From NCBI RefSeq assembly GCF_000763945.1, contig NZ_JQFJ01000002.1, positions 682,001 through 746,000 of the forward strand: a stretch of DNA of 64,000 bases. The letters are read 5' to 3'. The notes under the pieces were generated by a model that saw only the letters and a program-made list of their open reading frames with translations, had not been told where the DNA came from and ran no database searches. The position numbers and the translations under genes were made by a program. Source of the stretch: Sphingopyxis sp. MWB1 (GTDB lineage: Bacteria; Pseudomonadota; Alphaproteobacteria; Sphingomonadales; Sphingomonadaceae). Positions 1 through 64,000 of this stretch are shown here, in pieces (within the stretch, counting starts at the first letter, position 1; every line of letters begins with the position of its first letter).

Positions 1-155
1 ACCAGATCCTCGCCAAGAAGGCGCAGGGGCTTGATGCCCAGATCGTCGATTTCGGCGACCGCCGCAAAGGGGTGCCAATAGCGCCGGAGCAACTCGCCCA
101 TCGGGGTGCCCGGTCCCACCTGTGTGAAGCGTTGATTCTGTTCGGCCCGCACCAT
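1..155 (-). CDS. Rieske-type aromatic ring-hydroxylating oxygenase, N-terminal fragment (runs off the window)
   Basis: The reverse strand opens at an ATG (153-155) and codes for MVRAEQNQRFTQVGPGTPMG, then an ELLRRYWHPF segment and KPLRLLGEDLV before the window ends. This is the usual opening of phthalate 4,5-dioxygenase-like large subunits, where a conserved GPGTPMGxLxRRYWxP stretch precedes the Rieske [2Fe-2S] domain. The Rieske cysteines and histidines and the mononuclear iron domain lie outside the window, so substrate and completeness cannot be judged. Two copies of a 17-bp palindrome shared with the neighbouring aromatic genes lie just upstream (192-239), which suggests it belongs to the same regulon. 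The family call is firm from the N-terminus; the substrate is unknown. Confidence 0.75.
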   Translation of the reverse strand, partial: MVRAEQNQRFTQVGPGTPMGELLRRYWHPFAAVAEIDDLGIKPLRLLGEDL

Positions 156-191
156 GCGTCTCCCTAATTTATGAGACGTGTCTGGCTTTCT

Positions 192-239
192 GGAACGCTA
201 TACGCAACACGAGCTGCTCATAGTTGCACATATCGCAAC
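192..239. promoter_or_regulatory. Two copies of 17-bp palindromic operator upstream of the Rieske gene
   Basis: GGAACGCTATACGCAAC (192-208) and GTTGCACATATCGCAAC (223-239) each match the pattern GTnnCG-N5-CGnnAC with one mismatch. Their starts are 31 bp apart. They lie in the short gap between the Rieske gene start (155) and the DUF2783 gene end (268). The same pattern recurs in front of the aminotransferase, DJ-1/AhpD, TonB receptor, MFS and ThDP genes. The pattern is read directly; its role as an operator is inferred. Confidence 0.5.
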
Positions 240-267
240 AAGTCGCAGATCTGACATAATCGCCCAA

Positions 268-477
268 TCAGCGCGGTTTGCCTTTCCGGCGCTGGGCGGC
301 GAGCGTGATGGCCTCTGCCACCACTGCCGGATCGCCGATATGGTTGATCAGGATCAGGTTGAGCCGCGCCGCCAGCTTCAGACTCTCTTCGGTCGAGGCA
401 TCCGCGTGCATCGCGATCAGCCTTTCATAGATGTCGTCGACCCCGGCGATATTGGGTTCGGTGATCAGGCCGGTCAT
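268..477 (-). CDS. DUF2783 small protein, possible coupling protein of the flavin monooxygenase
   Basis: This 69-residue protein (MTGLITEPNIAGVDDIYERL...) matches the DUF2783 family as I know it: small, helical, with no cysteine or membrane segment. Its ATG overlaps the TGA of the upstream FAD monooxygenase by 4 bases (ATGA, 474-477), so the two are translationally coupled. In Pseudomonas putida U, 3-hydroxyphenylacetate 6-hydroxylase consists of a large flavoprotein (MhaA) and a small coupling protein (MhaB) of about this size. Gene order and the start/stop overlap make a similar job likely here, but that is inference. The C-terminus is basic (QRRKGKPR). It is the last gene of an operon that starts at the aminotransferase. 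Confidence 0.8.
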   Translation of the reverse strand: MTGLITEPNIAGVDDIYERLIAMHADASTEESLKLAARLNLILINHIGDPAVVAEAITLAAQRRKGKPR

Positions 478-2069
478 AGTTCCTTCCCCTTTGCCCGCGC
501 GATCGCCGCACGGACGGCGTCGGCATCGGGATGGCGCCAGCGCGCGCAGACATAATGATCGGGCCGCACCAGACAGGCGGTGCCGGGTTCGATCGCATAG
601 CGCGCGCGCAGCACATCATCCCCCGTCCCCGGTTCGATGAGCGCAAAGCCGTCGGCCGCCGCGGCGGTCGCGCCGTCGGCCCAGCCGTCGGCGATCAGCG
701 TGAAGCCCGCGCCCAGGCTTTCGAGGAGCCAGCCGGTACCGAGCGGCGCGTCGAGCGCAGGAAAGCCCGGCGCGATGCCCGCGCCGCGCCAGTCGTCGGC
801 ATCGGGGGTGTTCAGCGGGCTGGCGGGCAAGGCCACCGCGGTCGACAGCCGCCCCGAATTGACGAAGGGTCGCGCGAAGGGCAGCTCGTTCGCGAGTTCG
901 AGCACCGCGTCGCGATAGGCGCTGCTCGCCGCCGTTTTTGGCGTCATGAAATCGGTCGAGCGGCTGGAGTTCAGGATATTCTCGTCGGCGATCGCGATCG
1001 CTTCGGTATCATAGCTTTCGAGCAGCACCGCCCCCGCCTCGCCCTTCAGGATCAGGTCTAGCTTCCACCCCAGATTGTCGACATCGGCGAGGCCGCCGTT
1101 GCAGCCGCGCGCGCCAAAGGGCGAAACCAGATGCGCGCTGTCGCCCGCAAAGACCACGCGGCCGTGGACGAAGCGCGCCATGCGGCGGCACTGGAAGGTA
1201 TAGACGCTATACCATTCGGGTTCATATTCGACATCATCGCCCAGCATAGCGCGGACGAGCGGATCGACATTTTCAGGTTTTACAGCGGCTTCGCGGTCAA
1301 TGTTCCAGCCAAGCTGGAAGTCGAGCCGCCACACATCGTCGGGCTGTTTGTGCATCAGCGCCGACTGGCCGGGGTTGAACGGCGGGTCGAACCAGAACCA
1401 GCGTTCGGACGGCCGATCCCCCTTCATCTTCACATCGGCGATGAGGAAATTATCCTCGAACACCCGGCCTTCGAAATCGAGGCCGAGCGCGTCGCGCACC
1501 GCCGAGCGGCTGCCGTCGCAGGCGATGAGCCATTCGGCGTCGATGCGATAGCTGCCCTCTGCCGTTTCGACCGTCACGCGGACGCCGTCGGCGTGTGTCT
1601 CTACCCCGCCCAGCCGATGGCCCCAGCGCAGGTCGACATTGGGCAGCGCGCCGAGCGCGTCGATCAGCCGATCCTCGACATGATATTGCTGGATGTTGAT
1701 GAAGCCGGGGCGCTTTTGATTTTTGACCGGCAGCATGTCGAACTGGAACACCGGTTCTTCGCGGTTGCCCCAGAACACCTTGCCGACGTTCCAGACCACG
1801 CCCTTTTCGACCATCGCGTCGCCGACCCCCAGCCGGTCGAAAATGTCGAGCGAGCGTTTGGCAAAGCAGATCGCCTTTGACCCCGCCGCCACGAAATCGA
1901 GCTGTGCGAGCAGCACCACCGGATGGCCGCGCCGCCCGAGGTCAAGCGCCATGGCGAGACCCACCGGCCCCGCCCCGACGATGACCAGCGGCGCCTGCTG
2001 CAACGATGCAGCGGGGTGCGGCGCGGCGCCGATATCGCGCCACACCGGAATATTCGCGACATTGGCCAT
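474..2069 (-). CDS. FAD-dependent aromatic monooxygenase (MhpA/MhaA-like)
   Basis: A 531-residue class A flavoprotein hydroxylase. The FAD dinucleotide motif VGAGPVG is at 31-37, the DG motif (ACDGSRSAVR) at about 183-192, and the second FAD motif (FAGDSAHLVSPFGARGCNGG) at about 307-326. Its length suits the MhpA-like branch, which has a C-terminal thioredoxin-like domain. Such enzymes use NAD(P)H and O2 to hydroxylate phenols. The surrounding genes make and cleave homogentisate, so ring hydroxylation of a hydroxyphenylacetate-type substrate to homogentisate is plausible, as for MhaA of P. putida; this is inference. It follows the MBL-fold gene by 6 bp and overlaps the DUF2783 gene by 4 bases. 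The family is firm, the substrate is not. Confidence 0.85.
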   Translation of the reverse strand: MANVANIPVWRDIGAAPHPAASLQQAPLVIVGAGPVGLAMALDLGRRGHPVVLLAQLDFVAAGSKAICFAKRSLDIFDRLGVGDAMVEKGVVWNVGKVFWGNREEPVFQFDMLPVKNQKRPGFINIQQYHVEDRLIDALGALPNVDLRWGHRLGGVETHADGVRVTVETAEGSYRIDAEWLIACDGSRSAVRDALGLDFEGRVFEDNFLIADVKMKGDRPSERWFWFDPPFNPGQSALMHKQPDDVWRLDFQLGWNIDREAAVKPENVDPLVRAMLGDDVEYEPEWYSVYTFQCRRMARFVHGRVVFAGDSAHLVSPFGARGCNGGLADVDNLGWKLDLILKGEAGAVLLESYDTEAIAIADENILNSSRSTDFMTPKTAASSAYRDAVLELANELPFARPFVNSGRLSTAVALPASPLNTPDADDWRGAGIAPGFPALDAPLGTGWLLESLGAGFTLIADGWADGATAAAADGFALIEPGTGDDVLRARYAIEPGTACLVRPDHYVCARWRHPDADAVRAAIARAKGKEL

Positions 2070-2075
2070 GGCGCG

Positions 2076-3035
2076 TCAGCCCTGCAACTGGTCCCAGACC
2101 TCTCGGTCGCGCTCCATCGTCCAGATGCGCGGCCGTTCGATCCCGTCAAATTCGTCCCACAGGCGCTGGACGTTGAACGGCAGGCAATGTTCGAAGATCG
2201 GCCAATGGCCGAATTTGGGGGCGAGCGCCGCATGGGTCGCCTCGAACGCATCTTTGAGCGTCCCGCCGCGCTTGTGCGCCGCGCCGACATGTTCGATCAT
2301 GCCGTTCAGAAATTCGCGCGTCTGTTCGACCGCGGCGTCAACCTGTGCCCGCCCGTTCGCGACGGCGCCGCGTCCGCCGACCAGATGTTCGGCCTGAAAC
2401 GCCTTGACCCGGTCGAGCGTGTCCGACGCCCAGTCGAAGTGAAAGGCATCGCCGGTGTAGAGCGCGGCCTGCGCCTCGACCAAGTCGCCCGCGAAGAGCG
2501 TGCCGCTCTTTTCATGCCAGACGGCGATGTCGCCCTCTGTATGCCCGCGTCCGCAAAATTGCAGCTCAAGCCGCCCGCGATCGCCGCCCAGTTCGATCAC
2601 ATGATGGTCGGCAAAGGTGATTGTCGGGCGCGTGAGGCCGGGAATTTCCTCCGGCTGTTTGAACAGGCGCGGCATCCGGCCGAACTCGCTGGCCCAATCC
2701 TGTTCGCCGCGTTCCTCGACCAGCGCGGCGGTCGCGTCGCTCATGATGATGTCTTGGGCATCAAAGGCGCTGGCGCCGAGCACGCGGACGGCGTGATAAT
2801 GGGTGAGCACCAGATAGCGCACCGGCTTTTGCGTGTGCTGGCGCAGCTGCGCCAGCCAGTCGCGCGCGGCGGCGGGGGTGGCCCGCGCCTCGATGCAGAC
2901 GATGAAATCCTCGCCCTCTACCGCGCCGACATTGGGGTCGCCCTCTGCGGTCAGCGCATAGACGCCGTCGGCCAGAACCTCGAGCGTTTCCTTCTTTTCG
3001 GTCATGTCGGCCGACGATGCGAACGGCTTTGCCAT
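2076..3035 (-). CDS. MBL-fold metallo-hydrolase with a degenerate second zinc site
   Basis: A 319-residue metallo-beta-lactamase-fold protein. The usual HxHxDH motif reads THYHAVRV: H79 and H81 are kept, but the Asp and His that follow are Val83 and Arg84. The third Zn1 histidine (H165 in GRGHTEG) and the bridging Asp (D184 in FAGDLV) are present. The final Zn2 histidine, normally in a GHG turn, appears to be Arg222 (GGRGAV). Thus the Zn1 ligands persist while three Zn2 ligands are gone. Its reaction is unknown; a mononuclear hydrolase or lyase acting on a ring-cleavage or CoA intermediate is possible. It lies between aminotransferase (stop at 3050) and FAD monooxygenase in one tight operon. 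The start has a GAGGGAG ribosome-binding site about 10 bases upstream. Confidence 0.85.
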   Translation of the reverse strand: MAKPFASSADMTEKKETLEVLADGVYALTAEGDPNVGAVEGEDFIVCIEARATPAAARDWLAQLRQHTQKPVRYLVLTHYHAVRVLGASAFDAQDIIMSDATAALVEERGEQDWASEFGRMPRLFKQPEEIPGLTRPTITFADHHVIELGGDRGRLELQFCGRGHTEGDIAVWHEKSGTLFAGDLVEAQAALYTGDAFHFDWASDTLDRVKAFQAEHLVGGRGAVANGRAQVDAAVEQTREFLNGMIEHVGAAHKRGGTLKDAFEATHAALAPKFGHWPIFEHCLPFNVQRLWDEFDGIERPRIWTMERDREVWDQLQG

Positions 3036-3049
3036 GGCGATATTCTCCC

Positions 3050-4237
3050 TCAGTCGCGGCTGACGGCCGCGATCGCATCGGCGACCCGGTCGACATTATT
3101 GTTGTTGAGCCCCGCGATGTTCACGCGGCCCGAATTGGTGACATAGACATGATGATCGCTGCGCAGCTGCTCAACGCCTTCGGGGGTGATGCCCAGCATG
3201 GTGAACATGCCGCGCTGGCGCGCGATGAAGCTGTAATCGCGCGCGCTTTGCCCCGCGAGGCGCGACGACAGGCGCGCGCGCATCGCATTGATACGGTCGC
3301 GCATCGTGCGCAGCTCAATCTCCCACCCGCGGCGCATGTCGGCATCGCCGAGCACGCGCGCGACGACCGCGGCGCCATGATCGGGCGGCATCGAATAGAG
3401 GGTGCGTGCGACGGGCAGCGTGTGCGCATGGGCAAGCGCCGCATCCGTTGCATTGGCGCCCACCAGCGTCAGCGCGCCGACCCGTTCGCGATAGACCGCG
3501 AAATTCTTGGAATAAGAGCTGGCGACGATCATTTCGGGCAGCCGTTCGGCGAGCAGGCGAATGCCCGCCGCATCCTCGTCGATCCCGTCGCCGAGCCCCA
3601 GATAGGCAAGGTCGACGAGCACCCCGGAGCCGGTCTTTGCGACGATGTCGGCAACCGTGCCCCACTGATCGAGGTCCAGGTCGGCGCCGGTCGGATTGTG
3701 ACAACAGCCGTGGACGAGCAAGGTATCGGCGCTGGTCATGCCGGCAAGGCATGCCATCATCTCGTCAAAGCGCAGCGCCCCGGTGGCGAGATCATAATAG
3801 GGATAGACGACGAGTTCGTGCCCGCTTGCCTTCAGCAGCACGGGATGGTTCGGCCAGGTCGGGCCGGGCACGAAGATGCGCCCGCCGGGGCGCAGCCGCC
3901 GGATCAGGTCCGACGCCAGCCGCAGCGCGCCGGTGCCGCCGGGGGCCTGGATCGTCCGGCTGCGCTGGTGTGCGTCGCTGCCTTCACCGAAGAGAAGCGC
4001 GCGGGTGTGGTCATTATATTCGGGATGCCCCGCCGACGACAGATAGCGCTTGCTCGGCTGGTTTTCGACCAGCCAGCGTTCCGCGGCCTTGACGCAGTCG
4101 AGCACGGGGGCCTGGCCGTTTTCGTCATTATAGATGCCGATGCCCAGATCGACCTTGTCGGGGCTCGAATCGCTCGCAAGCAATTGGGCGAGCCCAAGAA
4201 TGGGATCGACCGGCGGATCGGGAAGCTGAGCAAACAT
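3050..4237 (-). CDS. Aromatic-amino-acid/aspartate aminotransferase, class I
   Basis: A 395-residue PLP enzyme of the AspC/TyrB type, opening MFAQLPDPPVDPILGL. The NPTG motif is at about 181-184, and the Schiff-base lysine is K244 in SYSKNFAVYRERVG. The ATG at 4237 is preferred over upstream in-frame codons because GGAGAG lies a few bases before it, and homologues start here. In a homogentisate gene cluster the likely reaction is transamination of tyrosine or phenylalanine to 4-hydroxyphenylpyruvate or phenylpyruvate. It is the first gene of the four-gene operon aminotransferase / MBL / FAD monooxygenase / DUF2783. Two 17-bp palindromes (4251-4287) sit directly upstream and probably control it. 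No 4-hydroxyphenylpyruvate dioxygenase gene lies in the window. Confidence 0.88.
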   Translation of the reverse strand: MFAQLPDPPVDPILGLAQLLASDSSPDKVDLGIGIYNDENGQAPVLDCVKAAERWLVENQPSKRYLSSAGHPEYNDHTRALLFGEGSDAHQRSRTIQAPGGTGALRLASDLIRRLRPGGRIFVPGPTWPNHPVLLKASGHELVVYPYYDLATGALRFDEMMACLAGMTSADTLLVHGCCHNPTGADLDLDQWGTVADIVAKTGSGVLVDLAYLGLGDGIDEDAAGIRLLAERLPEMIVASSYSKNFAVYRERVGALTLVGANATDAALAHAHTLPVARTLYSMPPDHGAAVVARVLGDADMRRGWEIELRTMRDRINAMRARLSSRLAGQSARDYSFIARQRGMFTMLGITPEGVEQLRSDHHVYVTNSGRVNIAGLNNNNVDRVADAIAAVSRD

Positions 4238-4250
4238 AATCTCTCCATCT

Positions 4251-4287
4251 GTTCCATTATGCGATACAGCGTAGTGCATTGCGTTAC
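4251..4287. promoter_or_regulatory. Paired 17-bp operator upstream of the aminotransferase operon
   Basis: GTTCCATTATGCGATAC (4251-4267) and GTAGTGCATTGCGTTAC (4271-4287) each match GTnnCG-N5-CGnnAC with one mismatch, and their starts are exactly 20 bp apart. They lie 14 bp before the aminotransferase ATG and after the end of the FAD oxidase pseudogene. A repressor on this pair would sit over the promoter or ribosome-binding region. Function is inferred. Confidence 0.55.
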
Positions 4288-4315
4288 AATAGGGCAATCG
4301 CCCATGCGGCGAAAA

Positions 4316-5714
4316 TCACCCCGAAAGCGGCGCCGCTTCGCCGAGCATGTCCACCAGCGCACCGGGATTCATCGCTTCGGCCGGATCGAGCGCGCGCTTG
4401 ACCGCGCGGAACAGGTCGATTTCGACCGTCCCCACCGCGCGCGCGACCGCGTCGCGCATGCTGCGCCCGACACCATGTTCGGCGCAGATCGACCCGCCAA
4501 GCGACAGCACGATCGCCTCGATCGCGGCGCTGATCGACGGCCCCGCGGCGGTGAGCGAAGCGGGTGCGTGCGCGCCGCGATGGACCGAGAAATGGATATT
4601 GCCGTCGCCCACATGCCCGACGCTGAGGCATTGGCTGCCCGGCAGCAGGCGTTCGGCGGCGGCGCTTGCCTGATCGATGAAAGCGGGGACGGCGCCAAGC
4701 GGCACCGCGACATCGACGCTGACCGACGGTTTCTGCGCAATCTTGCCCTCCACCACCATTTCGCGGATGCGCCACAATTCGCGCCGCTGCGTTTCATTTT
4801 CGGCGAGCGTGCCGCCGCGGACCACCCCATCGTCAAAGCCCTGCGCAATCGCCTGTTCGACCGCGGTGCGGATCGGGAAATCGGCGGCGGAGGACGCAAA
4901 TTCGGCAAGCACGAACCAGCCATGATCGCCCATGTCGGGGACACGCAGCGCGGGGTTGCGCAGCAGAGCCCAGTCGCACCCGCGCCGCTGGACCAGTTCG
5001 AACGCGACGACCAGATCGCCGAGCGCGGCGCGCAGCCGGTGGAGCAGCGTGAGCGTCGCCGCAGGGCTGTCGACCGCCAGCCAGGCGGTTTCGACCTGCC
5101 GCCACGCGGGCACGATGCGCAGCGCAGCGGCGGTGACGACGCCCAGCGTCCCCTCTCCCCCGATGAACAGCTGTTTGAGGTCATAGCCCATATTATTCTT
5201 TGCGACGCGGCGCAGCCCGTCCCACACGCGCCCGTCGGGCAGCACCACCTCCAGCCCCAGCACCTGGGCGCGCATCACGCCATGGCGGAGCGCGCGCACC
5301 CCGCCGGCATTGGTCGAAACCAGCCCGCCGATCGTCGCGCTTCCCTCTGACCCCAGCCCGAGCGGGATCGCAAAGCCATGTTCGGCAGCGACCGCCTGCA
5401 CATCGGCGAGGATGCAGCCCGCGTCGGCGACGATCGCCCCCGCGTCGGCGTCGACCAACCGGATGCGGTCCATCCGCCGCAGCGAGACGAGCAGCGCCGG
5501 GCGGCACGATCGCGAGGCCAAGGGCGACCGCGCAGCGCACGACATCGGCCAGCTCCGCCGTATCGCGCGGGCGCGCGACCGCGACGGCGTGCGCCGGCCA
5601 GCGCCCCGTCAGGTCGCGATAATAGCTTTCGCAATCCTGATCGCCGTCGAGGACAACTCCGCCGGGAAAGGCGGCCTTCAGCGCCGCCACCGCATCGCCG
5701 TTCCGCATCGCCAT
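4316..5714 (-). pseudogene. FAD-binding oxidase (GlcD/D-2-hydroxyacid dehydrogenase family), disrupted
   Basis: Two reading frames together make one FAD-linked oxidase of the GlcD / D-2-hydroxyglutarate dehydrogenase family. The first runs from the ATG at 5714 (MAMRNGDAVAALKAAFPGGV...) through LGLAIVPPG near 5505. The second takes up at LLVSLRRMDRIR and continues to the stop at 4316, with SEGSATIGGLVSTNAGG, GGEGTLGVVTAAALR and a C-terminal SICAEHGVGRSM block. Intact members have about 15-20 residues between these points, including the GGNTGL-type FAD pyrophosphate loop. Here that segment is missing and the frame changes, so the product should be truncated and lack a key FAD contact. The gene ends the DJ-1 / hmgA / fahA operon. 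A sequencing or assembly deletion cannot be excluded. Confidence 0.8.
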
Positions 5715-5730
5715 CCCCCCTTCTCGATCG

Positions 5731-6987
5731 TCAGCGCGCGTAGGGATCGGCGAGCGCGGGAAGCACCCGCGCGCGGCATTCGCCAAAGCCGATCTCATAT
5801 CCCTCGCCAATGCAGCGGCCGCGCAGGTCGAGCGTGTCGCCATCGGCGACGAAGCTGCGCGTGCCGCCGTCGCCAAGCTTCAGCGGTTCCTTGCCGCCCC
5901 AGCTCATTTCCAGCAGGCTGCCATAACTGCCCGGCTCGGCGCCCGAGATGGTGCCGGTGCCCAGCAGGTCGCCAACCTCCATCCGGCACCCCGCGCTGGT
6001 ATGATGCGCGAGTTGCTGCGCCGCCGAATAATACATGCTGCGATAATTGGTGCGGCTGATCACCGTTTCCGTCCCGCCGTCGGGGGTCAGCGCGACGTCG
6101 AGCGCGATGTCATAGAACATCGGCCCCGGTTCGGTAAGATAAGGGAGCAGCGGCTTTTCGCGCGCGGGCGCGGCGACGCGAAACGGCTCCAGCGCGTCCT
6201 TCATCACGATCCACGCGCCGATCGTCGTCGCGGTAGCCTTGCCCTGAAAGGGACCGAGCGGCTGATATTCCCATGCCTGGATATCGCGCGCCGACCAGTC
6301 GTTCAGCAGCACATAGCCAAAGATCATCGCGTCGGCCTCTGCCACCGTCACCGGCCCGTCGGACGGCTGGCCGACGATCGCGCCCAATTCGAGCTCGATG
6401 TCGAAACGCGCCGAAGGGCCAAAGCGCGGCGCGGCATCGTCGGGACCCTTCACCTGCCCCCACGGCCGCCGCACGTCGCGGCCCGACACCGCCACCGAAG
6501 AGGCGCGGCCATTATATCCGATCGGAAGGTGCAGCCAGTTGGGCGGCAGCGCATTTTCAGGCCCGCGGAACATCGTGCCGACGTTGAAGGCATGCTGGCG
6601 GCTTGCGTAGAAATCGGTGAAGCCCGCGACGCGGAAAGGCATATGCATCACCGCGCCATCCTGCGGCACCAGACATGCCTCGACCGCCGCGCGCGCCTCT
6701 GCGCCTTCGCCGAGCAGGTCGGCAAGCCGCCCGCGCATTGCGCGCCACACCGCCGGTCCCGCCGCCATCACCGCATTCCACGACGGCGCGCCGAACAGCG
6801 GGGCGCCATCGAGCACGATCAGCCCCGCCGCCTCCAGCGCCGCCATGTCGACGATATGGTCACCGATCGCGACCCCGCAGCGCGGCGCCGCGCCGCCGTG
6901 GCTGAACACCCCGCACGGCAGATTGTTGAGCGGAAAGGGACAGCCGGGGGCATTGGCACTTTCGAGCCACGAGTGCATCAGCGCCAT
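5731..6987 (-). CDS. fahA: Fumarylacetoacetase
   Basis: A 418-residue enzyme that hydrolyses fumarylacetoacetate to fumarate and acetoacetate, the last step of the homogentisate pathway. It has the N-terminal FAH domain and the catalytic hydrolase domain. The metal ligands known in mouse FAH are matched by D125 (FTDFYASRQH), E198 and E200 (FDIELELG) and D230 (LLNDWSARD), and the catalytic His by H132. The ATG at 6987 is chosen because AAGGAG precedes it by 6 bases; a TTG two codons upstream lies too close to that site. It lies 45 bp downstream of homogentisate dioxygenase and 16 bp upstream of the broken FAD oxidase. Maleylacetoacetate isomerase is not in the window. Confidence 0.96.
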   Translation of the reverse strand: MALMHSWLESANAPGCPFPLNNLPCGVFSHGGAAPRCGVAIGDHIVDMAALEAAGLIVLDGAPLFGAPSWNAVMAAGPAVWRAMRGRLADLLGEGAEARAAVEACLVPQDGAVMHMPFRVAGFTDFYASRQHAFNVGTMFRGPENALPPNWLHLPIGYNGRASSVAVSGRDVRRPWGQVKGPDDAAPRFGPSARFDIELELGAIVGQPSDGPVTVAEADAMIFGYVLLNDWSARDIQAWEYQPLGPFQGKATATTIGAWIVMKDALEPFRVAAPAREKPLLPYLTEPGPMFYDIALDVALTPDGGTETVISRTNYRSMYYSAAQQLAHHTSAGCRMEVGDLLGTGTISGAEPGSYGSLLEMSWGGKEPLKLGDGGTRSFVADGDTLDLRGRCIGEGYEIGFGECRARVLPALADPYAR

Positions 6988-7032
6988 AAACAACTCCTTG
7001 GAAATTTTCTCTCTATAAACAAACCATATAGG

Positions 7033-8358
7033 TTATAACGGATCGCGGCTTCCATCGAACTTGCGGTCGATCCCCGCCCAGCAATCGGCATAATCGTCCT
7101 GCATCGGCGCTTCGTGCGCCGCCCAATGGGTAAGATGCTGGGGAAAGCGCGTTTCGAACATGAAGCTCATCGTATCGTCGAGCTTTTGCGGCTTGAGGTC
7201 GGCGTTGCTCGCGCCCTCAAAGGCTTCGCGATCGGGGCCGTGGGGCAGCATGCAATTGTGGAGGCTCATCGCGCCGGGGGCAAAGCCATTGGGCTTTGCG
7301 TCATATTCGCCGTAAATATTGCCCATCAGTTCCGACATCACATTCTTGTGATACCACGGCGGCCGGAAACTATGTTCGGCGACCAGCCAGCGTTCGCGGA
7401 ACAGCACAAAGTCGATATTCGCCGTCCCCTCCACTTCCGACGGCGCGGTCAGCACGGTGAAGATCGACGGATCGGGATGGTCGAACAGGATCGCGCCGAC
7501 CGGGCTGTAGGTGCCGAGGTCATATTTGCATGGCGCATAATTGCCGTGCCAGGCCACGACGTCGAGCGGGCTGTGGCCGATCTCAGTCTGGTGAAACTGG
7601 CCGCACCATTTCATGATGAGGGTCGAGGGCGCCTCGCGATCCTCGAACACCGCCACGGGCGTCTTGAAATCGCGCGGATTGGCCAGGCAATTGGCGCCGA
7701 TCGGGCCGCGGTTCGGCAGGTCGAATTTCTGCCCGTAATTTTCGCAGACGAAGCCGCGGCACGGCCCGTCGAGCAGCTCGACGCGGTACACCAGCCCGCG
7801 CGGCAGGATCGCGATTTCGCCGGGTTCGATGTCGACGATGCCAAGCTCGGTCGCAAAGCGCAGCCGCCCTTGCTGCGGCACCACCAGCAATTCGCCGTCG
7901 GCCGAGCAGAAATATTCGTCGGTCATCGACCGGGTGACCAGATAGATATGGCTGGCCATCCCCGTTTGCGTGTTGACGTCGCCCGCAGTCGTCACCGTCC
8001 GCATCCCGGTCACCCAGGTCAGCGGCGCATCTTCGTGCGGCACCGGATTCCAGCGATATTGGCCAAGGCTGGCGACGCCGGGAAGGATGTGCGGCGCCGA
8101 TTTCCAGTGCGGCAGCGCGATTTCCCGAAAGCGGCCGACGTGGCGCACGCTGGGCCGGATGCGATAGCACCAACTGCGTTCATTCTGCCCGCGCGGCGCG
8201 GTGAAGGCGGTGCCCGACAATTGTTCGGCATAGAGGCCATAAGGGCATTTCTGGGGCGAATTCTGCCCCTGCGGCAGCGCGCCGGGAAGCGCCTCTGTCT
8301 CGAAATCATTACCAAAGCCCGGCATATATTGCGGGGCATTGCTTCCCTTGTTCGTCAT
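7033..8358 (-). CDS. hmgA: Homogentisate 1,2-dioxygenase
   Basis: A 441-residue non-haem Fe(II) dioxygenase that opens the homogentisate ring to maleylacetoacetate. The iron ligands of the human enzyme (His335, Glu341, His371) correspond in spacing to H337 (WYHKNV), E343 (MSE) and H373 (MLPHGPD). The opening [18 protein letters not shown] is the family signature. The ATG at 8358 has GGAGAGGG upstream; an in-frame ATG further up lacks one. The gene is 38 bp downstream of the Tat-exported DJ-1 protein and 45 bp upstream of fahA, so the three are probably one transcript from the operator region at 9393-9495. Confidence 0.97.
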
Positions 8359-8396
8359 CCTGCCCTCTCCACCCGGCAAAGCCATAATCCGTTCCT

Positions 8397-9308
8397 TCAT
8401 TGTAGCGCGGCGGTGCCGCCCGCGCTGCCAGCCACGTCCGCCCAGCCCGCCGCGACCGCCGCCGCCTGTTCGCGGGCGCGCAGCAACGTGGGCCGGCGTG
8501 CCGCGCTGACCGCCTGAACAATCGCGGGCGGGGCCGTTTCGGGCGTGCCCGCGTGAAAGGGCGGCGCGGGCGCATATTCGATGACAAGCTGGATCCGCTG
8601 CGCCGCCTCCTCTCCCCGAATCAGCGCGGCGAGCGTCAGGCCGAAATCGATGCCGGCAGTGACGCCGCCGCCGGTCAGCCGATTGCGATCGACCACGACG
8701 CGATCGGCCGATGGAATGGCGCCGAGCAGCGCCAGTTCGTCGCGCACCGTCCAGTGGCTGGTTGCGCGATAGCCGCGCAGCAGCCCCGTCGCGCCGAGCA
8801 CGAGCGAACCGGTGCAGTCGCTGGTGACATAGCGCGCGCGTGCGCCGCGATCGGCCAGGAAGGCGAGCACTTCTGCATCGGCCATCACCGCGACCGACCC
8901 ATCGAGCCCGCCGGGCACGAACAATATGTCGAGATCGGCCGGACAATCGGCCAGCCGCGTCGTCGGCGTCACAGCGATGCCGACGTCGGTGGCGACGGGG
9001 TCGAGCGTTTTCCAGACCAGGTGGATATCGGCGCGCATCATGTTGAAAACGGTGAGCGGTCCGACAAGATCCTGCAGCACCATCTTGGGATGGACAAGCA
9101 TGGCGATCACCGGCCGGTCGCCACCGGCCGCGCGCTGTGCGCCCGCCCCGGGCCCCGGGACCGAAGGTGTCGCTGGCGCTGGCCCGGCAACATTGCCCTG
9201 CCCCGCCTGCGCCGCCCCAGCCGAGGCGTCGAACGCCGCCGTCGCCATCGCGCCGCTCAGAAACCCCCGGCGGCTGGCGCCTGAAACCGGATCGAAACCA
9301 CTGGTCAT
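8397..9308 (-). CDS. Tat-exported DJ-1/PfpI family protein (isonitrile hydratase-like)
   Basis: A 303-residue protein. The N-terminus carries a twin-arginine signal ([15 protein letters not shown], about residues 12-26), followed by a Pro/Gly/Ala-rich linker to about residue 63 and one DJ-1/PfpI domain. The nucleophile-elbow cysteine is C165 in [18 protein letters not shown], the arrangement seen in isonitrile hydratase and GlxA-type regulators. No helix-turn-helix domain follows, so it is not an AraC-type regulator. GGAGAGAGG precedes the ATG at 9308. It is the first gene of the homogentisate operon and faces the operator region. Export to the periplasm is strongly suggested; the substrate is unknown, and hydration or deglycation of an aromatic nitrile or carbonyl compound is only a guess. 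Confidence 0.85.
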
Positions 9309-9392
9309 CGCCTCTCTCCTCTCACTCTTTCCACAGGCGCCGTCGCGCGCCAGGGCTGCAATGATCGCGGCTAACAGTTTCCATCGACAGCG

Positions 9393-9429
9393 ACAATGAT
9401 TTACGTTACGATGTTTCGCAATGCGATAC
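9393..9429. promoter_or_regulatory. Paired 17-bp operator (second copy perfect) between DJ-1 and AhpD-like genes
   Basis: GTTTCGCAATGCGATAC (9413-9429) matches GTnnCGnnnnnCGnnAC fully and has perfect dyad arms around one central base. Exactly 20 bp upstream, 9393-9409 keeps the right half TACGTTAC with three mismatches on the left. The pair lies 85 bp before the DJ-1/hmgA/fahA operon start. This 310-bp divergent region (9309-9618) holds no gene. Confidence 0.55.
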
Positions 9430-9478
9430 AGATTGACTGGCATCACGCCGATGGCGGCACCTCAACCCGAAGTAGTTT

Positions 9479-9495
9479 GTTGCGCAATGCGCGAC
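9479..9495. promoter_or_regulatory. Perfect 17-bp palindromic operator upstream of the AhpD-like gene
   Basis: GTTGCGCAATGCGCGAC matches GTnnCGnnnnnCGnnAC without mismatch and is symmetric apart from the two nn pairs. It lies 123 bp before the AhpD-like gene and 66 bp from the other perfect copy, so the divergent promoter may be controlled from both sides. Confidence 0.5.
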
Positions 9496-9618
9496 TAAAT
9501 CTCATAGGAAGAGACATGATATCTCGGCTGTGCGATGCTGATTGGCAGGTAGGTGTCGGCGTCGTCCGCGCCGATCCGCACGTTGCGGGCCATATTATGA
9601 AAGGGAGACTGAAAGGCA

Positions 9619-10212
9619 ATGGCACATCTCAGACCGCTTGAACTCGACGAGGTGCAGGACGAGGAAATCCTGGCGGCGTGGAAGGAGGGCATCAAGAAGC
9701 GCGGCTTCGTCGTCAACGCCGCGCGCACCATGGCGCGCCGCCCGAACATATTGAAGGCCTATACCAAGCTCAACAATGTCGTGATGTACGAAGGCACGGT
9801 CGACGGCCCGCTCAAGATGCTGCTCACCTTGGCCCGCAGCCTGGCGTCGGGATGCCGTTATTGCCAGTCGCACATGACCAACTTGTCGAACCGCTATGGC
9901 GCGTCGGACGAAAAGATCCAGGCGCTGTGGGAGTTTGAAACGAGCGAGCTGTTCAGCGACGCCGAACGCGCCGCGATCCGCGTCGCCTTCAAGGCCGGGC
10001 AGCTTCCGAACGAGACGACCAAGGAAGATATCGACGCGCTGCTCGAACATTTCGACGAGGGCGAAGTGATCGAGATCGTCGCCTGCATCTGCCTGTTCGG
10101 CTGGCTCAACTGCTGGAACGAAACGCTGGCGACGCAGGCCGAGGATGTCGCGGTCGAAGCGACGAGCCGCATCCTGGGCGGCCAGGGCTGGGAACCCGGC
10201 AAGCACGCCTGA
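9619..10212 (+). CDS. AhpD-like carboxymuconolactone decarboxylase family protein
   Basis: A 197-residue all-helical protein of the AhpD/CMD family. The redox motif SGCRYCQSH puts C79, C82 and H85 in the CxxCxxH arrangement that gives AhpD proteins peroxidase or disulfide-reductase activity, so this is a thiol redox protein and not a true decarboxylase. It is divergent from the homogentisate operon across a region with three copies of the shared palindrome, and is followed after a hairpin by a thioredoxin-like gene that could reduce it. GGGAG and AAAGG lie upstream of the ATG. A protective role against peroxides or quinones made during homogentisate turnover is a reasonable inference. Confidence 0.85.
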   Translation: MAHLRPLELDEVQDEEILAAWKEGIKKRGFVVNAARTMARRPNILKAYTKLNNVVMYEGTVDGPLKMLLTLARSLASGCRYCQSHMTNLSNRYGASDEKIQALWEFETSELFSDAERAAIRVAFKAGQLPNETTKEDIDALLEHFDEGEVIEIVACICLFGWLNCWNETLATQAEDVAVEATSRILGGQGWEPGKHA

Positions 10213-10221
10213 CCGGCCAAC

Positions 10222-10262
10222 GCCCGCGGCAGCGACCCTAAACGCCGCCGCGGGCCCTTTTG
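10222..10262 (+). terminator. Hairpin with T-run between AhpD-like and thioredoxin-like genes
   Basis: GCCCGCGGC (10222-10230) pairs with GCCGCGGGC (10247-10255), followed by CCTTTT. It looks like an intrinsic terminator or attenuator, and would limit read-through into the thioredoxin-like gene 19 bp downstream. Confidence 0.6.
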
Positions 10263-10280
10263 CGCGAGAAGGAGAATGCG

Positions 10281-10601
10281 ATGGACATTCACGACGCCGA
10301 TTTCGAACAACAGGTGCTGAAGGCCGAAGGCCCGGTGCTGGTCGATGTGTGGGCGCACGGCTGCGGCCCGTGCAAGATGGTCGGCGCGGGGCTGGAACGT
10401 ATCCACGCGCGCGATCCCGGCGCCTTTACGCTGGTCTACGCCAATCAGCAGGATATTCCCGAAGCCGCCGCGCGGCTGAGCGTCCGCGCATCGCCGACGC
10501 TGATCCTGTTCCACGATGGCGAGGAAATCGCCCGCCGTTCGGGCGCGCTGATCGAATCGCAACTGGTCAATTGGCTCGACCAGTCGCTGCCGAAGAGCTG
10601 A
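10281..10601 (+). CDS. Thioredoxin-like protein with CGPC motif
   Basis: A 106-residue single-domain thioredoxin-fold protein with the redox motif C28-G-P-C31. The usual WAxWCGPCK reads WAHGCGPCK, so the tryptophan next to the first cysteine is replaced by glycine. The cis-proline region (ASPTLILFHDGEE) is present. AGAAGGAG precedes the ATG at 10281, which decides the start. There is no signal peptide, so it is cytoplasmic. Its place behind the AhpD-like gene suggests the two work as a redox pair. It is not the main thioredoxin by sequence; its specific partner is unknown. Confidence 0.85.
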   Translation: MDIHDADFEQQVLKAEGPVLVDVWAHGCGPCKMVGAGLERIHARDPGAFTLVYANQQDIPEAAARLSVRASPTLILFHDGEEIARRSGALIESQLVNWLDQSLPKS

Positions 10602-10640
10602 TCCGGCACCAGCGGCGGCCGCATGAGTGGCCTAGCGAAT

Positions 10641-10669
10641 GGCCCCGTCGGGAAAGGCGGGGCCTTTTT
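10641..10669 (+). terminator. Intrinsic terminator after the thioredoxin-like gene
   Basis: GGCCCCG (10641-10647) pairs with CGGGGCC (10658-10664), followed by five T (10665-10669). It lies 40 bp after the thioredoxin-like stop codon. Confidence 0.8.
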
Positions 10670-10888
10670 CGTGCGGGTGTTGAGGTGGTCGGTTCAGAAC
10701 GGCGCGAAGGACCGAATAGGGGTGGAGAAGGTGGAGTCGTGAGAACTCATCGGCTTCAATTTGATTACTGAAGATCCCAACATTTGGCGAATGCAGACAA
10801 GACGCAGAGGAATGGTGCGACCGTAAGTGACAGCGGCATCGCCAGAGAATGTCCGCCATCGGTCGCTAGCCGACGAACCGCCTTTTCC

Positions 10889-10971
10889 GCTCGTGTCAAG
10901 CGAAGTCGAGACACCCGTCGACACAGCACCTGGCCCGAGAGGCATCTCGACTTCGCTCGATGCGAACGGGG
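10889..10971. repeat. Dispersed inverted repeat, family A, copy 1
   Basis: The left arm contains GTCAAGCGAAGTCGAGA and the right arm TCTCGACTTCGCTCGATGCG, separated by a variable centre; total length is about 83 bp. Very similar elements occur at 38018-38098 and 39421-39501. RNA from it would form a long stem-loop. It resembles REP/MITE-like intergenic repeats. Confidence 0.75.
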
Positions 10972-11025
10972 CTTAGATAGGCTCCAACGTCCACACCTGG
11001 CCGTTTCCTGCCAAACCTTTTCTTT

Positions 11026-11053
11026 GTCATCCCGGTCTTGGTCCGGGATCCAT
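11026..11053. repeat. Dispersed hairpin repeat, family B, copy 1
   Basis: GTCATCCCGG and CCGGGATCCA form a short inverted repeat. Related copies lie at 32769-32794 and 48577-48603. All are intergenic. Confidence 0.65.
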
Positions 11054-11093
11054 TTGTGCGCCAGAGTGACCGAAAGCCACCATGTGCGGAGAT

Positions 11094-11128
11094 AAAAGGA
11101 CCCGCCTATCCCGGGGGATAAGCGGGCC
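11094..11128 (-). terminator. Intrinsic terminator of the TonB-dependent receptor gene
   Basis: Read on the reverse strand, a GGCCCGC arm and a GCGGGTCC arm enclose a TATCCC-rich inner stem, followed by TTTT. It lies 44 bp beyond the receptor stop codon. Confidence 0.7.
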
Positions 11129-11171
11129 GATTTTCGCGGGGTCATTTTATGGGGAAATGCCCCGCGAGCTT

Positions 11172-13448
11172 CTAGAAGTTATAGCGCAGGTTCATGCCGA
11201 ACTCGCGCGGGCGACCGACGTCCATCTGGCGCATTCCGATCGTTTTAGGCGTCGCGAAATCGATGCCGCCGATGAAATACTCTTTGTCAGCAAGGTTGGT
11301 GGCAAAGGCCGCGATGCTCCATCGGTCGTCGGGCGCATTATACTGAATGCGCGCGGTCAGCAGGCCATAGGGGTCGAGGATGACGGTGTTACCGTCGCTC
11401 GATGTCGTGCCTTGGCTCGACCGGTAGTTATAGTCCATGTTCGCGACGATTTCACCGGCGCCCACCGGCTGGCGGAGCTGGGCGCCGACTGTATAGTTCC
11501 ACTTCGGCGCACGCAGCACACGACTGTCCGTGGTCAGGCCCTGCGCCGACCCGATGCTCTTATACTGGGCATCGAGATACCCGAGTGTCCCCTGGAGCCT
11601 TAGCCAGTCGGCCACGGCCAGCGTCGATTCCAGCTCAAAGCCTTTGAACACCGATTTGCCCACATTCTGGATGTAGGTGATGTTCTGCGACGCATCGAAG
11701 GCACTGAGCTGCTGGTCGCGATATTTGCTGTAAAAGCCCGTTAGGTTGAACCGCAGAATATCGAGCGGGTCCGACCGGAGGCCGATTTCATAGGTATCGA
11801 CCGTTTCAGGGTCATAGGCCAGGAAGGGCTGGATGCGGCCGCGATAGCTTTGCCCCGTACCCGGTTCGGTCGAGAGAAGATTTTCGTTGAAGCCGCCGCT
11901 GCGGAAGCCGCGGGCCCATGACGCATAGGTCATGACATCGGGCGTCCACTGATATTCGACGCTGATGCGCGGCGAGAAATTATCCCAGCTCTGCTTGTCG
12001 CGGCCTTCCAAAATCCCGTTGGGATAGGGGGTGCCATCCGGCCGCGGGGTCAGATTGCGCGCCCGGCCCGACTTCGTATCCTTGCTGTAACGCATTCCCA
12101 ATGTCGTCGAAAGTTTGTCCGTCAGTTTGTAGGTGCCTTGGAAAAAGGCCGCATAGCTGTCGACCTTGTGATTATCGATCAACAGCCGGGGATGCGGAAA
12201 CTGGGAATCAAAAGTCGTCGATTGCATCCGCTGATCGCTGGGCGTTTCCTGCATATAATAAAGGCCGCTAACCAACTTCAGCCGATCGTCGAACAAGGCG
12301 CCCGACAATTGCAACTCCTGCGAGAACTGCTCGATCTTGCGATCATAGGAAATGTCATAGAGGGGGATGGGCGTGCCGTCCCAATCAGAATCGATCAGCA
12401 CATTTGCATTGAGGTAAGCCGTTACCGACTTCAATGATATGGTATCGGAAAGATCTACATTGACGACCCCGGACAGGCCATAACCGTCATAATCATAGCC
12501 CGTGTTCGTACCCCCATAGAGGGTGTAATGATCGGGGCTGAGATAGGTATCGTCATAGGTGATGCCGAGCTTCGTCTGCGTGGTGCGCGAGAAGAGCGCA
12601 TCAGGGCTGATCTTGTCGATGATGAACGCCCGCCCCCGGGTTTTGGTGCGGATCTTGTTGGCTTCCAGGTCGATCGTGACGTTCTCGCCCGCCAGAAAGC
12701 GCATTTCCAGTCGGCCAACGCGCGTATTTTCGTCGCCATCGCGCTTGTCGTCGATGACATGTTTGACGAAGCCGTCGCGCTGCAAAGCCCCTAAGGTCGC
12801 CTTGGCGAAGACATTGTCACTCAGCGGAACATTGACAACGGCCTTCAGGTCGAGGCGGTCGAAACTGCCCACTGTGGCATCGACATAGCCACCGAAATCT
12901 GGCCCTGGCTTGCGCGAAATATAGCGGATAGCGCCGCCAATAGTATTCTTGCCATATAGGGTGCCCTGCGGGCCACGCAGCACCTCGATGCGCTCTACGT
13001 CGACGATGTTGATCAACGTATTGTCGCTGCGGCTATAGAAAACATCGTCAATATAGAGGCCGACGGCCTGATCAAAGGTGATGCCCGACCGGTCCTGGCC
13101 GAAGCCGCGGATGAAGAAGCCGCCATTCTGGGCGCCAGTGGTCGATTGGCTGCCAACGAGAACATTCGGCGCGATACTGCCGACGTCGAGCAGGCTGGAC
13201 ACATTTTTCGCTTGAAGGTCGGATTCGCCGAGCGCGGTAATCGCAAGCGGAGTTGTCTGAAGCCGCTCCTCCTGTCGCCGCGCCGTCACGACGATATCAG
13301 CTATCGCATGACGATCCGCGCTGTTAGCCGTATCCGATGCAGCCGTCGCTTGCGCTTGGGCTTGTACCGGAGCTACTAAAGCAGCGCTCGCCAATAACCC
13401 GGCTGTAAGCTGGCGCCCCACAGATATGCTGTCGCTTTTGTAAAACAT
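11172..13448 (-). CDS. TonB-dependent outer-membrane receptor
   Basis: A 758-residue receptor. It opens with a signal peptide (hydrophobic LTAGLLASAALVAPVQAQA), then a TonB-box-like region (ADIVVTARRQEE), the plug domain (LLDVGSIAPNVLVG..., VDVERIEVLRGPQGTLYGKNTIGG) and a 22-strand barrel ending in an aromatic residue (LRYNF). Sphingomonads use many of these for aromatic, sugar or siderophore uptake. The ATG at 13448 with GGGAGGA upstream is preferred over a GTG five codons earlier. A pair of palindrome-like sites (13466-13502) lies directly upstream and the gene is divergent from an MFS carrier, so outer- and inner-membrane uptake of the same compound is likely. The ligand is unknown. Confidence 0.93.
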   Translation of the reverse strand: MFYKSDSISVGRQLTAGLLASAALVAPVQAQAQATAASDTANSADRHAIADIVVTARRQEERLQTTPLAITALGESDLQAKNVSSLLDVGSIAPNVLVGSQSTTGAQNGGFFIRGFGQDRSGITFDQAVGLYIDDVFYSRSDNTLINIVDVERIEVLRGPQGTLYGKNTIGGAIRYISRKPGPDFGGYVDATVGSFDRLDLKAVVNVPLSDNVFAKATLGALQRDGFVKHVIDDKRDGDENTRVGRLEMRFLAGENVTIDLEANKIRTKTRGRAFIIDKISPDALFSRTTQTKLGITYDDTYLSPDHYTLYGGTNTGYDYDGYGLSGVVNVDLSDTISLKSVTAYLNANVLIDSDWDGTPIPLYDISYDRKIEQFSQELQLSGALFDDRLKLVSGLYYMQETPSDQRMQSTTFDSQFPHPRLLIDNHKVDSYAAFFQGTYKLTDKLSTTLGMRYSKDTKSGRARNLTPRPDGTPYPNGILEGRDKQSWDNFSPRISVEYQWTPDVMTYASWARGFRSGGFNENLLSTEPGTGQSYRGRIQPFLAYDPETVDTYEIGLRSDPLDILRFNLTGFYSKYRDQQLSAFDASQNITYIQNVGKSVFKGFELESTLAVADWLRLQGTLGYLDAQYKSIGSAQGLTTDSRVLRAPKWNYTVGAQLRQPVGAGEIVANMDYNYRSSQGTTSSDGNTVILDPYGLLTARIQYNAPDDRWSIAAFATNLADKEYFIGGIDFATPKTIGMRQMDVGRPREFGMNLRYNF

Positions 13449-13465
13449 GCAATCCTCCCTCACCT

Positions 13466-13502
13466 GTCTCGCATTTTGCGTTTTTGTCTCGCATAGCGCG
13501 AT
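13466..13502. promoter_or_regulatory. Paired 17-bp operator upstream of the TonB receptor
   Basis: GTCTCGCATAGCGCGAT (13486-13502) matches GTnnCG-N5-CGnnAC with one mismatch. GTCTCGCATTTTGCGTT (13466-13482), exactly 20 bp away, shares the left half GTCTCGCAT with mismatches on the right. The pair lies 18 bp before the receptor ATG. The gene-free stretch 13449-13791 otherwise holds only the operators at 13681-13717. Confidence 0.45.
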
Positions 13503-13680
13503 ACATGTGAGCAGAAGAACCGAAAACAGACCAAGGGGCGGAGTTGCACTAGGCGATACTCCTTCGCAATGGCAACGCGAGCGAATTTGTGTTTCTTAAT
13601 GCCAAGCGCCGACGCCTGGCTTCCTAAACGCCCGGGAACGCTTGTCTGCGACTAGGACGCCCAGTAAACCCCCTCATGTC

Positions 13681-13717
13681 GTCTCGTATGGCGATACTCA
13701 ATTTCGATTGACGCGAC
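13681..13717. promoter_or_regulatory. Paired 17-bp operator upstream of the MFS transporter
   Basis: GTCTCGTATGGCGATAC (13681-13697) fits GTnnCG-N5-CGnnAC fully and ATTTCGATTGACGCGAC (13701-13717) with one mismatch. The starts are exactly 20 bp apart. They lie 75 bp before the transporter ATG. Confidence 0.55.
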
Positions 13718-13791
13718 AAATCTCCTGCTCCATTCTTCTAAAATCCAAGGATGAGCGACCATAGTCGCCGTACACTTGAGGAGGGGAGCGA

Positions 13792-15042
13792 ATGACCAGT
13801 TTAACCGCGACGGACGACCACCGCCATGCAAAGTGGAATGTCGCTTGCGCCTTTATCATTTTCTTTGCGGTGCTGGGCATTCCGGCCATTATGATACCCG
13901 TATTATACGGGCCAATCATTGACGAAACGGGCTGGTCTCGCGGTGACGTCGCCTTATTAAGTTCCCTGAAATTCGGCGCGGGCGCTATCGCCGCATATCT
14001 CACTGGCCCGTTGGTAGAGCGCTACGGGGTGCGCCCCGTCACTATCATATGCTCCATTTTATCGGGAATCGCGCTGCTAATGATGGTCGGTGTGGACAGC
14101 CTTTGGACCCTCTACGCCGTTGGCATCTTTCTGGGCATCAGCGCCCTGGGGGTCGCAACCGCCATGAAAATCCTCGTGTCGCAATGGTTTTCGCGTAACC
14201 AGGGGCTCGCGATCGGCATAGCGCTGATGGGCATCAGCGTCGCTGGGGTTATTGTGCCTTATATCACCACGCTGCTTTCCCAGGCCTATGGCTGGCGCAT
14301 GGCATGCGCCATTATGAGCCTTGGCATATGGGGCATTGCCCTTCCGCTCTTTATCATGCGCGCCCGTGAACGCAGCACGGAACAAGCGACCGCTGCGGTA
14401 CAACAACTGGCGCTGGATCATCCCGACGCCCCAGGTTTTGCCGACATTCGCTTCACGCGCTTTTTCATCACTGCGGCGATCATCAACGTGCTGATCGGCA
14501 TGGTCGACCATGGCATGTCGACCCATCTTATCATCTATCTCGACCGCGATGTTCAATTGGGCGCCGGAGTGGCCGCGCTCGGCTTTTCGGCGGTGATGGT
14601 AATGAGCAATATCGGCAAAGCCGGTTATGGCTGGCTGTTCGACCGCTTCTCGGTTCGCGGCGTCGCCTTTTGCTGGTTCGTCGTCGCGGCCGGGGTCGCG
14701 CTGACCTTCCCCATCGCCGGGACCGCGACGATGCTTCTTTTCGCATTCATATATGGCCCCACCCAGGGCGGCATGATGATCAACGTGCCCATTCTGGCGA
14801 AACATGTGTTCGGTCCGCGCGCCATGGCGCGCGCGATCGCGGTGCTGACCACCTTTTTCATGGCGGGCAGCGCGATCGGCCCCGCGCTGGCAGGATATCT
14901 GTATGACGCCACCGGGTCCTATCACCTGCCCTTTGCGATCTTCATCGTGTCGGCGCTGGTGGCGGGCGTGCTAGCGCTGACTATCCGCCCCGCCTTTCGG
15001 CCGATGCCCGAAGAAGGCGGAAAACTAGCCCCCGCGAACTGA
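13792..15042 (+). CDS. MFS transporter (monocarboxylate/oxalate-formate antiporter-like)
   Basis: A 416-residue inner-membrane carrier with about 12 hydrophobic segments in two halves. The first loop has YLTGPLVERYGVRPV and the mid-loop has WLFDRFSVRG, as in MFS proteins. Overall it resembles the OFA / monocarboxylate branch, which moves small organic acids. GGAGGGGAGCG precedes the ATG. It is divergent from the TonB receptor and 114 bp upstream of the ThDP enzyme gene, each with its own operator pair, which suggests uptake of the substrate handled by the ThDP enzyme and M20 deacylase. The substrate cannot be told from sequence. Confidence 0.9.
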   Translation: MTSLTATDDHRHAKWNVACAFIIFFAVLGIPAIMIPVLYGPIIDETGWSRGDVALLSSLKFGAGAIAAYLTGPLVERYGVRPVTIICSILSGIALLMMVGVDSLWTLYAVGIFLGISALGVATAMKILVSQWFSRNQGLAIGIALMGISVAGVIVPYITTLLSQAYGWRMACAIMSLGIWGIALPLFIMRARERSTEQATAAVQQLALDHPDAPGFADIRFTRFFITAAIINVLIGMVDHGMSTHLIIYLDRDVQLGAGVAALGFSAVMVMSNIGKAGYGWLFDRFSVRGVAFCWFVVAAGVALTFPIAGTATMLLFAFIYGPTQGGMMINVPILAKHVFGPRAMARAIAVLTTFFMAGSAIGPALAGYLYDATGSYHLPFAIFIVSALVAGVLALTIRPAFRPMPEEGGKLAPAN

Positions 15043-15090
15043 GTTTCCGACAGCAGAAGCCGATTCCGACAAAGAATCCGCTTGCGCTTT

Positions 15091-15127
15091 GGATCGAAAT
15101 TCGCAACAAAGTCTCGTATTACGTTAC
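15091..15127. promoter_or_regulatory. Paired 17-bp operator upstream of the ThDP enzyme operon
   Basis: GTCTCGTATTACGTTAC (15111-15127) matches the pattern fully and has perfect arms GTnnCGTA / TACGnnAC. GGATCGAAATTCGCAAC (15091-15107) has one mismatch. The starts are exactly 20 bp apart, 29 bp before the chosen start codon. Confidence 0.55.
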
Positions 15128-15156
15128 AAACTATGCAATCGACAGAAAGGGGCGGC

Positions 15157-16827
15157 ATGGCCACCGTAGTGAAGATGGAAGCAAGCGATTCGAACCGGGC
15201 GACCCGCATGACGGGCGGCGACGCACTCGTCGCGGGCCTGCACCGTTGGGGCGTCGACACGGTCTTCGGGGTTCCGGGCGTCCAGCTCGACGAATTTTTC
15301 GATGGCCTGTCGCGCGGCGGCGGCGACATCCGCCTGTACCACACGCGCCATGAACAGGGCGCCGCCTATATGGCGCTGGGCTATGCCATGGTCACGGGCA
15401 AGCCCGGCGTGTGCGCGGTCGTCCCCGGTCCCGGCGTGCTGAACGCTGGCGCCGCGCTGTCGACCGCCTATGCCTGCAACGCCCGCGTCCTGTGCCTGAC
15501 GAGTACGGTGCAAAGCGCGCTGATCGACCGCCGTTATGGCGCGCTGCACGAGATCAACGACCAGACGGGCCTGCTGCGCAACCTGTCGAAGTGGAGCGCG
15601 CGCGCCACCTGTGCCAGCGAGATCCCCGCGCTGCTCGACGAAGCGTTCTGCCAGCTGATGTCGGGCCGTCCGCAGCCCGTATCGCTGGAAGTGCCGCCCG
15701 ACATTCTGGCGCAGACCGCGATGATCGCTTACCCCGACGCGCTGCCGTGGCTGGCCAACCCGATCCTCGACCCCGAACAGATCGCCCGTGCCGCCGCGCT
15801 GTGCGCCGATGCGAAGAATCCGATGATCGTCGTGGGTTCGGGCGCGCTGGAAGCGCGCGAGGAAATCCGCGCGCTCGCCGAACTGCTGCAAGCGCCGGTG
15901 GTCAGCCGCCACATGGGCCGCGGTACGCTGCGCGCCGACGATGATTATGCGCTGCCCGCCGCCGCCGCCCTGCCCCATTGGGCAGAGGTCGACCTGGCAA
16001 TCGGCATCGGCACCCGCCTGACCCAGCTTCGCGAATGGGGCATGGACGACGCGCTGAAGGTGCTGCGCATCGACCTGGACCAGGCCGAGATCACCCGCAT
16101 CGCGCCGCCGACCCTGGGCATATGCGCCGACGCCGCCGAAGCGACCGCGGCGCTGAACGCCGAACTGGCATCGCGCAACGTCCAGCGCGCACCGCGCGTC
16201 GAGGAATTTCGTGCAATCAAGCAGGCGTTTCGCGACGAGGTGGAACGCGATATCCAGCCGCAGGTCGGTTATCTGGACGTCATCCGCGAAGCGATGGCCG
16301 ACGATGACATCTTCGTCGATGAGATGACGCAGGTGGGCTATGCCGCGCGCTATGCGTTGCCGATCTATGAGCCACGCACCTATGTCTGCTCCAGCTATCA
16401 GGGCACGCTGGGCTATGGCTATGCCACCGCGCTGGGCGCGCAGGTCGGCGCGGGCAAGCGCCGCGTCATCTCGGTCAACGGCGACGGCGGCTTCATGTAC
16501 ACCATGCCCGAACTCGCGAGCGCGGTGCTGCACAAGATCCCGCTGATCGCGATCGTCTTTGCCGACGGCAATTTCGGCAATGTGCGCCGCATCCAGGCCA
16601 ATAAATATGCAGGCCGCGTGATCGCTTCGCACCTGCACAACCCCGATTTCGTCGAACTGGCGCGCAATTTCGGCGCGGTCGGCATCCGTGCCGAAGGCGC
16701 CGAAGGGCTGCGCGCGGCGCTGGAAGAAGCAAAGGCCGCCGACGGTCCGGTGCTGATCGAGGTTCCAATGAATCTGGAAACCACCGCATCGCCGTGGAAG
16801 CATGTCCACGGCCGCAAGGTCCGCTGA
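15157..16827 (+). CDS. Thiamine-diphosphate-dependent enzyme (acetolactate synthase / 2-oxoacid decarboxylase-like)
   Basis: A 556-residue enzyme with the three-domain layout of the acetolactate synthase superfamily. The N-terminal domain has the catalytic glutamate in HTRHEQGAAYMALGYA; the C-terminal domain has the ThDP/Mg motif GDGGFMYTMPELASAV...NFGN. The ATG at 15157 follows AAAGGGG by five bases; an in-frame ATG at 15133 is the alternative. A separate true ilvB lies at 46271, so this copy is probably catabolic: decarboxylation or carboligation of a 2-oxo acid, possibly an aromatic one given the neighbours. Its stop codon overlaps the start of the M20 deacylase by one base (TGATG), so the two form an operon. 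The exact reaction is unknown. Confidence 0.88.
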   Translation: MATVVKMEASDSNRATRMTGGDALVAGLHRWGVDTVFGVPGVQLDEFFDGLSRGGGDIRLYHTRHEQGAAYMALGYAMVTGKPGVCAVVPGPGVLNAGAALSTAYACNARVLCLTSTVQSALIDRRYGALHEINDQTGLLRNLSKWSARATCASEIPALLDEAFCQLMSGRPQPVSLEVPPDILAQTAMIAYPDALPWLANPILDPEQIARAAALCADAKNPMIVVGSGALEAREEIRALAELLQAPVVSRHMGRGTLRADDDYALPAAAALPHWAEVDLAIGIGTRLTQLREWGMDDALKVLRIDLDQAEITRIAPPTLGICADAAEATAALNAELASRNVQRAPRVEEFRAIKQAFRDEVERDIQPQVGYLDVIREAMADDDIFVDEMTQVGYAARYALPIYEPRTYVCSSYQGTLGYGYATALGAQVGAGKRRVISVNGDGGFMYTMPELASAVLHKIPLIAIVFADGNFGNVRRIQANKYAGRVIASHLHNPDFVELARNFGAVGIRAEGAEGLRAALEEAKAADGPVLIEVPMNLETTASPWKHVHGRKVR

Positions 16828-18056
16828 TGCACGGGGCCACCAGCCGCCGGCGCCCGTCCGACGCGACGGTAGCGATGCTGGGCCGGTTGGTGGCCTTTCC
16901 CACGGTCAGCCGCGATTCCAATCTGGAGCTGATCCATTATGTCCGCGGCTATCTGGCGGACCATGGCGTCGCGAGCCGCCTCACCCACAATAGCGAGGGC
17001 AATAAGGCCAATTTGTTCGCGACGATCGGCGCGGGCGAAGGCGGCCTGTTGTTGTCGGGGCATAGCGATGTCGTCCCGGTCGCGGGACAGGCATGGGCCA
17101 GCGATCCCTTTGTCCTGACCGAGCGCGACGGCCGCCTTTACGGGCGCGGCACCTGCGACATGAAGGGATTTATCGCGGTCGTGCTGGCGAAAGTGCCTAT
17201 GCTCGCCGCGCGCGCGGGCGGCAGTCCCTTTCATATCGCGCTGTCTTTTGACGAGGAAATCGGCTGCAAGGGCGTCGGCCATCTGATCGCCGACCTTGGC
17301 GAACAGGATGTTAGCCCCGCTGGCTGTATCGTCGGCGAACCCACCGACATGAATGTCGTCGTCGGGCACAAGGACGGCACCGCCTGGCGCTGTACGGTCG
17401 AGGGGCGCGAGGTCCACAGCTCGCTGGCCCCGCACGATGTCAACGCCATCGAATATGCCGCGCGGCTAATCGTCAAGATCCGCGAAATTGCCGAGCGGCT
17501 GGAGCGCGAGGAACCGCGCCATTCGGGTTATGAAATCCCCTTTTCCACCCTGCAGACCGGGGTGATCGAGGGCGGTCAGGCGAGCAATATCGTGCCTCGC
17601 CATTGCAGCTTTCGTTTCGACGTCCGCACCCTGCCGGCAACGGAGAGCGCCAAACTGATCGCCGAGATTCGCGGCTATGCCGAGCGCGACCTGCTTCCCG
17701 CGATGCGCCGGGTCGCCCCCGACGCTGCGATCCGCATCGAACAGCTGGGGCGCGTGCCCGGCTTTGCCATCGACCCCGAAGCGCCGCTGGTCCGCCATGT
17801 CCAGCGCGCCGCGCGCAGCAATGCCGCGCCCGGCCATGTCGCCTTTGGCTCCGAAGCCGGATTGTTTCAGGAAGCCGCAATCCCCTCGGTAATCTGCGGC
17901 CCCGGGTCGATCGCACAGGCGCACCAGCCCGACGAATATGTCACGCTGGACCAACTCGCGCGCTGCGAAGCCTTTATCGACCGGTTGGCCGACACCCCCT
18001 GGCGGCGCCTGAAAGGAATGCCCCATGTCAGAACGCGCAACATATCGACTTATTAG
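16827..18056 (+). CDS. M20 family metallopeptidase, acetylornithine deacetylase (ArgE)-like
   Basis: A 409-residue zinc hydrolase. M20 ligands and catalytic residues are visible: H and D in SGHSDVVPV, D in GRGTCDMKG, the EE pair in FDEEIGCKG, and a C-terminal HQPDEY stretch. It fits ArgE-type N-acyl-amino-acid deacetylases, with a dimerisation domain in the middle (EGREVHSSLAPHDVNA). It overlaps the ThDP enzyme gene by one base, and an IclR regulator follows 17 bp later. Given the TonB receptor, the MFS carrier and an aromatic aminotransferase, release of an amino acid from an N-acyl conjugate is possible. A role in arginine synthesis is less likely in this catabolic setting. Confidence 0.87.
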   Translation: MHGATSRRRPSDATVAMLGRLVAFPTVSRDSNLELIHYVRGYLADHGVASRLTHNSEGNKANLFATIGAGEGGLLLSGHSDVVPVAGQAWASDPFVLTERDGRLYGRGTCDMKGFIAVVLAKVPMLAARAGGSPFHIALSFDEEIGCKGVGHLIADLGEQDVSPAGCIVGEPTDMNVVVGHKDGTAWRCTVEGREVHSSLAPHDVNAIEYAARLIVKIREIAERLEREEPRHSGYEIPFSTLQTGVIEGGQASNIVPRHCSFRFDVRTLPATESAKLIAEIRGYAERDLLPAMRRVAPDAAIRIEQLGRVPGFAIDPEAPLVRHVQRAARSNAAPGHVAFGSEAGLFQEAAIPSVICGPGSIAQAHQPDEYVTLDQLARCEAFIDRLADTPWRRLKGMPHVRTRNISTY

Positions 18057-18073
18057 TTGCGGAGAATGCAACG

Positions 18074-18910
18074 ATGCTTAAAATGATGGATATGGATAGC
18101 AGGGATGTCCGCCGCCGCGCACCGCAGGCCACTTCCGCCAAGATCGAGGCGGTGGCGACCGCGTCGGCGATCATCGATTTCCTGGCCGAGAGCGAGCAGC
18201 CGGTCGGCGTCCAGCATACCGCCGCGACATTGGGCATGACCAAATCGCGCGCGTCGCGCCACCTGGCCAATCTGGAATCGCTGGGGCTGGTGATGCGCAA
18301 TCCCAGCGGGCGCGGTTTCCAGCTGGGCTGGCGGGTGATGCGCTGGGGTCAGATTGCGTCGGCGCGGCTGGACTTTGCCCGCACGCTGGAAGAGTCGTTG
18401 CAGCAATTGGGTGCGCGGATCAATCGCACGGTCCTGCTGTGCGCGCCCGCGGGCGGCGACGCGATCGTTGTCAATTGCATCCCGGCGCAATCGGGGATCC
18501 GCATCGACGTCAAGATCGGGCTGGTACTGAGCCTGCCTCATTCACCGACTGCGCGCGTCTGTTACGCCTTTCAGCAGCGCGAACAGCGACAGGCGCAGCT
18601 GGCCGAACTGCAAGCGCGCGAGCCCGATTTCCGGGTGGAGAATGAGGCGCAGTTCATGCGCCAGGTCGCCGATATCCAGCGCAACTATTATTGTTGGGAC
18701 CGCGACAAATATGGGCTGGGCTATGCCGCCATCGCGGCGCCGGTGTTCAACCAGAACGCCGAACTGGTCGCCGCAATCGCGATCATGCTGCCATCGTCCG
18801 AACTCGACAGCTCGCTGGGCGACCATGTCCGCGAGCTTTTGATTTCGGCAGAACGCTGTTCGCGGCTGCTGCGGTCGCGGATGAAATATCCTATTCCCCC
18901 TATGCGATGA
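18074..18910 (+). CDS. IclR family transcriptional regulator
   Basis: A 278-residue regulator. An N-terminal winged helix-turn-helix (about residues 25-85: ASAIIDFLAES...TLGMTKSRASRHLANLESLGL) is followed by an IclR effector domain (HSPTARVCYAF, LGYAAIAAPVF, IAIMLPSSELD). GGAG lies nine bases before the ATG. IclR proteins bind short palindromes, often as a pair of dimers, and sense aromatic or organic acid ligands; HmgR, the homogentisate-pathway repressor of Pseudomonas putida, is of this family. The paired 17-bp sites upstream of seven nearby promoters are thus good candidates for its targets. It lies 17 bp behind the M20 gene, with no copy of the site directly before it. Confidence 0.9.
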   Translation: MLKMMDMDSRDVRRRAPQATSAKIEAVATASAIIDFLAESEQPVGVQHTAATLGMTKSRASRHLANLESLGLVMRNPSGRGFQLGWRVMRWGQIASARLDFARTLEESLQQLGARINRTVLLCAPAGGDAIVVNCIPAQSGIRIDVKIGLVLSLPHSPTARVCYAFQQREQRQAQLAELQAREPDFRVENEAQFMRQVADIQRNYYCWDRDKYGLGYAAIAAPVFNQNAELVAAIAIMLPSSELDSSLGDHVRELLISAERCSRLLRSRMKYPIPPMR

Positions 18911-18963
18911 CAGCATAGAATTGCAACGCTCCGCCCACCGCGCGACCTCTACTCGCTTCCCGT

Positions 18964-20307
18964 TCAGGCGATCTGCGGTTCCGGGGACTTTGCGAACAAG
19001 TCGCTGCGGAGCGAACGCCCCGCGCTTTCAGGCATGAAGCGCAGCGCGATCAGGCCGACGATGCAGGCCAGCATCATATAATAGGCCGGCATCAGATAAT
19101 CGCCCGTCGCGCTGATCAATGCGCTGCCAATGGCAGGAGCTGTCCCGCCGAAGATCGAGGTCGAAATATTATAGGCGATGGCAAAACCGGCAAACCGCAC
19201 GCTGGTCGGGAACATCGCCGGAAAGGTCGCTGAAATCGTCGCAAGCTGCGGTACGTAAAGCAGGCCAAGCAGCATAAAACCGATCACCGCGCCCCAAAAA
19301 CCGGTGCCGATCAATATATAGAGCGGCGTCACCATCACGAAGAGGCCGATCAGCGACCAGCGCCACATCGGCTTGCGTCCAATGCGGTCGGACAAGGCGC
19401 CGGCAAAGGGCAGGAAGATCATCATGAACAGCATGCCGATAATCGGCACGATCAAAGCCTCTTCATTCGAGAGGCCGATGCGCCGCTGAAGATAGGTCGG
19501 CATATAGCTGAGCAGCGTATAATTAACGACGTTGAGCGCGACGACGAGACCACCTACAACGAGCAAGGGGCGCCAATAATCGCGCATGATGGCGCCAATA
19601 CCGGGGGCGGCCCGTCCTTCGGCCACGACCGATTCCTCCACGAAAATCGGCGTATCGTCCATGCGCGAACGCAGATACATGCCAATCAGCCCCATGGGTG
19701 CGGCGACTAGGAAGGGAATGCGCCATCCCCAATCGTGCATGGCCGCATCCCCCAGCAGAAGCGAAAAGCCGAGCATGAGGATGGCGCCCAGCGAAAAGCC
19801 CGCAAGCGTCCCGAATTCCAAAAAGCTGCCGAAGAAACCGCGTCGGTCATCGGGGGCATATTCGGCCATGAAGGTCGCCGCGCCGCCATATTCGCCGCCG
19901 GTCGAAAAGCCCTGAATCATGCGCAGGATGATGAGCAGCGTCGGCGCCCAGAAACCAATGCTGTCATAGGAAGGGATCAGCCCGACGCCGAGGGTTGCCC
20001 CCGCCATCATCAGGATGGTGAGCGCCAGCACCGACTTGCGTCCAATCCGGTCGCCGAGCGGCCCCCAGAACAGCCCGCCGAGCGGGCGCACCAGAAAGGA
20101 AATGGCAAAGGTCGCGAGCGCAAACAGCGTCGCTTCCTCTACGCTGCCCGGAAAAAGCGCGGCGGAAATATAGGTCACACCATAAGCGTAAATGCCATAA
20201 TCGAACCATTCGGTCGCATTGCCGAGCGCAGAGGCCGCGATGGCGCGGCGCAGCGTCGCCGGGTCTGTTTGCGAGGCCCCCGCAGGGGTGGCAGTGGTCG
20301 ATGTCAT
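18964..20307 (-). CDS. MFS transporter, metabolite:H+ symporter (MHS/ProP-like) family
   Basis: A 447-residue carrier with about 12 membrane segments. It has the MHS signature near the start (SALGNATEWFDYGIYAYG), PLGGLFWGPLGDRIGRKSVL, and RMIQGFSTGGEYGGAATFMAEYAP. ProP, the proline/betaine/ectoine osmosensing symporter, is in this family, but the long C-terminal coiled coil of E. coli ProP is absent (the tail after the last helix is short). The gene ends the ectoine strand, 18 bp after another MFS gene, so transport of ectoine or another compatible solute is likely, though many MHS members carry dicarboxylates. Confidence 0.88.
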   Translation of the reverse strand: MTSTTATPAGASQTDPATLRRAIAASALGNATEWFDYGIYAYGVTYISAALFPGSVEEATLFALATFAISFLVRPLGGLFWGPLGDRIGRKSVLALTILMMAGATLGVGLIPSYDSIGFWAPTLLIILRMIQGFSTGGEYGGAATFMAEYAPDDRRGFFGSFLEFGTLAGFSLGAILMLGFSLLLGDAAMHDWGWRIPFLVAAPMGLIGMYLRSRMDDTPIFVEESVVAEGRAAPGIGAIMRDYWRPLLVVGGLVVALNVVNYTLLSYMPTYLQRRIGLSNEEALIVPIIGMLFMMIFLPFAGALSDRIGRKPMWRWSLIGLFVMVTPLYILIGTGFWGAVIGFMLLGLLYVPQLATISATFPAMFPTSVRFAGFAIAYNISTSIFGGTAPAIGSALISATGDYLMPAYYMMLACIVGLIALRFMPESAGRSLRSDLFAKSPEPQIA

Positions 20308-20325
20308 GGCATTTCCATCCTATGG

Positions 20326-21582
20326 TTATGTTGTTGGGGGCGGCGCCTCGGGCGCCTCCTCTTCGGGTCCGGCGGGGTCGAGCAAGGCGGCCACCGGCGT
20401 GGTACGCGGGAGTATCTGGAAATCCTGCTGGCCTTCGACGGGAACCGCATCGCTGGCCGCCAGACGCCACAGGCCAAAGGCAAACATGGCGGCGGCGCAC
20501 AGGGCGATGAAGAAGAAGAGCCCGCCCGGCCCGGTGAAGGTCATGGCGGCTGCGGCGCCCAGAGGCCCCAGCGCGGCCCCGGCCGAATAGAGAAGGACAA
20601 GCTGCCCGCTCGCCGTCACCCGCTCCGACGCTTCCAACCGGTCATTCGCATGGGCAACGCTCAGCGGATATAGCGCAAAGCTCAATCCCCCGAACAGGAA
20701 ACCGAGGATCAGTAACAGCCACGGCTGTGCAGGCTGAAAGGCCATTGCAAGCGTCACCGCCCCGGTAATACCGAAACCGCCCACGAGGACGCGCCGCCGG
20801 TCATAAAGGTCGGACAAATGACCCAGCGGCCATTGCAGCGCGACGCCCCCCAGAATAACGATCATCATGAAATTGGCGGTATCGCCCAGCGACAGCCCGG
20901 TCCGCCGCGCATAAATGGCGGCGAGGCCGTAAAAGGCCCCCAGCAGCAAACCGGTGATCCCCGCCCCCACGACCCCCAGCGGCGATGCTTCAAACAGGCG
21001 GCGGATGGGAAGCGATGCCGCTTCGCCCAGATGCGGCGCCGCCGCGCGCGTCAGGCAGATGGGGATGATCGCAAGCGATATGAGGATCGACGCCAGCTCG
21101 AACGGCACCGCCGGCGCCGAACCGCCCGACCGCAACAGAATCTGCCCCACCGCCTGCCCCAGATAAAGGACGACCATATAGGAAGCGAGGACGCTGCCCC
21201 GTGTTTCCGGCTCGGCGCGGTCGTTGAGCCAGCTTTCAAGGCAGACGAACACCCCCGCCACACAAATGCCGTCGATAACGCGGAGAAAACCCCAGAGCAG
21301 CGGATGCTGATAGAGCGCATAGGTCAGCGTGCTCGCCGACAAAAGGGCGACAAAGGCGGCAAAGGCGCGAATATGCCCCACTTGCCGCACGACATCGCCT
21401 GCCCGGACAGCCCCCACCACCAGCCCCGCAAAATAGGCGGTGGCGACCAGGCCGATCACAATCGTACTGCTTCCCGCCCGCTCCAGTCGCAAACCGATCA
21501 GGGTGGATAAAAAGCCACTTCCCGCCATCAGGGTGAAAATGGCGACAAGCAGGCTGCGAACGGGCTGGATGATTGCAAGCAT
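20326..21582 (-). CDS. MFS transporter (YcaD-like) linked to the ectoine operon
   Basis: A 418-residue membrane protein with about 12 segments. It has RSLLVAIFTLMAGSGFLSTLIG at the start, FVCLESWLNDRAEPETRGSV in the first half and YDRRRVLVGG between halves. The WLND and RG features resemble the YcaD branch of MFS. It follows the ectoine-type aspartate kinase gene after about 20 bp on the same strand, so it is probably co-transcribed with ectABCD-ask. Export or retrieval of (hydroxy)ectoine is a plausible role by position only. The C-terminus is Pro/Glu/Ala-rich. Confidence 0.82.
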   Translation of the reverse strand: MLAIIQPVRSLLVAIFTLMAGSGFLSTLIGLRLERAGSSTIVIGLVATAYFAGLVVGAVRAGDVVRQVGHIRAFAAFVALLSASTLTYALYQHPLLWGFLRVIDGICVAGVFVCLESWLNDRAEPETRGSVLASYMVVLYLGQAVGQILLRSGGSAPAVPFELASILISLAIIPICLTRAAAPHLGEAASLPIRRLFEASPLGVVGAGITGLLLGAFYGLAAIYARRTGLSLGDTANFMMIVILGGVALQWPLGHLSDLYDRRRVLVGGFGITGAVTLAMAFQPAQPWLLLILGFLFGGLSFALYPLSVAHANDRLEASERVTASGQLVLLYSAGAALGPLGAAAAMTFTGPGGLFFFIALCAAAMFAFGLWRLAASDAVPVEGQQDFQILPRTTPVAALLDPAGPEEEAPEAPPPTT

Positions 21583-21603
21583 CAGTCTAGCTAAAAGCCT
21601 GCG

Positions 21604-23049
21604 TCAGGCGGCGCAACGACCTTCCGCCGCGCCTTCCTCATCCTCGACCAGCGCCTTGTGAAGCGCGACGATCGCTTTTTCAAAATCCCGGCTGGGAACA
21701 ATAAATTGCACGTCGACATTGCGAATCTGGTGCTGCATCGCGATCATGTCGATCCCCGCCTCTTCGAGCGCGAGCAAGGCGTCGGGGACAAGGCCGGGAC
21801 GCGAAATATCGCTGCCGATCACCGACACCATCGCCACCGCTTGCGCCGAAATGGCGGCGTCGGGATATTGCTTCTGCAGATCGGCGATCACCTTCTTCAC
21901 CGCATCGGCGCTCGCCGACAGATAATGGGTGATGGTGTTGGCATTCGACGATTTGCTGACAATCCAGATGCCATGCCGCGTCAGGGAATCGAGGATAGCG
22001 GCGTCATAGCCCTTTACCCCCACCATATCCTGTTCGAAAAATTGCAGCGCCTGCATCTGGCGAATGCCGGTGACAATTTCGACGCGCGGCACATCGGAGA
22101 CATATTTGCCCGAAACCACCGTGCCCGGATCCTCGCGGTCGAACGTATTGCGAACCCGCAGCGGAATGTCGGTCTGGCGCAGACCGCGCCCAGCTCCCGG
22201 ATGGATCGCCTCCATCCCCAGATTGGCGAGCTGGTCGGCGACGTCATAATTGGTGCGGCCGATCTTGCGCGCCTTGTCCTCGCCCACCAGCTTGGGATCG
22301 GCGCTCGACAGGTGAAATTCCTTGTGAATGATCGCCTCGCGCGCGCCAGTCAAAACGGCAATGCGCGAGAAGGTCATTTCGGTATAGCCGCGCGAGAAAC
22401 GCCGGACCATCCCGCCCTGACAGCCTGCATAGCCGGTGACGATCGGCAGCGTCGTCGTCAGGTCGATATCGGCAAATGCCTCTTCGATCCGTTCATCAAG
22501 CGTCCGCAAATCATCCTGGTCCCAGGCGGTCAGATCGACCAGCAGGGCGTTGACGTCGCGGTCGCGCAGTAACAGCGCGGTGCTGTGCGCGCTATGCGCC
22601 TCGCCCAGCCCCGCCAGCAATTCGCGCGCCGTGACAAGCTGTTCCTTGACGCAAAAGCGCCCATGGCTGCGGAGCCGTGCCAGATCGTCGAGGCAGGCCG
22701 AAACGGCGTCGAGGCGTTCATCGACAAATTGATCGGCCTCCGCCCGGCTTTCCTCACGCGCGAACATGGCGGCGTTGCGGTCGCGCATGGCGCTACGCAC
22801 GGCGGCCATCGCGTCGACCCAGCCCTGCGCGCCTTCGTCATCGGCGACGAAGCGGCCGTAAACGCCGGGTTCGCCGGTCTTCTTGTCCTCAAGAAGCAAG
22901 TTGGTGATCCCCGCATAGGCCGAAACGACCACGATACGGTTGTAAAGATCGGCGCCCGATCGTCCCGCAATCAGGACGTTGTCGAACAGGGTGGCGGTGG
23001 CCGCCATCGATGTGCCGCCAATCTTCTCGACGGTATGCTGACCGGTCAT
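21604..23049 (-). CDS. ask: Aspartate kinase, ectoine-cluster type
   Basis: A 481-residue aspartokinase that makes aspartyl phosphate for diaminobutyrate supply. It opens TVEKIGGTSMAATATLFDNV, which matches the KxGGTSM kinase motif, and has two C-terminal ACT domains (after about residue 330: GVKGYDAAILDSLTRHGIWI, VAMVSVIGSDI). The start at 23049 forms an ATGA overlap with the stop of ectD; upstream in-frame codons would lie inside ectD. The divergent N-terminal half and the ectABCD-ask order match Ask_Ect enzymes known from other proteobacterial ectoine operons, which are thought to escape normal lysine/threonine feedback. Confidence 0.92.
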   Translation of the reverse strand: MTGQHTVEKIGGTSMAATATLFDNVLIAGRSGADLYNRIVVVSAYAGITNLLLEDKKTGEPGVYGRFVADDEGAQGWVDAMAAVRSAMRDRNAAMFAREESRAEADQFVDERLDAVSACLDDLARLRSHGRFCVKEQLVTARELLAGLGEAHSAHSTALLLRDRDVNALLVDLTAWDQDDLRTLDERIEEAFADIDLTTTLPIVTGYAGCQGGMVRRFSRGYTEMTFSRIAVLTGAREAIIHKEFHLSSADPKLVGEDKARKIGRTNYDVADQLANLGMEAIHPGAGRGLRQTDIPLRVRNTFDREDPGTVVSGKYVSDVPRVEIVTGIRQMQALQFFEQDMVGVKGYDAAILDSLTRHGIWIVSKSSNANTITHYLSASADAVKKVIADLQKQYPDAAISAQAVAMVSVIGSDISRPGLVPDALLALEEAGIDMIAMQHQIRNVDVQFIVPSRDFEKAIVALHKALVEDEEGAAEGRCAA

Positions 23050-23966
23050 GCGGGCACCGCCTCTCCAAAGGCGCCATGGCGGACGGACAGCGGCTCGGGC
23101 ACGCCGCGATGTCCCAGAAACCACGGGCGCGGCTTTTCAACGCCAAAGGGCTTTTGCAGGCGGTTGCTCACCGCATTATAGACCATGAAGGCATTGGCGC
23201 GCGGGAAAGGCGTTATATTGCCATTCGATCCGTGCATCAGGTTGCAATCGAACAGGATCACCGTTCCCGGCTTTCCGGTCGGCGCCACAATGCCGTGGCG
23301 ATGGGCAAGCTCGGCAAGGCTGTCTTCGTCAGGCACGCCATATTCCTGTTTTTTCAGCGAGCTGAGATAATGATTGTCCGGGGTCTCGCCGATGCAGGTC
23401 AGATAACTGTGGTGCGATCCCGGTATCAGCATCAACGGGCCGTTGTGCGGCGTATTTTCAGCGAGAAGCACCGACATGGACAGGGCGCGCATTCGCGGCA
23501 TTCCATCTTCGACATGCCAGGTTTCAAAATCGCTGTGCCAGTAAAATTCCTTGCCCTTGAAGCCGGGCTTATAGTTGAGACGCGATTGGTGGATATAAAC
23601 CTCGTCCCCCAGCAGGAAACGGGCAACCTCGGCCAGACGGCTGTCGGACGCCAGGCGTTCCATGATATCGCTTTGCCGGTGAATCTCGAAGATTGACCGG
23701 ATTTCCTTGCTTTGCGGCTCGCTGATGATCGTTTCCGGATTGAGCGCGGCCGGGTCGGACAACAGATTGCCCGCGGCACGCTGAAGGAATTTCACCTCGT
23801 CGTCCGAGAAAATATCCTCAAGCACCAGATAGCCGTCGCGTTCAAATTGCTCGGCCTGCGCCTTTGAAACCGGGGCCTCCTCGGTCCATTCGCTATAGAC
23901 GACAGGATCCTGTCGCGGCAGCATCTCTGGCTCGGCCGCGTGGCGGGATGGGTAGATGTCTTGCAT
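23046..23966 (-). CDS. ectD: Ectoine hydroxylase
   Basis: A 306-residue Fe(II)/2-oxoglutarate dioxygenase of the phytanoyl-CoA hydroxylase fold that converts ectoine to 5-hydroxyectoine. The EctD signature segment FYWHSDFETWHVEDGMPRMR contains the iron ligands H and D; the distal His is in LMHGSNGN. GGGGGAAG precedes the ATG at 23966, which decides it over an ATG six codons upstream. It overlaps ask by four bases and follows ectC closely. Presence of this gene means the organism can make hydroxyectoine, not only ectoine. Confidence 0.95.
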   Translation of the reverse strand: MQDIYPSRHAAEPEMLPRQDPVVYSEWTEEAPVSKAQAEQFERDGYLVLEDIFSDDEVKFLQRAAGNLLSDPAALNPETIISEPQSKEIRSIFEIHRQSDIMERLASDSRLAEVARFLLGDEVYIHQSRLNYKPGFKGKEFYWHSDFETWHVEDGMPRMRALSMSVLLAENTPHNGPLMLIPGSHHSYLTCIGETPDNHYLSSLKKQEYGVPDEDSLAELAHRHGIVAPTGKPGTVILFDCNLMHGSNGNITPFPRANAFMVYNAVSNRLQKPFGVEKPRPWFLGHRGVPEPLSVRHGAFGEAVPA

Positions 23967-23996
23967 GGGACTTCCCCCTTTCATGTGGTGGAAAAC

Positions 23997-24410
23997 TCAG
24001 TCGGCGGCGACGGTCTCGCGCACCGCGTCGGGATCGGCCGGATAGGCACCGCTTTCATCATGGACTTCGCGGCCCGTCACGGGCGGATTGAAGACGCAAG
24101 CGGTCAGAATGTCCGTTTCCGGCCGCACAATGTGCCGGTCATGGCCGTTGAGCGCATACATGACGCCCGGCTGAAGCTGGTGGATCTCGCCCGTCGCCAG
24201 ATCCTCGATCGTGCCCTTGCCCTTCAAGATCAGCACGGCCTCCAGATGATTCTGATAATGCATCTTCAGTTCAGAGCCGGCGAAAAGCGTGGTGACATGG
24301 AAGGAAAAGCCCATGCCATCATCCTTCAGCAGCAGGCGGGCGCTGGCCCAGCCGTCCGAACGGACATTGCGGTCGGTTTTGCGGATATCGCCAAGATTGC
24401 GAACGATCAT
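23997..24410 (-). CDS. ectC: L-ectoine synthase
   Basis: A 137-residue cupin that cyclises N-gamma-acetyl-diaminobutyrate to ectoine. It opens [16 protein letters not shown], the family start, and holds cupin residues in [20 protein letters not shown] and [11 protein letters not shown], with a C-terminal [17 protein letters not shown] segment typical of EctC. It lies 20 bp downstream of ectB and 30 bp upstream of ectD. Length is normal for the family. Confidence 0.96.
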
Positions 24411-24430
24411 ATGATTATCTCCTGTTTTTC

Positions 24431-25738
24431 TTATTCGGCGGCGACAGCAAAATCGCTGTCCAGCGCATCGCCGATCTTTGCCTCAAGAATATCGAGGCCA
24501 TGGGACAGCACGGCATCGTCGATCACAAGCGGTGCGAGGACCTTGATCACCTCGTCATGCGCGCCGCTCGTTTCAATGATCAGCCCGGCGTCAAAGCAGG
24601 CCGCCGTGACGGCGCCGGCAAGCTCTCCGGACCCGACATTGATGCCCCGCATCATCCCGCGCCCGCGGGTTTCAAAACCATGTTCCTCCGCCAGCGCGGT
24701 CAACCGCTGTTCGAGCAGCGCGCCGCGGCGACGCACATCACCAATGAAATGATCATCGCTCCAGAAATGGCGCAGCGCCGCCGTTGCCGTGACAAAGGCG
24801 TGATTATTGCCGCGGAAGGTGCCATTATGCTCGCCCGGCGACCATTGGTCGAGCTCGGGGCGGAAAAGCGTCAGTGCAAAGGGCAGGCCCATGCCCGACA
24901 GCGATTTCGCCAGCGTGACAATGTGGGGGGTGAAGCCCATGTCTTCAAAACTGAAAAAGCCGTTGGTCCGCCCGCAGCCCGCCTGAATGTCATCGACGAT
25001 CAGCAGCGCGCCATGCGCCTTGGCGATGCCGGCGATCTTGCGTAGCCATTCGGGCGACGCCGCGTTCAGTCCGCCTTCGCCCTGCACCGTTTCGACCAGA
25101 ATGGCCGCCGGGGCGTCCAGCCCGCTCGACGGATCGGCGAGCCGCTGTTCGAGCAGATCGGCAGTGTCGACTTCGGGGCCATAATAGCCGTCATAGGGCT
25201 CATGGCTGACATGGCTCAGCGGAACGCCTGCGCCGCCGCGCTTGGCGGCGTTGCCGGTGCAGGCAAGCGCACCAAGCGTCATGCCGTGAAAGCCGTTGGT
25301 AAAGGCGATGATCATCTCGCGGCCCGTTACCTTGCGCGCCAGCTTGATCGCGGCCTCGACCGCATTGGTCCCGGTGGGCCCGGTGAACATCGCGCGATAA
25401 TCGAGTTTGCGCGGCTTGAGGATCACGTCCTCAAATGTTTCGAGAAACGCCTCTTTCGCCTCGGTGTGGAGATCAAGGCCATGGGCGATCCCGTCGCCCG
25501 CGATATAATCGAGCAGCGCCTGCTTCAAAATCGGGTGGTTATGGCCATAGTTGAGCGTCGAGCAGCCCGACAGAAAGTCGAGGTAGCGCCCGCCCTGATT
25601 GTCGTGCATCCACACGCCTTCGGCCTTGCCGAATTGCCGCGGCATGGCGCGGGCATAGCTGCGAACCACGGATTCGCGGCGCTCATAAATGCCTCGATCG
25701 GGGATGAGGTCCGACGGTTTGGGGGTAATGGTCGTCAT
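24431..25738 (-). CDS. ectB: Diaminobutyrate--2-oxoglutarate transaminase
   Basis: A 435-residue class III aminotransferase that makes L-2,4-diaminobutyrate from aspartate semialdehyde and glutamate. PLP-site features include the [16 protein letters not shown] block (120-135), D249 in [17 protein letters not shown] context and the Schiff-base lysine K278 in [12 protein letters not shown]. It follows ectA by 46 bp. Length and motifs fit EctB. Confidence 0.95.
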
Positions 25739-25784
25739 ATGTCCCTGCTCTTCCTGCTTTGATCTTTTTGATATTGTTCAATTA

Positions 25785-26309
25785 TCAAATGTTCAGCGGC
25801 CCGATTCGGGCCTGATATTCGGTGTCGTGCGCCCCGGCGAAATGAACTTCGCGCTCAAACAGCGCGCTGCGCTCCAGGGGCGCCTTCCAGTCGCGCGCGA
25901 GGCCATGAAACAAGGCCCAGGAGGCGGCATTATCGTCGGTCACCGTCGTGATCAGATGGGTGACCCCCGCCTGTTCGGGGCGCGCCAGCAACGCCTTGAT
26001 CATGCGTCCGGCCAGCCCCTGCCCGCGCCCTTCGGCTGCGACCGCGACCTGCCAGACGAAAAATTCGTGCGGACCGGACGGAGGGCGATGCCCGGAAACC
26101 CATCCAATGATCCTGCCCTGCTTCTCTGCCACGATGCAGTGAGCGGCGAAATGCGTGCACTGGATCAGGTTACAATAAGCGGAATTGCGATCCAGCGGCG
26201 GACAGGCGGCAATCAACGCCGTAACCGCCGGACCGTCGGCTGCGACGGGGCGGCGAAATATAAGGTCCGGCGACGCGGATGATGCGTACAAATCTTTCCC
26301 TTGAGGCAA
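25785..26309 (-). CDS. ectA: L-2,4-diaminobutyric acid acetyltransferase
   Basis: A 174-residue GNAT acetyltransferase, first dedicated enzyme of ectoine synthesis, giving N-gamma-acetyl-diaminobutyrate. It has the EctA pattern RRPVAADGPAVTALIAACPPLDRNSAYCNLIQ and the GNAT acetyl-CoA loop VAAEGRGQGLAGRMI. It is the first gene of ectABCD-ask; the promoter must lie in the AT-rich 220-bp region shared with the divergent MarR-type regulator. Confidence 0.95.
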   Translation of the reverse strand: MPQGKDLYASSASPDLIFRRPVAADGPAVTALIAACPPLDRNSAYCNLIQCTHFAAHCIVAEKQGRIIGWVSGHRPPSGPHEFFVWQVAVAAEGRGQGLAGRMIKALLARPEQAGVTHLITTVTDDNAASWALFHGLARDWKAPLERSALFEREVHFAGAHDTEYQARIGPLNI

Positions 26310-26458
26310 TGACTCGTCGTCTTTTTGCCGATCAAATATCGTTCATCTCCTGAAACATCTGCCCTGACCACCCGGCGACGGGCGATTTGAAAGCGCGCGA
26401 AACATAAGGATTTATCACAATGATGCAACCCCGCAGCCGACAATATGTTTCACAGATC

Positions 26459-26472
26459 GAAATATTTATTTC
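26459..26472. promoter_or_regulatory. AT-rich dyad in the ectA/MarR divergent promoter region
   Basis: GAAATATTTATTTC has perfect 6-bp arms around two central bases, within an AT-rich stretch unlike the flanking genes. It lies 59 bp before the MarR-type regulator ATG. MarR proteins bind such dyads, so it is a candidate EctR site, but this is inference. Confidence 0.35.
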
Positions 26473-26530
26473 ATAATCTGCAGCACGAATTGTCGTTGGT
26501 CCGCGCTCAAAGCCCCGCTAAACGGGGGCC

Positions 26531-27037
26531 ATGGATATCCAGATTGCCAATGCGACGCTGAAGGCCGTGCGGCGGATCCTGCGCGCGACCGAAGCGGGAC
26601 GGCGGGGCCTCGCCGCCGCCACGGGACTGACGCCGTCGCAGCTTCTTGTCCTGCGCGAAATTCACACGCGCGCGGGCGTGACCCCCGGCGCCATCGCCCA
26701 ACATCTGCAATTCAGCCATGCGACGATCACGGCCATTGTCGACCGGCTTTCCGCGCTCGGCCTGGTCACCCGTACCCGCAGCGAGCGCGACAAGCGGCAA
26801 TTTCTGCTCGATGTCACCGAAGAAGGTCGCCGCCGCCTCGCCGAGGCGCCCGACATGCTGCAGGAAAGCTTCGCGACCCGCTTCACCGCCCTTCCCGCCT
26901 GGGAACAGGCGATGATCCTTGCCGGAACCGAACGGCTCGCGGCGCTTTTGGGTGCTGAAGATATAGACGCCGCCCCCCTGCTCGATACCGGCGCAATAGA
27001 CCGTGCGGGGGCCGAACCGCCCACTAGTAGCGGCTGA
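26531..27037 (+). CDS. MarR family regulator of the ectoine operon (EctR-like)
   Basis: A 168-residue MarR-type winged-helix protein. It opens MDIQIANATLKAVRRILRATE, with the DNA-binding part in GVTPGAIAQHLQFSHATITAIVDRLSALGLVTRTRSERDKRQ and a C-terminal dimerisation helix. A MarR gene divergent from ectA is the arrangement of EctR, a repressor of ectoine genes in methylotrophs and other proteobacteria. The regulator probably binds in the AT-rich gap between the two genes. Operator and effector are not proven here. Confidence 0.85.
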   Translation: MDIQIANATLKAVRRILRATEAGRRGLAAATGLTPSQLLVLREIHTRAGVTPGAIAQHLQFSHATITAIVDRLSALGLVTRTRSERDKRQFLLDVTEEGRRRLAEAPDMLQESFATRFTALPAWEQAMILAGTERLAALLGAEDIDAAPLLDTGAIDRAGAEPPTSSG

Positions 27038-27066
27038 GCGCGCAGCGAAGAGAAGTTATTCGTCCC

Positions 27067-27534
27067 CTATGGATAAAGGGGCAGTTCGGTGGTCGACTTT
27101 ATTTCCGACAGGGCAACGGTCGAGTTGATTTCCTGAACCCCTGGCAATTTACTGAGGCAGTCGAAAAAGAAGCGTTCATAGGCATCAATGTCACGCGCCA
27201 CGATGCGCAGCATGAAGTCCATACTGCCCATCAGCACATAAGCGTCGAGCACTTCCGGAAAGGATTGGATTGCCGCGCTGAATTCATCGAGATTGGCACG
27301 GCCGTGCGCATTGAGCTTTACCTGAGCAAAGACATGCGCGTTCAATCCCACTTTTCGCCGATCGACAATCGCCACCCGCTGGCGAATATAACCCTCGCGC
27401 TGCAACCGGTCGATCCGCCGCCAGCAGGGTGAAACCGACAGCCCTACTCGCTCCGAAACTTCAGCCGTGGTCAGGCTGATGTCACGTTGAAGCTCGCGAA
27501 GAATTTTTACCTCATAGGGATCAAGATCGGTCAT
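27067..27534 (-). CDS. Lrp/AsnC family transcriptional regulator
   Basis: A 155-residue regulator with an N-terminal helix-turn-helix (LDPYEVKILRELQRDISLTTAEVSERVGLSVSPCWRRIDRLQREG) and a C-terminal RAM ligand domain (VLDAYVLMGSMDFMLRIVA). Lrp/AsnC proteins sense amino acids. The gene is divergent from a leucine-dehydrogenase-type gene 127 bp away, as in bkd- and ldh-type catabolic loci, so it probably controls that gene in response to a branched-chain or aromatic amino acid. Confidence 0.92.
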   Translation of the reverse strand: MTDLDPYEVKILRELQRDISLTTAEVSERVGLSVSPCWRRIDRLQREGYIRQRVAIVDRRKVGLNAHVFAQVKLNAHGRANLDEFSAAIQSFPEVLDAYVLMGSMDFMLRIVARDIDAYERFFFDCLSKLPGVQEINSTVALSEIKSTTELPLYP

Positions 27535-27661
27535 TTTATCCTTCCTATCCAGGACAATCCGAAATTCTATTTCGATTTATTTCAGAAGCAGCGAAAAATC
27601 GAGCAAGTTTATCCCCAATCCCGGTGACATGATGCGGCCTCTGTGTTGAAGGAGATATTTA

Positions 27662-28714
27662 ATGGTTTCACGCCCCACCCGTCTGACGCCGCCACTAGAA
27701 TGTGTGCGACTATTCGATCCGGCCACCGGGCTGGACGGGGTGATTGCCATTCACTCACTCGCTCTCGGCCCCGGCGCCGGAGGATGCCGCTTCTGGGATT
27801 ATCCCCATGCGGACGATCTTCTCGCGGATGCGCTCCGACTTGCAGAAGGCATGAGCTATAAAAATGCCCTGGCAGGTCTACCCTTCGGAGGCGCCAAGGC
27901 CGTGTTGCGCCGTCCCGCAGAGTCTTTCGATCGCGCGACCCTCTTCCGTGCCTTTGGCCGCGCTGTTGATGCGCTGGGTGGCAATTATGTCACCGCGGAA
28001 GACGTCGGCACCAGCGTCGCCGATATGCAGGAGGTGGCGCGCCAAACCCGCCATGTCGCCGGCCTGCCCTTTCGGGAGGGGCGCGCAGGCGGCAACCCAT
28101 CGCCATGGACCGCCCGCGGTGTTTTCGAAGCGATGCGCGTTGGCGCCGAGCGTGTGTTTGAGCGCGAACTTTCGGGATTGACCGTCGCGGTACAGGGCAC
28201 AGGTCAGGTCGGCACCAATCTTTGTCGCCTGCTCGCTGATGCGGGCGCACGGCTGATCATCGCTGACCCCAATCCGCTGCGCCGGGACCGACTAAAACAT
28301 ATTCTGGATGCGCAGCTCGTCGACTCTACGGAAATTGCTGCGGTGGAAGCCGATATCTTCGCTCCCTGCGCCTTGAGCGGCGCGCTCAACGAGGCCAGTG
28401 TCGCGGCCATGAAAGCACGGCTGGTGTGCGGAGCGGCCAATAATCAACTCGCTGTCCCCGCCATCGCCGACAGGCTGATGGCGCGCGGAATTACCTATAT
28501 TCCTGATTATGTCGCCAATGCGGGCGGGATCATCAGCGTGGCCGCAGAATATCTGGCCGAGAAGCCGGATCATGTTGCCGGGCGGGTCGACGCCATCGCC
28601 CCACGCGTCGCCGCGCTGCTAGATCGCGCTGCGCTCGAAGGCCGGTCTCCCGCGCTGGTCGCCGATGAAATGGCCGAAGAGGTGATCGCCGGGGTAGGAC
28701 GCCGCGCTGCTTGA
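27662..28714 (+). CDS. Glu/Leu/Phe/Val dehydrogenase family amino acid dehydrogenase
   Basis: A 350-residue NAD-dependent dehydrogenase of the leucine/phenylalanine dehydrogenase type, shorter than glutamate dehydrogenases. The substrate-binding lysine region is MSYKNALAGLPFGGAKAVL, the catalytic Asp lies in EDVGTSVADM, and the Rossmann motif is QGTGQVGTNLC. It deaminates a branched-chain or aromatic amino acid to the 2-oxo acid. AAGGAG lies seven bases before the ATG. Divergent Lrp regulation supports amino acid catabolism. Leucine versus phenylalanine preference cannot be settled by eye. Confidence 0.9.
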   Translation: MVSRPTRLTPPLECVRLFDPATGLDGVIAIHSLALGPGAGGCRFWDYPHADDLLADALRLAEGMSYKNALAGLPFGGAKAVLRRPAESFDRATLFRAFGRAVDALGGNYVTAEDVGTSVADMQEVARQTRHVAGLPFREGRAGGNPSPWTARGVFEAMRVGAERVFERELSGLTVAVQGTGQVGTNLCRLLADAGARLIIADPNPLRRDRLKHILDAQLVDSTEIAAVEADIFAPCALSGALNEASVAAMKARLVCGAANNQLAVPAIADRLMARGITYIPDYVANAGGIISVAAEYLAEKPDHVAGRVDAIAPRVAALLDRAALEGRSPALVADEMAEEVIAGVGRRAA

Positions 28715-28750
28715 CGCCCCTTCCCTTTCGCGGGAAAGGCGCTGACATAT

Positions 28751-28785
28751 AAAAGGCCGGGCGGATAATCTCCACCCGGCCTTTT
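28751..28785. terminator. Bidirectional intrinsic terminator between dehydrogenase and tig
   Basis: AAAAGGCCGGG (28751-28761) pairs with CCCGGCCTTTT (28775-28785). It ends with T-runs on both strands, serving the converging dehydrogenase and trigger factor genes. Confidence 0.85.
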
Positions 28786-28807
28786 CTTTGGCTTTTTAAC
28801 AACCGCC

Positions 28808-30352
28808 CTATTCTTTTGAAGTAGCAGTCTTCTTAGCCGGTGCCTTTTTGGCGGCAGGCTTGTCGCCATCGGCCTTTTTCTCGTCAGCCTTGGCCGCGGC
28901 CTTCTTGGCCGGAGCCTTTTTCGCGGGCGCTTCAGCCTTGTCGGCCTTGCTGTCCGCAGCATCGGCCTTTTTGGCAGTAGCCTTTTTAGCGGGTGCCTTC
29001 TTCGGCGACTGTTCGCCTTCATCTTCATCGGCTTCGATGGCGGCTTCCAGTTCTTCGCGGGTTACTTCGCGGTCGCTGATTTCAGCCTTTTCGAAGAGGA
29101 AGTCGACGACCTTGTCCTCATAAAGCGGCGCGCGCAGCTGAGCTGCGGCGAGCGCGTCCTGCTGGACATATTCGACGAAGCGCTGGCGGTCTTCGGGGCG
29201 ATATTGCTGCGCCGCCTGCATGACGAGGCGCTGCATTTCCTGCGGGCTGACCTGAACGCCATGCGCCTGACCGATTTCGGACAGCAGCAGGCCGAGGCGC
29301 ACGCGGCGGACGGCTATGGCGTGATATTCTTCGCGGTCTCTTTCGAGTTCGGCCTTGGCGGCTTCGGGGTCTTCCTCATGGCTCGCTTCATGTTCGAGCT
29401 GCTGCCAGATCTGGTTGAATTCGGCCTCGACCATCGTCGGCGGCACGTCGAAATCATGATTGGCGGCGAGCTGGTCGAGCAGCTTGCGCTTCATATAGGT
29501 GCGCGTCAGGCCGTTGAGTTCCTGTTCGACCTGATCCTTCATCAGCTCCTTGAGCTTTTCGAGGCTTTCGAGGCCGAGCGATTTGGCGAATTCATCGTCG
29601 ATCTTGGTTTCAGCGGGCACCTTCACCTGCTTCACTGTGACGGCAAATTCGGCGTCCTTGCCCTTCAGCGTCTCGACCTGATAATCGGCGGGGAAGGTCA
29701 CCTTCACCGTCTTTTCATCGCCGGTCTTCACGCCGACGAGCTGATCCTCGAAACCGGGGATAAGCTGGCCCGAACCGATTTCGACGGCCATATCCTCGCC
29801 CGTGCCACCATCGAAGGCGACGCCATCGACGCTGCCCGCAAAGTCGATGATCACCTGATCACCCGTCGCGGCCTTTTTCGTCTTGGGCGCGTCTTCAAAG
29901 CGCTTCATCTGCGCGGCAAATTCTTCGATCTTTGCCATCACCGCCTTGTCGTCGGCGGGAACGGTCAGCCGTTCGAGCGTCAGCCCGTCGATCGACGGTG
30001 CTTCAATATCGGGCAGCACTTCGAGCGCGACCTTGATTTCGGCATCCTTGCCGCGCTCATAGCCATCGGCGAGCGTCACGGCAGGCTGCAGCGCGGGGCG
30101 CAGCTTGTGTTCGGCCATCAGATCCTTGACGCCCTGGTCGATCGCCTTGTTCAGCGCATCGGCCGACAGCGCTTCGCCATGCATTTTGCGGACGAGGTTC
30201 GGCGGAACCTTTCCGGGGCGGAAACCGGGCATACGCACCTGCGGCGCCACGGCTTTGACCTCTTCATCGACGCGCGCATCAATATCCTGGGCGGTAATGG
30301 TCAGGCTATATTCGCGTTTCAGGCCTTCGTTCAGCGTTTCGACGGTCTTCAT
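28808..30352 (-). CDS. tig: Trigger factor with Lys/Ala-rich C-terminal tail
   Basis: A 514-residue ribosome-bound chaperone and prolyl isomerase. The ribosome-docking signature GFRPGKVP is at 43-50, followed by the FKBP-type PPIase domain (about 155-240, with GDQVIIDFAGSVDGVAF) and the helical C-terminal chaperone domain to about 445. From about 449 to the end there is a tail of repeated KKAPAKKA / AKKADA units, basic and alanine-rich like histone H1 tails; ordinary trigger factors are about 430-450 residues long. The neighbouring tRNA-Leu is on the same strand upstream. clpP, often next to tig, is not adjacent here. Confidence 0.96.
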   Translation of the reverse strand: MKTVETLNEGLKREYSLTITAQDIDARVDEEVKAVAPQVRMPGFRPGKVPPNLVRKMHGEALSADALNKAIDQGVKDLMAEHKLRPALQPAVTLADGYERGKDAEIKVALEVLPDIEAPSIDGLTLERLTVPADDKAVMAKIEEFAAQMKRFEDAPKTKKAATGDQVIIDFAGSVDGVAFDGGTGEDMAVEIGSGQLIPGFEDQLVGVKTGDEKTVKVTFPADYQVETLKGKDAEFAVTVKQVKVPAETKIDDEFAKSLGLESLEKLKELMKDQVEQELNGLTRTYMKRKLLDQLAANHDFDVPPTMVEAEFNQIWQQLEHEASHEEDPEAAKAELERDREEYHAIAVRRVRLGLLLSEIGQAHGVQVSPQEMQRLVMQAAQQYRPEDRQRFVEYVQQDALAAAQLRAPLYEDKVVDFLFEKAEISDREVTREELEAAIEADEDEGEQSPKKAPAKKATAKKADAADSKADKAEAPAKKAPAKKAAAKADEKKADGDKPAAKKAPAKKTATSKE

Positions 30353-30436
30353 TGCCTTGTCTTGTCCTTACTCAAAATCTCGTACACCGACCCGGGCCAT
30401 GTGGCGCGGTTCTTCTTTCCCGGCCTGCGTGAGGGA

Positions 30437-30521
30437 TGGTGCGGGCGAAGGGACTCGAACCCCCACATCTTGCGATACTGGTACCTAAAACCAGCGCGTC
30501 TACCAATTCCGCCACGCCCGC
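30437..30521 (-). tRNA. tRNA-Leu (anticodon UAG)
   Basis: The reverse strand folds as an 85-nt tRNA. Acceptor arms are GCGGGCG / CGCCCGC with encoded ACCA at the 3' end. The anticodon arm CTGGT-TTTAGGT-ACCAG gives UAG. The T-arm has GGTTCGAGTCC, and a long variable arm is present as expected for leucine tRNAs. Confidence 0.97.
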
Positions 30522-30690
30522 AGGAGCTGTTTCGGCCGGGTGCACGGGTGCCATGCGCGGTGCCGCGCACGCCCGTGCGGGCCGCGCGGGGCTATAGCAG
30601 ACGCGCGGCCAAGGGCAAGGGCGGAAAACCACGGATATGGCGAGCGGAACATGCGCCCCCGCTGGTTCGTTGCTGAACCAAGGAGACAGG

Positions 30691-30900
30691 ATGATGACGA
30701 ACCCCGACCCCATGCCCCGCCCCAAACCCGATACCATCGACCCGCAATCGCCCCCCGAAACGCCCGTGCAGCCAACCCCGCTGGAAGACCCCGCGGGCCA
30801 GCCCGAGGAAATTCCCGGCGCCCCCGGCGGCGGCGATATCGACGAGCCGGGACGCGGCCCCGATGAATTGCCGCCGATGGAGCTGCAAAACCCGCGTTGA
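30691..30900 (+). CDS. Small proline-rich acidic protein of unknown function
   Basis: A 69-residue protein opening MMTNPDPMPRPKPDTIDP, very rich in Pro, Glu, Asp and Gly, with no predicted helix, cysteine or membrane segment. AAGGAG a few bases before the ATG supports translation. It is probably disordered. Similar short Pro-rich proteins occur in sphingomonads, but no function is known to me. It stands alone between the tRNA-Leu and the amidohydrolase. Confidence 0.6.
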   Translation: MMTNPDPMPRPKPDTIDPQSPPETPVQPTPLEDPAGQPEEIPGAPGGGDIDEPGRGPDELPPMELQNPR

Positions 30901-30991
30901 GAAGGCCCTTGGGAGCCTCCCCGCAAATTGGTTTCATAAGAAGACTTGACGCTGCTTCCCGCCCTCCCCCAAGGGAGAGGCGGGAGATTTT

Positions 30992-32695
30992 ATGCAGATC
31001 ATTCAAGCGCTATGCCGCAGCTTTTTGGGGCTTTCGGTCCTGTTTTCGGCCCCTGCCCTCGCCAGCGAAGCCCCGCCAACGCTTTATCGGGGGGGCACCA
31101 TCATCACCATGGACGGCCCCGCGCCGCAATTGGTCGAGGCAGTAGCGACCCGCGGTGACCAGATTTTGTTTGCCGGCGATGAAGCGGAGGCGCGCAAAGC
31201 CGCTGGCACGGACGCGCAGGTCCGCGATCTGGCGGGTGCGACGATGCTGCCCGGATTTATCGACGCCCATTCGCATTTTTCCGTCGCGATGCAGATGGCG
31301 GGCGGGTTGGACCTTGGTGACAAGAGCCTGCCCCCGCTGAACAATATTGCCGATTTGCAGAAAGCCATCGGGGATTTCATCGCTCGCCGCGCGATTCCGG
31401 CGGGAGAGTGGGTGATCATATGGCAATATAATGAGGAAGCCCTGTCCGAGCGGCGGCACATCACCCGCGCCGAACTGGATGCGGTGTCGCCCGACCATAG
31501 AATCGTGCTGCTCCATATCTCGCTGCATGGACTGGTTGCGAACAGCGCGGCGCTCGCTGCCGCGGGAATCGACGATGCGAGCCAGCCGCCGCCCGGCGGA
31601 TTGATGCTGCGCGATGCGGCGGGCAAGCTGAACGGCGTGCTGCTCGAGAAAGCCATGTATCCCCTGTGGGCGGCCTTGCCGCAAGCGACGGCGGAGCAGA
31701 AGCTTGCCGCGCTGGGGGCGGCGGAGCAGCGCTATTTTGCCGAAGGCTATACCCATGCCCAGGATGGCGCGACCCAGCCGGCCGATGTCGCCTTTTTCAC
31801 CAGCCCCGCCGCGCGCGAGGCGCTGAAGATCGACTTGGCGCTGCTGCCCGCCTTTACCGGGCTGGGCAAGCTGCTGGAGCGGCCCGAGCTGCGCTTTGGC
31901 GTCTATGACGGGCATGTGAAGCTGCAAGGGATCAAGTTCATGCTCGACGGCAGCCCGCAGGCGCGCACCGCCTATTTCACCCATGATTATGCGCGGGGCA
32001 GTCCGGATGGCGCGCATCCCTGGCACGGCCAGCCGATCATCCGTCAGGAAGAGTTTGAAGCTCTGGCGCGCAAGGTGCACACACGCGGCTGGCAGATGTT
32101 CGTCCACGCCAATGGCGATGCCGCCATCGATATGGCGATCAAGGGCTTTGATGCGCTGGGGATCAAGGCGGCGGACGACCGGCGGCCCATCGTCATCCAT
32201 TCGCAATTCCAGCGCCCCGACCAGCTTGCCGACTATAAGCGCATCGGCGTTGGCCCCGCCTATTTTTCCAACCACACATGGTTTTGGGGCGATGTCCACC
32301 GCACCAATTTCCCCGATGAAGTGGTCAATTTCATCAGCCCGCTACGCTCGGCGCGCGCCGCCGGGCTGACTCCGTCGAACCATAGCGATTTCAGCGTGAC
32401 GCCGCTCGACACGCGGCTGATGCTGTGGACGTCGATGGCGCGCCAGTCGCAATCGGGCCATGTGCTGGGCGCGGCGGAACGGCTCGATGCCTATGCCGCC
32501 CTGCAGGCGCTGACTACCGGCCCCGCGTGGCAGATTTTCGAGGAGGATCGCAAAGGGCGAATCAAGGCGGGCCTGCGCGCCGATTTCGTCATTCTCGACC
32601 AAAATCCGCTGACAACGCCGGTCGAGGCGATCCGCGATATCAAGGTGCTGGAAACGGTGAAGGACGGGCGGAGCGTGTGGAAGGCGGGGGGCTGA
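30992..32695 (+). CDS. Exported amidohydrolase, YtcJ-like family
   Basis: A 567-residue metal-dependent hydrolase of the amidohydrolase 3 (YtcJ/NfdA-like) family. It has a signal peptide (ALCRSFLGLSVLFSAPALA), the metal motif HSH in GFIDAHSHFSVAM, further histidines in GHVKLQGIKFMLDGSP and HANGDAAIDMAIKG, and a C-terminal KAGLRADFVILDQNPL beta-sandwich segment. Such enzymes hydrolyse exocyclic amide or formamide bonds; the substrate is unknown. It is a stand-alone gene facing gatB, which ends at 32834 on the other strand. Confidence 0.88.
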   Translation: MQIIQALCRSFLGLSVLFSAPALASEAPPTLYRGGTIITMDGPAPQLVEAVATRGDQILFAGDEAEARKAAGTDAQVRDLAGATMLPGFIDAHSHFSVAMQMAGGLDLGDKSLPPLNNIADLQKAIGDFIARRAIPAGEWVIIWQYNEEALSERRHITRAELDAVSPDHRIVLLHISLHGLVANSAALAAAGIDDASQPPPGGLMLRDAAGKLNGVLLEKAMYPLWAALPQATAEQKLAALGAAEQRYFAEGYTHAQDGATQPADVAFFTSPAAREALKIDLALLPAFTGLGKLLERPELRFGVYDGHVKLQGIKFMLDGSPQARTAYFTHDYARGSPDGAHPWHGQPIIRQEEFEALARKVHTRGWQMFVHANGDAAIDMAIKGFDALGIKAADDRRPIVIHSQFQRPDQLADYKRIGVGPAYFSNHTWFWGDVHRTNFPDEVVNFISPLRSARAAGLTPSNHSDFSVTPLDTRLMLWTSMARQSQSGHVLGAAERLDAYAALQALTTGPAWQIFEEDRKGRIKAGLRADFVILDQNPLTTPVEAIRDIKVLETVKDGRSVWKAGG

Positions 32696-32768
32696 CGCGG
32701 CCGATTTCGCGGGAGGCGGAGCGACGTCGGCTATTCCACCGGTCGCCGCGCTGTTTCGCGAAGATGCT

Positions 32769-32794
32769 GGACCCCGGGTCGAGCCCGGGGTGAC
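32769..32794. repeat. Dispersed hairpin repeat, family B, copy 2
   Basis: GGACCCCGGG and CCCGGGGTGAC form an inverted repeat related to 11026-11053 and 48577-48603 (opposite orientation). It lies between the amidohydrolase and gatB stop codons. Confidence 0.6.
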
Positions 32795-32833
32795 GATGGG
32801 AGGGGGTCCGGGGGTGCGGCCCCTCCGGCGCCT

Positions 32834-34300
32834 TTAGCCCAGTACCTTTTTCAGCAGTTCGTTGACGATCTTTGGATTGGCCTTGCCCTGCATCGCCTTC
32901 ATCGTCTGACCGACGAAGAAGCCGAACAAGGCTTCCTTGCCGCCCTTATATTGTTCGACCTTGTCGGCATTGGCGGCGAGAACCTTGGCGATTTCGGCTT
33001 CGATGGCGCCGGTGTCGCTCGTCTGCTTGAGGCCCTTGTCCTCGACGATCTTCGCAGGCGCGTCGCCGGTTTCGAGCATGATCTCGAACACCTGTTTCGC
33101 GATGCTGCCCGAAATCGTCCCGTCGGCGACAAGGCCGAGCAGCTCGGCGGCCTCGGCGGGACTGACGGGCGAATCCTCGATGCTCTTGCCGAGGCGGTTG
33201 AGCGCGCCGAACAGCTCGCTCGTCACCCAGTTTGCCGCCGCCTTGGGCTCGGCGCCCGTTTCGAGCAGCGCGTCGAACCAGCGGGCATTCTCGACCTCGG
33301 CGGTCAGAACATCGGCATTATAGGCCGAAATCCCGGCCGCTTCATACCGCGCGCGCTTTGCGTCGGGCAGCTCGGGCAGGCTCGCGCGGCATTCGTCGAG
33401 GAAAGCATCGTCGAGTTCGAGCGGCAGCAGGTCGGGGTCGGGGAAATAGCGATAGTCGTGCGCGTCTTCCTTTGACCGCATCGTCCGCGTCGTCCCGCTG
33501 TCGGGGTTGAACAGCCGCGTTTCCTGCACCACCGCGCCGCCGCTTTCGATCAGTTCGACCTGCCGCTGCGCTTCATATTCGATCGCCTGCATCACAAAGC
33601 GCACCGAATTGACGTTCTTCGTCTCGGTCCGCGTGCCGAACGGGTCGCCGGGCTTGCGCACGCTGACGTTGACGTCGGCGCGCATCGAGCCTTCTTCCAT
33701 ATTGCCGTCGCACGAGCCGACATAGCGCAGGATCGCGCGCAGCTTGCGAAGATAGGCCCCCGCCTCGGCGGGCGAGCGCATGTCGGGTTTCGACACGATT
33801 TCCATCAGCGCGACGCCCGAGCGGTTCAAATCGACGAAGCTCATCGTCGGATGCTGGTCGTGCATCAGCTTGCCGGCGTCCTGCTCGACATGGATACGCT
33901 CGATACCGATCATCTTGCCGGCGGGGATGCCCGCCTTTTCGTCGGCCTCGATATGCAGCGAACCTTCGCCGACAAGCGGATGGTAAAGCTGCGAAATCTG
34001 ATAGCCCTGCGGCAGGTCGGCGTAGAAATAATTCTTGCGGTCGAACCGCGACCATTTGTTGATCTGCGCCTCGATCGCCATGCCGGTGCGCACCGCCTGG
34101 CGGATGCACTCGCGGTTCGGGACGGGGAGCATGCCGGGCATCGCGGCATCGACCAGCGACACCTGCGAGTTCGGCTCGGCGCCGAACGCCGTCGCGGCGC
34201 CCGAGAACAGCTTGGCGTTGGAGGTAACCTGCGCATGGACCTCAAGGCCGATCACGACCTCCCACTCGCCGGTTTCGCCCTTGATGCGATAATCGCTCAT
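32834..34300 (-). CDS. gatB: Aspartyl/glutamyl-tRNA(Asn/Gln) amidotransferase subunit B
   Basis: A 488-residue kinase subunit of the GatCAB complex, which amidates Glu-tRNA(Gln) and Asp-tRNA(Asn). It has the family start [14 protein letters not shown], the PGMLPVPN block, [13 protein letters not shown] and a C-terminal YqeY-type tail ([25 protein letters not shown]). The start is set at 34300, two bases from the gatA stop (34302); upstream in-frame codons lie within gatA. It is the last gene of gatCAB. Confidence 0.96.
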
Positions 34301-34301
34301 C

Positions 34302-35783
34302 TTACCACCACTTCTCGGCGCGCGCGTTGAAACCCGCGCGCTCTTCAATTGCCAGCCCGGCGTTGAGCACGCCCTGCTCGTCGAACGCCTTGCCGATGAT
34401 CTGGAGGCCCAGCGGCAGCCCTTCGCGGTTGAGCGCCGCGGGAACCGACATCGCGGGCAGCCCCGCGAGGCTCGCGGGCACCGCGAACACGTCGTTGAGG
34501 TACATCGCCAGCGGGTCGGCCATCTTTTCGCCCAGCCCGAACGCCGCCGACGGCGCGGTCGGCGCGAGGATCACGTCGCACGAGGCAAAGGCCTGCTCGA
34601 AATCGCGCGCGATCAGCGTCCGCACCTTTTGCGCCTGCGTGTAGTAGGCGTCATAGAAACCGGCGGACAGGACATAGGTGCCGATCATGATGCGGCGCTT
34701 GACCTCCGGCCCGAAGCCCTCGGCGCGCGTCGCTGCGTACATGTCCTGCAATCCCGCACCCTGCGGCAGGTCGCGCAGCCCGTACCGCACCCCGTCATAA
34801 CGCGCGAGGTTCGACGAGGCTTCGGCGGGCGCGATGATATAATAAGCCGGCAGCGCATATTGGGTGTGCGGCAGGCTGATCTCGACGACCTCGGCGCCCG
34901 CATCCTTCAGCATCGCGATGCCGGCATCCCACATCGCGTCGATGTCGGGATCGATGCCGTCGAGGCGATATTCCTTCGGAATACCGACCGTCTTGCCCTT
35001 CAAATCGCTCGACAAGGCGGCTTCCCAATCGGGCACCGGCAGGTTCAGGCTCGTCGCATCCTTGGGATCAAAGCCCGCCATATTCTCGAGCATGATCGCG
35101 CAGTCGCGCACGTCGCGCGCCATCGGCCCCGCCTGGTCGAGCGAGCTGGCGAACGCCACGATGCCCCAGCGCGAGCAGCGGCCATAGGTCGGCTTGATAC
35201 CCGAAATGCCGGTGAAGGCCGCGGGCTGGCGGATCGAGCCGCCGGTGTCGGTGCCCGTCGCCGCGGGGCACAGCCGCGCCGCGATCGCCGCCGACGAACC
35301 GCCCGACGAACCGCCGGGTGCGAGCGCCGCATCCCCGCCATCATTGCGCCGCCAGGGCGAGATGACATTGCCGAAATAGCTCGTCTCGTTCGACGACCCC
35401 ATCGCGAACTGGTCGAGGTTCAGCTTGCCGAGCATGCCCGCGCCCGCGTCCCACAATTTTTGCGAAACCGTCGATTCATAACGCGGCACGAAACCTTCGA
35501 GCATGTGGCTCGCGGCGGTCGTCTGGACGCCGTTCGTGCAGAACAGGTCCTTCATCCCGATGGGGACGCCCGACAGCGGCTTCAGCGTGCCCGCCGCGCG
35601 GTCGGCGTCGGCCGCCTTCGCCGCCTCGATCGCAAGCTCGGGCGTTTCGACGATAAAGGCGTTGAGCGCCTTCGCCGCCGCGACATTCGCGTTGAACGCC
35701 TCGGCGACCTCGACAGCGCTGAAATCACCCGCGCGGTGGCCGTCGCGGATCTGTGCGACGGTAAGGTTGGTCAGGTCGGTCAT
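34302..35783 (-). CDS. gatA: Aspartyl/glutamyl-tRNA(Asn/Gln) amidotransferase subunit A
   Basis: A 493-residue amidase-signature enzyme that supplies ammonia by glutamine hydrolysis. The Ser-cisSer-Lys triad residues lie in [10 protein letters not shown] (Lys), [13 protein letters not shown] (cis-Ser) and [14 protein letters not shown] (nucleophilic Ser). The start codon overlaps the gatC stop by one base. Length fits GatA. Confidence 0.97.
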
Positions 35784-36085
35784 TATTCGATCACCTTGGG
35801 AACGCCAAAAAAGCCGTGCTGCGGCTCGGGCGCATTGGCGAGCACATCGTCGCGGCGCCCCCCGCCGGTCAGCGGATCGGCGTCGACGACATCGTCGCGC
35901 AGCCGCAGCTTGTTCGGGATCACCGCGGTCATCGGCTCGACGCCGCTCACGTCGACTTCGCCGAGTTGCTCGACCCAGCCCAGGATATTGTTGAGCTCGC
36001 CTTCGAGCCCGGCGGCCTCGTCATCGCTGATCGCGATGCGCGCCAGCGAGGCGATTTTCTTTACCGTTGCCTGATCAATCGTCAT
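35783..36085 (-). CDS. gatC: Aspartyl/glutamyl-tRNA(Asn/Gln) amidotransferase subunit C
   Basis: A 100-residue stabilising subunit of GatCAB. It has the family pattern [35 protein letters not shown] and a C-terminal RDDVVDADP / FFGVPKVIE tail. The ATG at 36085 gives the family's usual start; a longer in-frame start would add 13 atypical residues. First gene of gatCAB. Confidence 0.96.
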
Positions 36086-36181
36086 TCTATTCTGCCTTTG
36101 CGGGAGACGCTGCGCCGCTAGCACCCTGCCCCGCGCGCATCAAGCGTGGGCGCATGGAATAGGGTTCCAGGGGCGATATTC

Positions 36182-37942
36182 TTACTCGAAGGTACCGGGC
36201 TCGGCCGCCCCATCGACCAGCAGGCGCCGGCGTTCCACCGTTTCAAGGCGAATGCTGGCGGTCGACAGGTCCGGCGGCGCATTTTCCGCACGCGGAGCCG
36301 CGCGCGCGCCGACGTTCCATTGTCCGTCCGCCCGGCGCGTCACCATATCGGACTGGATCGCGGCGCCGGGCTTTTCCTGCCCCAGCACATAGAAGCGGTC
36401 TTCATCGAGCCAATAGGCGACACAATGCGCCGCCCGCGCGCACATATAGCTTTCGGCAATCCGGTCCCGCGCGGCATCGGGCAAGCTGCGGCCTTCGGGC
36501 AAGACGCGCAGCCGCTGTTCCAGCGGTACAGGCGGGGTGAGCCCGCCCGGTTCCCCAAGCCGGTAGCGATCGGTCGCAGCCAGCGCCGCCTTGGCCGCGT
36601 TGGCGCGCAGCTTGTCGGGTGATTTGGCGAGGGCGGCGAGCGCCGCGCGTCCTTCGGGACCGAAGTCGAATGCCATCGCTGCCCAGTCAAACTTTTCGGT
36701 GGGTACGGTCCCCGCTTGAAGCCGCGCAAGCTGGTCGCGCGTGGAGATGGCGCCGAAATCAACGAATGGCAGGGCCAGGAACAGCGCAAGCAGCATCAAG
36801 CCAATTGCCAGCCGCTGCTGAAGCGGGCGCAATATTTCCGCGAAGCGCCAGCGCCCCATCGCGACCGCCCACAGCCCCGCAATCCCGTAAGCGAGCGCAA
36901 TAGCAACGGCGATCGCGCCCCAGATACGCTCGGGCGTCCAGCCATATTGGACGATGCGCGCCTGCATCGACACCGCCGCAATTGTCGCAAGCGGCAACAC
37001 CGCCAGAGCGAGCAGCGCCGCAGCGCCGCGCATCACCCGGTTCGCCGAGCCTTCCTCCTCCCCATCGCCAATGACGGCATTGGCAAGCAACACGGCGAAG
37101 GCGGCAGCGGCGAGCATCAGCGCGGCAGTCGAAAAGCCCGAATTCCATAATCCGGTGAGACCGGTCACCGTCAACGACAAGAGGAACAGCGCCAGCGCCG
37201 CCGCAAAAACCGGTGCCAGTACCGCCAGCACGATCATGACCAGCCGCTGCAAAGTCGCCACCAGCCGGTCGCGCTCGCGAAGCAAGCCGAAGGCCCCGCC
37301 GAAGGCCGCACCGGCGAGCATCCAGCCAAACCATTGGTCATTGAGGAGATCGAAAATCAGATGGATCCCGATCAGTTTGAACATCTGTCCAATGAGCATG
37401 GTGAGCAGAAAGGTCACGCCGACAAAGGCAAGGCTCGCGGCGCCAAGGACCGCGTCGGCCCAGGCGTGGCTGTGGAGGCGCTGATAGGGCAGCTTCCCCA
37501 ATGTCCAGAAGCGCCAGTGAGGCGCGACATCCCGCCACGTCTGGAACAGCGGGGTTGCCACAAGCACCGCGAGCATCCCCGACCAGAAGGGCCATTCGAT
37601 CGGCGTGCCCTGCAGATTATAGCCCGCCCTCTGCCACGCGATCAGCCCCATGATGAGGCCCCACAGCGCCGCAAAGCCGAACGCCCAGCGCCAGCGCCGC
37701 TGCTCGACACCAAGCACGAACACGATCGTCGCGACCGCCACCGCGGTCGCGAGCGCGGCCCGCCAATCGGCGAGCCGTTCGGGATGTTGATGATCGATCA
37801 GCAAGTGAAACAGCAGCCCCGCAGCGGCGCATAGCGCTGCCATGATCCACGGCCGCATCGGCCAGGGCGCGTCCTGGTCATCGAGGCGCGCCGAGGCGGC
37901 GCGGGACGAATCGGCGGCGGGGGATGCAGCAATGTGGGTCAT
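36182..37942 (-). CDS. DUF4153 polytopic membrane protein
   Basis: A 586-residue protein. The first two thirds contain about 11-12 hydrophobic helices (for example WIMAALCAAAGLLFHLLI and VMIVLAVLAPVFAAALALFLLSL), with a soluble C-terminal part from about residue 430 that resembles a periplasmic or cytosolic tail. It matches DUF4153 as I recall the family; function is unknown. The chosen ATG (37942) begins MTHIAASPAADSS; an ATG three codons upstream is possible. It stands alone between gatC and a dispersed repeat. Confidence 0.78.
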   Translation of the reverse strand: MTHIAASPAADSSRAASARLDDQDAPWPMRPWIMAALCAAAGLLFHLLIDHQHPERLADWRAALATAVAVATIVFVLGVEQRRWRWAFGFAALWGLIMGLIAWQRAGYNLQGTPIEWPFWSGMLAVLVATPLFQTWRDVAPHWRFWTLGKLPYQRLHSHAWADAVLGAASLAFVGVTFLLTMLIGQMFKLIGIHLIFDLLNDQWFGWMLAGAAFGGAFGLLRERDRLVATLQRLVMIVLAVLAPVFAAALALFLLSLTVTGLTGLWNSGFSTAALMLAAAAFAVLLANAVIGDGEEEGSANRVMRGAAALLALAVLPLATIAAVSMQARIVQYGWTPERIWGAIAVAIALAYGIAGLWAVAMGRWRFAEILRPLQQRLAIGLMLLALFLALPFVDFGAISTRDQLARLQAGTVPTEKFDWAAMAFDFGPEGRAALAALAKSPDKLRANAAKAALAATDRYRLGEPGGLTPPVPLEQRLRVLPEGRSLPDAARDRIAESYMCARAAHCVAYWLDEDRFYVLGQEKPGAAIQSDMVTRRADGQWNVGARAAPRAENAPPDLSTASIRLETVERRRLLVDGAAEPGTFE

Positions 37943-38017
37943 GCGCCACATCTGGGCTTGTTTCGATGCACGGAGCAAGCCAAATGCACAGGCTTGACGG
38001 GAACCAACGCCCGCCTC

Positions 38018-38098
38018 CGTTCGTGTCGAGCGAAGTCGAGATATTCTTCGTGCCGGCCATGGTGGAGGAGCATCTCGACTTCGCTCGATGCGAGCGGT
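38018..38098. repeat. Dispersed inverted repeat, family A, copy 2
   Basis: The left arm has GTTCGTGTCGAGCGAAGTCG and the right arm TCTCGACTTCGCTCGATGCG, with a 24-26 base centre. It is about 81 bp long, like the copies at 10889-10971 and 39421-39501, and lies in the divergent gap between the DUF4153 and DUF3089 genes. Confidence 0.78.
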
Positions 38099-38139
38099 TA
38101 AGCTACAGACTATTCTTGGCGTCCTGATGGAGCTGTTAT

Positions 38140-39417
38140 TTGGCCCGAAAATTCCTCTACCTGATCGCCGCCATCATTCTCCTGATCCTTGCGGCGGGTA
38201 TCGTCTATCAGCTTTTTCCCGGCTGGATCGCCCGCGTCGCCTTTGTCCCCAGCGCCGAATATGAGCAGCAGGTCGCGCCCGCGCCCAACGCCTATGACGA
38301 TCCCGCCATGTGGTTTGCGCGTCCGGGCATGGAAGAAAATCCCGCGCACTGGCGGCCCGAAGCGAGCAAGGAAGAGGCCGACCGCAAGGCCGCGCCCGAC
38401 AGCGCCGAGGCGCAGAGCGGCGACCAGATGCTGCCGACGGCGAGCGAAGTGAACATTGAAGGACAAGTGGCTCCTGCCCAGGGCAATGCCGCCGTCTTTT
38501 TCGTTCACCCGACAAGCTATTACAGCAAGTCGAGCTGGAACGCCCCGCTGAGCGACCGCGATTCCGATCATCGCGCCAATTTGTTCGTGCGCGGCATGGC
38601 GAGCGCCTTTGACGATGCGGGCGAAGTCTGGGCGCCGCGCTATCGCCAAGCGACGCTGGGCGCCTTTCTGGCAACCGACCGGGTAACCGCGGGCAAGGCG
38701 ATCGATTCGGCCTATCGCGATGTCGAACAGGCGTTCGACGCCTTTCTGGCGGCGCAGCCCAGGAACAAGCCGATCATCCTCGCGGGCCACAGCCAGGGCG
38801 CGCTGCACCTCACCACCCTGCTCCGCACCCGCATCGCGGGAACGCCGCTCGCCAAGCGGATCGCTGCCGCCTACATCATCGGCTGGCCCATCAGCGTCGA
38901 AACCGATCTCGATGCGCTGGGCTTGCCCGCCTGTGAAACGCCAGAGCAGAAGGGCTGCATCCTGAGCTGGGCGAGCTTTGCCGAACCCGCCAATCCCACC
39001 ATGGTCGATGAGGCCTATGACGGCACGGTCGGCTTTGACGGGCGCCCCCGCGCCGGCACGCCGATGCTTTGTTCCAATCCGCTGACCGGAACGCGCGACG
39101 TGACCGCTCCGGCCGAGGCGAATATCGGCACGCTCGTCCCCACCGAGGGTTTCAAGGGCGGATATCTGGCGGCCGGAAAAATTGGCGCGGCGTGCGATGC
39201 CGAGCGCGGCTATCTGATGATCGGCGACGGGAATGTCGCCAAAAATTTCGTTGTCGCGGGCTATGTACTGCCGGGCAATAATTTCCACGTCTATGACATC
39301 ACCCTTTTCTGGGCCAATGTCCGCGCCGATGCGCTGCGGCGGCTGGCGACATTTGAGGGCAAGCCTTCGCCGGTGCCGCCGCCTGTGGCTGCGCCGGTCG
39401 AAACGCCGACGTCCTGA
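38140..39417 (+). CDS. DUF3089 alpha/beta-hydrolase-like protein
   Basis: A 425-residue protein with an N-terminal membrane anchor or signal (FLYLIAAIILLILAAGIVYQLF) and a hydrolase domain containing the nucleophile elbow GHSQGALHLTTLL. This fits the DUF3089 family of putative lipases/esterases. The start is a TTG at 38140 with GGAG eight bases upstream; the next in-frame ATG would remove the membrane segment. The C-terminus is Pro/Val/Ala-rich. It is flanked by two family A repeats. The substrate is unknown. Confidence 0.82.
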   Translation: MARKFLYLIAAIILLILAAGIVYQLFPGWIARVAFVPSAEYEQQVAPAPNAYDDPAMWFARPGMEENPAHWRPEASKEEADRKAAPDSAEAQSGDQMLPTASEVNIEGQVAPAQGNAAVFFVHPTSYYSKSSWNAPLSDRDSDHRANLFVRGMASAFDDAGEVWAPRYRQATLGAFLATDRVTAGKAIDSAYRDVEQAFDAFLAAQPRNKPIILAGHSQGALHLTTLLRTRIAGTPLAKRIAAAYIIGWPISVETDLDALGLPACETPEQKGCILSWASFAEPANPTMVDEAYDGTVGFDGRPRAGTPMLCSNPLTGTRDVTAPAEANIGTLVPTEGFKGGYLAAGKIGAACDAERGYLMIGDGNVAKNFVVAGYVLPGNNFHVYDITLFWANVRADALRRLATFEGKPSPVPPPVAAPVETPTS

Positions 39418-39420
39418 CGT

Positions 39421-39501
39421 CCGTTCGTGTCGAGCGAAGTAGAGACACCGGGCGTGGGAGGGATACCGATGGGCATCTCGACTTCGCTCGATGCGAACGG
39501 G
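39421..39501. repeat. Dispersed inverted repeat, family A, copy 3
   Basis: The left arm has GTTCGTGTCGAGCGAAGTAG and the right arm ATCTCGACTTCGCTCGATGC; about 81 bp. It starts 3 bp after the DUF3089 stop codon and ends 13 bp before the ruvX start, so it fills almost the whole gap. Confidence 0.78.
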
Positions 39502-39514
39502 TAGAGGATAAGCC

Positions 39515-39976
39515 ATGATCACCGCCGCTGCCCCCGATTTTGCCGCCGCGCTTCCCCATGGCGGACGCCTCGCGGGGCTGGATGTCGGGACCAAGACGAT
39601 TGGCGTCGCGCTATGCGATGCCGGCTGGAGCTTTGCGACCCCCGACAAGACGATCATCCGCAAGAAATTCGCCGCCGACCTTGTCGCCCTGAAAGAATTG
39701 GTCGCGGCGCAGGGCGTCGCGGGGCTGGTTGTCGGGTTGCCGCTCAACATGGATGGCAGCGACAGCCCGCGCACCCAATCGGTTCGCGCCTTTGCCCGCA
39801 ATCTGGCGCCGCTTTCGTTGCCGCTGCTGCTCTGGGACGAACGCTGGTCGACCGCCGCGGTCGAGCGAGCGATGATCGCCGCCGATGTCAGCCGCGCCAA
39901 GCGCGCCGAGCGGGTCGACAGCGCCGCCGCCGCCTTCATCCTGCAAGGCGCAATCGACGCCCTCGCCCGCCTGTAA
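39515..39976 (+). CDS. ruvX: RuvX/YqgF family Holliday-junction-resolvase-like nuclease
   Basis: A 153-residue RNase H-fold protein with the first catalytic Asp in [29 protein letters not shown] in the middle and the [13 protein letters not shown] segment near the end. YqgF proteins are implicated in pre-16S rRNA 5'-end processing as well as recombination. It is followed 9 bp later by the DUF1294 gene and then pyrB. Confidence 0.93.
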
Positions 39977-39985
39977 GTCACCGCA

Positions 39986-40303
39986 TTGGCGCCCCCTCTC
40001 CTTTTGTGGCTGGGACTGGTCAACGGGCTTTGCTTTGCGCTGATGCTCATCGACAAATATCGCGCCCGGTCGGGCGGTCGGCGCATTTCCGAAATCACGC
40101 TGCTCGGCTGGGCCTTGCTGGGCGGCGCCATGGGCGCGGCGGCGGCGGCGCATCTGGTGCGCCACAAGACACGCAAACAGCCCTTTGCCGCGCGTCTGCG
40201 CTTTCTGCTGTGGGCCGAGATCATCCTTCTGACGCTGTGGGCCGCCGCCCATGTCGTGCCGCATGTTGCAGCGCCTCTTGCGGAAATGGCCGAGGAAGCA
40301 TAG
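39986..40303 (+). CDS. DUF1294 membrane protein
   Basis: A 105-residue protein with three to four membrane segments ([57 protein letters not shown]) and the DUF1294 motif [14 protein letters not shown] followed by RHKTRKQPF. It begins with a TTG (39986). Function is unknown. It sits between ruvX and pyrB in a compact run of genes. Confidence 0.85.
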
Positions 40304-40316
40304 AGGCTCGGCTTTA

Positions 40317-41312
40317 ATGACAAGCGCAACCACCCGACCCGTCAGCGACTATCCGCCCGGCGGAGACGCCTTTCCGCACCGCCATCTGATCGGCATTGCC
40401 CAGATGACGCCGTGGGAGATCAGCTATATTCTCGATGCCGCCGAGCATTGGGTCGAAATGAACCGCGCGGGCGCGTCGAAACATGATGATGCGCTGTCGG
40501 GCCTGACCATCATCAACGCCTTTTTCGAAAATTCGACGCGCACTTTGCTGTCGTTCGAGATTGCGGGGAAAAGGCTGGGCGCCGATGTCGTCAACATGCA
40601 CGCCGCGCAGTCGAGCGTGAAGAAGGGCGAAACGCTGATCGATACGGCGATGACGCTGAATGCCATGCGCGCCGATGCGATTGTGATCCGCCATTCGGCG
40701 TCGGGCGCAGTGCAGCTGATCGCCGACAAGGTCGATTGCCCGGTGCTCAATGCCGGGGATGGACGGCACGAACATCCGACGCAGGCGCTGCTCGATGCGC
40801 TGACGATCCGCCAGCGCAAGGGGCGGGTCGAGGGGCTGACCATCGCCATTTGCGGCGACGTGCTGCACAGCCGCGTCGCGCGGTCCAATATTCTGGCGCT
40901 GACCCTGCTGGGCAATGAAGTGCGGATCGTCGCGCCGCCGACGCTGATCCCGCCCGCGATGGAGCGGATGCACGTCGAGGTCTTTACCGACATGGACGAA
41001 GGGCTGAAAAATGCCGATGTCGTGATGATGCTGCGCCTTCAGAATGAGCGTATGGACGGCGCTTATCTGCCGTCGGCGCGCGAATATCATGCGCTGTACG
41101 GACTGACGCCTGTGCGGCTGGAGAAAGCAAAGCCCGACGCCATCGTCATGCACCCGGGGCCGATGAATCGCGGGGTCGAAATCGACAGCAGCATTGCCGA
41201 TGATCCCGCGCGCTCGACCATCACCCAGCAGGTGGAAATGGGGGTCGCAGTGCGGATGGCCTGCCTCGACATATTGACCCGCCGCACGCGAAAGGTGCCG
41301 GGATGGGCATGA
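40317..41312 (+). CDS. pyrB: Aspartate carbamoyltransferase catalytic subunit
   Basis: A 331-residue enzyme that joins carbamoyl phosphate and aspartate, the committed step of pyrimidine synthesis. It has the carbamoyl-phosphate motif [23 protein letters not shown] and HPGPMNRG. The ATG at 40317 is chosen because the product then starts like other alphaproteobacterial PyrB proteins. It overlaps the next gene by a few bases. No pyrI regulatory subunit is near; the dihydroorotase-like partner probably forms the holoenzyme. Confidence 0.96.
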
Positions 41313-42520
41313 GCATGTTCCTGATCGAAAATGCCCGGCTGCTCGGCGGCGACACGGGCAGCTTGCTGGTGCGGGACGGCGTGATTGCGGCCATTGACGC
41401 GGGCGAGGCTCCGGCGGACGCCGAACGGATCGACGCGCGCGGCAAATGGCTGGCGCCGGGCCTGATCGACATGGGCGTCTTTGCGACCGACAAGCCCGCC
41501 TTTCACTTTGGCGGGATCACCCGCGCCGCGCTGATGCCCGATGGCAGCCATCCGCTCGATCATCCCGGCATGGTCGAACGCGCGGCAAAGGGCGGCAAGC
41601 CCGACCTGTGGGTCCATCCCATTGCCGCCGCCACCAAGGGCCTCGCAGGCAAGGAAATGGCCGAAATCGGCCTGATGAAAGCGTCGGGCGCGCGCGCGGT
41701 GGCGACGGGGCGGACGCGGATCGCCGACGCAGGCAGCATGCGCCGCGTTCTGGCCTATTCGGCGGCGCTGGGGCTGACCACCATCGCCCATGCCGAGGAT
41801 GAAGGACTAACCGCGGGCGCGGTTGCGACCGATGGCGAAATGGCGACGCGGCTGGGGCTTGCCTCCGCCCCTGCCATTGCCGAAGCCATGGCGATTGCCC
41901 GCGATCTGGCGCTGGCCGAAGAGACGGGCGCACCGATCCATTTCCGGCAAGTAACAACCGCGCGCGGGCTGGACCTGGTTCGCGCCGCCAAGGCCAAGGG
42001 AATCGCCGTCACCTGCGGCATTACCCCCGCCCATCTGTTCTTGTCGGATACCGCTATCGGCGATTTCCGGACCTTTGCGCGCCTGTCGCCGCCGCTGCGC
42101 AGCGAGGACGACCGGAAGGCGTGCCTTGCCGCCATCGCCGATGGCACCATCGACATATTGGCATCGGGCCATGATCCGCGCGGCCCCGAAGACAAGCGCC
42201 TGCCCTTTGCCGAGGCACAGCCGGGCATGGCGGGGGCCGAGACGCTGCTCGCGCTGGGCCTGCAACTGGTCCGCGACGGGCATGTCACGGCAGAGCGGCT
42301 GTTCGACCTGCTCGCGCGCACGCCCGCCCGCTTGCTGGGGGTCGAGGCCGGGGGGCTGGAGCCGGGGATGGAGGCCGACCTTATCCTGATCGACGAGGGC
42401 GCGCCCTGGCAAGTCGATGCCAAGAAAATGGCCGCCTGGGCGGGCAACACCCCTTTTGATGGCATGCCGATGCAGGGGCGCGTGACCGCCATGTGGAAGG
42501 GCGGGCAGCGGATTCGTTAG
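41309..42520 (+). CDS. Dihydroorotase-like protein, probably non-catalytic PyrC' partner of PyrB
   Basis: A 403-residue amidohydrolase-fold protein of the type I dihydroorotase family. The metal motif that should read IDxHxHxREPG is [13 protein letters not shown] here, with both histidines lost, and the usual DHAPH motif is replaced by [14 protein letters not shown]. In Pseudomonas an inactive dihydroorotase (PyrC') is needed structurally by PyrB, and the same relation is likely here. ATG at 41309 gives an ATGA overlap with pyrB; ATG at 41303 is an alternative. A true pyrC should lie elsewhere. Confidence 0.85.
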
Positions 42521-42620
42521 GGCGATTTGCGGGCGTCGGCGTTGGAGAATCCACCGCCTGTTCTTGAAAAGCGAGAGCGCGCGCAACGAGTTTGGGCCCG
42601 ACCAGATTTCCTGGAGAAAT

Positions 42621-42650
42621 GATTCGCGCAGAGGCGCAGAGATCGCAGAG
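42621..42650. repeat. GCAGAG-type repeat, family C, left copy
   Basis: It starts GATTCGCGCAGAGGCGCAGA. The reverse complement of 43713-43734 reads GATTCGCGCAGAGAGCGCAG, so the two flank the low-GC lipoprotein gene as an imperfect inverted repeat about 1.1 kb apart. Confidence 0.6.
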
Positions 42651-42689
42651 ATACAGTGCCTTCTTCTGCCGTCCGCGCGTTACGCCCGG

Positions 42690-42787
42690 TCTTTGCGAGC
42701 GCCCCGGACCAAAGCGATTTCTCGCTGGCGGTCGTGCGAGAAGGCCCGCTGGGGATTGCTTCCTCCGGCTGCGCCGGACTCGCAATG
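42690..42787. repeat. Dispersed inverted repeat, family D, copy 1
   Basis: GTCTTTGCGAGCG at one side and GGATTGCTTC with CTCGCAATGACGG at the other are inverse, imperfect arms. A related element lies at 49701-49763. It is intergenic after the pyrC' gene. Confidence 0.5.
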
Positions 42788-42888
42788 ACGGCTTGTAATA
42801 GGGAGAAGCATTAGGTCGCGTGGACAAATTCCAGCCATCGCGAACGTCCGCACTTGGGGCCGTCGGACCGACCACCGAATGACTGGAA

Positions 42889-43431
42889 GTGGGTGGAAAG
42901 CGGACGAAGCGAGAGGGTTTAATTGTCATCAGCAGCAAAGCGTTTCATAGTCGCTTGGTGAAAGCTATCTTCTTCCTACCTGTGCTGCTATCTCTCGGTT
43001 GCGAGCAACCTGAACCTGCTATTTCGGATGATGAATTTATCGCGTTCCGGGAATCCCATCCGGGCATGGTCCAAGCCTGTCTAGACGAGGTTCGCTTTGG
43101 TGGTTTCATCGAGTGGCGCCCTGATGACCCTGACTGCTATGAGATGCTCCCAGCACAGCGGTGGAGTGGGCTTTGGGAACATGGGTGGGAATGGACTAAC
43201 TTCTGTCCTGATCCAGCAGATACTTGCGATTGGATGGCTAAGCGCGGCATTTGGCTTGAGTTTGCGGATAACGTAGAATTTGATGACAACCTACGTGATG
43301 GTATCCATCGCATCGAGTTTGTCGGGAGACGAACCAAGGTGCCTGGAAACTTCGGCCACACCGCCAGCTACAATCACCTCATGATCGTTGACCAGATTAT
43401 CTCGCTCGAACCCGTCAACGTCCAGCGATAA
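42889..43431 (+). CDS. Putative lipoprotein of unknown function, atypical composition
   Basis: A reading frame of 180 residues with a hydrophobic signal and lipobox (LVKAIFFLPVLLSLGC), so an exported lipoprotein is likely. The GTG at 42889 is the first start; a TTG at 42955 or GTG at 42958 would give a signal peptide of normal length and may be the true start. The mature part is rich in Trp, Asp and Glu with several cysteines (QACLDEVRF, DPDCYEML, NFCPDPADTCDW), which could form disulfides. I do not recognise the family. Codon use is less GC-biased than in all neighbours, and repeats flank the gene on both sides, which suggests transfer. Confidence 0.55.
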   Translation: MGGKRTKREGLIVISSKAFHSRLVKAIFFLPVLLSLGCEQPEPAISDDEFIAFRESHPGMVQACLDEVRFGGFIEWRPDDPDCYEMLPAQRWSGLWEHGWEWTNFCPDPADTCDWMAKRGIWLEFADNVEFDDNLRDGIHRIEFVGRRTKVPGNFGHTASYNHLMIVDQIISLEPVNVQR

Positions 43432-43768
43432 CCCGCATCCTTAGCTGGCGCATTTGAACGTCCGTTTTCGGGTCGTCTCCGGAAAGGCAGCTTTTGGGTC
43501 AGAAATTGCGGAGATCTGCCCTGCCGAGTGGCTAGCAATTTGTCCATGCAACCTAGGCCCCGAGCTTTTCCGGTTCGCGCGGAGACGCGGAGGCGCGGAG
43601 GGGCTTGCCGCAAAGGGGCATTCTTTTCCTGATATTGCGTCTGACGTGATGGTGCAGGAATAATGGGCCTTTCGGCCCGGCTCCATATCTCCGCGTCTCC
43701 GTGCGAACCGAAATTCTCTGCGCTCTCTGCGCGAATCTTCAGAGCCTCACGTAAGGGAAAGGGCCCGC
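43432..43768. other. Gene-free region with long inverted repeats
   Basis: No gene is visible in these 337 bases. GGTTCGCGCGGAGACGCGGAG (about 43571-43591) and its inverse CTCCGCGTCTCCGTGCGAACC (about 43690-43710) could form a long stem. A GCAGAG-type repeat follows at 43713-43734. Confidence 0.6.
43571..43734. repeat. GGAGACGCGGAG inverted repeat with GCAGAG repeat, family C
   Basis: The arms at about 43571-43591 and 43690-43710 are inverse copies with one mismatch. The segment 43713-43734 (TCTCTGCGCTCTCTGCGCGA) is an inverse partner of 42621-42650. Confidence 0.65.
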
Positions 43769-44338
43769 CTAACCGCCCAAGCGCTCGCGTAATGCCTGAA
43801 GTTCGCCCTCCGATATCAGCGGCAGGCGCCGTGCGGGTTTGCCTTCGCGCAGGCGCTGGCGGTCCTTTTCATCGGGCTCGACCCGGCGGACGCGGACCGG
43901 GGCGTGGCCTTGCGCGCGAATGCCCAATTCTTCCGCCGCGCCTTTTGACAGGTCGATGATCCGCCCGCGCCCCGCAAAGGGGCCGCGATCATTGACGCGC
44001 ACGAGGATGCGGCGCCCCGTGTCGAGCGCCGTCACCTCGACATAAGTGGGTAGCGGCAGGGTCGTATGCGCCGCGGTGATCCAGTCGGGGCGGAATTTCT
44101 CGCCATTGGCGGTCTGGTTGCCGCTTTCGCTGCCATACCAGCTGGCATAGCCCACTGCATCATAGCGCGGTGCGGCGGCCGGCGTGTAAGTGACACCGCG
44201 TATCTGATAGGGCTTGCCGATCTTGACAGGCACATCGGATACGCCGCGATATTTAGGGCCGCCCGCACAGGCGGCAAGCGTTGCGACCAGCGCCCCCGCA
44301 AGCGCCACCCGACCCCGCACGACCGCGCCCCCTGGCAT
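43769..44338 (-). CDS. rlpA: RlpA-type septal/endolytic peptidoglycan lipoprotein
   Basis: A 189-residue lipoprotein with lipobox LVATLAAC and the double-psi beta-barrel domain containing GYASWYGSESGNQTANGEKF and VRVNDRGPFAGRGRIIDLS, the RlpA core. RlpA cuts peptidoglycan strands lacking stem peptides and aids daughter-cell separation. No SPOR domain is present; the C-terminus is short and basic. ATG at 44338 leaves 4 bp after the serB stop (44343), so the two are probably co-transcribed. Confidence 0.88.
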   Translation of the reverse strand: MPGGAVVRGRVALAGALVATLAACAGGPKYRGVSDVPVKIGKPYQIRGVTYTPAAAPRYDAVGYASWYGSESGNQTANGEKFRPDWITAAHTTLPLPTYVEVTALDTGRRILVRVNDRGPFAGRGRIIDLSKGAAEELGIRAQGHAPVRVRRVEPDEKDRQRLREGKPARRLPLISEGELQALRERLGG

Positions 44339-44342
44339 CGCC

Positions 44343-45227
44343 TTATCCCAATACCCAGTCGCGCCGCGCATAGCCTTGTGCCCAGAGCAGTGCGGTCAGA
44401 TCATGGTGGCGGATGGCAGCATCAGCCGCCGCGGCAGCGGCAGGGTGCGGATGATAGGCGATGCCGAGGCCCGCCGAGGTGATCATCGGAATGTCATTCG
44501 CGCCATCGCCGACCGCCAGCGTCTCGGCGAGCGAAATATGCAAGGCCTCGGCCTCGGCCTTCAGTGTCGCCAGCTTCGCATCCGCATCAACCACAGGTTC
44601 GATCACTTTGCCGCTGAGTTTGCCGTCCACAATCTCCAGTTCATTGGCGATCATGCGGTCAAAGCCGATGGCATCGCCGATGGGCCCCGCAAAGGACATA
44701 AAGCCCCCCGACACCAGCACCGCACGCGCGCCCTTGGATTTCATGGTCTGGATCAGCGTTCGGGCACCCGGCGTCAGCTCGACCCGCTCGCGGCGGCATT
44801 CCTCGACAAAGGAAGCGGCCATCCCGCCCAGCAGGCCCACCCGCTCAGCAAGCGCCGCGCGAAAGTCTAGTTCCCCCTTCATCGCGCGTTCGGTTATTGC
44901 GGCAATCTGCGGCTTGAGACCGGCGTAATCGGCCAGTTCGTCGATGCATTCACAGCGGATCATTGTCGAATCCATATCCGCAATGATCAGCTTTTTGGCC
45001 CGGTCTCCTTGCGGCTGGATCACAATGTCGAGCGTTGGATGATCAATGTGAGCCAGTTCCTTCCGCGCGCTGACCAGACTGCCCTGAAAATAAATGTCCG
45101 CGGCATCATGCTCGTCGATCCAGTGCGGCGCGCCGACATCATGTCCGGTCGACGCCAACCGGTCGATTGCTTCGCGAACCACCTCGTCGGTCAGCTTTCC
45201 GGCTGCTATCAGCGTGACGACGAACAT
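44343..45227 (-). CDS. serB: Phosphoserine phosphatase
   Basis: A 294-residue HAD phosphatase, last step of serine synthesis. The catalytic DxD motif is [10 protein letters not shown], motif [12 protein letters not shown] and the Mg motif [11 protein letters not shown]. An N-terminal regulatory extension precedes the catalytic domain, as in SerB. The ATG at 45227 fits the family start [10 protein letters not shown]. This ATG overlaps the ATG of the divergent miaA by two bases (CATG, 45225-45228). Confidence 0.94.
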
Positions 45228-46185
45228 GGCATATACTCCTTTTCCTAAGGCCGAACGGCCTCCCCTCATGCTTATTGCCGGGCCCACCGCCAGCGGCAAG
45301 AGCGCGCTCGCGGTCGCTTTGGCCCAGCAACTGGGCCGGGCGCAAGTCATCAACGCCGATGCAAGCCAGGTTTATCGCGACCTGGCGATATTGTCGGCCC
45401 GCCCCAGCGCGGACGAAATGGCGGGCGTGCCGCACCGGCTGTTTGGCCATATCGACGCCAGCGAAGCATGCAATGCCGCGCGCTGGGCAGGCGATGCACG
45501 CCGCGCGCTCGCCCGCGCGTGGGAGGATGAGGAGGTGCCGATCCTCGTCGGCGGCACCGGCCTTTATCTGCGCACGCTGCTGTTCGGCATCGCCCCCATT
45601 CCCGAAATTGATCCCGATATTCGCGAGGCGGTGCGGGCGATGAATGTGGGCGACGCCCATGTCGCGCTGGCCAAGGCCGACCCCGCCGCCGCCGCGCGCC
45701 TTGCTCCCGCCGATCGCACCCGCATCGCGCGCGCGCTGGAGGTGGTCCGCTCAACCGGACGCACCCTTGCCGACTGGCAGGAGGCGCGCGAAGGCGGAAT
45801 CGCCGATGACGTCGCCCTTTCCCCGCTGATCCTGCTGCCGCCCCGCGACTGGCTGCGCGAACGCTGTGACCAGCGGCTGGTCCAGATGTTCGACGGCGGA
45901 GCCATCGATGAGGTCGCCGCGCTGCTGGACCGGAAGCTCGACCCCGTTCTTCCCGCAATGCGCGCCATCGGCGTGCCCCAGATCGCCGCCTATCTGGCGG
46001 GCGATATCAGCCGCGAGGAAGCGCTGGCCCGCGCGCAGGCGGCGACCCGTCAATATGCCAAACGCCAGTTCACTTGGTTCCGACACCAGCTCCCAGCGGA
46101 ATGGGATCGCCACGAAATGATATTATCAGTCGATTGCATGGATAAATTAGTAATAATATTACATGATAAGTTATTGACAGGATAG
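45226..46185 (+). CDS. miaA: tRNA dimethylallyltransferase
   Basis: A 319-residue enzyme that adds a dimethylallyl group to A37 of UNN-reading tRNAs. It has the P-loop [12 protein letters not shown], the DASQVYRDL motif, VGGTGLYLR and [17 protein letters not shown] at 45226 overlaps the divergent serB start; an ATG at 45268 directly before the P-loop is possible. The last 25 codons (from about 46110) are AT-rich, with [15 protein letters not shown] at the end, and carry the likely ilvB promoter, so the C-terminus may be recently extended. Confidence 0.93.
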
Positions 46186-46202
46186 ATTCATACACCTATT
46201 CC
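46174..46202 (+). promoter_or_regulatory. Candidate sigma70 promoter of the ilv operon
   Basis: TTGACA (46174-46179) is followed after 17 bases by TATTCC (46197-46202), in an AT-rich stretch that overlaps the last codons of miaA. The ilvB start is about 70 bp downstream. No Ile/Val/Leu-rich leader peptide was found between them. Confidence 0.5.
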
Positions 46203-46270
46203 CCCCGGCTCTGTTGCAATGCACAAGCTCCCTCGCGGGGCTGCGTGCAAATTTTGAAAGGAGCAAGACG

Positions 46271-48025
46271 GTGAAGGAAATGAGTGGTGCCGACATGGTG
46301 GTTCAAGCGCTGGTCGACCTGGGGGTCGATACAGTCTTTGGCTATCCGGGCGGCGCGGTCCTTCCCATCTATGACGCGCTCTTTAACCACCCGACAATCA
46401 AGCATATTCTGGTTCGCCACGAACAGGCCGCGACCCATGCGGCAGAAGGCTATGCCCGCTCAACCGGCAAGCCCGGCGTGGTGCTCGTTACCTCGGGCCC
46501 CGGCGCGACCAATGCCGTCACCGGCATCACCGATGCGCTGCTCGATTCGATTCCCATGGTTGTCCTCACGGGGCAGGTTCCGACGAATCTGATCGGTACC
46601 GATGCGTTTCAGGAATGCGACACGGTCGGAATCACGCGCCACTGTACCAAGCATAATTATCTGGTGATGGACCCCGACCGGCTGGGGTCGGTGATCCATG
46701 AGGCTTTTTATATCGCCACTCATGGCCGCCCCGGCCCGGTGGTGATCGACATTCCCAAAAATGTGCAGGTCGCCACGGGCAGCTATGCGATGCCCGAGAA
46801 AATTGACCATCAAAGCTATCGTCCCCAGATTGAGCCCGATGCGGAAGCGATCGCGGCGGCCATTGCCCTGATGGCGAAGGCCGAACGCCCGGTTTTCTAT
46901 ACCGGCGGCGGGGTAATCAATGCCGGTCCCGATGCGAGCGCGGCGCTCCGCCAGCTTGTCGCGCTCACCGGTGCGCCGATCACCTCGACGCTGATGGGCC
47001 TTGGCGCCTTTCCTTCGGACGATGACAAATGGCTCGGCATGCTGGGGATGCACGGCACGTATGAAGCCAATATGGCGATGAACCGCGCCGATCTGATCAT
47101 CGCGGTCGGCGCGCGCTTCGATGACCGGGTGACCGGCCGCCTTGATGCCTTCGCGCCCGAAGCCAAGAAGATTCATATCGATATCGACCGCAGCTCGATC
47201 AACAAGATCGTCCGGGCCGATATCGCGATTTTGGCCGATGCCGGTCGCGCGCTCGATGCGCTGATCGCTGCCTGGCAAGACCAGGGGCACAAGGCGCGCG
47301 ACCTTGGTGAATGGTGGCGGCGCGTGGACGGATGGCGCGCGACGCGCAGCCTCGATTTTCCTGAAAAGCAGGAAGCCAGCGCTGACATCATGCCGCAGCG
47401 CGCAATTAAGGCGCTGTTCGATGCTACGCGGGGCCGCGATCCGATCATCACCACCGAGGTCGGCCAGCATCAAATGTGGGCGGCGCAGCATTTTGGCTTT
47501 TCGGCGCCCAACCGCTGGCTGACGTCAGGCGGGCTGGGCACGATGGGCTATGGCTTTCCGGCCGCCGTCGGCGCGCAGATCGCGCACCCGGACCGGCTGG
47601 TCATCTGCGTCGCGGGCGAAGCCAGCCTCCAGATGAATATTCAGGAAATGGGCACGGTCAGCCAATATCGCCTGCCGGTCAAAATCTTCATCCTCAACAA
47701 TGAATGGATGGGGATGGTGCGCCAGTGGCAGGAGTTGACCTATGAAAGCCGCTATTCGAACAGCTATTCGGACAGCCTGCCCGATTTTGTGAAGCTCGCC
47801 GATGCCTACGGATGGACGGGCCTTCGTATCGATACGCTGGGCGAGCTGGAAGATGGCATCAGGACGATGATCGACACGCCGGGTCCGGTGATCGTCGATT
47901 GCCGCGTCGCCAAGCTGGCCAATTGTTTCCCGATGATCCCTTCGGGCGCGGCCCATACCGATATGATCCTGCAACCAAGCGACGTCACCGGCACGATGGA
48001 CGACGAAGCAAAAGCGCTGGTTTAA
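46271..48025 (+). CDS. ilvB: Acetolactate synthase large (catalytic) subunit
   Basis: A 584-residue ThDP/FAD enzyme forming acetolactate or acetohydroxybutyrate. The catalytic glutamate is in RHEQAATHAAEGYA, the SGPGATNAVTGITDA loop is typical of true AHAS, and VRQWQELTYESRYS plus a GDAS-like ThDP loop (AGEASLQMNIQEMG) are present. The ThDP motif reads GEAS rather than the usual GDGS/GDAS. The GTG at 46271 is chosen because AAAGGAG lies nine bases upstream. ilvN follows 5 bp later and ilvC after a repeat. Confidence 0.95.
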   Translation: MKEMSGADMVVQALVDLGVDTVFGYPGGAVLPIYDALFNHPTIKHILVRHEQAATHAAEGYARSTGKPGVVLVTSGPGATNAVTGITDALLDSIPMVVLTGQVPTNLIGTDAFQECDTVGITRHCTKHNYLVMDPDRLGSVIHEAFYIATHGRPGPVVIDIPKNVQVATGSYAMPEKIDHQSYRPQIEPDAEAIAAAIALMAKAERPVFYTGGGVINAGPDASAALRQLVALTGAPITSTLMGLGAFPSDDDKWLGMLGMHGTYEANMAMNRADLIIAVGARFDDRVTGRLDAFAPEAKKIHIDIDRSSINKIVRADIAILADAGRALDALIAAWQDQGHKARDLGEWWRRVDGWRATRSLDFPEKQEASADIMPQRAIKALFDATRGRDPIITTEVGQHQMWAAQHFGFSAPNRWLTSGGLGTMGYGFPAAVGAQIAHPDRLVICVAGEASLQMNIQEMGTVSQYRLPVKIFILNNEWMGMVRQWQELTYESRYSNSYSDSLPDFVKLADAYGWTGLRIDTLGELEDGIRTMIDTPGPVIVDCRVAKLANCFPMIPSGAAHTDMILQPSDVTGTMDDEAKALV

Positions 48026-48030
48026 TTTTC

Positions 48031-48546
48031 ATGAAAATCACCACTACTCAGGGCGAGCGCCATGTGCTCGCCGTCACTGTCGATAATCAGGCGGGCGTGC
48101 TCGCAAAGATCACCGGCCTGTTCACCGCGCGCGGCTATAATATTGAAAGCCTGACGGTCGCCGATATCACTGCCGACCATGCCTTGTCGCGCATCACCAT
48201 CGTTACTTCGGGGCCGCCGCCGGTGATCGACCAGATCATCGCGCAGCTTGAAAGGCTGGTGCCCGTCCACAAGGTCGTCGACCTCACGGACGAAGGCGCG
48301 CATGTCGAGCGCGAGATTGCGCTGGTCAAGGTTGCGGGCACGGGCGACAAGCGCATCGAAGCGCTACGTATGGCCGATGTGTTTCGCGCCAAGGTGGTCG
48401 ACACCACCCTCACCAGCTTCATTTTCGAAATCACCGGGTCGAGCGACAAGATCGACCGCTTCGTCGCCCTGATGCGCGAATGCGGGCTGGTCGAAGTCGG
48501 GCGCACCGGCGTCGTCGCCATCGCTCGCGGGGCGGAGGCGCTTTAG
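48031..48546 (+). CDS. ilvN: Acetolactate synthase small (regulatory) subunit
   Basis: A 171-residue regulatory subunit with an N-terminal ACT domain (RHVLAVTVDNQAGVLAKITGLFTARGYNIESL), the valine-feedback site, and the C-terminal activation domain (FEITGSSDKIDRFVALMRECGLVEVGRTGVVAIARG). It starts 5 bp after ilvB. Normal length for the family. Confidence 0.96.
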   Translation: MKITTTQGERHVLAVTVDNQAGVLAKITGLFTARGYNIESLTVADITADHALSRITIVTSGPPPVIDQIIAQLERLVPVHKVVDLTDEGAHVEREIALVKVAGTGDKRIEALRMADVFRAKVVDTTLTSFIFEITGSSDKIDRFVALMRECGLVEVGRTGVVAIARGAEAL

Positions 48547-48576
48547 AGTTTCAACAGGAATGAAGGTCCAACCTTC

Positions 48577-48603
48577 GTCACCCCGGACCTGATCCGGGGT
48601 CCA
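48577..48603. repeat. Dispersed hairpin repeat, family B, copy 3
   Basis: GTCACCCCGG and CCGGGGTCCA form a hairpin in the ilvN-ilvC gap. Related to 11026-11053 and 32769-32794. It could lower read-through or stabilise the upstream mRNA. Confidence 0.6.
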
Positions 48604-48629
48604 TGGATGCCGGGCCAACTCCGGCATGA

Positions 48630-49694
<1,065 letters not shown>

Positions 49695-49700
49695 CCCATA

Positions 49701-49763
49701 GCGACGAAGCAATCCAGACTGTGATAAGCCGCGCTGGATTGCTTCGTTCCGCTCGCAAGGGCG
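49701..49763. repeat. Dispersed inverted repeat, family D, copy 2, after ilvC
   Basis: GCGACGAAGCAATCCAG (49701-49717) and CTGGATTGCTTCGTTCCGC (from 49734) are inverse arms with a 16-base loop. It lies 7 bp after the ilvC stop and may end its transcript, though no T-run follows. Confidence 0.65.
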
Positions 49764-49778
49764 AGTATAGGATAGTTG

Positions 49779-50909
49779 ATGCCCCCCTTTGCCCCCCACC
49801 GCGCCGACCTTGCCGCGCTGGACGCCGATGATCGGCGCCGCGCGCTGGCGCCGCGCGAGGGGCTGGATTTTGCATCGAATGATTATCTGGGCCTTGCGGA
49901 CAGCGAGGCGCTGCGCGCCGCGCTCGCCGAAGGCATGGCGCGCGGCCTTCCCGCCGGGTCGGGCGGATCGCGCCTGCTGCGCGGCAATCATGAGGCGCAT
50001 GAAGCGCTCGAGGTTTTTGCCGCGCGTCATTATGGAAGCGAGGCGGCGCTCTTTTTTCCCACGGGATTTGCCGCCAATGCCGCGCTCTTTGCTACGCTTC
50101 CCCAGCGCGGCGATTTGGTGATCCACGATGCGCTGATCCACGCGAGCGCGCATGACGGGATGAAGCTGGGCCGCGCGGGGCGCATCGATGCGCGGCACAA
50201 TGATCCGCAAAGCTTTGACGATATCATCGCGCGCTGGCGGCGGGGCGGCGGGACCGGCACGCCCTGGATCGCGGTGGAAAGCCTTTATTCGATGGATGGC
50301 GACCGGGCGCCGCTCGCCGATCTGGCGGCAGTCGCCGAGCGGCATGACGCGATTCTGGTGGTCGATGAAGCCCATGCGACGGGGGTTTATGGCCCCAATG
50401 GCCAGGGGTTGGCGCATGCGCTGGCGGGGCGGGGTAACATTGTCACCCTGCACACATGCGGCAAGGCATTGGGCTGTGAAGGCGCGCTGATCTGCGGCCC
50501 GCAGATTGTGCGCGATTTTCTGATCAATCGCGGGCGCCCCTTCATCTTTTCGACCGCGCCCTCCCCGCTGATGGCGTGGCTCGTGCGCCACGCACTGGAA
50601 CTCATCGCGAACGAGCCCGAGCGTGCCGCGCGGCTGCATCAACTGGTGGGTCATGCCGAAAAGCGCCTCGCCGCGATGGGGCTTGGCGCCAGCGGATCGC
50701 AAATCCTGCCTATTCCCATCGGCGACAATGGACGCACGATGCGCGTGGCTGCGGCCTTGCAGCGGGCCGGGTTCGACATTCGCGGCATTCGCCCGCCGAC
50801 GGTGCCCGAGGGCAGCGCCCGGCTGCGCATTGCCATCACCCTGCACGTCGATGAAATGGGGATCGATCGGATGACCGACAGCCTCGCCGCCGCTATGGCG
50901 GGAGCATGA
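49779..50909 (+). CDS. bioF: 8-amino-7-oxononanoate synthase
   Basis: A 376-residue PLP enzyme that condenses pimeloyl thioester and alanine in biotin synthesis. It has the family start [48 protein letters not shown] and the Schiff-base lysine in [14 protein letters not shown]. Stop overlaps bioD start by four bases (ATGA). The order bioF-bioD-bioA follows; bioB and bioC are not in the window. Confidence 0.94.
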
Positions 50910-51520
50910 CTCGCAGATTCATTGTTACCGGAACCGATACCGGCATCGGCAAAACCATCTTCTCCGCCGCGCTCGCAGGCGCGCTCTCGCTGCCTTATTG
51001 GAAGCCGGTCCAGTCGGGGCTGGAAGAGGAAAGCGACAGTGAAATCGTCGCGCGGCTTGGCCGCGTGCCCGTCCATCCCGAAGCCTGGCGGCTCGTCACC
51101 CCCGCCTCCCCCCATATCGCCGCCGAAATAGACGGCGTGACCATCGACGCGGACGCCCTGACGCCGCCGGAAGGCGATCTGCTGATCGAAGGGGCGGGCG
51201 GCGCGCTGGTTCCGGTGACGCGCACGGTGCTTTATGCCGATATTTTCGCGCGCTGGCAGATACCGGTGATCATCTGCGCGCGCACCGCGCTTGGCACCAT
51301 CAACCACGGCCTGTTGACGATCGAGGCGCTGCGTGCGCGCGAGGTGCCGATCCATGGTGTCGCCTTCATCGGCGATGCAGTGGAAGATAGCGAGGCGATT
51401 ATCTGTGAACTGGGCGGGGTCAAGCGACTGGGGCGTTTGCCGATCCTCGATCCGCTGACGCCTGAAACGCTGGGCCAGGCGTTCGCCGCCAATTTCAACC
51501 TTGCCGATTTCGGCAGGTGA
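50906..51520 (+). CDS. bioD: Dethiobiotin synthase
   Basis: A 204-residue ATP-dependent ligase that closes the ureido ring. The P-loop is [16 protein letters not shown], with [14 protein letters not shown] and [13 protein letters not shown] as family motifs. It overlaps bioF by four bases and is 5 bp from bioA. Confidence 0.94.
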
Positions 51521-51525
51521 CAAGC

Positions 51526-52782
51526 ATGGGCAACTCCCCCTCCCCCGTCTGGCATCCCTTTACCCAGCATGGTCTGGGGGAGCCGATTCCGCTGATCGAC
51601 CGCGCCGAGGGCGCGCGGCTTTATGATCGCGAGGGGAATAGCTGGATCGATGCCATTTCAAGCTGGTGGGTTACCACCCATGGCCACGCGCACCCGCGCA
51701 TCATGGCGGCGATCCGCGCGCAAAGCGAAAAGCTGGATCAGCTGATCTTTGCAGGTTGGACGCATGAGCCCGCCGAACGGCTTGCCGCCGAACTGGTCCG
51801 CATCACGCCCAATCCGCTGACCCGCGTCTTTTTCTCCGATTCTGGTTCGACCAGCGTCGAAGTAGCGCTCAAGATGGCGCTCGGTTATTTCGCCAACATC
51901 GGCGAAGAGCGGCACCGCATCCTCGTCCTCGAACACAGCTATCATGGCGACACCATCGGCGCCATGTCGGTGGGCGAGCGCGGCGTGTTCAACCGCCCGT
52001 ATCAACCGCTTCTTTTCAACGTCGGCACCATCCCCTTCCCGCAGGAAGGACAGGAGCAGCAAACGCTCGACGCGCTCGAAGCTGCCTGCGCTGAAAAGCC
52101 CGCCGCCTTCATCGTCGAACCGCTCATTCTCGGTGCGGGCGGGATGCTCATCTATCCCGCCTGGGTGCTCGCCGAAATGCGCGCCATTTGCGCGCGCCAC
52201 GGCGTGCTGTTCATCGCTGATGAAGTGATGACCGGCTGGGGCAGGACGGGCACGATGTTCGCTTGCGATCAAGCAGGGATCATCCCCGACATCATGTGCC
52301 TGTCCAAGGGGCTCACCGGCGGCGCGATCCCGCTCGCGGTGACATTGTGCATCGAACCGATTTTCGCAGCGCATTTGTCGGAGGATCGTGCGCGGCTTTT
52401 CTATCATTCGTCGAGCTATACGGCGAACCCGATCGCCTGTGCCGCCGCCAATGCCAATCTGGAGATATGGCGCGACGAACCGGTGCAACAACGCATCGAC
52501 ACGCTCGCCGATGCACAGGGGGCGCATCTCGCCATGCTGACCCATGATCCGCGTGTCGCCAATGCCCGGCGTATCGGTACCATCACCGCGGTTGATATCG
52601 TGGCGCCCGATGGCGGCTATCTCTCGGGCCTCGCCCCGCGCCTTGCCGCCTTTTATCGCGAACGCGGCGCGCTCATCCGACCGCTGGGTAACAGCGTCTA
52701 TCTGATGCCCCCTTATTGCACCACCGCCGCCGATCTCGCCCATCTCTGGCATGTAATTAAGGAGTCCCTCGATAGACTTTGA
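51526..52782 (+). CDS. bioA: Adenosylmethionine--8-amino-7-oxononanoate transaminase
   Basis: A 418-residue class III aminotransferase using S-adenosylmethionine as amino donor. It has VWHPFTQ near the start (BioA signature), SSWWVTTHGHAHP, ADEVMTGWGRTG and the Schiff-base lysine in CLSKGLTGGAIPLA. ATG at 51526 is taken; a GTG at 51517 overlaps the bioD stop. Last gene of bioFDA. Confidence 0.95.
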   Translation: MGNSPSPVWHPFTQHGLGEPIPLIDRAEGARLYDREGNSWIDAISSWWVTTHGHAHPRIMAAIRAQSEKLDQLIFAGWTHEPAERLAAELVRITPNPLTRVFFSDSGSTSVEVALKMALGYFANIGEERHRILVLEHSYHGDTIGAMSVGERGVFNRPYQPLLFNVGTIPFPQEGQEQQTLDALEAACAEKPAAFIVEPLILGAGGMLIYPAWVLAEMRAICARHGVLFIADEVMTGWGRTGTMFACDQAGIIPDIMCLSKGLTGGAIPLAVTLCIEPIFAAHLSEDRARLFYHSSSYTANPIACAAANANLEIWRDEPVQQRIDTLADAQGAHLAMLTHDPRVANARRIGTITAVDIVAPDGGYLSGLAPRLAAFYRERGALIRPLGNSVYLMPPYCTTAADLAHLWHVIKESLDRL

Positions 52783-52863
52783 TCTATGCCCTGACAGCGC
52801 CGATGACGAAGCGGTGGTTCGGCCTATGTTCATCTCCTGCCTCTATGCCAAGACCATGATGAT

Positions 52864-53283
52864 ATGCGGGCACTCATGATATTCAGCCGCCGCGCCTTGC
52901 CGGTAATGGCTGCCTTTTGCCTGTCTCCCGCCGCATGGGCGCAGGCCGATCTGGCCCAATCGGCGGAGCCTCCGCAGAAAATGTCGATCTTGATCACTTT
53001 CGGCGACGACCCCTGTCCCGAAGCCGAGGGTGATGAGATTGTCGTCTGCGCGCAGCAACCCGAATCCGAACGCTATCGCGTCCCTGCCCCGTTGCGCGAG
53101 GAGCTGAAGGATGACGCGCCCGCCGGAGGGGGCTCGTGGGCTGCAGCGGTGGAAGGTTATGACGATATAGCGCGCATAACGCGCCCCAACAGTTGTTCGC
53201 CCGTCGGCTCTTTCGGCTATACGGGTTGTAGCGCTGCGGCGCTGCGGCAATGGCATGCAGAAAGGCGCCAATCGGGCGATTGA
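52864..53283 (+). CDS. Small exported protein of unknown function
   Basis: A 139-residue protein with a signal peptide (SRRALPVMAAFCLSPAAWAQA) and a mature part with four cysteines (DDPCPEAEGDEIVVCAQ, NSCSPVGSFGYTGCSAAALRQ) that could form two disulfides. The EGDEIVVCAQ and ERYRVP segments recur in small secreted proteins of sphingomonads as I recall, without known function. It lies 54 bp upstream of the YceI-like gene on the same strand. Confidence 0.7.
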   Translation: MRALMIFSRRALPVMAAFCLSPAAWAQADLAQSAEPPQKMSILITFGDDPCPEAEGDEIVVCAQQPESERYRVPAPLREELKDDAPAGGGSWAAAVEGYDDIARITRPNSCSPVGSFGYTGCSAAALRQWHAERRQSGD

Positions 53284-53337
53284 CCTGCGCCGTCCCGGCG
53301 CATAGCCTTGCGCTCTTCCTGTCAGGAGTGATGCCTC

Positions 53338-53985
53338 ATGCGCCGCCGCCTTCCTCTTGCCGCCCTTCTCCTTTCCGCCACGCTCGCTGTCCCCCTGGTG
53401 ATCGCACAGGCACCGCCGCAGGTGCCCGGCGCGCCGGACAAAGCCCGCGTCGCCGCCGGCAGCTATGCCGCCGACCCCGGCCATACGATGGTGGTGTGGG
53501 AGGTCGATCATTTCGGCTTCAGCAAATATAGCGGCATTTTCGGCGATGTGACGGGACGGCTCGTGATCGACCCCACCAATCCGGCCGCCTCAAAAGTCGA
53601 TGTCGCCATTCCGGTGGCCAAGGTCACGACCGCGAGCAGCGGGCTGACCGACCATCTGCTTCGTCCCGGCAAGGATGGCGGCAAGCCCGACTTTTTCGGC
53701 GCGGCCCCAGCGGATGCCAAATTCGTCTCGACCCGGGTGCTGGTCGATAAGGATGGCGACGAGGCCAAGGTGACCGGTAATCTGACGCTGAACGGCGTGA
53801 CGAAGTCGGTCACGCTCGACGTCGAATTTCACGGGGCGGGCACCAACCCCTTCAACAAAAAGGCCACGGTCGGCTTCGATGCCGAAACCACGATCCGCCG
53901 CAGCGATTTTGGCATTTCCTATGGCATTCCCATGGTCAGCGACGAAGTAGAGCTGACCATTCACGCCGCCTTTGAGAAGGAATAG
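53338..53985 (+). CDS. Periplasmic YceI family protein
   Basis: A 215-residue protein with a signal peptide (LPLAALLLSATLAVPLVIAQA) and a YceI lipocalin-like domain (DPGHTMVVWEVDHFGFSKYSG, GNLTLNGVTKSVTLDVEF, FGISYGIPMVSDEVELTIHA). YceI proteins bind isoprenoid or long hydrophobic ligands. It is followed 53 bp later by an exported rhodanese-like gene. Confidence 0.92.
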   Translation: MRRRLPLAALLLSATLAVPLVIAQAPPQVPGAPDKARVAAGSYAADPGHTMVVWEVDHFGFSKYSGIFGDVTGRLVIDPTNPAASKVDVAIPVAKVTTASSGLTDHLLRPGKDGGKPDFFGAAPADAKFVSTRVLVDKDGDEAKVTGNLTLNGVTKSVTLDVEFHGAGTNPFNKKATVGFDAETTIRRSDFGISYGIPMVSDEVELTIHAAFEKE

Positions 53986-54038
53986 CTTCGGGCCGGAATA
54001 GCTGCTGGCCGAAGCACGGCCTCGACGAAAGGATTGCC

Positions 54039-54557
54039 ATGCGCCGGACACCCCTCCTTCTCGCCTGCGCGCTCATTGCGCTTCCCGCCGCCGCACAACC
54101 CGGCGGGGAAACGGATGCCGTCAGCACCCCGCCGCAGATTGACTATGCCGGTTTTGCCGCGCTGACCCAGGCGGTGGCGCCCTATCGGGCCGAACGCCGC
54201 CTCCCCTTTGCGCGGTTCAGGCAAGAGGTCGCACGGCCCGGCGCGCTGCTGCTCGATGCACGGTCGCGCGATGCCTTTGCGGCAGGCCATATTGCGGGCG
54301 CGGTCAACTTGCCGCTCACCGATTTCACCGCCGCGCGCCTCGCCGCCTTGATCGGGCCGGACGTGAACCGCCCCATCTATATTTACTGCAACAATAATTT
54401 TGCCAACGATGCCGAGCCCGTGCCGATGAAACGCGCGCAATTGTCGCTCAACATTCAAACCTTCATCAATCTGGTTGGCTATGGCTATCCCAATGTCTGG
54501 GAATTGGGCGAGGAAATAGACTTTACCGACCCCGCGGTCGCCTGGGTCGCGCCGTAG
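54039..54557 (+). CDS. Exported rhodanese-like protein
   Basis: A 172-residue protein with a signal peptide (PLLLACALIALPAAAQP) and one rhodanese domain: LLLDARSRDAFAAGHIAGAVNLPL holds the CH2A motif, and the active-site cysteine is in IYIYCNNNF. The active loop CNNNFAND is atypical of true thiosulfate sulfurtransferases. It acts in the periplasm. It shares direction with the YceI-like gene. Confidence 0.85.
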   Translation: MRRTPLLLACALIALPAAAQPGGETDAVSTPPQIDYAGFAALTQAVAPYRAERRLPFARFRQEVARPGALLLDARSRDAFAAGHIAGAVNLPLTDFTAARLAALIGPDVNRPIYIYCNNNFANDAEPVPMKRAQLSLNIQTFINLVGYGYPNVWELGEEIDFTDPAVAWVAP

Positions 54558-54664
54558 ATCCCCAGGGACCGCCCGCCAGCGCGCGGCGCTGCACCCAATT
54601 TGTCACATCTGTCTTGTAGAGGATTCGCGAGGGCGAGGCCCCGCCCTCTGCAGGAGCGCGCGAG

Positions 54665-55039
54665 ATGAGCGAATTGCTGCGTGACATAATCGAAGTCAGT
54701 GCCTTTATCAGCGGCGACGAGGAAGAACCCTTGCTGATCGTCGAAGTGGAAGCGCTTTCCGCCAGCGCCGGCTGGGTCAATATCCGGCTCGACCCGCATA
54801 TCTATATCACCCCGCCCGAAGATGGCGTGCAGGATTTCGATCTGGTCGGCGACCGGCCTGCCGGTAACGAGACAGCGACCACGCTGGGCGATACCGATCC
54901 CGCAGCCATCGAAGCCGAGTGGGAAGGCCCGCTCGACGATTGGGTCGTTGGCGTGCGCATTCATGCGGTCAACAATATGATCGAAGACGAGATTTTTGAT
55001 AGCTGGATCGAGGATGAAGAGGATGTCGAAGCCGCCTGA
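54665..55039 (+). CDS. Acidic protein of unknown function
   Basis: A 124-residue, strongly acidic protein (MSELLRDIIEVSAFISGDEE...) with no signal peptide, cysteine or membrane segment; the C-terminus is a run of acidic residues (DSWIEDEEDVEAA). AGGAGCG precedes the ATG by a few bases. I do not recognise the family. It lies alone between the rhodanese-like gene and leuA. Confidence 0.6.
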   Translation: MSELLRDIIEVSAFISGDEEEPLLIVEVEALSASAGWVNIRLDPHIYITPPEDGVQDFDLVGDRPAGNETATTLGDTDPAAIEAEWEGPLDDWVVGVRIHAVNNMIEDEIFDSWIEDEEDVEAA

Positions 55040-55179
55040 ACGGCCTTTCCCCCTTCAGTCTTCCAGTCGATTTGCCCACCCCTGAACTACGCCGGATCGT
55101 TTCCTCTGGAACCGGTCCGGCGACATTTTCCTCCCCTCCCCCTTGCCAAGCCCGGCATAATTGGTCATGGACGCGGGCA

Positions 55180-55230
55180 ATGACTATGCGCGGCCTTCTT
55201 CTTCTGCGACTTACACGCCCTTGGGCGTGA
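55180..55230 (+). CDS. Putative leucine-rich leader peptide upstream of leuA
   Basis: A 16-residue reading frame MTMRGLLLLRLTRPWA carries five leucines, four in a row, 92 bp before the leuA start. Its 3' end forms a hairpin (CACGCCC 55214-55220 with GGGCGTG 55223-55229), and a second hairpin follows (GGCCTGCG 55236-55243 with CGCGGGCC 55252-55259). Stalled translation at scarce Leu-tRNA would disturb the first hairpin. This is the layout of amino acid operon attenuators. No clear U-run follows the second hairpin, and the ribosome-binding site is weak, so the call is tentative. Confidence 0.5.
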   Translation: MTMRGLLLLRLTRPWA

Positions 55231-55259
55231 CTTTCGGCCTGCGCGCTCTGTCGCGGGCC
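55214..55259 (+). promoter_or_regulatory. Candidate leuA attenuator hairpins
   Basis: Stem 1 is CACGCCC/GGGCGTG with a two-base loop, overlapping the last codons of the leader peptide. Stem 2 is GGCCTGCG/CGCGGGCC. They are adjacent, and later GGCC copies (near 55271) could compete for pairing. The mechanism is inferred. Confidence 0.4.
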
Positions 55260-55321
55260 ACGCGCTCAAGGGCCTGATCGACACGATATCCCGCAAATTA
55301 TTTTCCAGAAGAAGAATATCC

Positions 55322-56986
55322 ATGCCCATGCTCCGCGACCCCTCGACCAAATATCGAGCTTTTCCGCAGGTGCCGCTCGACCGCCGCGAATGGCCCGCGC
55401 GTACCATCACCAAAGCCCCTATCTGGCTCTCGACCGATTTGCGTGATGGCAATCAGGCGCTGATCGACCCGATGGATGCGGAGAAGAAAACCCGCTTCTT
55501 CGACCTGCTCGTCAAATGCGGGCTGAAAGAGATTGAGGTCGGCTTCCCCGCATCGGGCGCGACCGATTTCGACTATATCCAGAATCTCGTGCGCTCGGGC
55601 CGCATCCCCGACGATGTCACCCCGCAAGTGCTCACCCAGGCGCGCGCCGACCTCATCCGCACCAGCTTCGACAGTCTCGAAGGCGCAAGGACCGCTATCG
55701 TCCACCTCTATAATGCGGTCAGCCCGGCGTGGCGGCGCATCGTCTTCAATATGGAGATGCCCGAGATCAAGCAGATTGCGATCGAAGGCGCAAAACAGCT
55801 GCGCGACAATGCCGCGCGCCTGCCCGGCACCGACTGGCGTTTTGAATATAGCCCCGAAACCTTCTCCACCGCCGAACTGGATTTCAGCATCGAATGCTGC
55901 GCGGCGGTGATGGATATTCTTCAGCCGACCGCCGACAAGCCGATCATCCTCAACCTGCCCGCAACGGTCGAGGCGGCGACGCCCAACATCTATGCCGACC
56001 AGATTGAATATTTCATCAAACATCTGCCGAACCGCGAAGCCGCCCTGATCAGCCTGCACACGCATAATGATCGCGGAACGGGCGTTGCCGCGGCGGAGCT
56101 TGGCCTGCTCGCGGGTGCCGACCGGGTTGAAGGCTGTTTGTTCGGCAATGGGGAGCGCACGGGCAACACCTGTCTCGTGACCATCGCGCTCAACATGTAT
56201 ACGCAGGGCGTCGATCCCGAACTGGATTTCTCCGATATCGACGAGGTGATCCGGACGGTCGAATATTGCAACAATATCCCCGTTCATCCGCGCCATCCCT
56301 ATGGCGGCGAGCTGGTATACACCGCCTTTTCCGGCAGCCATCAGGACGCGATCAAAAAGGGCTTTGCTGCCCGCGAGCGCCAGAATGACGAAAAATGGGA
56401 AGTGCCCTATCTTCCCATCGACCCCGCCGATCTGGGGCGCAGCTATGAAGCGGTGATCCGCGTCAACAGCCAGTCGGGCAAGGGCGGCGTCGCCTGGGTC
56501 CTCGAACAGGACAAGGGGCTGAAGCTGCCCAAGAAGATGCAGGCGAGTTTCAGCCATGTCGTGCAGGCGGTTGCCGACAGTAGCAGCCGCGAGTTGGGCG
56601 CCGAGGATATCTGGCAAGCCTTTGAACGCAGCTATCTGGCCAGCGATGGCAAGCGTTTCCAGCTTGTCGAATGGTCCGAAACCCATGCGGGTAGCGACCG
56701 GATCTTTGCCGGCAAGCTGACCGTCGATGGCAGCGAACGCAGCGTCAGCGGGCGCGGAAACGGGCTGATGTCGAGCGTGATCGCCGCATTGGCCGAAAGC
56801 GGCGGGCCCGACATGGACATCGTCGATTATAGCGAACATGCCATCGGTCATGGCAGCGATGCGCAGGCCGCCGCCTATGTCGAATGCCGCACAGCAGACG
56901 GCAAAAGCCTCTTTGGCTGCGGGCTCGATACCGATGTAGCGACGGCCAGCGTGCGCGCCATTTTGTCGGCAGCGAACGGCGCCTGA
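55322..56986 (+). CDS. leuA: 2-isopropylmalate synthase
   Basis: A 554-residue enzyme of the long LeuA type (as in actinobacteria), committed step of leucine synthesis. It has the catalytic barrel with WLSTDLRDGNQALIDPMD, LHTHNDRGTGVAAAELGLLAGADRVEGCLFGNGERTGN, HPRHPYGGELVYTAFSGSHQDAIKKG and a C-terminal leucine-binding regulatory domain. The start is MPMLRDPSTKYRAF at 55322. A putative Leu-rich leader lies upstream. Confidence 0.96.
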   Translation: MPMLRDPSTKYRAFPQVPLDRREWPARTITKAPIWLSTDLRDGNQALIDPMDAEKKTRFFDLLVKCGLKEIEVGFPASGATDFDYIQNLVRSGRIPDDVTPQVLTQARADLIRTSFDSLEGARTAIVHLYNAVSPAWRRIVFNMEMPEIKQIAIEGAKQLRDNAARLPGTDWRFEYSPETFSTAELDFSIECCAAVMDILQPTADKPIILNLPATVEAATPNIYADQIEYFIKHLPNREAALISLHTHNDRGTGVAAAELGLLAGADRVEGCLFGNGERTGNTCLVTIALNMYTQGVDPELDFSDIDEVIRTVEYCNNIPVHPRHPYGGELVYTAFSGSHQDAIKKGFAARERQNDEKWEVPYLPIDPADLGRSYEAVIRVNSQSGKGGVAWVLEQDKGLKLPKKMQASFSHVVQAVADSSSRELGAEDIWQAFERSYLASDGKRFQLVEWSETHAGSDRIFAGKLTVDGSERSVSGRGNGLMSSVIAALAESGGPDMDIVDYSEHAIGHGSDAQAAAYVECRTADGKSLFGCGLDTDVATASVRAILSAANGA

Positions 56987-57071
56987 TTTTTTCGGACAAG
57001 CACCGGGCCGGTCCCTTGTTATCGATCATGGCCATCCTATTTGCAAATCATTCGCAAAAGGGAGCCAAGCC

Positions 57072-57944
57072 ATGACCGAGACCGCCGCCACGCAAACCCA
57101 TGACTGGAAAGGCGATGCGGGCGACCGCTGGGCCGCCAATCTCGCGCGGCTCGACCTGATGCTGGCGGATTTCGGAACGGCGGCGCTTGCGGCTGCGCGG
57201 CCTGTGCCCGGCGAAAAGGCGCTCGACATTGGCTGTGGATCGGGAACATCCACCTTTGCGCTCGCCGACGCCATCGGTCCGCAGGGACGGGTCGTGGGGG
57301 TCGATATTTCGCAGCAGTTGATCGACCTCGCCGCAGCCGAAGCCGCAAACGAGGCGGCGCCCGATCGCGCGCCCATCGACTTTCTCTGCGCCGATGCAGC
57401 GACGGCGGACATGAAAGGCGGGCCCTATGACCTGCTCTTTTCCCGCTTTGGCGTGATGTTCTTTGAAGAACCCGTCACCGCCTTTGCCCATATGCGCCGC
57501 GCGCTGGCGCAGGACGGGCGCATCGCCTTCGTCTGTTGGCGCAGTGCGGCAGAGAATGACTGGGTCCGCCTGCCGCTGGGCGCGATCAGCCATATTCTGC
57601 CCCAGCCCCCGGCCAACCCGACCGCGCCCGGCCCCTTTGCCTTTGGCGATGCCGAGTATCTGCGCGACATATTGACCCATGCGGGCTTTGAGCAGATTGG
57701 TATCGAACCGTTCGACACCCCCATCTCCTACGGGCAGGGCGCCACGCGCGAGGCCGCCGTCGATGACGCGCTCGATATGGCGATGGCGGTTGGCCCGCTG
57801 TCGCGCGCGCTTGCCGATCAGCCACCGGAGATTTGCAACAAGGCCGCCAAGGCCGTGCGGGCGGCCTTTGCCGAGCGTCCCGGCGATACATCGGTGCTGA
57901 TCGATGGCGCGGCCTGGATCGTGACGGCGCAGCGCGGCGCATAG
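57072..57944 (+). CDS. Class I SAM-dependent methyltransferase
   Basis: A 290-residue methyltransferase with the SAM motif LDIGCGSGTSTFALAD and VVGVDISQQLIDLA, and DLLFSRFGVMFF in the middle (Methyltransf_25/11 type). AAAAGGGAGCC precedes the ATG. Substrate is unknown. Downstream lies a Rid family gene on the same strand. Confidence 0.85.
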   Translation: MTETAATQTHDWKGDAGDRWAANLARLDLMLADFGTAALAAARPVPGEKALDIGCGSGTSTFALADAIGPQGRVVGVDISQQLIDLAAAEAANEAAPDRAPIDFLCADAATADMKGGPYDLLFSRFGVMFFEEPVTAFAHMRRALAQDGRIAFVCWRSAAENDWVRLPLGAISHILPQPPANPTAPGPFAFGDAEYLRDILTHAGFEQIGIEPFDTPISYGQGATREAAVDDALDMAMAVGPLSRALADQPPEICNKAAKAVRAAFAERPGDTSVLIDGAAWIVTAQRGA

Positions 57945-58037
57945 CCCATGCTTATAATGCGCGCATCAAATCGACTTGGGCGCGCGCTGTGCGGCGGACT
58001 ATGATCGCCTTCTTCACACGCTGAAAAAGGATATCCG

Positions 58038-58382
58038 ATGTCGACCCCGCCGCTTTCTCCCGCCCGCACTGCCGGATCGCTGGTTTTCACCTCGGGCCAG
58101 CTTGCGCGCGGCCCCGATGGCGCGCTGGTCGAGGGCGGGATCGAGGCCCAGGTCGAACAGACGCTCGCCAATCTGATCAAAATATTGGCGAGCGAGGGCT
58201 GCACGCCCGCCGACGTCGTCAAAGTGACCGCCTGGCTGACCGACGCGGCTTATGGCGCAGCTTTCAATGACGTCTATCGCCGTGTTTTCGATGCGCCCTT
58301 CCCCGCACGATCGACCGTCGTGTCCGATCTGCTGGCACCGGGTGCACTGGTCGAAGTTGAAGCGATTGCCCTTCGCCCCTGA
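58038..58382 (+). CDS. RidA/YjgF family 2-iminobutanoate/2-iminopropanoate deaminase-like protein
   Basis: A 114-residue Rid protein. The conserved arginine and end signature are in PFPARSTVVSDLLAPGALVEVEAIA, and SLVFTSGQLARGPDG opens the fold. Rid proteins deaminate reactive enamines made by PLP enzymes. Function of this paralogue is not certain. Followed by a hairpin without T-run (about 58381-58418). Confidence 0.88.
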   Translation: MSTPPLSPARTAGSLVFTSGQLARGPDGALVEGGIEAQVEQTLANLIKILASEGCTPADVVKVTAWLTDAAYGAAFNDVYRRVFDAPFPARSTVVSDLLAPGALVEVEAIALRP

Positions 58383-58418
58383 CGGCCTGGAGGCGCTGCT
58401 ACCGGCGCCTCCACCGTC
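58381..58418 (+). other. Stable hairpin after the Rid gene
   Basis: GACGG and GGAGGCGC pair with GCGCCTCC and CCGTC. No T-run follows on either strand, so it is a hairpin of uncertain role, perhaps mRNA 3'-end protection. The 58419-58588 gap is AT-rich and probably holds the promoter of the GGDEF gene. Confidence 0.5.
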
Positions 58419-58588
58419 AGGAAAATAGTCATCAGCGATTGTTGCAATAGCAATAAATCCAGAAAGGTGACTTGAAAATAGGGATGTTATTACTCGCCTC
58501 GCCCGGATGGTGGCATAATTATATCCAAAATGGATTGATCATTCCATTTTCGACTTAAATATTGCCCGCATTGCCCGTTAAATGGCGC

Positions 58589-59698
58589 ATGACCATGACT
58601 GCGACATCACGCCAAAAGCCGGTGGGGCGGCTCTTGGACTGGCTGGGGGGCCGTCGCTCTCGCTCCACTCCATCGGCGATGGAGGGGGGCATGCGGCGTC
58701 TGTCGCGGGAGGCGCGGCACGAACTGGCGCAGGCCATCACCTCCTTTCTGGTTGAGCAGGACCTCGACATTTCCGCCGCCAACCTCGCGCTGGCGCACGC
58801 GGTTTTCTCTGGCGCAAATCCGCGCTTGGCCCAGATGATCAGCAGCCGGCTTCACGCAGGCGAGCCCATCACCCAGCGCTGGCTCGACGAGCTCATCCAC
58901 GAAGAGGCCCGACGCCAAGATCAACCTGATATTGAAAAGCTGATGGCGCGGCTCGAACGAAATCTCGATACGTTTCAGACACACACGCATGCTGCCCGAC
59001 GCGTAACCACCGACTATGGCAGCGAATTGGAGCAGCATGTCTCTGACCTTGAGGAGGTTCAGCAGACGGGACGCATCGTGTCCAACCTCGCCGGACTTGC
59101 CCGCGCGATGCTTGAGCGGACGCGCAAAGCCGAAGAAGAAATGCGGAAGGCCGAGGAGGAAGCCAAGGCGCTCCGCCGCAGTCTGGCGCGCGCCAAGCGC
59201 GATGCGGAAATTGACCATCTGACAGGCCTGCCCAACCGGCGCGCCTTCGAAACCCTCCTCGAACGCCATTATGGCGAGGCTCGGGAAAGCAAGGAGCCGC
59301 TGACCGTCGCCTTTTGCGACATTGACGAGTTCAAGCGGGTCAATGACGTTCACGGCCATGCGGCGGGGGACCGGGTCATCAAGCTGATTGCCGATACGCT
59401 CGCCAAAATCTCGAACGACCATTGTCATGTCGCGCGCCATGGCGGCGAAGAATTTGTCATGCTGTTTCGCGGTCTGACGCCCGCCGATGCCGCAAAGCGG
59501 CTTGATGAAGCGCGTGAAGAATTGGCCAGCCGCCGCCTGATCAATCGCAAGACCGACGAACCTTTTGGCCAGATTACCTTTTCGGGCGGGGTCGCCGACG
59601 TGTTTGGCCATGAAGATGCACGCGCCGCGCTGAAAGCCGCCGACGGCGCGCTGTATCGCGCCAAGCAACAGGGGCGCAACCGCATCGAACTTGCCTAA
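58589..59698 (+). CDS. GGDEF domain diguanylate cyclase
   Basis: A 369-residue protein. The N-terminal 200 residues are a helical sensor or partner domain of unknown type with a coiled coil (EVQQTGRIVSNLAGLARAML, KAEEEMRKAEEEAKALRRSL) leading into a GGDEF domain: DHLTGLPNRRAFETLL, CDIDEFKRVNDVHGHAAGD and the active-site loop HGGEEF. The loop is intact, so c-di-GMP synthesis is expected. No RxxD inhibitory site is visible just before GGEEF, so feedback may be absent. No membrane segment. Confidence 0.92.
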   Translation: MTMTATSRQKPVGRLLDWLGGRRSRSTPSAMEGGMRRLSREARHELAQAITSFLVEQDLDISAANLALAHAVFSGANPRLAQMISSRLHAGEPITQRWLDELIHEEARRQDQPDIEKLMARLERNLDTFQTHTHAARRVTTDYGSELEQHVSDLEEVQQTGRIVSNLAGLARAMLERTRKAEEEMRKAEEEAKALRRSLARAKRDAEIDHLTGLPNRRAFETLLERHYGEARESKEPLTVAFCDIDEFKRVNDVHGHAAGDRVIKLIADTLAKISNDHCHVARHGGEEFVMLFRGLTPADAAKRLDEAREELASRRLINRKTDEPFGQITFSGGVADVFGHEDARAALKAADGALYRAKQQGRNRIELA

Positions 59699-59717
59699 GA
59701 GCTACCGTGGGGGGACG

Positions 59718-59754
59718 CTGTGGACGGTCGCTTGCTGGCCGTCCACAGTTGTTT
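59718..59754 (+). terminator. Intrinsic terminator after the GGDEF gene
   Basis: CTGTGGACGG (59718-59727) pairs with CCGTCCACAG (59739-59748), followed by TTGTTT. It lies 20 bp after the GGDEF stop and 21 bp before the converging methyltransferase stop. Confidence 0.75.
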
Positions 59755-59774
59755 CAGCCCTTGATCAATCGGCC

Positions 59775-60665
59775 TTACCGGCTCCAGCGCGCAAAAATCG
59801 CCGTAGGCAGGAGGAGGCCGCGCGCTTCCTCGCGCACCGCAAGCTCGCCGCATTCCACCTTGCCGGGAAGATCGGCAAAAAGCTGTGCAACCAGCTCGCC
59901 AATCGCCAGCGCCGACAAACGCACGGCATAAACGGTCAGGAACAGCGCCCGGCTGTCGGCGTCGAGCAATTGGCGGCAGTCGGCGAGCAGCGGCGCAAGC
60001 CCCTGCTCCAACTGCCAGCGTTCGTTATTGGGGCCGCGCCCGAATTTAGGCGGGTCGAGCAAAATCGCGTCATAACGGCGCCCGCGCCGCACTTCGCGCG
60101 CGGTGAACTTGCCCGCATCATCGACGATCCAGCGGATCGGCTTGTCGGCCATATCGGCCAGAGCCGCATTCTCGCGAGCCTGCGCCACCGACTTTTTCGA
60201 GGCATCGACATGGGTGACCGCCGCGCCCTGTGCGGCAAGCGCCTGGCTCCCCACCCCGGTATAGCCAAACAGGTTGAGGAACGCCGGGTCCGCCTTGTCC
60301 GCCACCTGTGCGCGCAGCCAGTCCCACACCGGCGCCATGTCGGGGAAAAAGCCCAGATGCCGAAAGGGGGTGCAACTGGCGGTAAAGGCAGTTTCGCGCC
60401 AGCCCAGCGGCCAGCCCTCAGACGGAACGGGACTTTCAAAATACCAGCGCCCGCCGCCATCCTCGTCCGAGGCGGGTAAAAATTCCCCATCGGCGGCGTC
60501 CCACTCGCTGGCCGGAAGGGCGGGTTCCCACATCGCCTGCGGTTCGGGGCGGATGAAACGATAGGGGCCATAGCGTTCGAGCTTGCGCCCGCCGCCACTG
60601 TCGATCAGGCCATAATCGTCCCAGCCCTCCCCCACCAGGGTGACGAGAGGCAGCAGATCAGCCAT
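59775..60665 (-). CDS. SAM-dependent methyltransferase, RlmI/COG1092-like (rRNA methyltransferase family)
   Basis: A 296-residue methyltransferase with NLFGYTGVGSQALAAQGAAVTHVDASKKSVAQARENAAL (SAM site) and the catalytic LLDPPKFGRGPNNERW motif, as in RlmI/RlmK-type 23S rRNA methyltransferases; no PUA domain is present. It overlaps the thrC stop region (thrC ends at 60658), so the two genes are coupled. The precise target is unknown. Confidence 0.85.
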   Translation of the reverse strand: MADLLPLVTLVGEGWDDYGLIDSGGGRKLERYGPYRFIRPEPQAMWEPALPASEWDAADGEFLPASDEDGGGRWYFESPVPSEGWPLGWRETAFTASCTPFRHLGFFPDMAPVWDWLRAQVADKADPAFLNLFGYTGVGSQALAAQGAAVTHVDASKKSVAQARENAALADMADKPIRWIVDDAGKFTAREVRRGRRYDAILLDPPKFGRGPNNERWQLEQGLAPLLADCRQLLDADSRALFLTVYAVRLSALAIGELVAQLFADLPGKVECGELAVREEARGLLLPTAIFARWSR

Positions 60666-62055
60666 CGCGCGCCACCGCCAATATATGCGCCTTCACCGTT
60701 TCATAATCGCCGGGCAGTCGATCATAACGCTCCTCGCGCTCGAACAAATTGCCGAGCCGCGCGGGTAAGGATGGCCGCACGCCTGTTGCGCGCTCGACCG
60801 CCTCGCGAAACTTTGCCGGATGGGCGGTCGCCAAGGTGACAATGGGAATATGCGCATCCACATCAGCGGCCCGCGCCGCCGCCAGCCCGACCGCGCTATG
60901 CGGATCGATAATCTGGCCGCCATGTTCCTGCGCCCAGCGGAGCGCGAGCGCCATATCGTCGCCGTCGATGCTCGCGCTCGAAAAGAGCGCCCGCGCTCCG
61001 GTGAGCATATCTTCGGGGATGGTCATCGCGCGATTGGCGTCGAAATCCGCCATCATTGCACGGATAGCCGCGCCGTCGCGCCCCGACAGGTCGAAGAGCA
61101 AGCGCTCGAAATTGCTGCTGACCTGAATATCCATGCTCGGCGTCGCAGTGGGCGTGACCATCCCCGCGCTATAGTCGCCGTTCGACAGCGCACGATGAAG
61201 AATATCGTTGACGTTGGTGGCGACGATCAGCCGCGCGACCGGAAGCCCCATTTGCGCGGCGACATAGCCCGCGAACACATCGCCGAAATTGCCGGTGGGA
61301 ACGCTGAAGGCCACTTCGCGGTCCGGCGCACCCAGCCGCACAGCGGCGTAGAAATAATAGACGATCTGCGCCATCAGCCGCGCCCAGTTGATACTGTTCA
61401 CCGCCGACAGCGTGACCTGTCCGCGCGCTTCTTCATCGCCGAACAGCCGCTTCACCATCGCCTGCGCATCGTCGAAACTGCCGTCGATGGCGATATTGTG
61501 AACATTGGGGGCAAGCACCGTCGTCATCTGCCGCCGCTGGACATCGCTGACGCGCCCTTCGGGATGGAGCATGAAGATACGGATATGCTCGCGCCCCGCC
61601 ACTGCCTCGATCGCCGCCGATCCGGTATCGCCCGAAGTGGCGCCGACGATAGTAATATCCTGATCGCCGCCGCTCAGGAACTTTTCGAACAATTGGCCGA
61701 GCAGTTGCAGCGCAACGTCCTTGAACGCCAGCGTGGGGCCGTGGAAGAGTTCGAGCAGCCAATGGCGATGGTCGAGCTGGACCATCGGCGTGATCGCATC
61801 ATGGCTGAACCGGCCATAGGCGGCCTTGCACAGATCGCGCAGCTCGTCTTCGGACAGCACGCCCGCAACGAAAGGCGTCATGATCCGCACGGCGGTTTCG
61901 ACATAATCGAGGCCTGCCAGCGCCCGGATTTCGTCCGCCGACAGCTTCGGCCATTGCGCGGGGACATAAAGGCCGCCGTCGCTGGCAAGCCCGGTAAGGG
62001 TGGCGGCACGAAAGTCGAGGGTCGGCGCAGAGCCGCGAGTGCTGATATAGTCCAT
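60658..62055 (-). CDS. thrC: Threonine synthase
   Basis: A 465-residue PLP enzyme that converts O-phosphohomoserine to threonine, of the long (yeast-like) type. It opens MDYISTRGSAPTLDFRAATLTGLASDGGLYVP; the PLP lysine is in GPTLAFKDVALQLLGQ, with ATSGDTGSAAIEAV and VPTGNFGDVFAGYVA as cofactor loops. ATG at 62055 is the family start, two codons after an earlier ATG. It lies downstream of a SURF1 gene on the same strand. Confidence 0.95.
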   Translation of the reverse strand: MDYISTRGSAPTLDFRAATLTGLASDGGLYVPAQWPKLSADEIRALAGLDYVETAVRIMTPFVAGVLSEDELRDLCKAAYGRFSHDAITPMVQLDHRHWLLELFHGPTLAFKDVALQLLGQLFEKFLSGGDQDITIVGATSGDTGSAAIEAVAGREHIRIFMLHPEGRVSDVQRRQMTTVLAPNVHNIAIDGSFDDAQAMVKRLFGDEEARGQVTLSAVNSINWARLMAQIVYYFYAAVRLGAPDREVAFSVPTGNFGDVFAGYVAAQMGLPVARLIVATNVNDILHRALSNGDYSAGMVTPTATPSMDIQVSSNFERLLFDLSGRDGAAIRAMMADFDANRAMTIPEDMLTGARALFSSASIDGDDMALALRWAQEHGGQIIDPHSAVGLAAARAADVDAHIPIVTLATAHPAKFREAVERATGVRPSLPARLGNLFEREERYDRLPGDYETVKAHILAVARDG

Positions 62056-62081
62056 GACCAAAAGCGCCTAGCGGCGGCAGG

Positions 62082-62723
62082 TCATGGCCGCAAGCGGCGG
62101 CGCACCGCCAGTGCATAGATTATCAGCGCCGCGGCGGCGAAAAGAAACCATTGCACGGCATAGGCCAGATGATTGTTGGGCACATCGGCCGCCGACGGCA
62201 CCGCGCTGGGACGCAAGTTCGCGGTCGGCACATCGGCGACCAGCATCGCTCGCGCAGGCGTGGCCCGCCCGGTCAGCCGCTCGATCAAGCTCGCCTGTTC
62301 GGGACCGGGAACGATCGTTCCTTCGACAATCCCGCCAGTCCAGTCGGGCGGGGTGAAATCATCGGAACTGCCGACATCGACCAGCACCCCCGGTCCTTCG
62401 GCTCCCGTGCGGCAATCGGCGATCATGCGAATGCCCGCCCGCCCCTTGCGGTCGCTGCCGCTGCGCGGTTCCCACTCCACCGGCTCCAGACAGGAAACAC
62501 TGCTCTTGCGATAGAACATGTCATCGGGCACCGGCGGCAACACCGGAAAGGTCACTTTCTCGGTCAGCGCGCTGTTGCGCTCATAAAGCGTGACCAGCGC
62601 CTCTTTTTCAGCCTTGCGCTGTAATTGCCACATGCCCAGCGCGACCATGATCGCCGCCGCCGTCACCACCAGCAACGTGGGAATCAACGGCCAGCGGATT
62701 TTGCGGTCAGCTGTCTTGGTCAT
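62082..62723 (-). CDS. SURF1 family cytochrome oxidase assembly protein
   Basis: A 213-residue protein with two membrane helices, one near each end (IPTLLVVTAAAIMVALGMWQLQR and HLAYAVQWFLFAAAALIIYAL), and a large periplasmic middle. The SURF1 pattern GMWQLQRKAEKE and the C-terminal NNHLAYAVQWF are present. SURF1 helps insert haem into aa3-type oxidases. It lies next to cox3 and DUF983, as in other sphingomonads. Confidence 0.92.
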   Translation of the reverse strand: MTKTADRKIRWPLIPTLLVVTAAAIMVALGMWQLQRKAEKEALVTLYERNSALTEKVTFPVLPPVPDDMFYRKSSVSCLEPVEWEPRSGSDRKGRAGIRMIADCRTGAEGPGVLVDVGSSDDFTPPDWTGGIVEGTIVPGPEQASLIERLTGRATPARAMLVADVPTANLRPSAVPSAADVPNNHLAYAVQWFLFAAAALIIYALAVRRRLRP

Positions 62724-63108
62724 TCTCGCTATCCTTCGGGTGGGTGCCTACCATGCTGGCAGCCCGCGCATAAACGCCTGCAGCGCGGGCCAAGCGCACG
62801 GCATAGATTATCGAGGCCATCGTCAAGGGAACCCACAGCAGAAGCTGGAACCAAAGCGGCGGTTGCCACAGGAGATCGAGCAGCAGCGCGATGACGATCA
62901 AAACGGCCGCGGCGAGGAGCGGCCCGAAAGCGGCCCGGCGATTTCCTGCTGACCCCCCTCCGAAATCAAGCCCGCATGTCGCACAATTTTGCGGCATTTG
63001 CGCCAAATCTTCAAACAGGCTGCGCGCCCCGCATCCCGGGCAAAGACCGAAAAGGGCAGCGCGCCATAATGGCGGCTGCCCCTTTTCGACAGGATCGGCC
63101 TTGGCCAA
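62707..63108 (-). CDS. DUF983 family membrane protein
   Basis: A 133-residue protein with a zinc-ribbon-like head (LCPGCGARSLFEDLAQMPQNCATCGLDF) and two membrane helices (LLAAAVLIVIALLLDLLW and FQLLLWVPLTMASIIYAV). This is the DUF983 pattern, often beside cytochrome oxidase genes. The start is uncertain: a TTG at 63108 lies just after the cox3 stop (63110); an upstream ATG would overlap cox3 by 40 bases. It overlaps the SURF1 start by 17 bases. Confidence 0.8.
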   Translation of the reverse strand: MAKADPVEKGQPPLWRAALFGLCPGCGARSLFEDLAQMPQNCATCGLDFGGGSAGNRRAAFGPLLAAAVLIVIALLLDLLWQPPLWFQLLLWVPLTMASIIYAVRLARAAGVYARAASMVGTHPKDSENDQDS

Positions 63109-63109
63109 A

Positions 63110-63985
63110 TCAGTGTGCGGCGACCGGTGCGCCCCAACCGCCCCATACATAGATGATGATGAAGAGGAACAGCCACACCACGTCGACAAAATGCCAATAC
63201 CAGGCAGCGGCTTCGAAACCGAAATGCTGCTTGGGTGTGAAATGGCCCTTATAGGCGCGCACCAGACAGACGATCAGGAAGATGGTGCCGACCAGCACGT
63301 GGAAACCGTGAAAACCAGTCGCCATGTAAAAGGCCGAACTGTAATTGCTGCCACCAAAGCCCCAGGGTGCATGCATATATTCATAGGCCTGGATCATCGA
63401 GAAGATGACGCCGAGGATGATCGTCGCCCACAGACCTTTTTTCAGCCCGTCGCGGTCGCCATGGATCAGCGAATGATGCGCCCAAGTGATGGTGGTGCCC
63501 GAACAGAGCAGGATCAACGTGTTGAGCAGCGGCAGCGACCAGGCGTCGATAACTTCAATGCCCTTGGGCGGCCATTGGGCAATGGTTTCCGCGCCGTCCT
63601 GACCGAAAAGCGAGGTAATCGCACCATCGGCATATTCGATGGGAACGGGGAAGAGCGAAAAGTCGAACCACGCCCAGAACCAACCGACGAAGAACATGAC
63701 TTCCGATGCGATGAACAGGATCATCCCGTAGCGCAGATGAAGCTGGACCACCGGCGTATGGTCGCCCGCATGCGCTTCGCGAATGACGTCGCCCCACCAG
63801 CTGAAGAAGGTGAGAATCACGCCCATGATGCCCAGGCCGAGCACCCAGACGCCCGCGCCGCCAAAATAATCGGCGTGCATCGCCATGACGGCGCCGAAAA
63901 ACATCACCATCGCAGCGACCGAGCCGAACAGCGGCCAGACGCTGGGGTTTACGAGGTGATAATCGTGATTTTTGGCACCGGCCAT
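63110..63985 (-). CDS. ctaE: Cytochrome c oxidase subunit III
   Basis: A 291-residue inner-membrane subunit of aa3-type oxidase with seven membrane helices. It opens MAGAKNHDYHLVNPSVWPLFGS; the family markers are HLRYGMILFIASEVMFFVGWFWAWF, GTTITWAHHSLIHGD and a C-terminal HFVDVVWLFLFIIIYVWG. It is the last oxidase gene before DUF983 and SURF1; subunits I and II and ctaG presumably lie beyond the window. Confidence 0.97.
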   Translation of the reverse strand: MAGAKNHDYHLVNPSVWPLFGSVAAMVMFFGAVMAMHADYFGGAGVWVLGLGIMGVILTFFSWWGDVIREAHAGDHTPVVQLHLRYGMILFIASEVMFFVGWFWAWFDFSLFPVPIEYADGAITSLFGQDGAETIAQWPPKGIEVIDAWSLPLLNTLILLCSGTTITWAHHSLIHGDRDGLKKGLWATIILGVIFSMIQAYEYMHAPWGFGGSNYSSAFYMATGFHGFHVLVGTIFLIVCLVRAYKGHFTPKQHFGFEAAAWYWHFVDVVWLFLFIIIYVWGGWGAPVAAH

Positions 63986-64000
63986 ATCGCTTTTCCCGTT

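Follow-up and report, generated by a model that had tools for sequence, protein, structure and literature searches.

Recurring palindromes in front of catabolic and uptake genes

Which protein, or proteins, would read the 17-bp palindromes that recur at this locus? A sequence-only reading of the window, by which we mean the whole 64,000-nucleotide stretch analyzed (position 1 is its first letter; coordinates prefixed C2 follow the contig numbering), had named 13 copies of the pattern GTnnCG-N5-CGnnAC, mostly in pairs 20 bp apart, at seven promoters, and had proposed the IclR-family gene at 18074 (IclR-A) as their binder. Every one of these copies is present (Table 1). Copies 9413, 9479, 13681, and 15111 fit all eight fixed bases, and 192, 223, 4251, 4271, 13486, 13701, and 15091 carry one mismatch each, as had been said of most of the others; 9393 and 13466, with three mismatches each, are weak copies. 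When scored with a PWM learned from the sites of relatives, 10 of the 13 copies reach at least 13 bits and 192 reaches 12.8 bits. The weak copies 9393 and 13466 score 4.8 and 8.9 bits, values equalled or exceeded at 308 and 47 of 399,680 background positions, respectively. The 20-bp spacing holds at five of the seven places, while the Rieske place has 31 bp instead, and the partner of 9479, at 9499, is only weak (7.4 bits, same PWM). To these we add a site at 13543, an element at 18025/18056 before IclR-A, and a 20-bp pair at C2:676217/676237, outside the window. The consensus of the sites is GTnTCGnAnTnCGAnAC, and the majority bases match the IclR group-1 core (C5, R6, Y7, W8-10, R11, Y12, and G13 in a 17-bp palindrome).

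Table 1. Predicted operators and genes of the cluster (window coordinates)
Feature	Position	Strand	Remark
Operator pair, 31-bp spacing, before Rieske oxygenase gene (start 155)	192-208 + 223-239	-	Inner halves CGCAAC-N14-GTTGC; predicted
Operator pair, 20-bp spacing, before aromatic aminotransferase AT (start 4237)	4251..4287 (4251, 4271)	-	Also before AT orthologues; predicted
Strong site 9413 and degenerate copy 9393, before DJ-1/hmgA/fahA (DJ-1 start 9308)	9393..9429	-	Predicted operator
Strong site facing CMD/AhpD-like gene (ORF start 9619), weak partner 9499	9479..9495	+	Predicted operator
20-bp pair (13466 weak, 13486 strong) before TonB-dependent receptor gene (start 13448)	13466..13502	-	Predicted operator
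Extra site between TonB receptor and MFS genes	13543..13559		15.0 bits; added here
20-bp pair before MFS transporter gene (start 13792)	13681..13717	+	Predicted operator
20-bp pair before ThDP enzyme/M20/IclR-A (ThDP start 15157)	15091..15127	+	Predicted operator
31-bp-class element before IclR-A	18025..18072 (18025-18041, N14, 18056-18072)	+	Added here; left site inside 3' end of M20 gene
FAD-dependent hydroxylase-like gene	474..2069	-	
Aromatic amino acid transaminase (AT)	3050..4237	-	NF006719 over cut-off
DJ-1, homogentisate 1,2-dioxygenase, and fumarylacetoacetase genes	5731..9308	-	
TonB-dependent receptor gene	11172..13448	-	
MFS transporter gene	13792..15042	+	
ThDP enzyme and M20 deacetylase-like genes	15157..18056	+	
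IclR-A regulator gene (P0001)	18074..18910	+	HTH_IclR and IclR_C over cut-off

The bare eight-base pattern was rejected as a genome-wide test because it is uninformative, with 107 perfect matches versus 243 for a reversed control; in the window, three of its seven perfect matches (22780, 32396, and 44019) lie away from the named promoters. Once base preferences are counted, the repeated palindromes are real and far above chance. At 13 bits or more, the relatives' PWM finds 15 positions, 13 of them promoter sites, in the 78 kb around the finding versus 4 in 400 kb of background; the two motif sets are not fully independent, since either the original pattern or a PWM built on this genome served to choose the relatives' sites. 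With a pair defined as two sites of at least 6 bits each and at least 20 bits in sum, the 78 kb holds six pairs at 20 bp, whereas the background is free of pairs over all spacings from 10 to 70 bp. Among the six is 9479/9499 but not 9393/9413, because the weak copy 9393 falls below 6 bits. Fifteen of the 16 sites of at least 12.5 bits lie outside annotated genes (41 kb annotated), the exception being 22780. The strength of the pattern had been placed in its intergenic position and fixed spacing, and the spacing does matter. Genome-wide, 9413 is the sole single site to reach E ≤ 10 (model R1, 150 of 284 candidates scored). The proposed scan for paired copies gives six places at E ≤ 10 in the 3.12 Mb genome, all six within the cluster (C2:676217-697127), with a model that was built with the cluster's own pairs included. 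A sigma-70 promoter scan of positions 1-18300 returned 4 hits versus 4.6 in shuffles and was therefore left unused.

Conservation of the sites

The motif is kept in related promoters of nine other genomes, which is the outcome that the sequence-only reading had anticipated for orthologous promoters. Eight other genomes have the 31-bp element at their Rieske promoter, with N15 in G086, and a 20-bp pair precedes the AT orthologue in G042, G079, G080, G082, G084, G085, and G086, with a weak one in G081. G085 and G086 also have a pair (20 bp) upstream of their ThDP orthologue, TonB2 homologues are preceded by a pair in G144 and G086, and G080 has one in front of a 27% homologue. No pair was found upstream of the ThDP homologues (41-43%) in G042, G079, and G080 or at six loci with Rieske homologues of 50-59% identity (L173-L178), which were used as negatives; G087 and G088 reach no better than E 0.26-0.78 with the pair model. 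A motif built from 14 sites of this genome was run on 11 distant loci. Nine of them have a site at most 150 bp ahead of their IclR match (none was found in L071 and L073), and elsewhere in the same 11 loci there are 3 matches in 177 kb. Because the sites recur both in the nine other genomes and upstream of these distant IclR matches, the palindromes are most likely operators of IclR-family regulators.

Two IclR paralogues and two probable operator geometries

IclR-A (HTH_IclR 33.4 bits, cut-off 22; IclR_C 59.8 bits, cut-off 24) has a paralogue, IclR-B, at C2:674343-675101, ∼7 kb left of the window. IclR-B is 36% identical to IclR-A over 169 residues and matches HTH_IclR at 51.7 bits (cut-off 22), with IclR_C not among the matches listed at E ≤ 1e-5. 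The recognition helices of the two are very similar, and in a tree read as unrooted, the nine A and ten B sequences separate. Both co-occur in nine of the ten genomes searched for both, and in G144. Membership in the PcaR/PcaU/PobR subfamily was rejected, as TIGR02431 scores 79.8 and 56.7 bits, below its cut-off of 284.75. Here, IclR-A is the last gene of the ThDP/M20 operon, which is headed by a 20-bp pair. Among G000-G047, an IclR-A orthologue is found only in G000 (607 bits) and G042 (299 bits), all others scoring at most 55 bits, and of 60 genus genomes, these two alone have a pair at E < 0.1. In G042, G079, G082, and G084, AT is preceded by a 20-bp pair and immediately followed by IclR-B; the IclR-B unit in G081, G085, and G086 has no strong 20-bp pair at its head.

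The two spacings differ in their half-sites. At the Rieske gene, the pair forms a 31-bp element whose inner halves are fixed as GCAAC-N14-GTTGC. Each of the ten genomes in which IclR-A was found has such an element before the Rieske gene, IclR-A, or both (with N15 in one genome). This motif has 11 matches in 426 kb of cluster loci, 10 of them at Rieske or IclR-A promoters, and none in 400 kb of background; the search for this class took in 478 kb of this genome. G000 and G085, the two genomes in which IclR-A and the Rieske gene are apart, have a copy at each gene. GTTGC-type half-sites make up 24 of the 36 halves in nine Rieske pairs, whereas the 27 pairs with 20-bp spacing have 8 among their 108. 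Two 20-bp pairs were omitted from this count, 9479/9499 here and L185+186:11968 in G086; both contain a single GTTGC-type half, and including them would give 10 of 116. Half types are mixed at 9479 and at the distant-locus sites. The Rieske class excludes the 31-bp pairs that precede AT in G082 and G084, as well as a weak 31-bp pair that follows AT in G086 (21410). In G082 and G084, it is a third site, with GTATCG/GTCTCG-type halves, that stands 31 bp from AT's 20-bp pair; 31 bp is therefore not exclusive to the GTTGC class.

We consider it probable that two paralogous IclR-family regulators control one aromatic catabolic and uptake cluster through these palindromes. From the observed motif, spacing, conservation, and linkage, we infer binding, the match of protein to operator class, repression, and a ligand as follows. 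One IclR dimer would occupy each 17-bp palindrome, and two dimers on one helix face would bind together. IclR-B would use pairs two turns apart (20 bp), with halves mostly GTATCG, GTCTCG, GTAACG, and GTCACG, and its targets would be AT, ThDP/M20, the TonB receptor, MFS, DJ-1(/hmgA/fahA), and LigB/FAA-hydrolase genes. IclR-A would use the three-turn pairs (31 bp; GCAAC-N14-GTTGC), with the Rieske gene and its own gene as targets. Both would most likely repress and be released by a pathway compound; activation would also fit the positions of the DJ-1, MFS, and CMD sites, between -83 and -132. The 20-bp pairs, with their other half-sites, more likely belong to IclR-B, an assignment of class to paralogue based on linkage and a single MAG, G081 (labelled Gammaproteobacteria, and possibly incomplete). 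To a stricter form we give even credence: with a near-identical recognition helix, A and B may split the regulon by geometry, A taking GTTGC halves three turns apart and B taking GTATCG/GTCTCG-type halves two turns apart, an arrangement kept across several genera even where A stands apart from the Rieske gene.

It is possible, if somewhat unlikely, that each IclR protein binds the two classes, though at different affinity, or that mixed tetramers form, making the set one jointly controlled regulon. The co-occurrence of A and B, the 31+20 triples at the AT promoters of G082 and G084, and the single GTTGC-type half in 8 of the 27 counted 20-bp pairs (15091/15111 among them) would fit such joint control, but in the examined loci GCAAC-N14-GTTGC hardly occurs outside Rieske and IclR-A promoters, and where these two genes lie apart, each of them has a copy.

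The earlier proposal of the protein encoded at 18074 as the binder stands insofar as the motif is of the IclR kind, but not as regards one binder of every copy: IclR-B co-occurs, and the 18074 gene tracks the 31-bp element instead. In G081, where IclR-B and no IclR-A match was found, a 20-bp pair persists before the Rieske gene, without the 31-bp element there, and weakly before AT. The related idea that IclR-A alone binds the 20-bp and 31-bp copies while IclR-B acts elsewhere could draw on its place in an operon headed by a 20-bp pair, on the likeness of the two helices, and on the single PWM that covers both classes; we judge it improbable in view of G081, of the four genomes with IclR-B directly behind AT and a pair in front, and of the differing half-site make-up. 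A regulator of another family, such as the MarR protein at 26531 or an unlinked protein, is a very remote candidate: a 14.2-bit site at 26447 precedes the MarR gene, and IclR binding here is predicted only, but both the motif and its spacings agree with what is described for IclR group 1, and the site precedes IclR homologues in most of the distant loci. A chance or compositional origin, for which the bare pattern's shortfall against its control could be cited, is strongly disfavored by the PWM comparison with background, the pair spacing, and the conservation, and is extremely unlikely.

Homogentisate genes

A single regulon had been proposed to join the homogentisate genes with the TonB/MFS/ThDP/M20 genes. 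Sites do lie before DJ-1/hmgA/fahA here, but the link looks local. The 1.5 kb upstream of hmgA holds no pair in G080, G082, and G084 (three of three; in G081 this region is cut by the contig end), 5 of 10 genomes have no hmgA match, and hpd of this genome (L197) has no site of at least 9 bits. With no pair near hmgA in those three genomes and hpd without a site, an HmgR-type homogentisate regulon is not borne out. Within the regulon, the homogentisate genes seem to have been added locally. The analysis also suggests that this genome has them wired to another pathway's regulators.

Relation to known systems

Paired IclR operators are of an already known kind. For IclR group 1, the palindrome GKTYCRYW3-4RYGRAMC has been described, with tandem sites 18-22 nt between centers in 94 orthologous groups, over-represented three- and four-turn spacings, and frequent links to aromatic metabolism; two- and three-turn spacings of IclR sites and tetramer binding by IclR proteins are also mentioned (Suvorova and Gelfand 2021, PMC8222616). 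The six 20-bp pairs resemble that group, with the Rieske and IclR-A elements at 31 bp instead. We did not find two spacings matched to two co-occurring paralogues in the consulted text of that paper (PMC8222616). Within the literature searched, the proposed two-regulator split would be new. PheR of the sphingomonad Sphingobium sp. SHPJ-2 is an IclR repressor of aromatic uptake and catabolism, and its essential 5'-GCAACG-3' resembles the GCAAC half-site here; it differs in its phenanthrene pathway and in a 44-bp footprint, for which the accessible text of the report describes no such paired-palindrome architecture (PMC13273656). HmgR, the IclR-family homogentisate repressor of Pseudomonas putida, has the site ATTACGTTATTCGTAAT (PMC8222616), which has the CG-N5-CG core in common with the sites here, where hmgA and fahA are under such sites. 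Unlike the HmgR case, hmgA was seen under them only in this genome, and hpd is not. The IclR-A/B profile matches TtgV (IclR family; PDB 2xrn, 2xro) at E 5.6e-10. TtgV is an efflux regulator and is distant in sequence from IclR-A/B; entry 2xro includes DNA.

From sequence alone, the regulon of an aromatic pathway that is uncommon can be outlined; it is conserved, and two likely regulators can be named, one of which is encoded outside the window. Should the split be true, the cluster would offer a compact natural system for how sister IclR proteins avoid each other's operators. Clues to the substrate are the aromatic transaminase (above its cut-off), a LigB-type dioxygenase, HpaG-like FAA hydrolases and an HpaE-like aldehyde dehydrogenase (below cut-offs), and, from a PDB match, an ACMSD-like decarboxylase. 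This enzyme set hints at a substrate resembling an aromatic amino acid and at degradation by meta-cleavage. A Rieske orthologue of at least 77% identity is present in 3 of 396 genomes of the order.

Paired Palindromes in the Genome

All 13 copies of the 17-bp palindrome that the sequence-only reading had placed before seven promoters are present. The bare palindrome, GTNNCGNNNNNCGNNAC, is not over-represented in the genome (G000, 3.12 Mb in 5 contigs, the window being C2:682001-746000), because it has 107 perfect matches against 243 for the reversed control; in the window, 70 matches with at most one mismatch compare with 45.9 ± 6.4 in shuffles. As the bare pattern is weak evidence, the scoring used the base preferences of a weight matrix built on 29 sites in relatives (58 rows, both orientations). 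Either the original pattern or a matrix from the own genome had served to pick those sites, so the motif sets are not fully independent; the background comparison is. With the relatives' matrix, 15 positions reach at least 13 bits in 78 kb (the window plus 14 kb leftward) versus 4 in 400 kb of other stretches. Thirteen of them are promoter sites, including 13543 and two left of the window, and the others are 26447 and 22780, which falls in coding sequence. Over the whole genome, a model from the same 29 sites (R1; 150 of 284 candidates scored) gives only 9413 at E ≤ 10 (E 1.6), which leaves no other single site significant by itself.

Pairs were called with the same matrix when each site reached at least 6 bits and the sum at least 20, at spacings of 10–70 bp. 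The 78 kb holds six pairs at exactly 20 bp and one each at 12, 21, 31, 32, 57 and 66 bp, and the 400 kb of background holds none at any of these spacings. Four of the five 20-bp pairs previously proposed are among the six, while 9393/9413 drops out, with 9393 at 4.8 bits; the remaining two are 9479/9499 and a pair left of the window. The genome-wide scan for pairs that had been suggested gave the expected concentration: a 37-bp pair model (R2, built on 13 pairs, six from this genome) returns six places at E ≤ 10, all within C2:676217-697127, a result informative only as the absence of other places, because R2 contains those pairs. Among 60 genus genomes, scanned under stricter filtering at the cost of weak matches, pairs at E < 0.1 occur in G000 and G042 only, and G004, G026 and G047 have one pair each (E 0.36–0.96).

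In Suvorova and Gelfand 2021 (PMC8222616), IclR group-1 motifs have the same core as the sites here, 94 orthologous groups show tandem sites at 18–22 nt, and three- and four-turn spacings are over-represented. By this analogy, the paired palindromes are probably a further case of an already described IclR operator type. The literature searched, which covered parts of that article, describes no split in which co-occurring paralogues each take one of two spacings.

Features of the window and the adjoining region of contig C2
Feature	Position	Remarks
IclR-B gene	C2:674343-675101	left of window, after the LigB-type dioxygenase gene
Meta-cleavage-type gene set	C2:674340-682155 (locus L016 6340-14155)	left of window; LigB-type dioxygenase, two FAA hydrolases, ACMSD-like decarboxylase, aldehyde dehydrogenase, Rieske oxygenase
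LigB/FAA-hydrolase gap pair		left of window, between the LigB-type dioxygenase gene (-) and an FAA-hydrolase gene (+); GTAGCGCTATGCGTGAC, then GTAGCGAATTACGATAT 20 bp on
Rieske sites	192/223	31 bp apart, unlike the 20-bp pairs
31-bp-class elements	204; 18037	before Rieske; before IclR-A
CMD/AhpD-like gene start	9619	site 9479 at -132
Reading frame	9516-9641	41 codons; preceded by AGGAAGAG; begins 20 bp past site 9479 and overlaps the CMD gene start
IclR-A gene	18074
Gene row (Pfam matches)	21604-27037	amino-acid kinase, PhyH dioxygenase, class III aminotransferase, MarR gene
Single site	26447-26463	before the MarR gene; 14.2 bits with the relatives' motif, no second site reaching 11 bits within 70 bp

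Two IclR Paralogues and Two Putative Operator Classes

Two IclR paralogues of this genome, IclR-A and IclR-B, are candidate binders. Among G000–G047, an IclR-A orthologue occurs only in G000 (607 bits) and G042 (299 bits), with all others at 55 bits or less; the best match in any other of 79 genomes is 75.7 bits (G074), G089–G100 lying outside this search. Both paralogues are present in nine of the ten genomes searched for both, at 52–61% (IclR-A) and 60–85% (IclR-B) identity to the copies here; G081, a MAG titled Gammaproteobacteria, has IclR-B without an IclR-A match, and G083 differs little from G082. Outside these ten, G144 has both. In a tree read without a root, IclR-A (n = 9) and IclR-B (n = 10) form separate groups (support 0.996 and 0.886). 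The recognition helix is TKSRASRHL in eight of nine IclR-A proteins (TKSRVSRHM in G086) and TKARVSRHL in all ten IclR-B proteins.

The Rieske promoter carries CGCAAC-N14-GTTGC in this and seven other genomes, and an N15 form in G086. Its spacer is more variable than its two sites (mean commonest-base frequency 0.57 vs 0.82 and 0.86). GTTGC-type half-sites make up 24 of 36 in nine Rieske pairs, whereas the 27 pairs counted at 20 bp have 8 of 108. The Fisher value of this contrast, 4e-12, is overstated because the sequences are related; including two further 20-bp pairs that the count omits would make it 10 of 116. Across 426 kb of cluster loci, some of which overlap, GCAAC-N14-GTTGC has 11 matches, ten of them at Rieske or IclR-A promoters and the eleventh in coding sequence of G081; another falls within the L067 match to IclR. 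The N15 version has three matches in the cluster loci, only that of G086 being at such a promoter, and N13 has one; in 400 kb of background, N13 has one match and the two longer forms have none.

The element precedes Rieske and/or IclR-A in all ten genomes found with IclR-A. Where the two genes are divergent, the gap holds one copy (seven genomes, eight with G083); where they stand apart, each has its own, both here and in G085, on two contigs. The G081 Rieske gene is preceded by a 20-bp pair and by no GCAAC-N14-GTTGC element. The element is thus kept with IclR-A, doubled where the genes are apart and missing before the G081 Rieske gene, which is why we give the 31-bp class to IclR-A as its predicted binder.

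With less certainty, we assign the 20-bp class to IclR-B. The IclR-B gene directly follows the aromatic amino acid transaminase gene (AT), behind a 20-bp pair, in G042, G079, G082 and G084, and here it follows LigB, also behind such a pair. G144 has a strong site with a weak partner directly before it, in G080 it stands after a TonB homologue that has a weak pair in front, and IclR-B is the only paralogue found in G081. Against this assignment, the IclR-B unit of G081, G085 and G086 is headed by no strong pair, the AT promoters of G082 and G084 bear a further site with GTATCG/GTCTCG-type halves at a distance of 31 bp, and in this genome a 20-bp pair heads the ThDP enzyme, M20 deacetylase-like and IclR-A genes. 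The original proposal of the IclR protein at 18074 as binder would therefore hold for the 31-bp class, which tracks it, while the 20-bp class would go, less certainly, to its paralogue.

Conservation of the Proposed Regulon

Related promoters conserve the pairs, as examined in partial loci of ten genomes (the G144 stretch is without AT). AT has a 20-bp pair in G000, G042, G079, G080, G082, G084, G085 and G086; the one in G081 is weak. In G000, G085 and G086 a pair precedes ThDP, as it does a 42% homologue in G084, and the 41–43% homologues of G042, G079 and G080 have none. The TonB receptor has one in G000, G144 and G086, as do more distant receptor homologues in G080, G042 and G079; in these loci the LigB/FAA-hydrolase gap pair occurs in G000 only. 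DJ-1 is a conserved regulon member, because it stands after the receptor, behind the receptor's pair, in G144 and G086.

The homogentisate genes, earlier placed in the same regulon, do not seem to share this conservation: hmgA has no pair within 1.5 kb in G080, G082 and G084, and hpd of this genome has no site. Five of the ten genomes gave no hmgA match, in G081 a contig end cuts off the region before the gene, and hmgA and fahA stand behind DJ-1 in this genome only (ten genomes, partial loci). Rieske orthologues of at least 77% identity occur in 3 of 396 genomes of the order (this one, G144 and G367, which by its coordinates seems to be G082 again), and six further homologues at 52–60% have no operator pair near them.

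Proposed Mode of Regulation

Relative to the start codons of Rieske, AT, DJ-1, TonB, MFS, ThDP and IclR-A, the paired sites are centred between -10 and -113. Many sites fall within -20 to -80, the usual zone of IclR sites (PMC8222616). The most likely mode is that paired dimers would repress their targets and a pathway compound would relieve the repression. The DJ-1, MFS and CMD sites, farther from their genes, could also serve activation.

Four IclR sequences, taken from G000 and G042 and searched against genome contigs, yielded 20 loci, from sphingomonads, a MAG labelled Niveispirillum and MAGs titled Woeseiaceae, Gammaproteobacteria, Pseudomonadales or just Proteobacteria. In the 11 distant loci (L063–L073, some alike; IclR 30–35% identical), a matrix of 14 sites from this genome, 12 of them in the window, finds, in nine, a site of at least 15 bits no more than 150 bp upstream of the match to IclR, and three such sites in 177 kb elsewhere in these loci. 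The upstream copy (L063–L070, L072) runs directly into TATAAT in eight of the nine and TATACT in one. It would therefore sit on the -10 box, which suggests autorepression of these distant IclR genes.

The gene row right of IclR-A looks to us like an ectoine/hydroxyectoine cluster, and the single site before its MarR gene is possibly a chance match.
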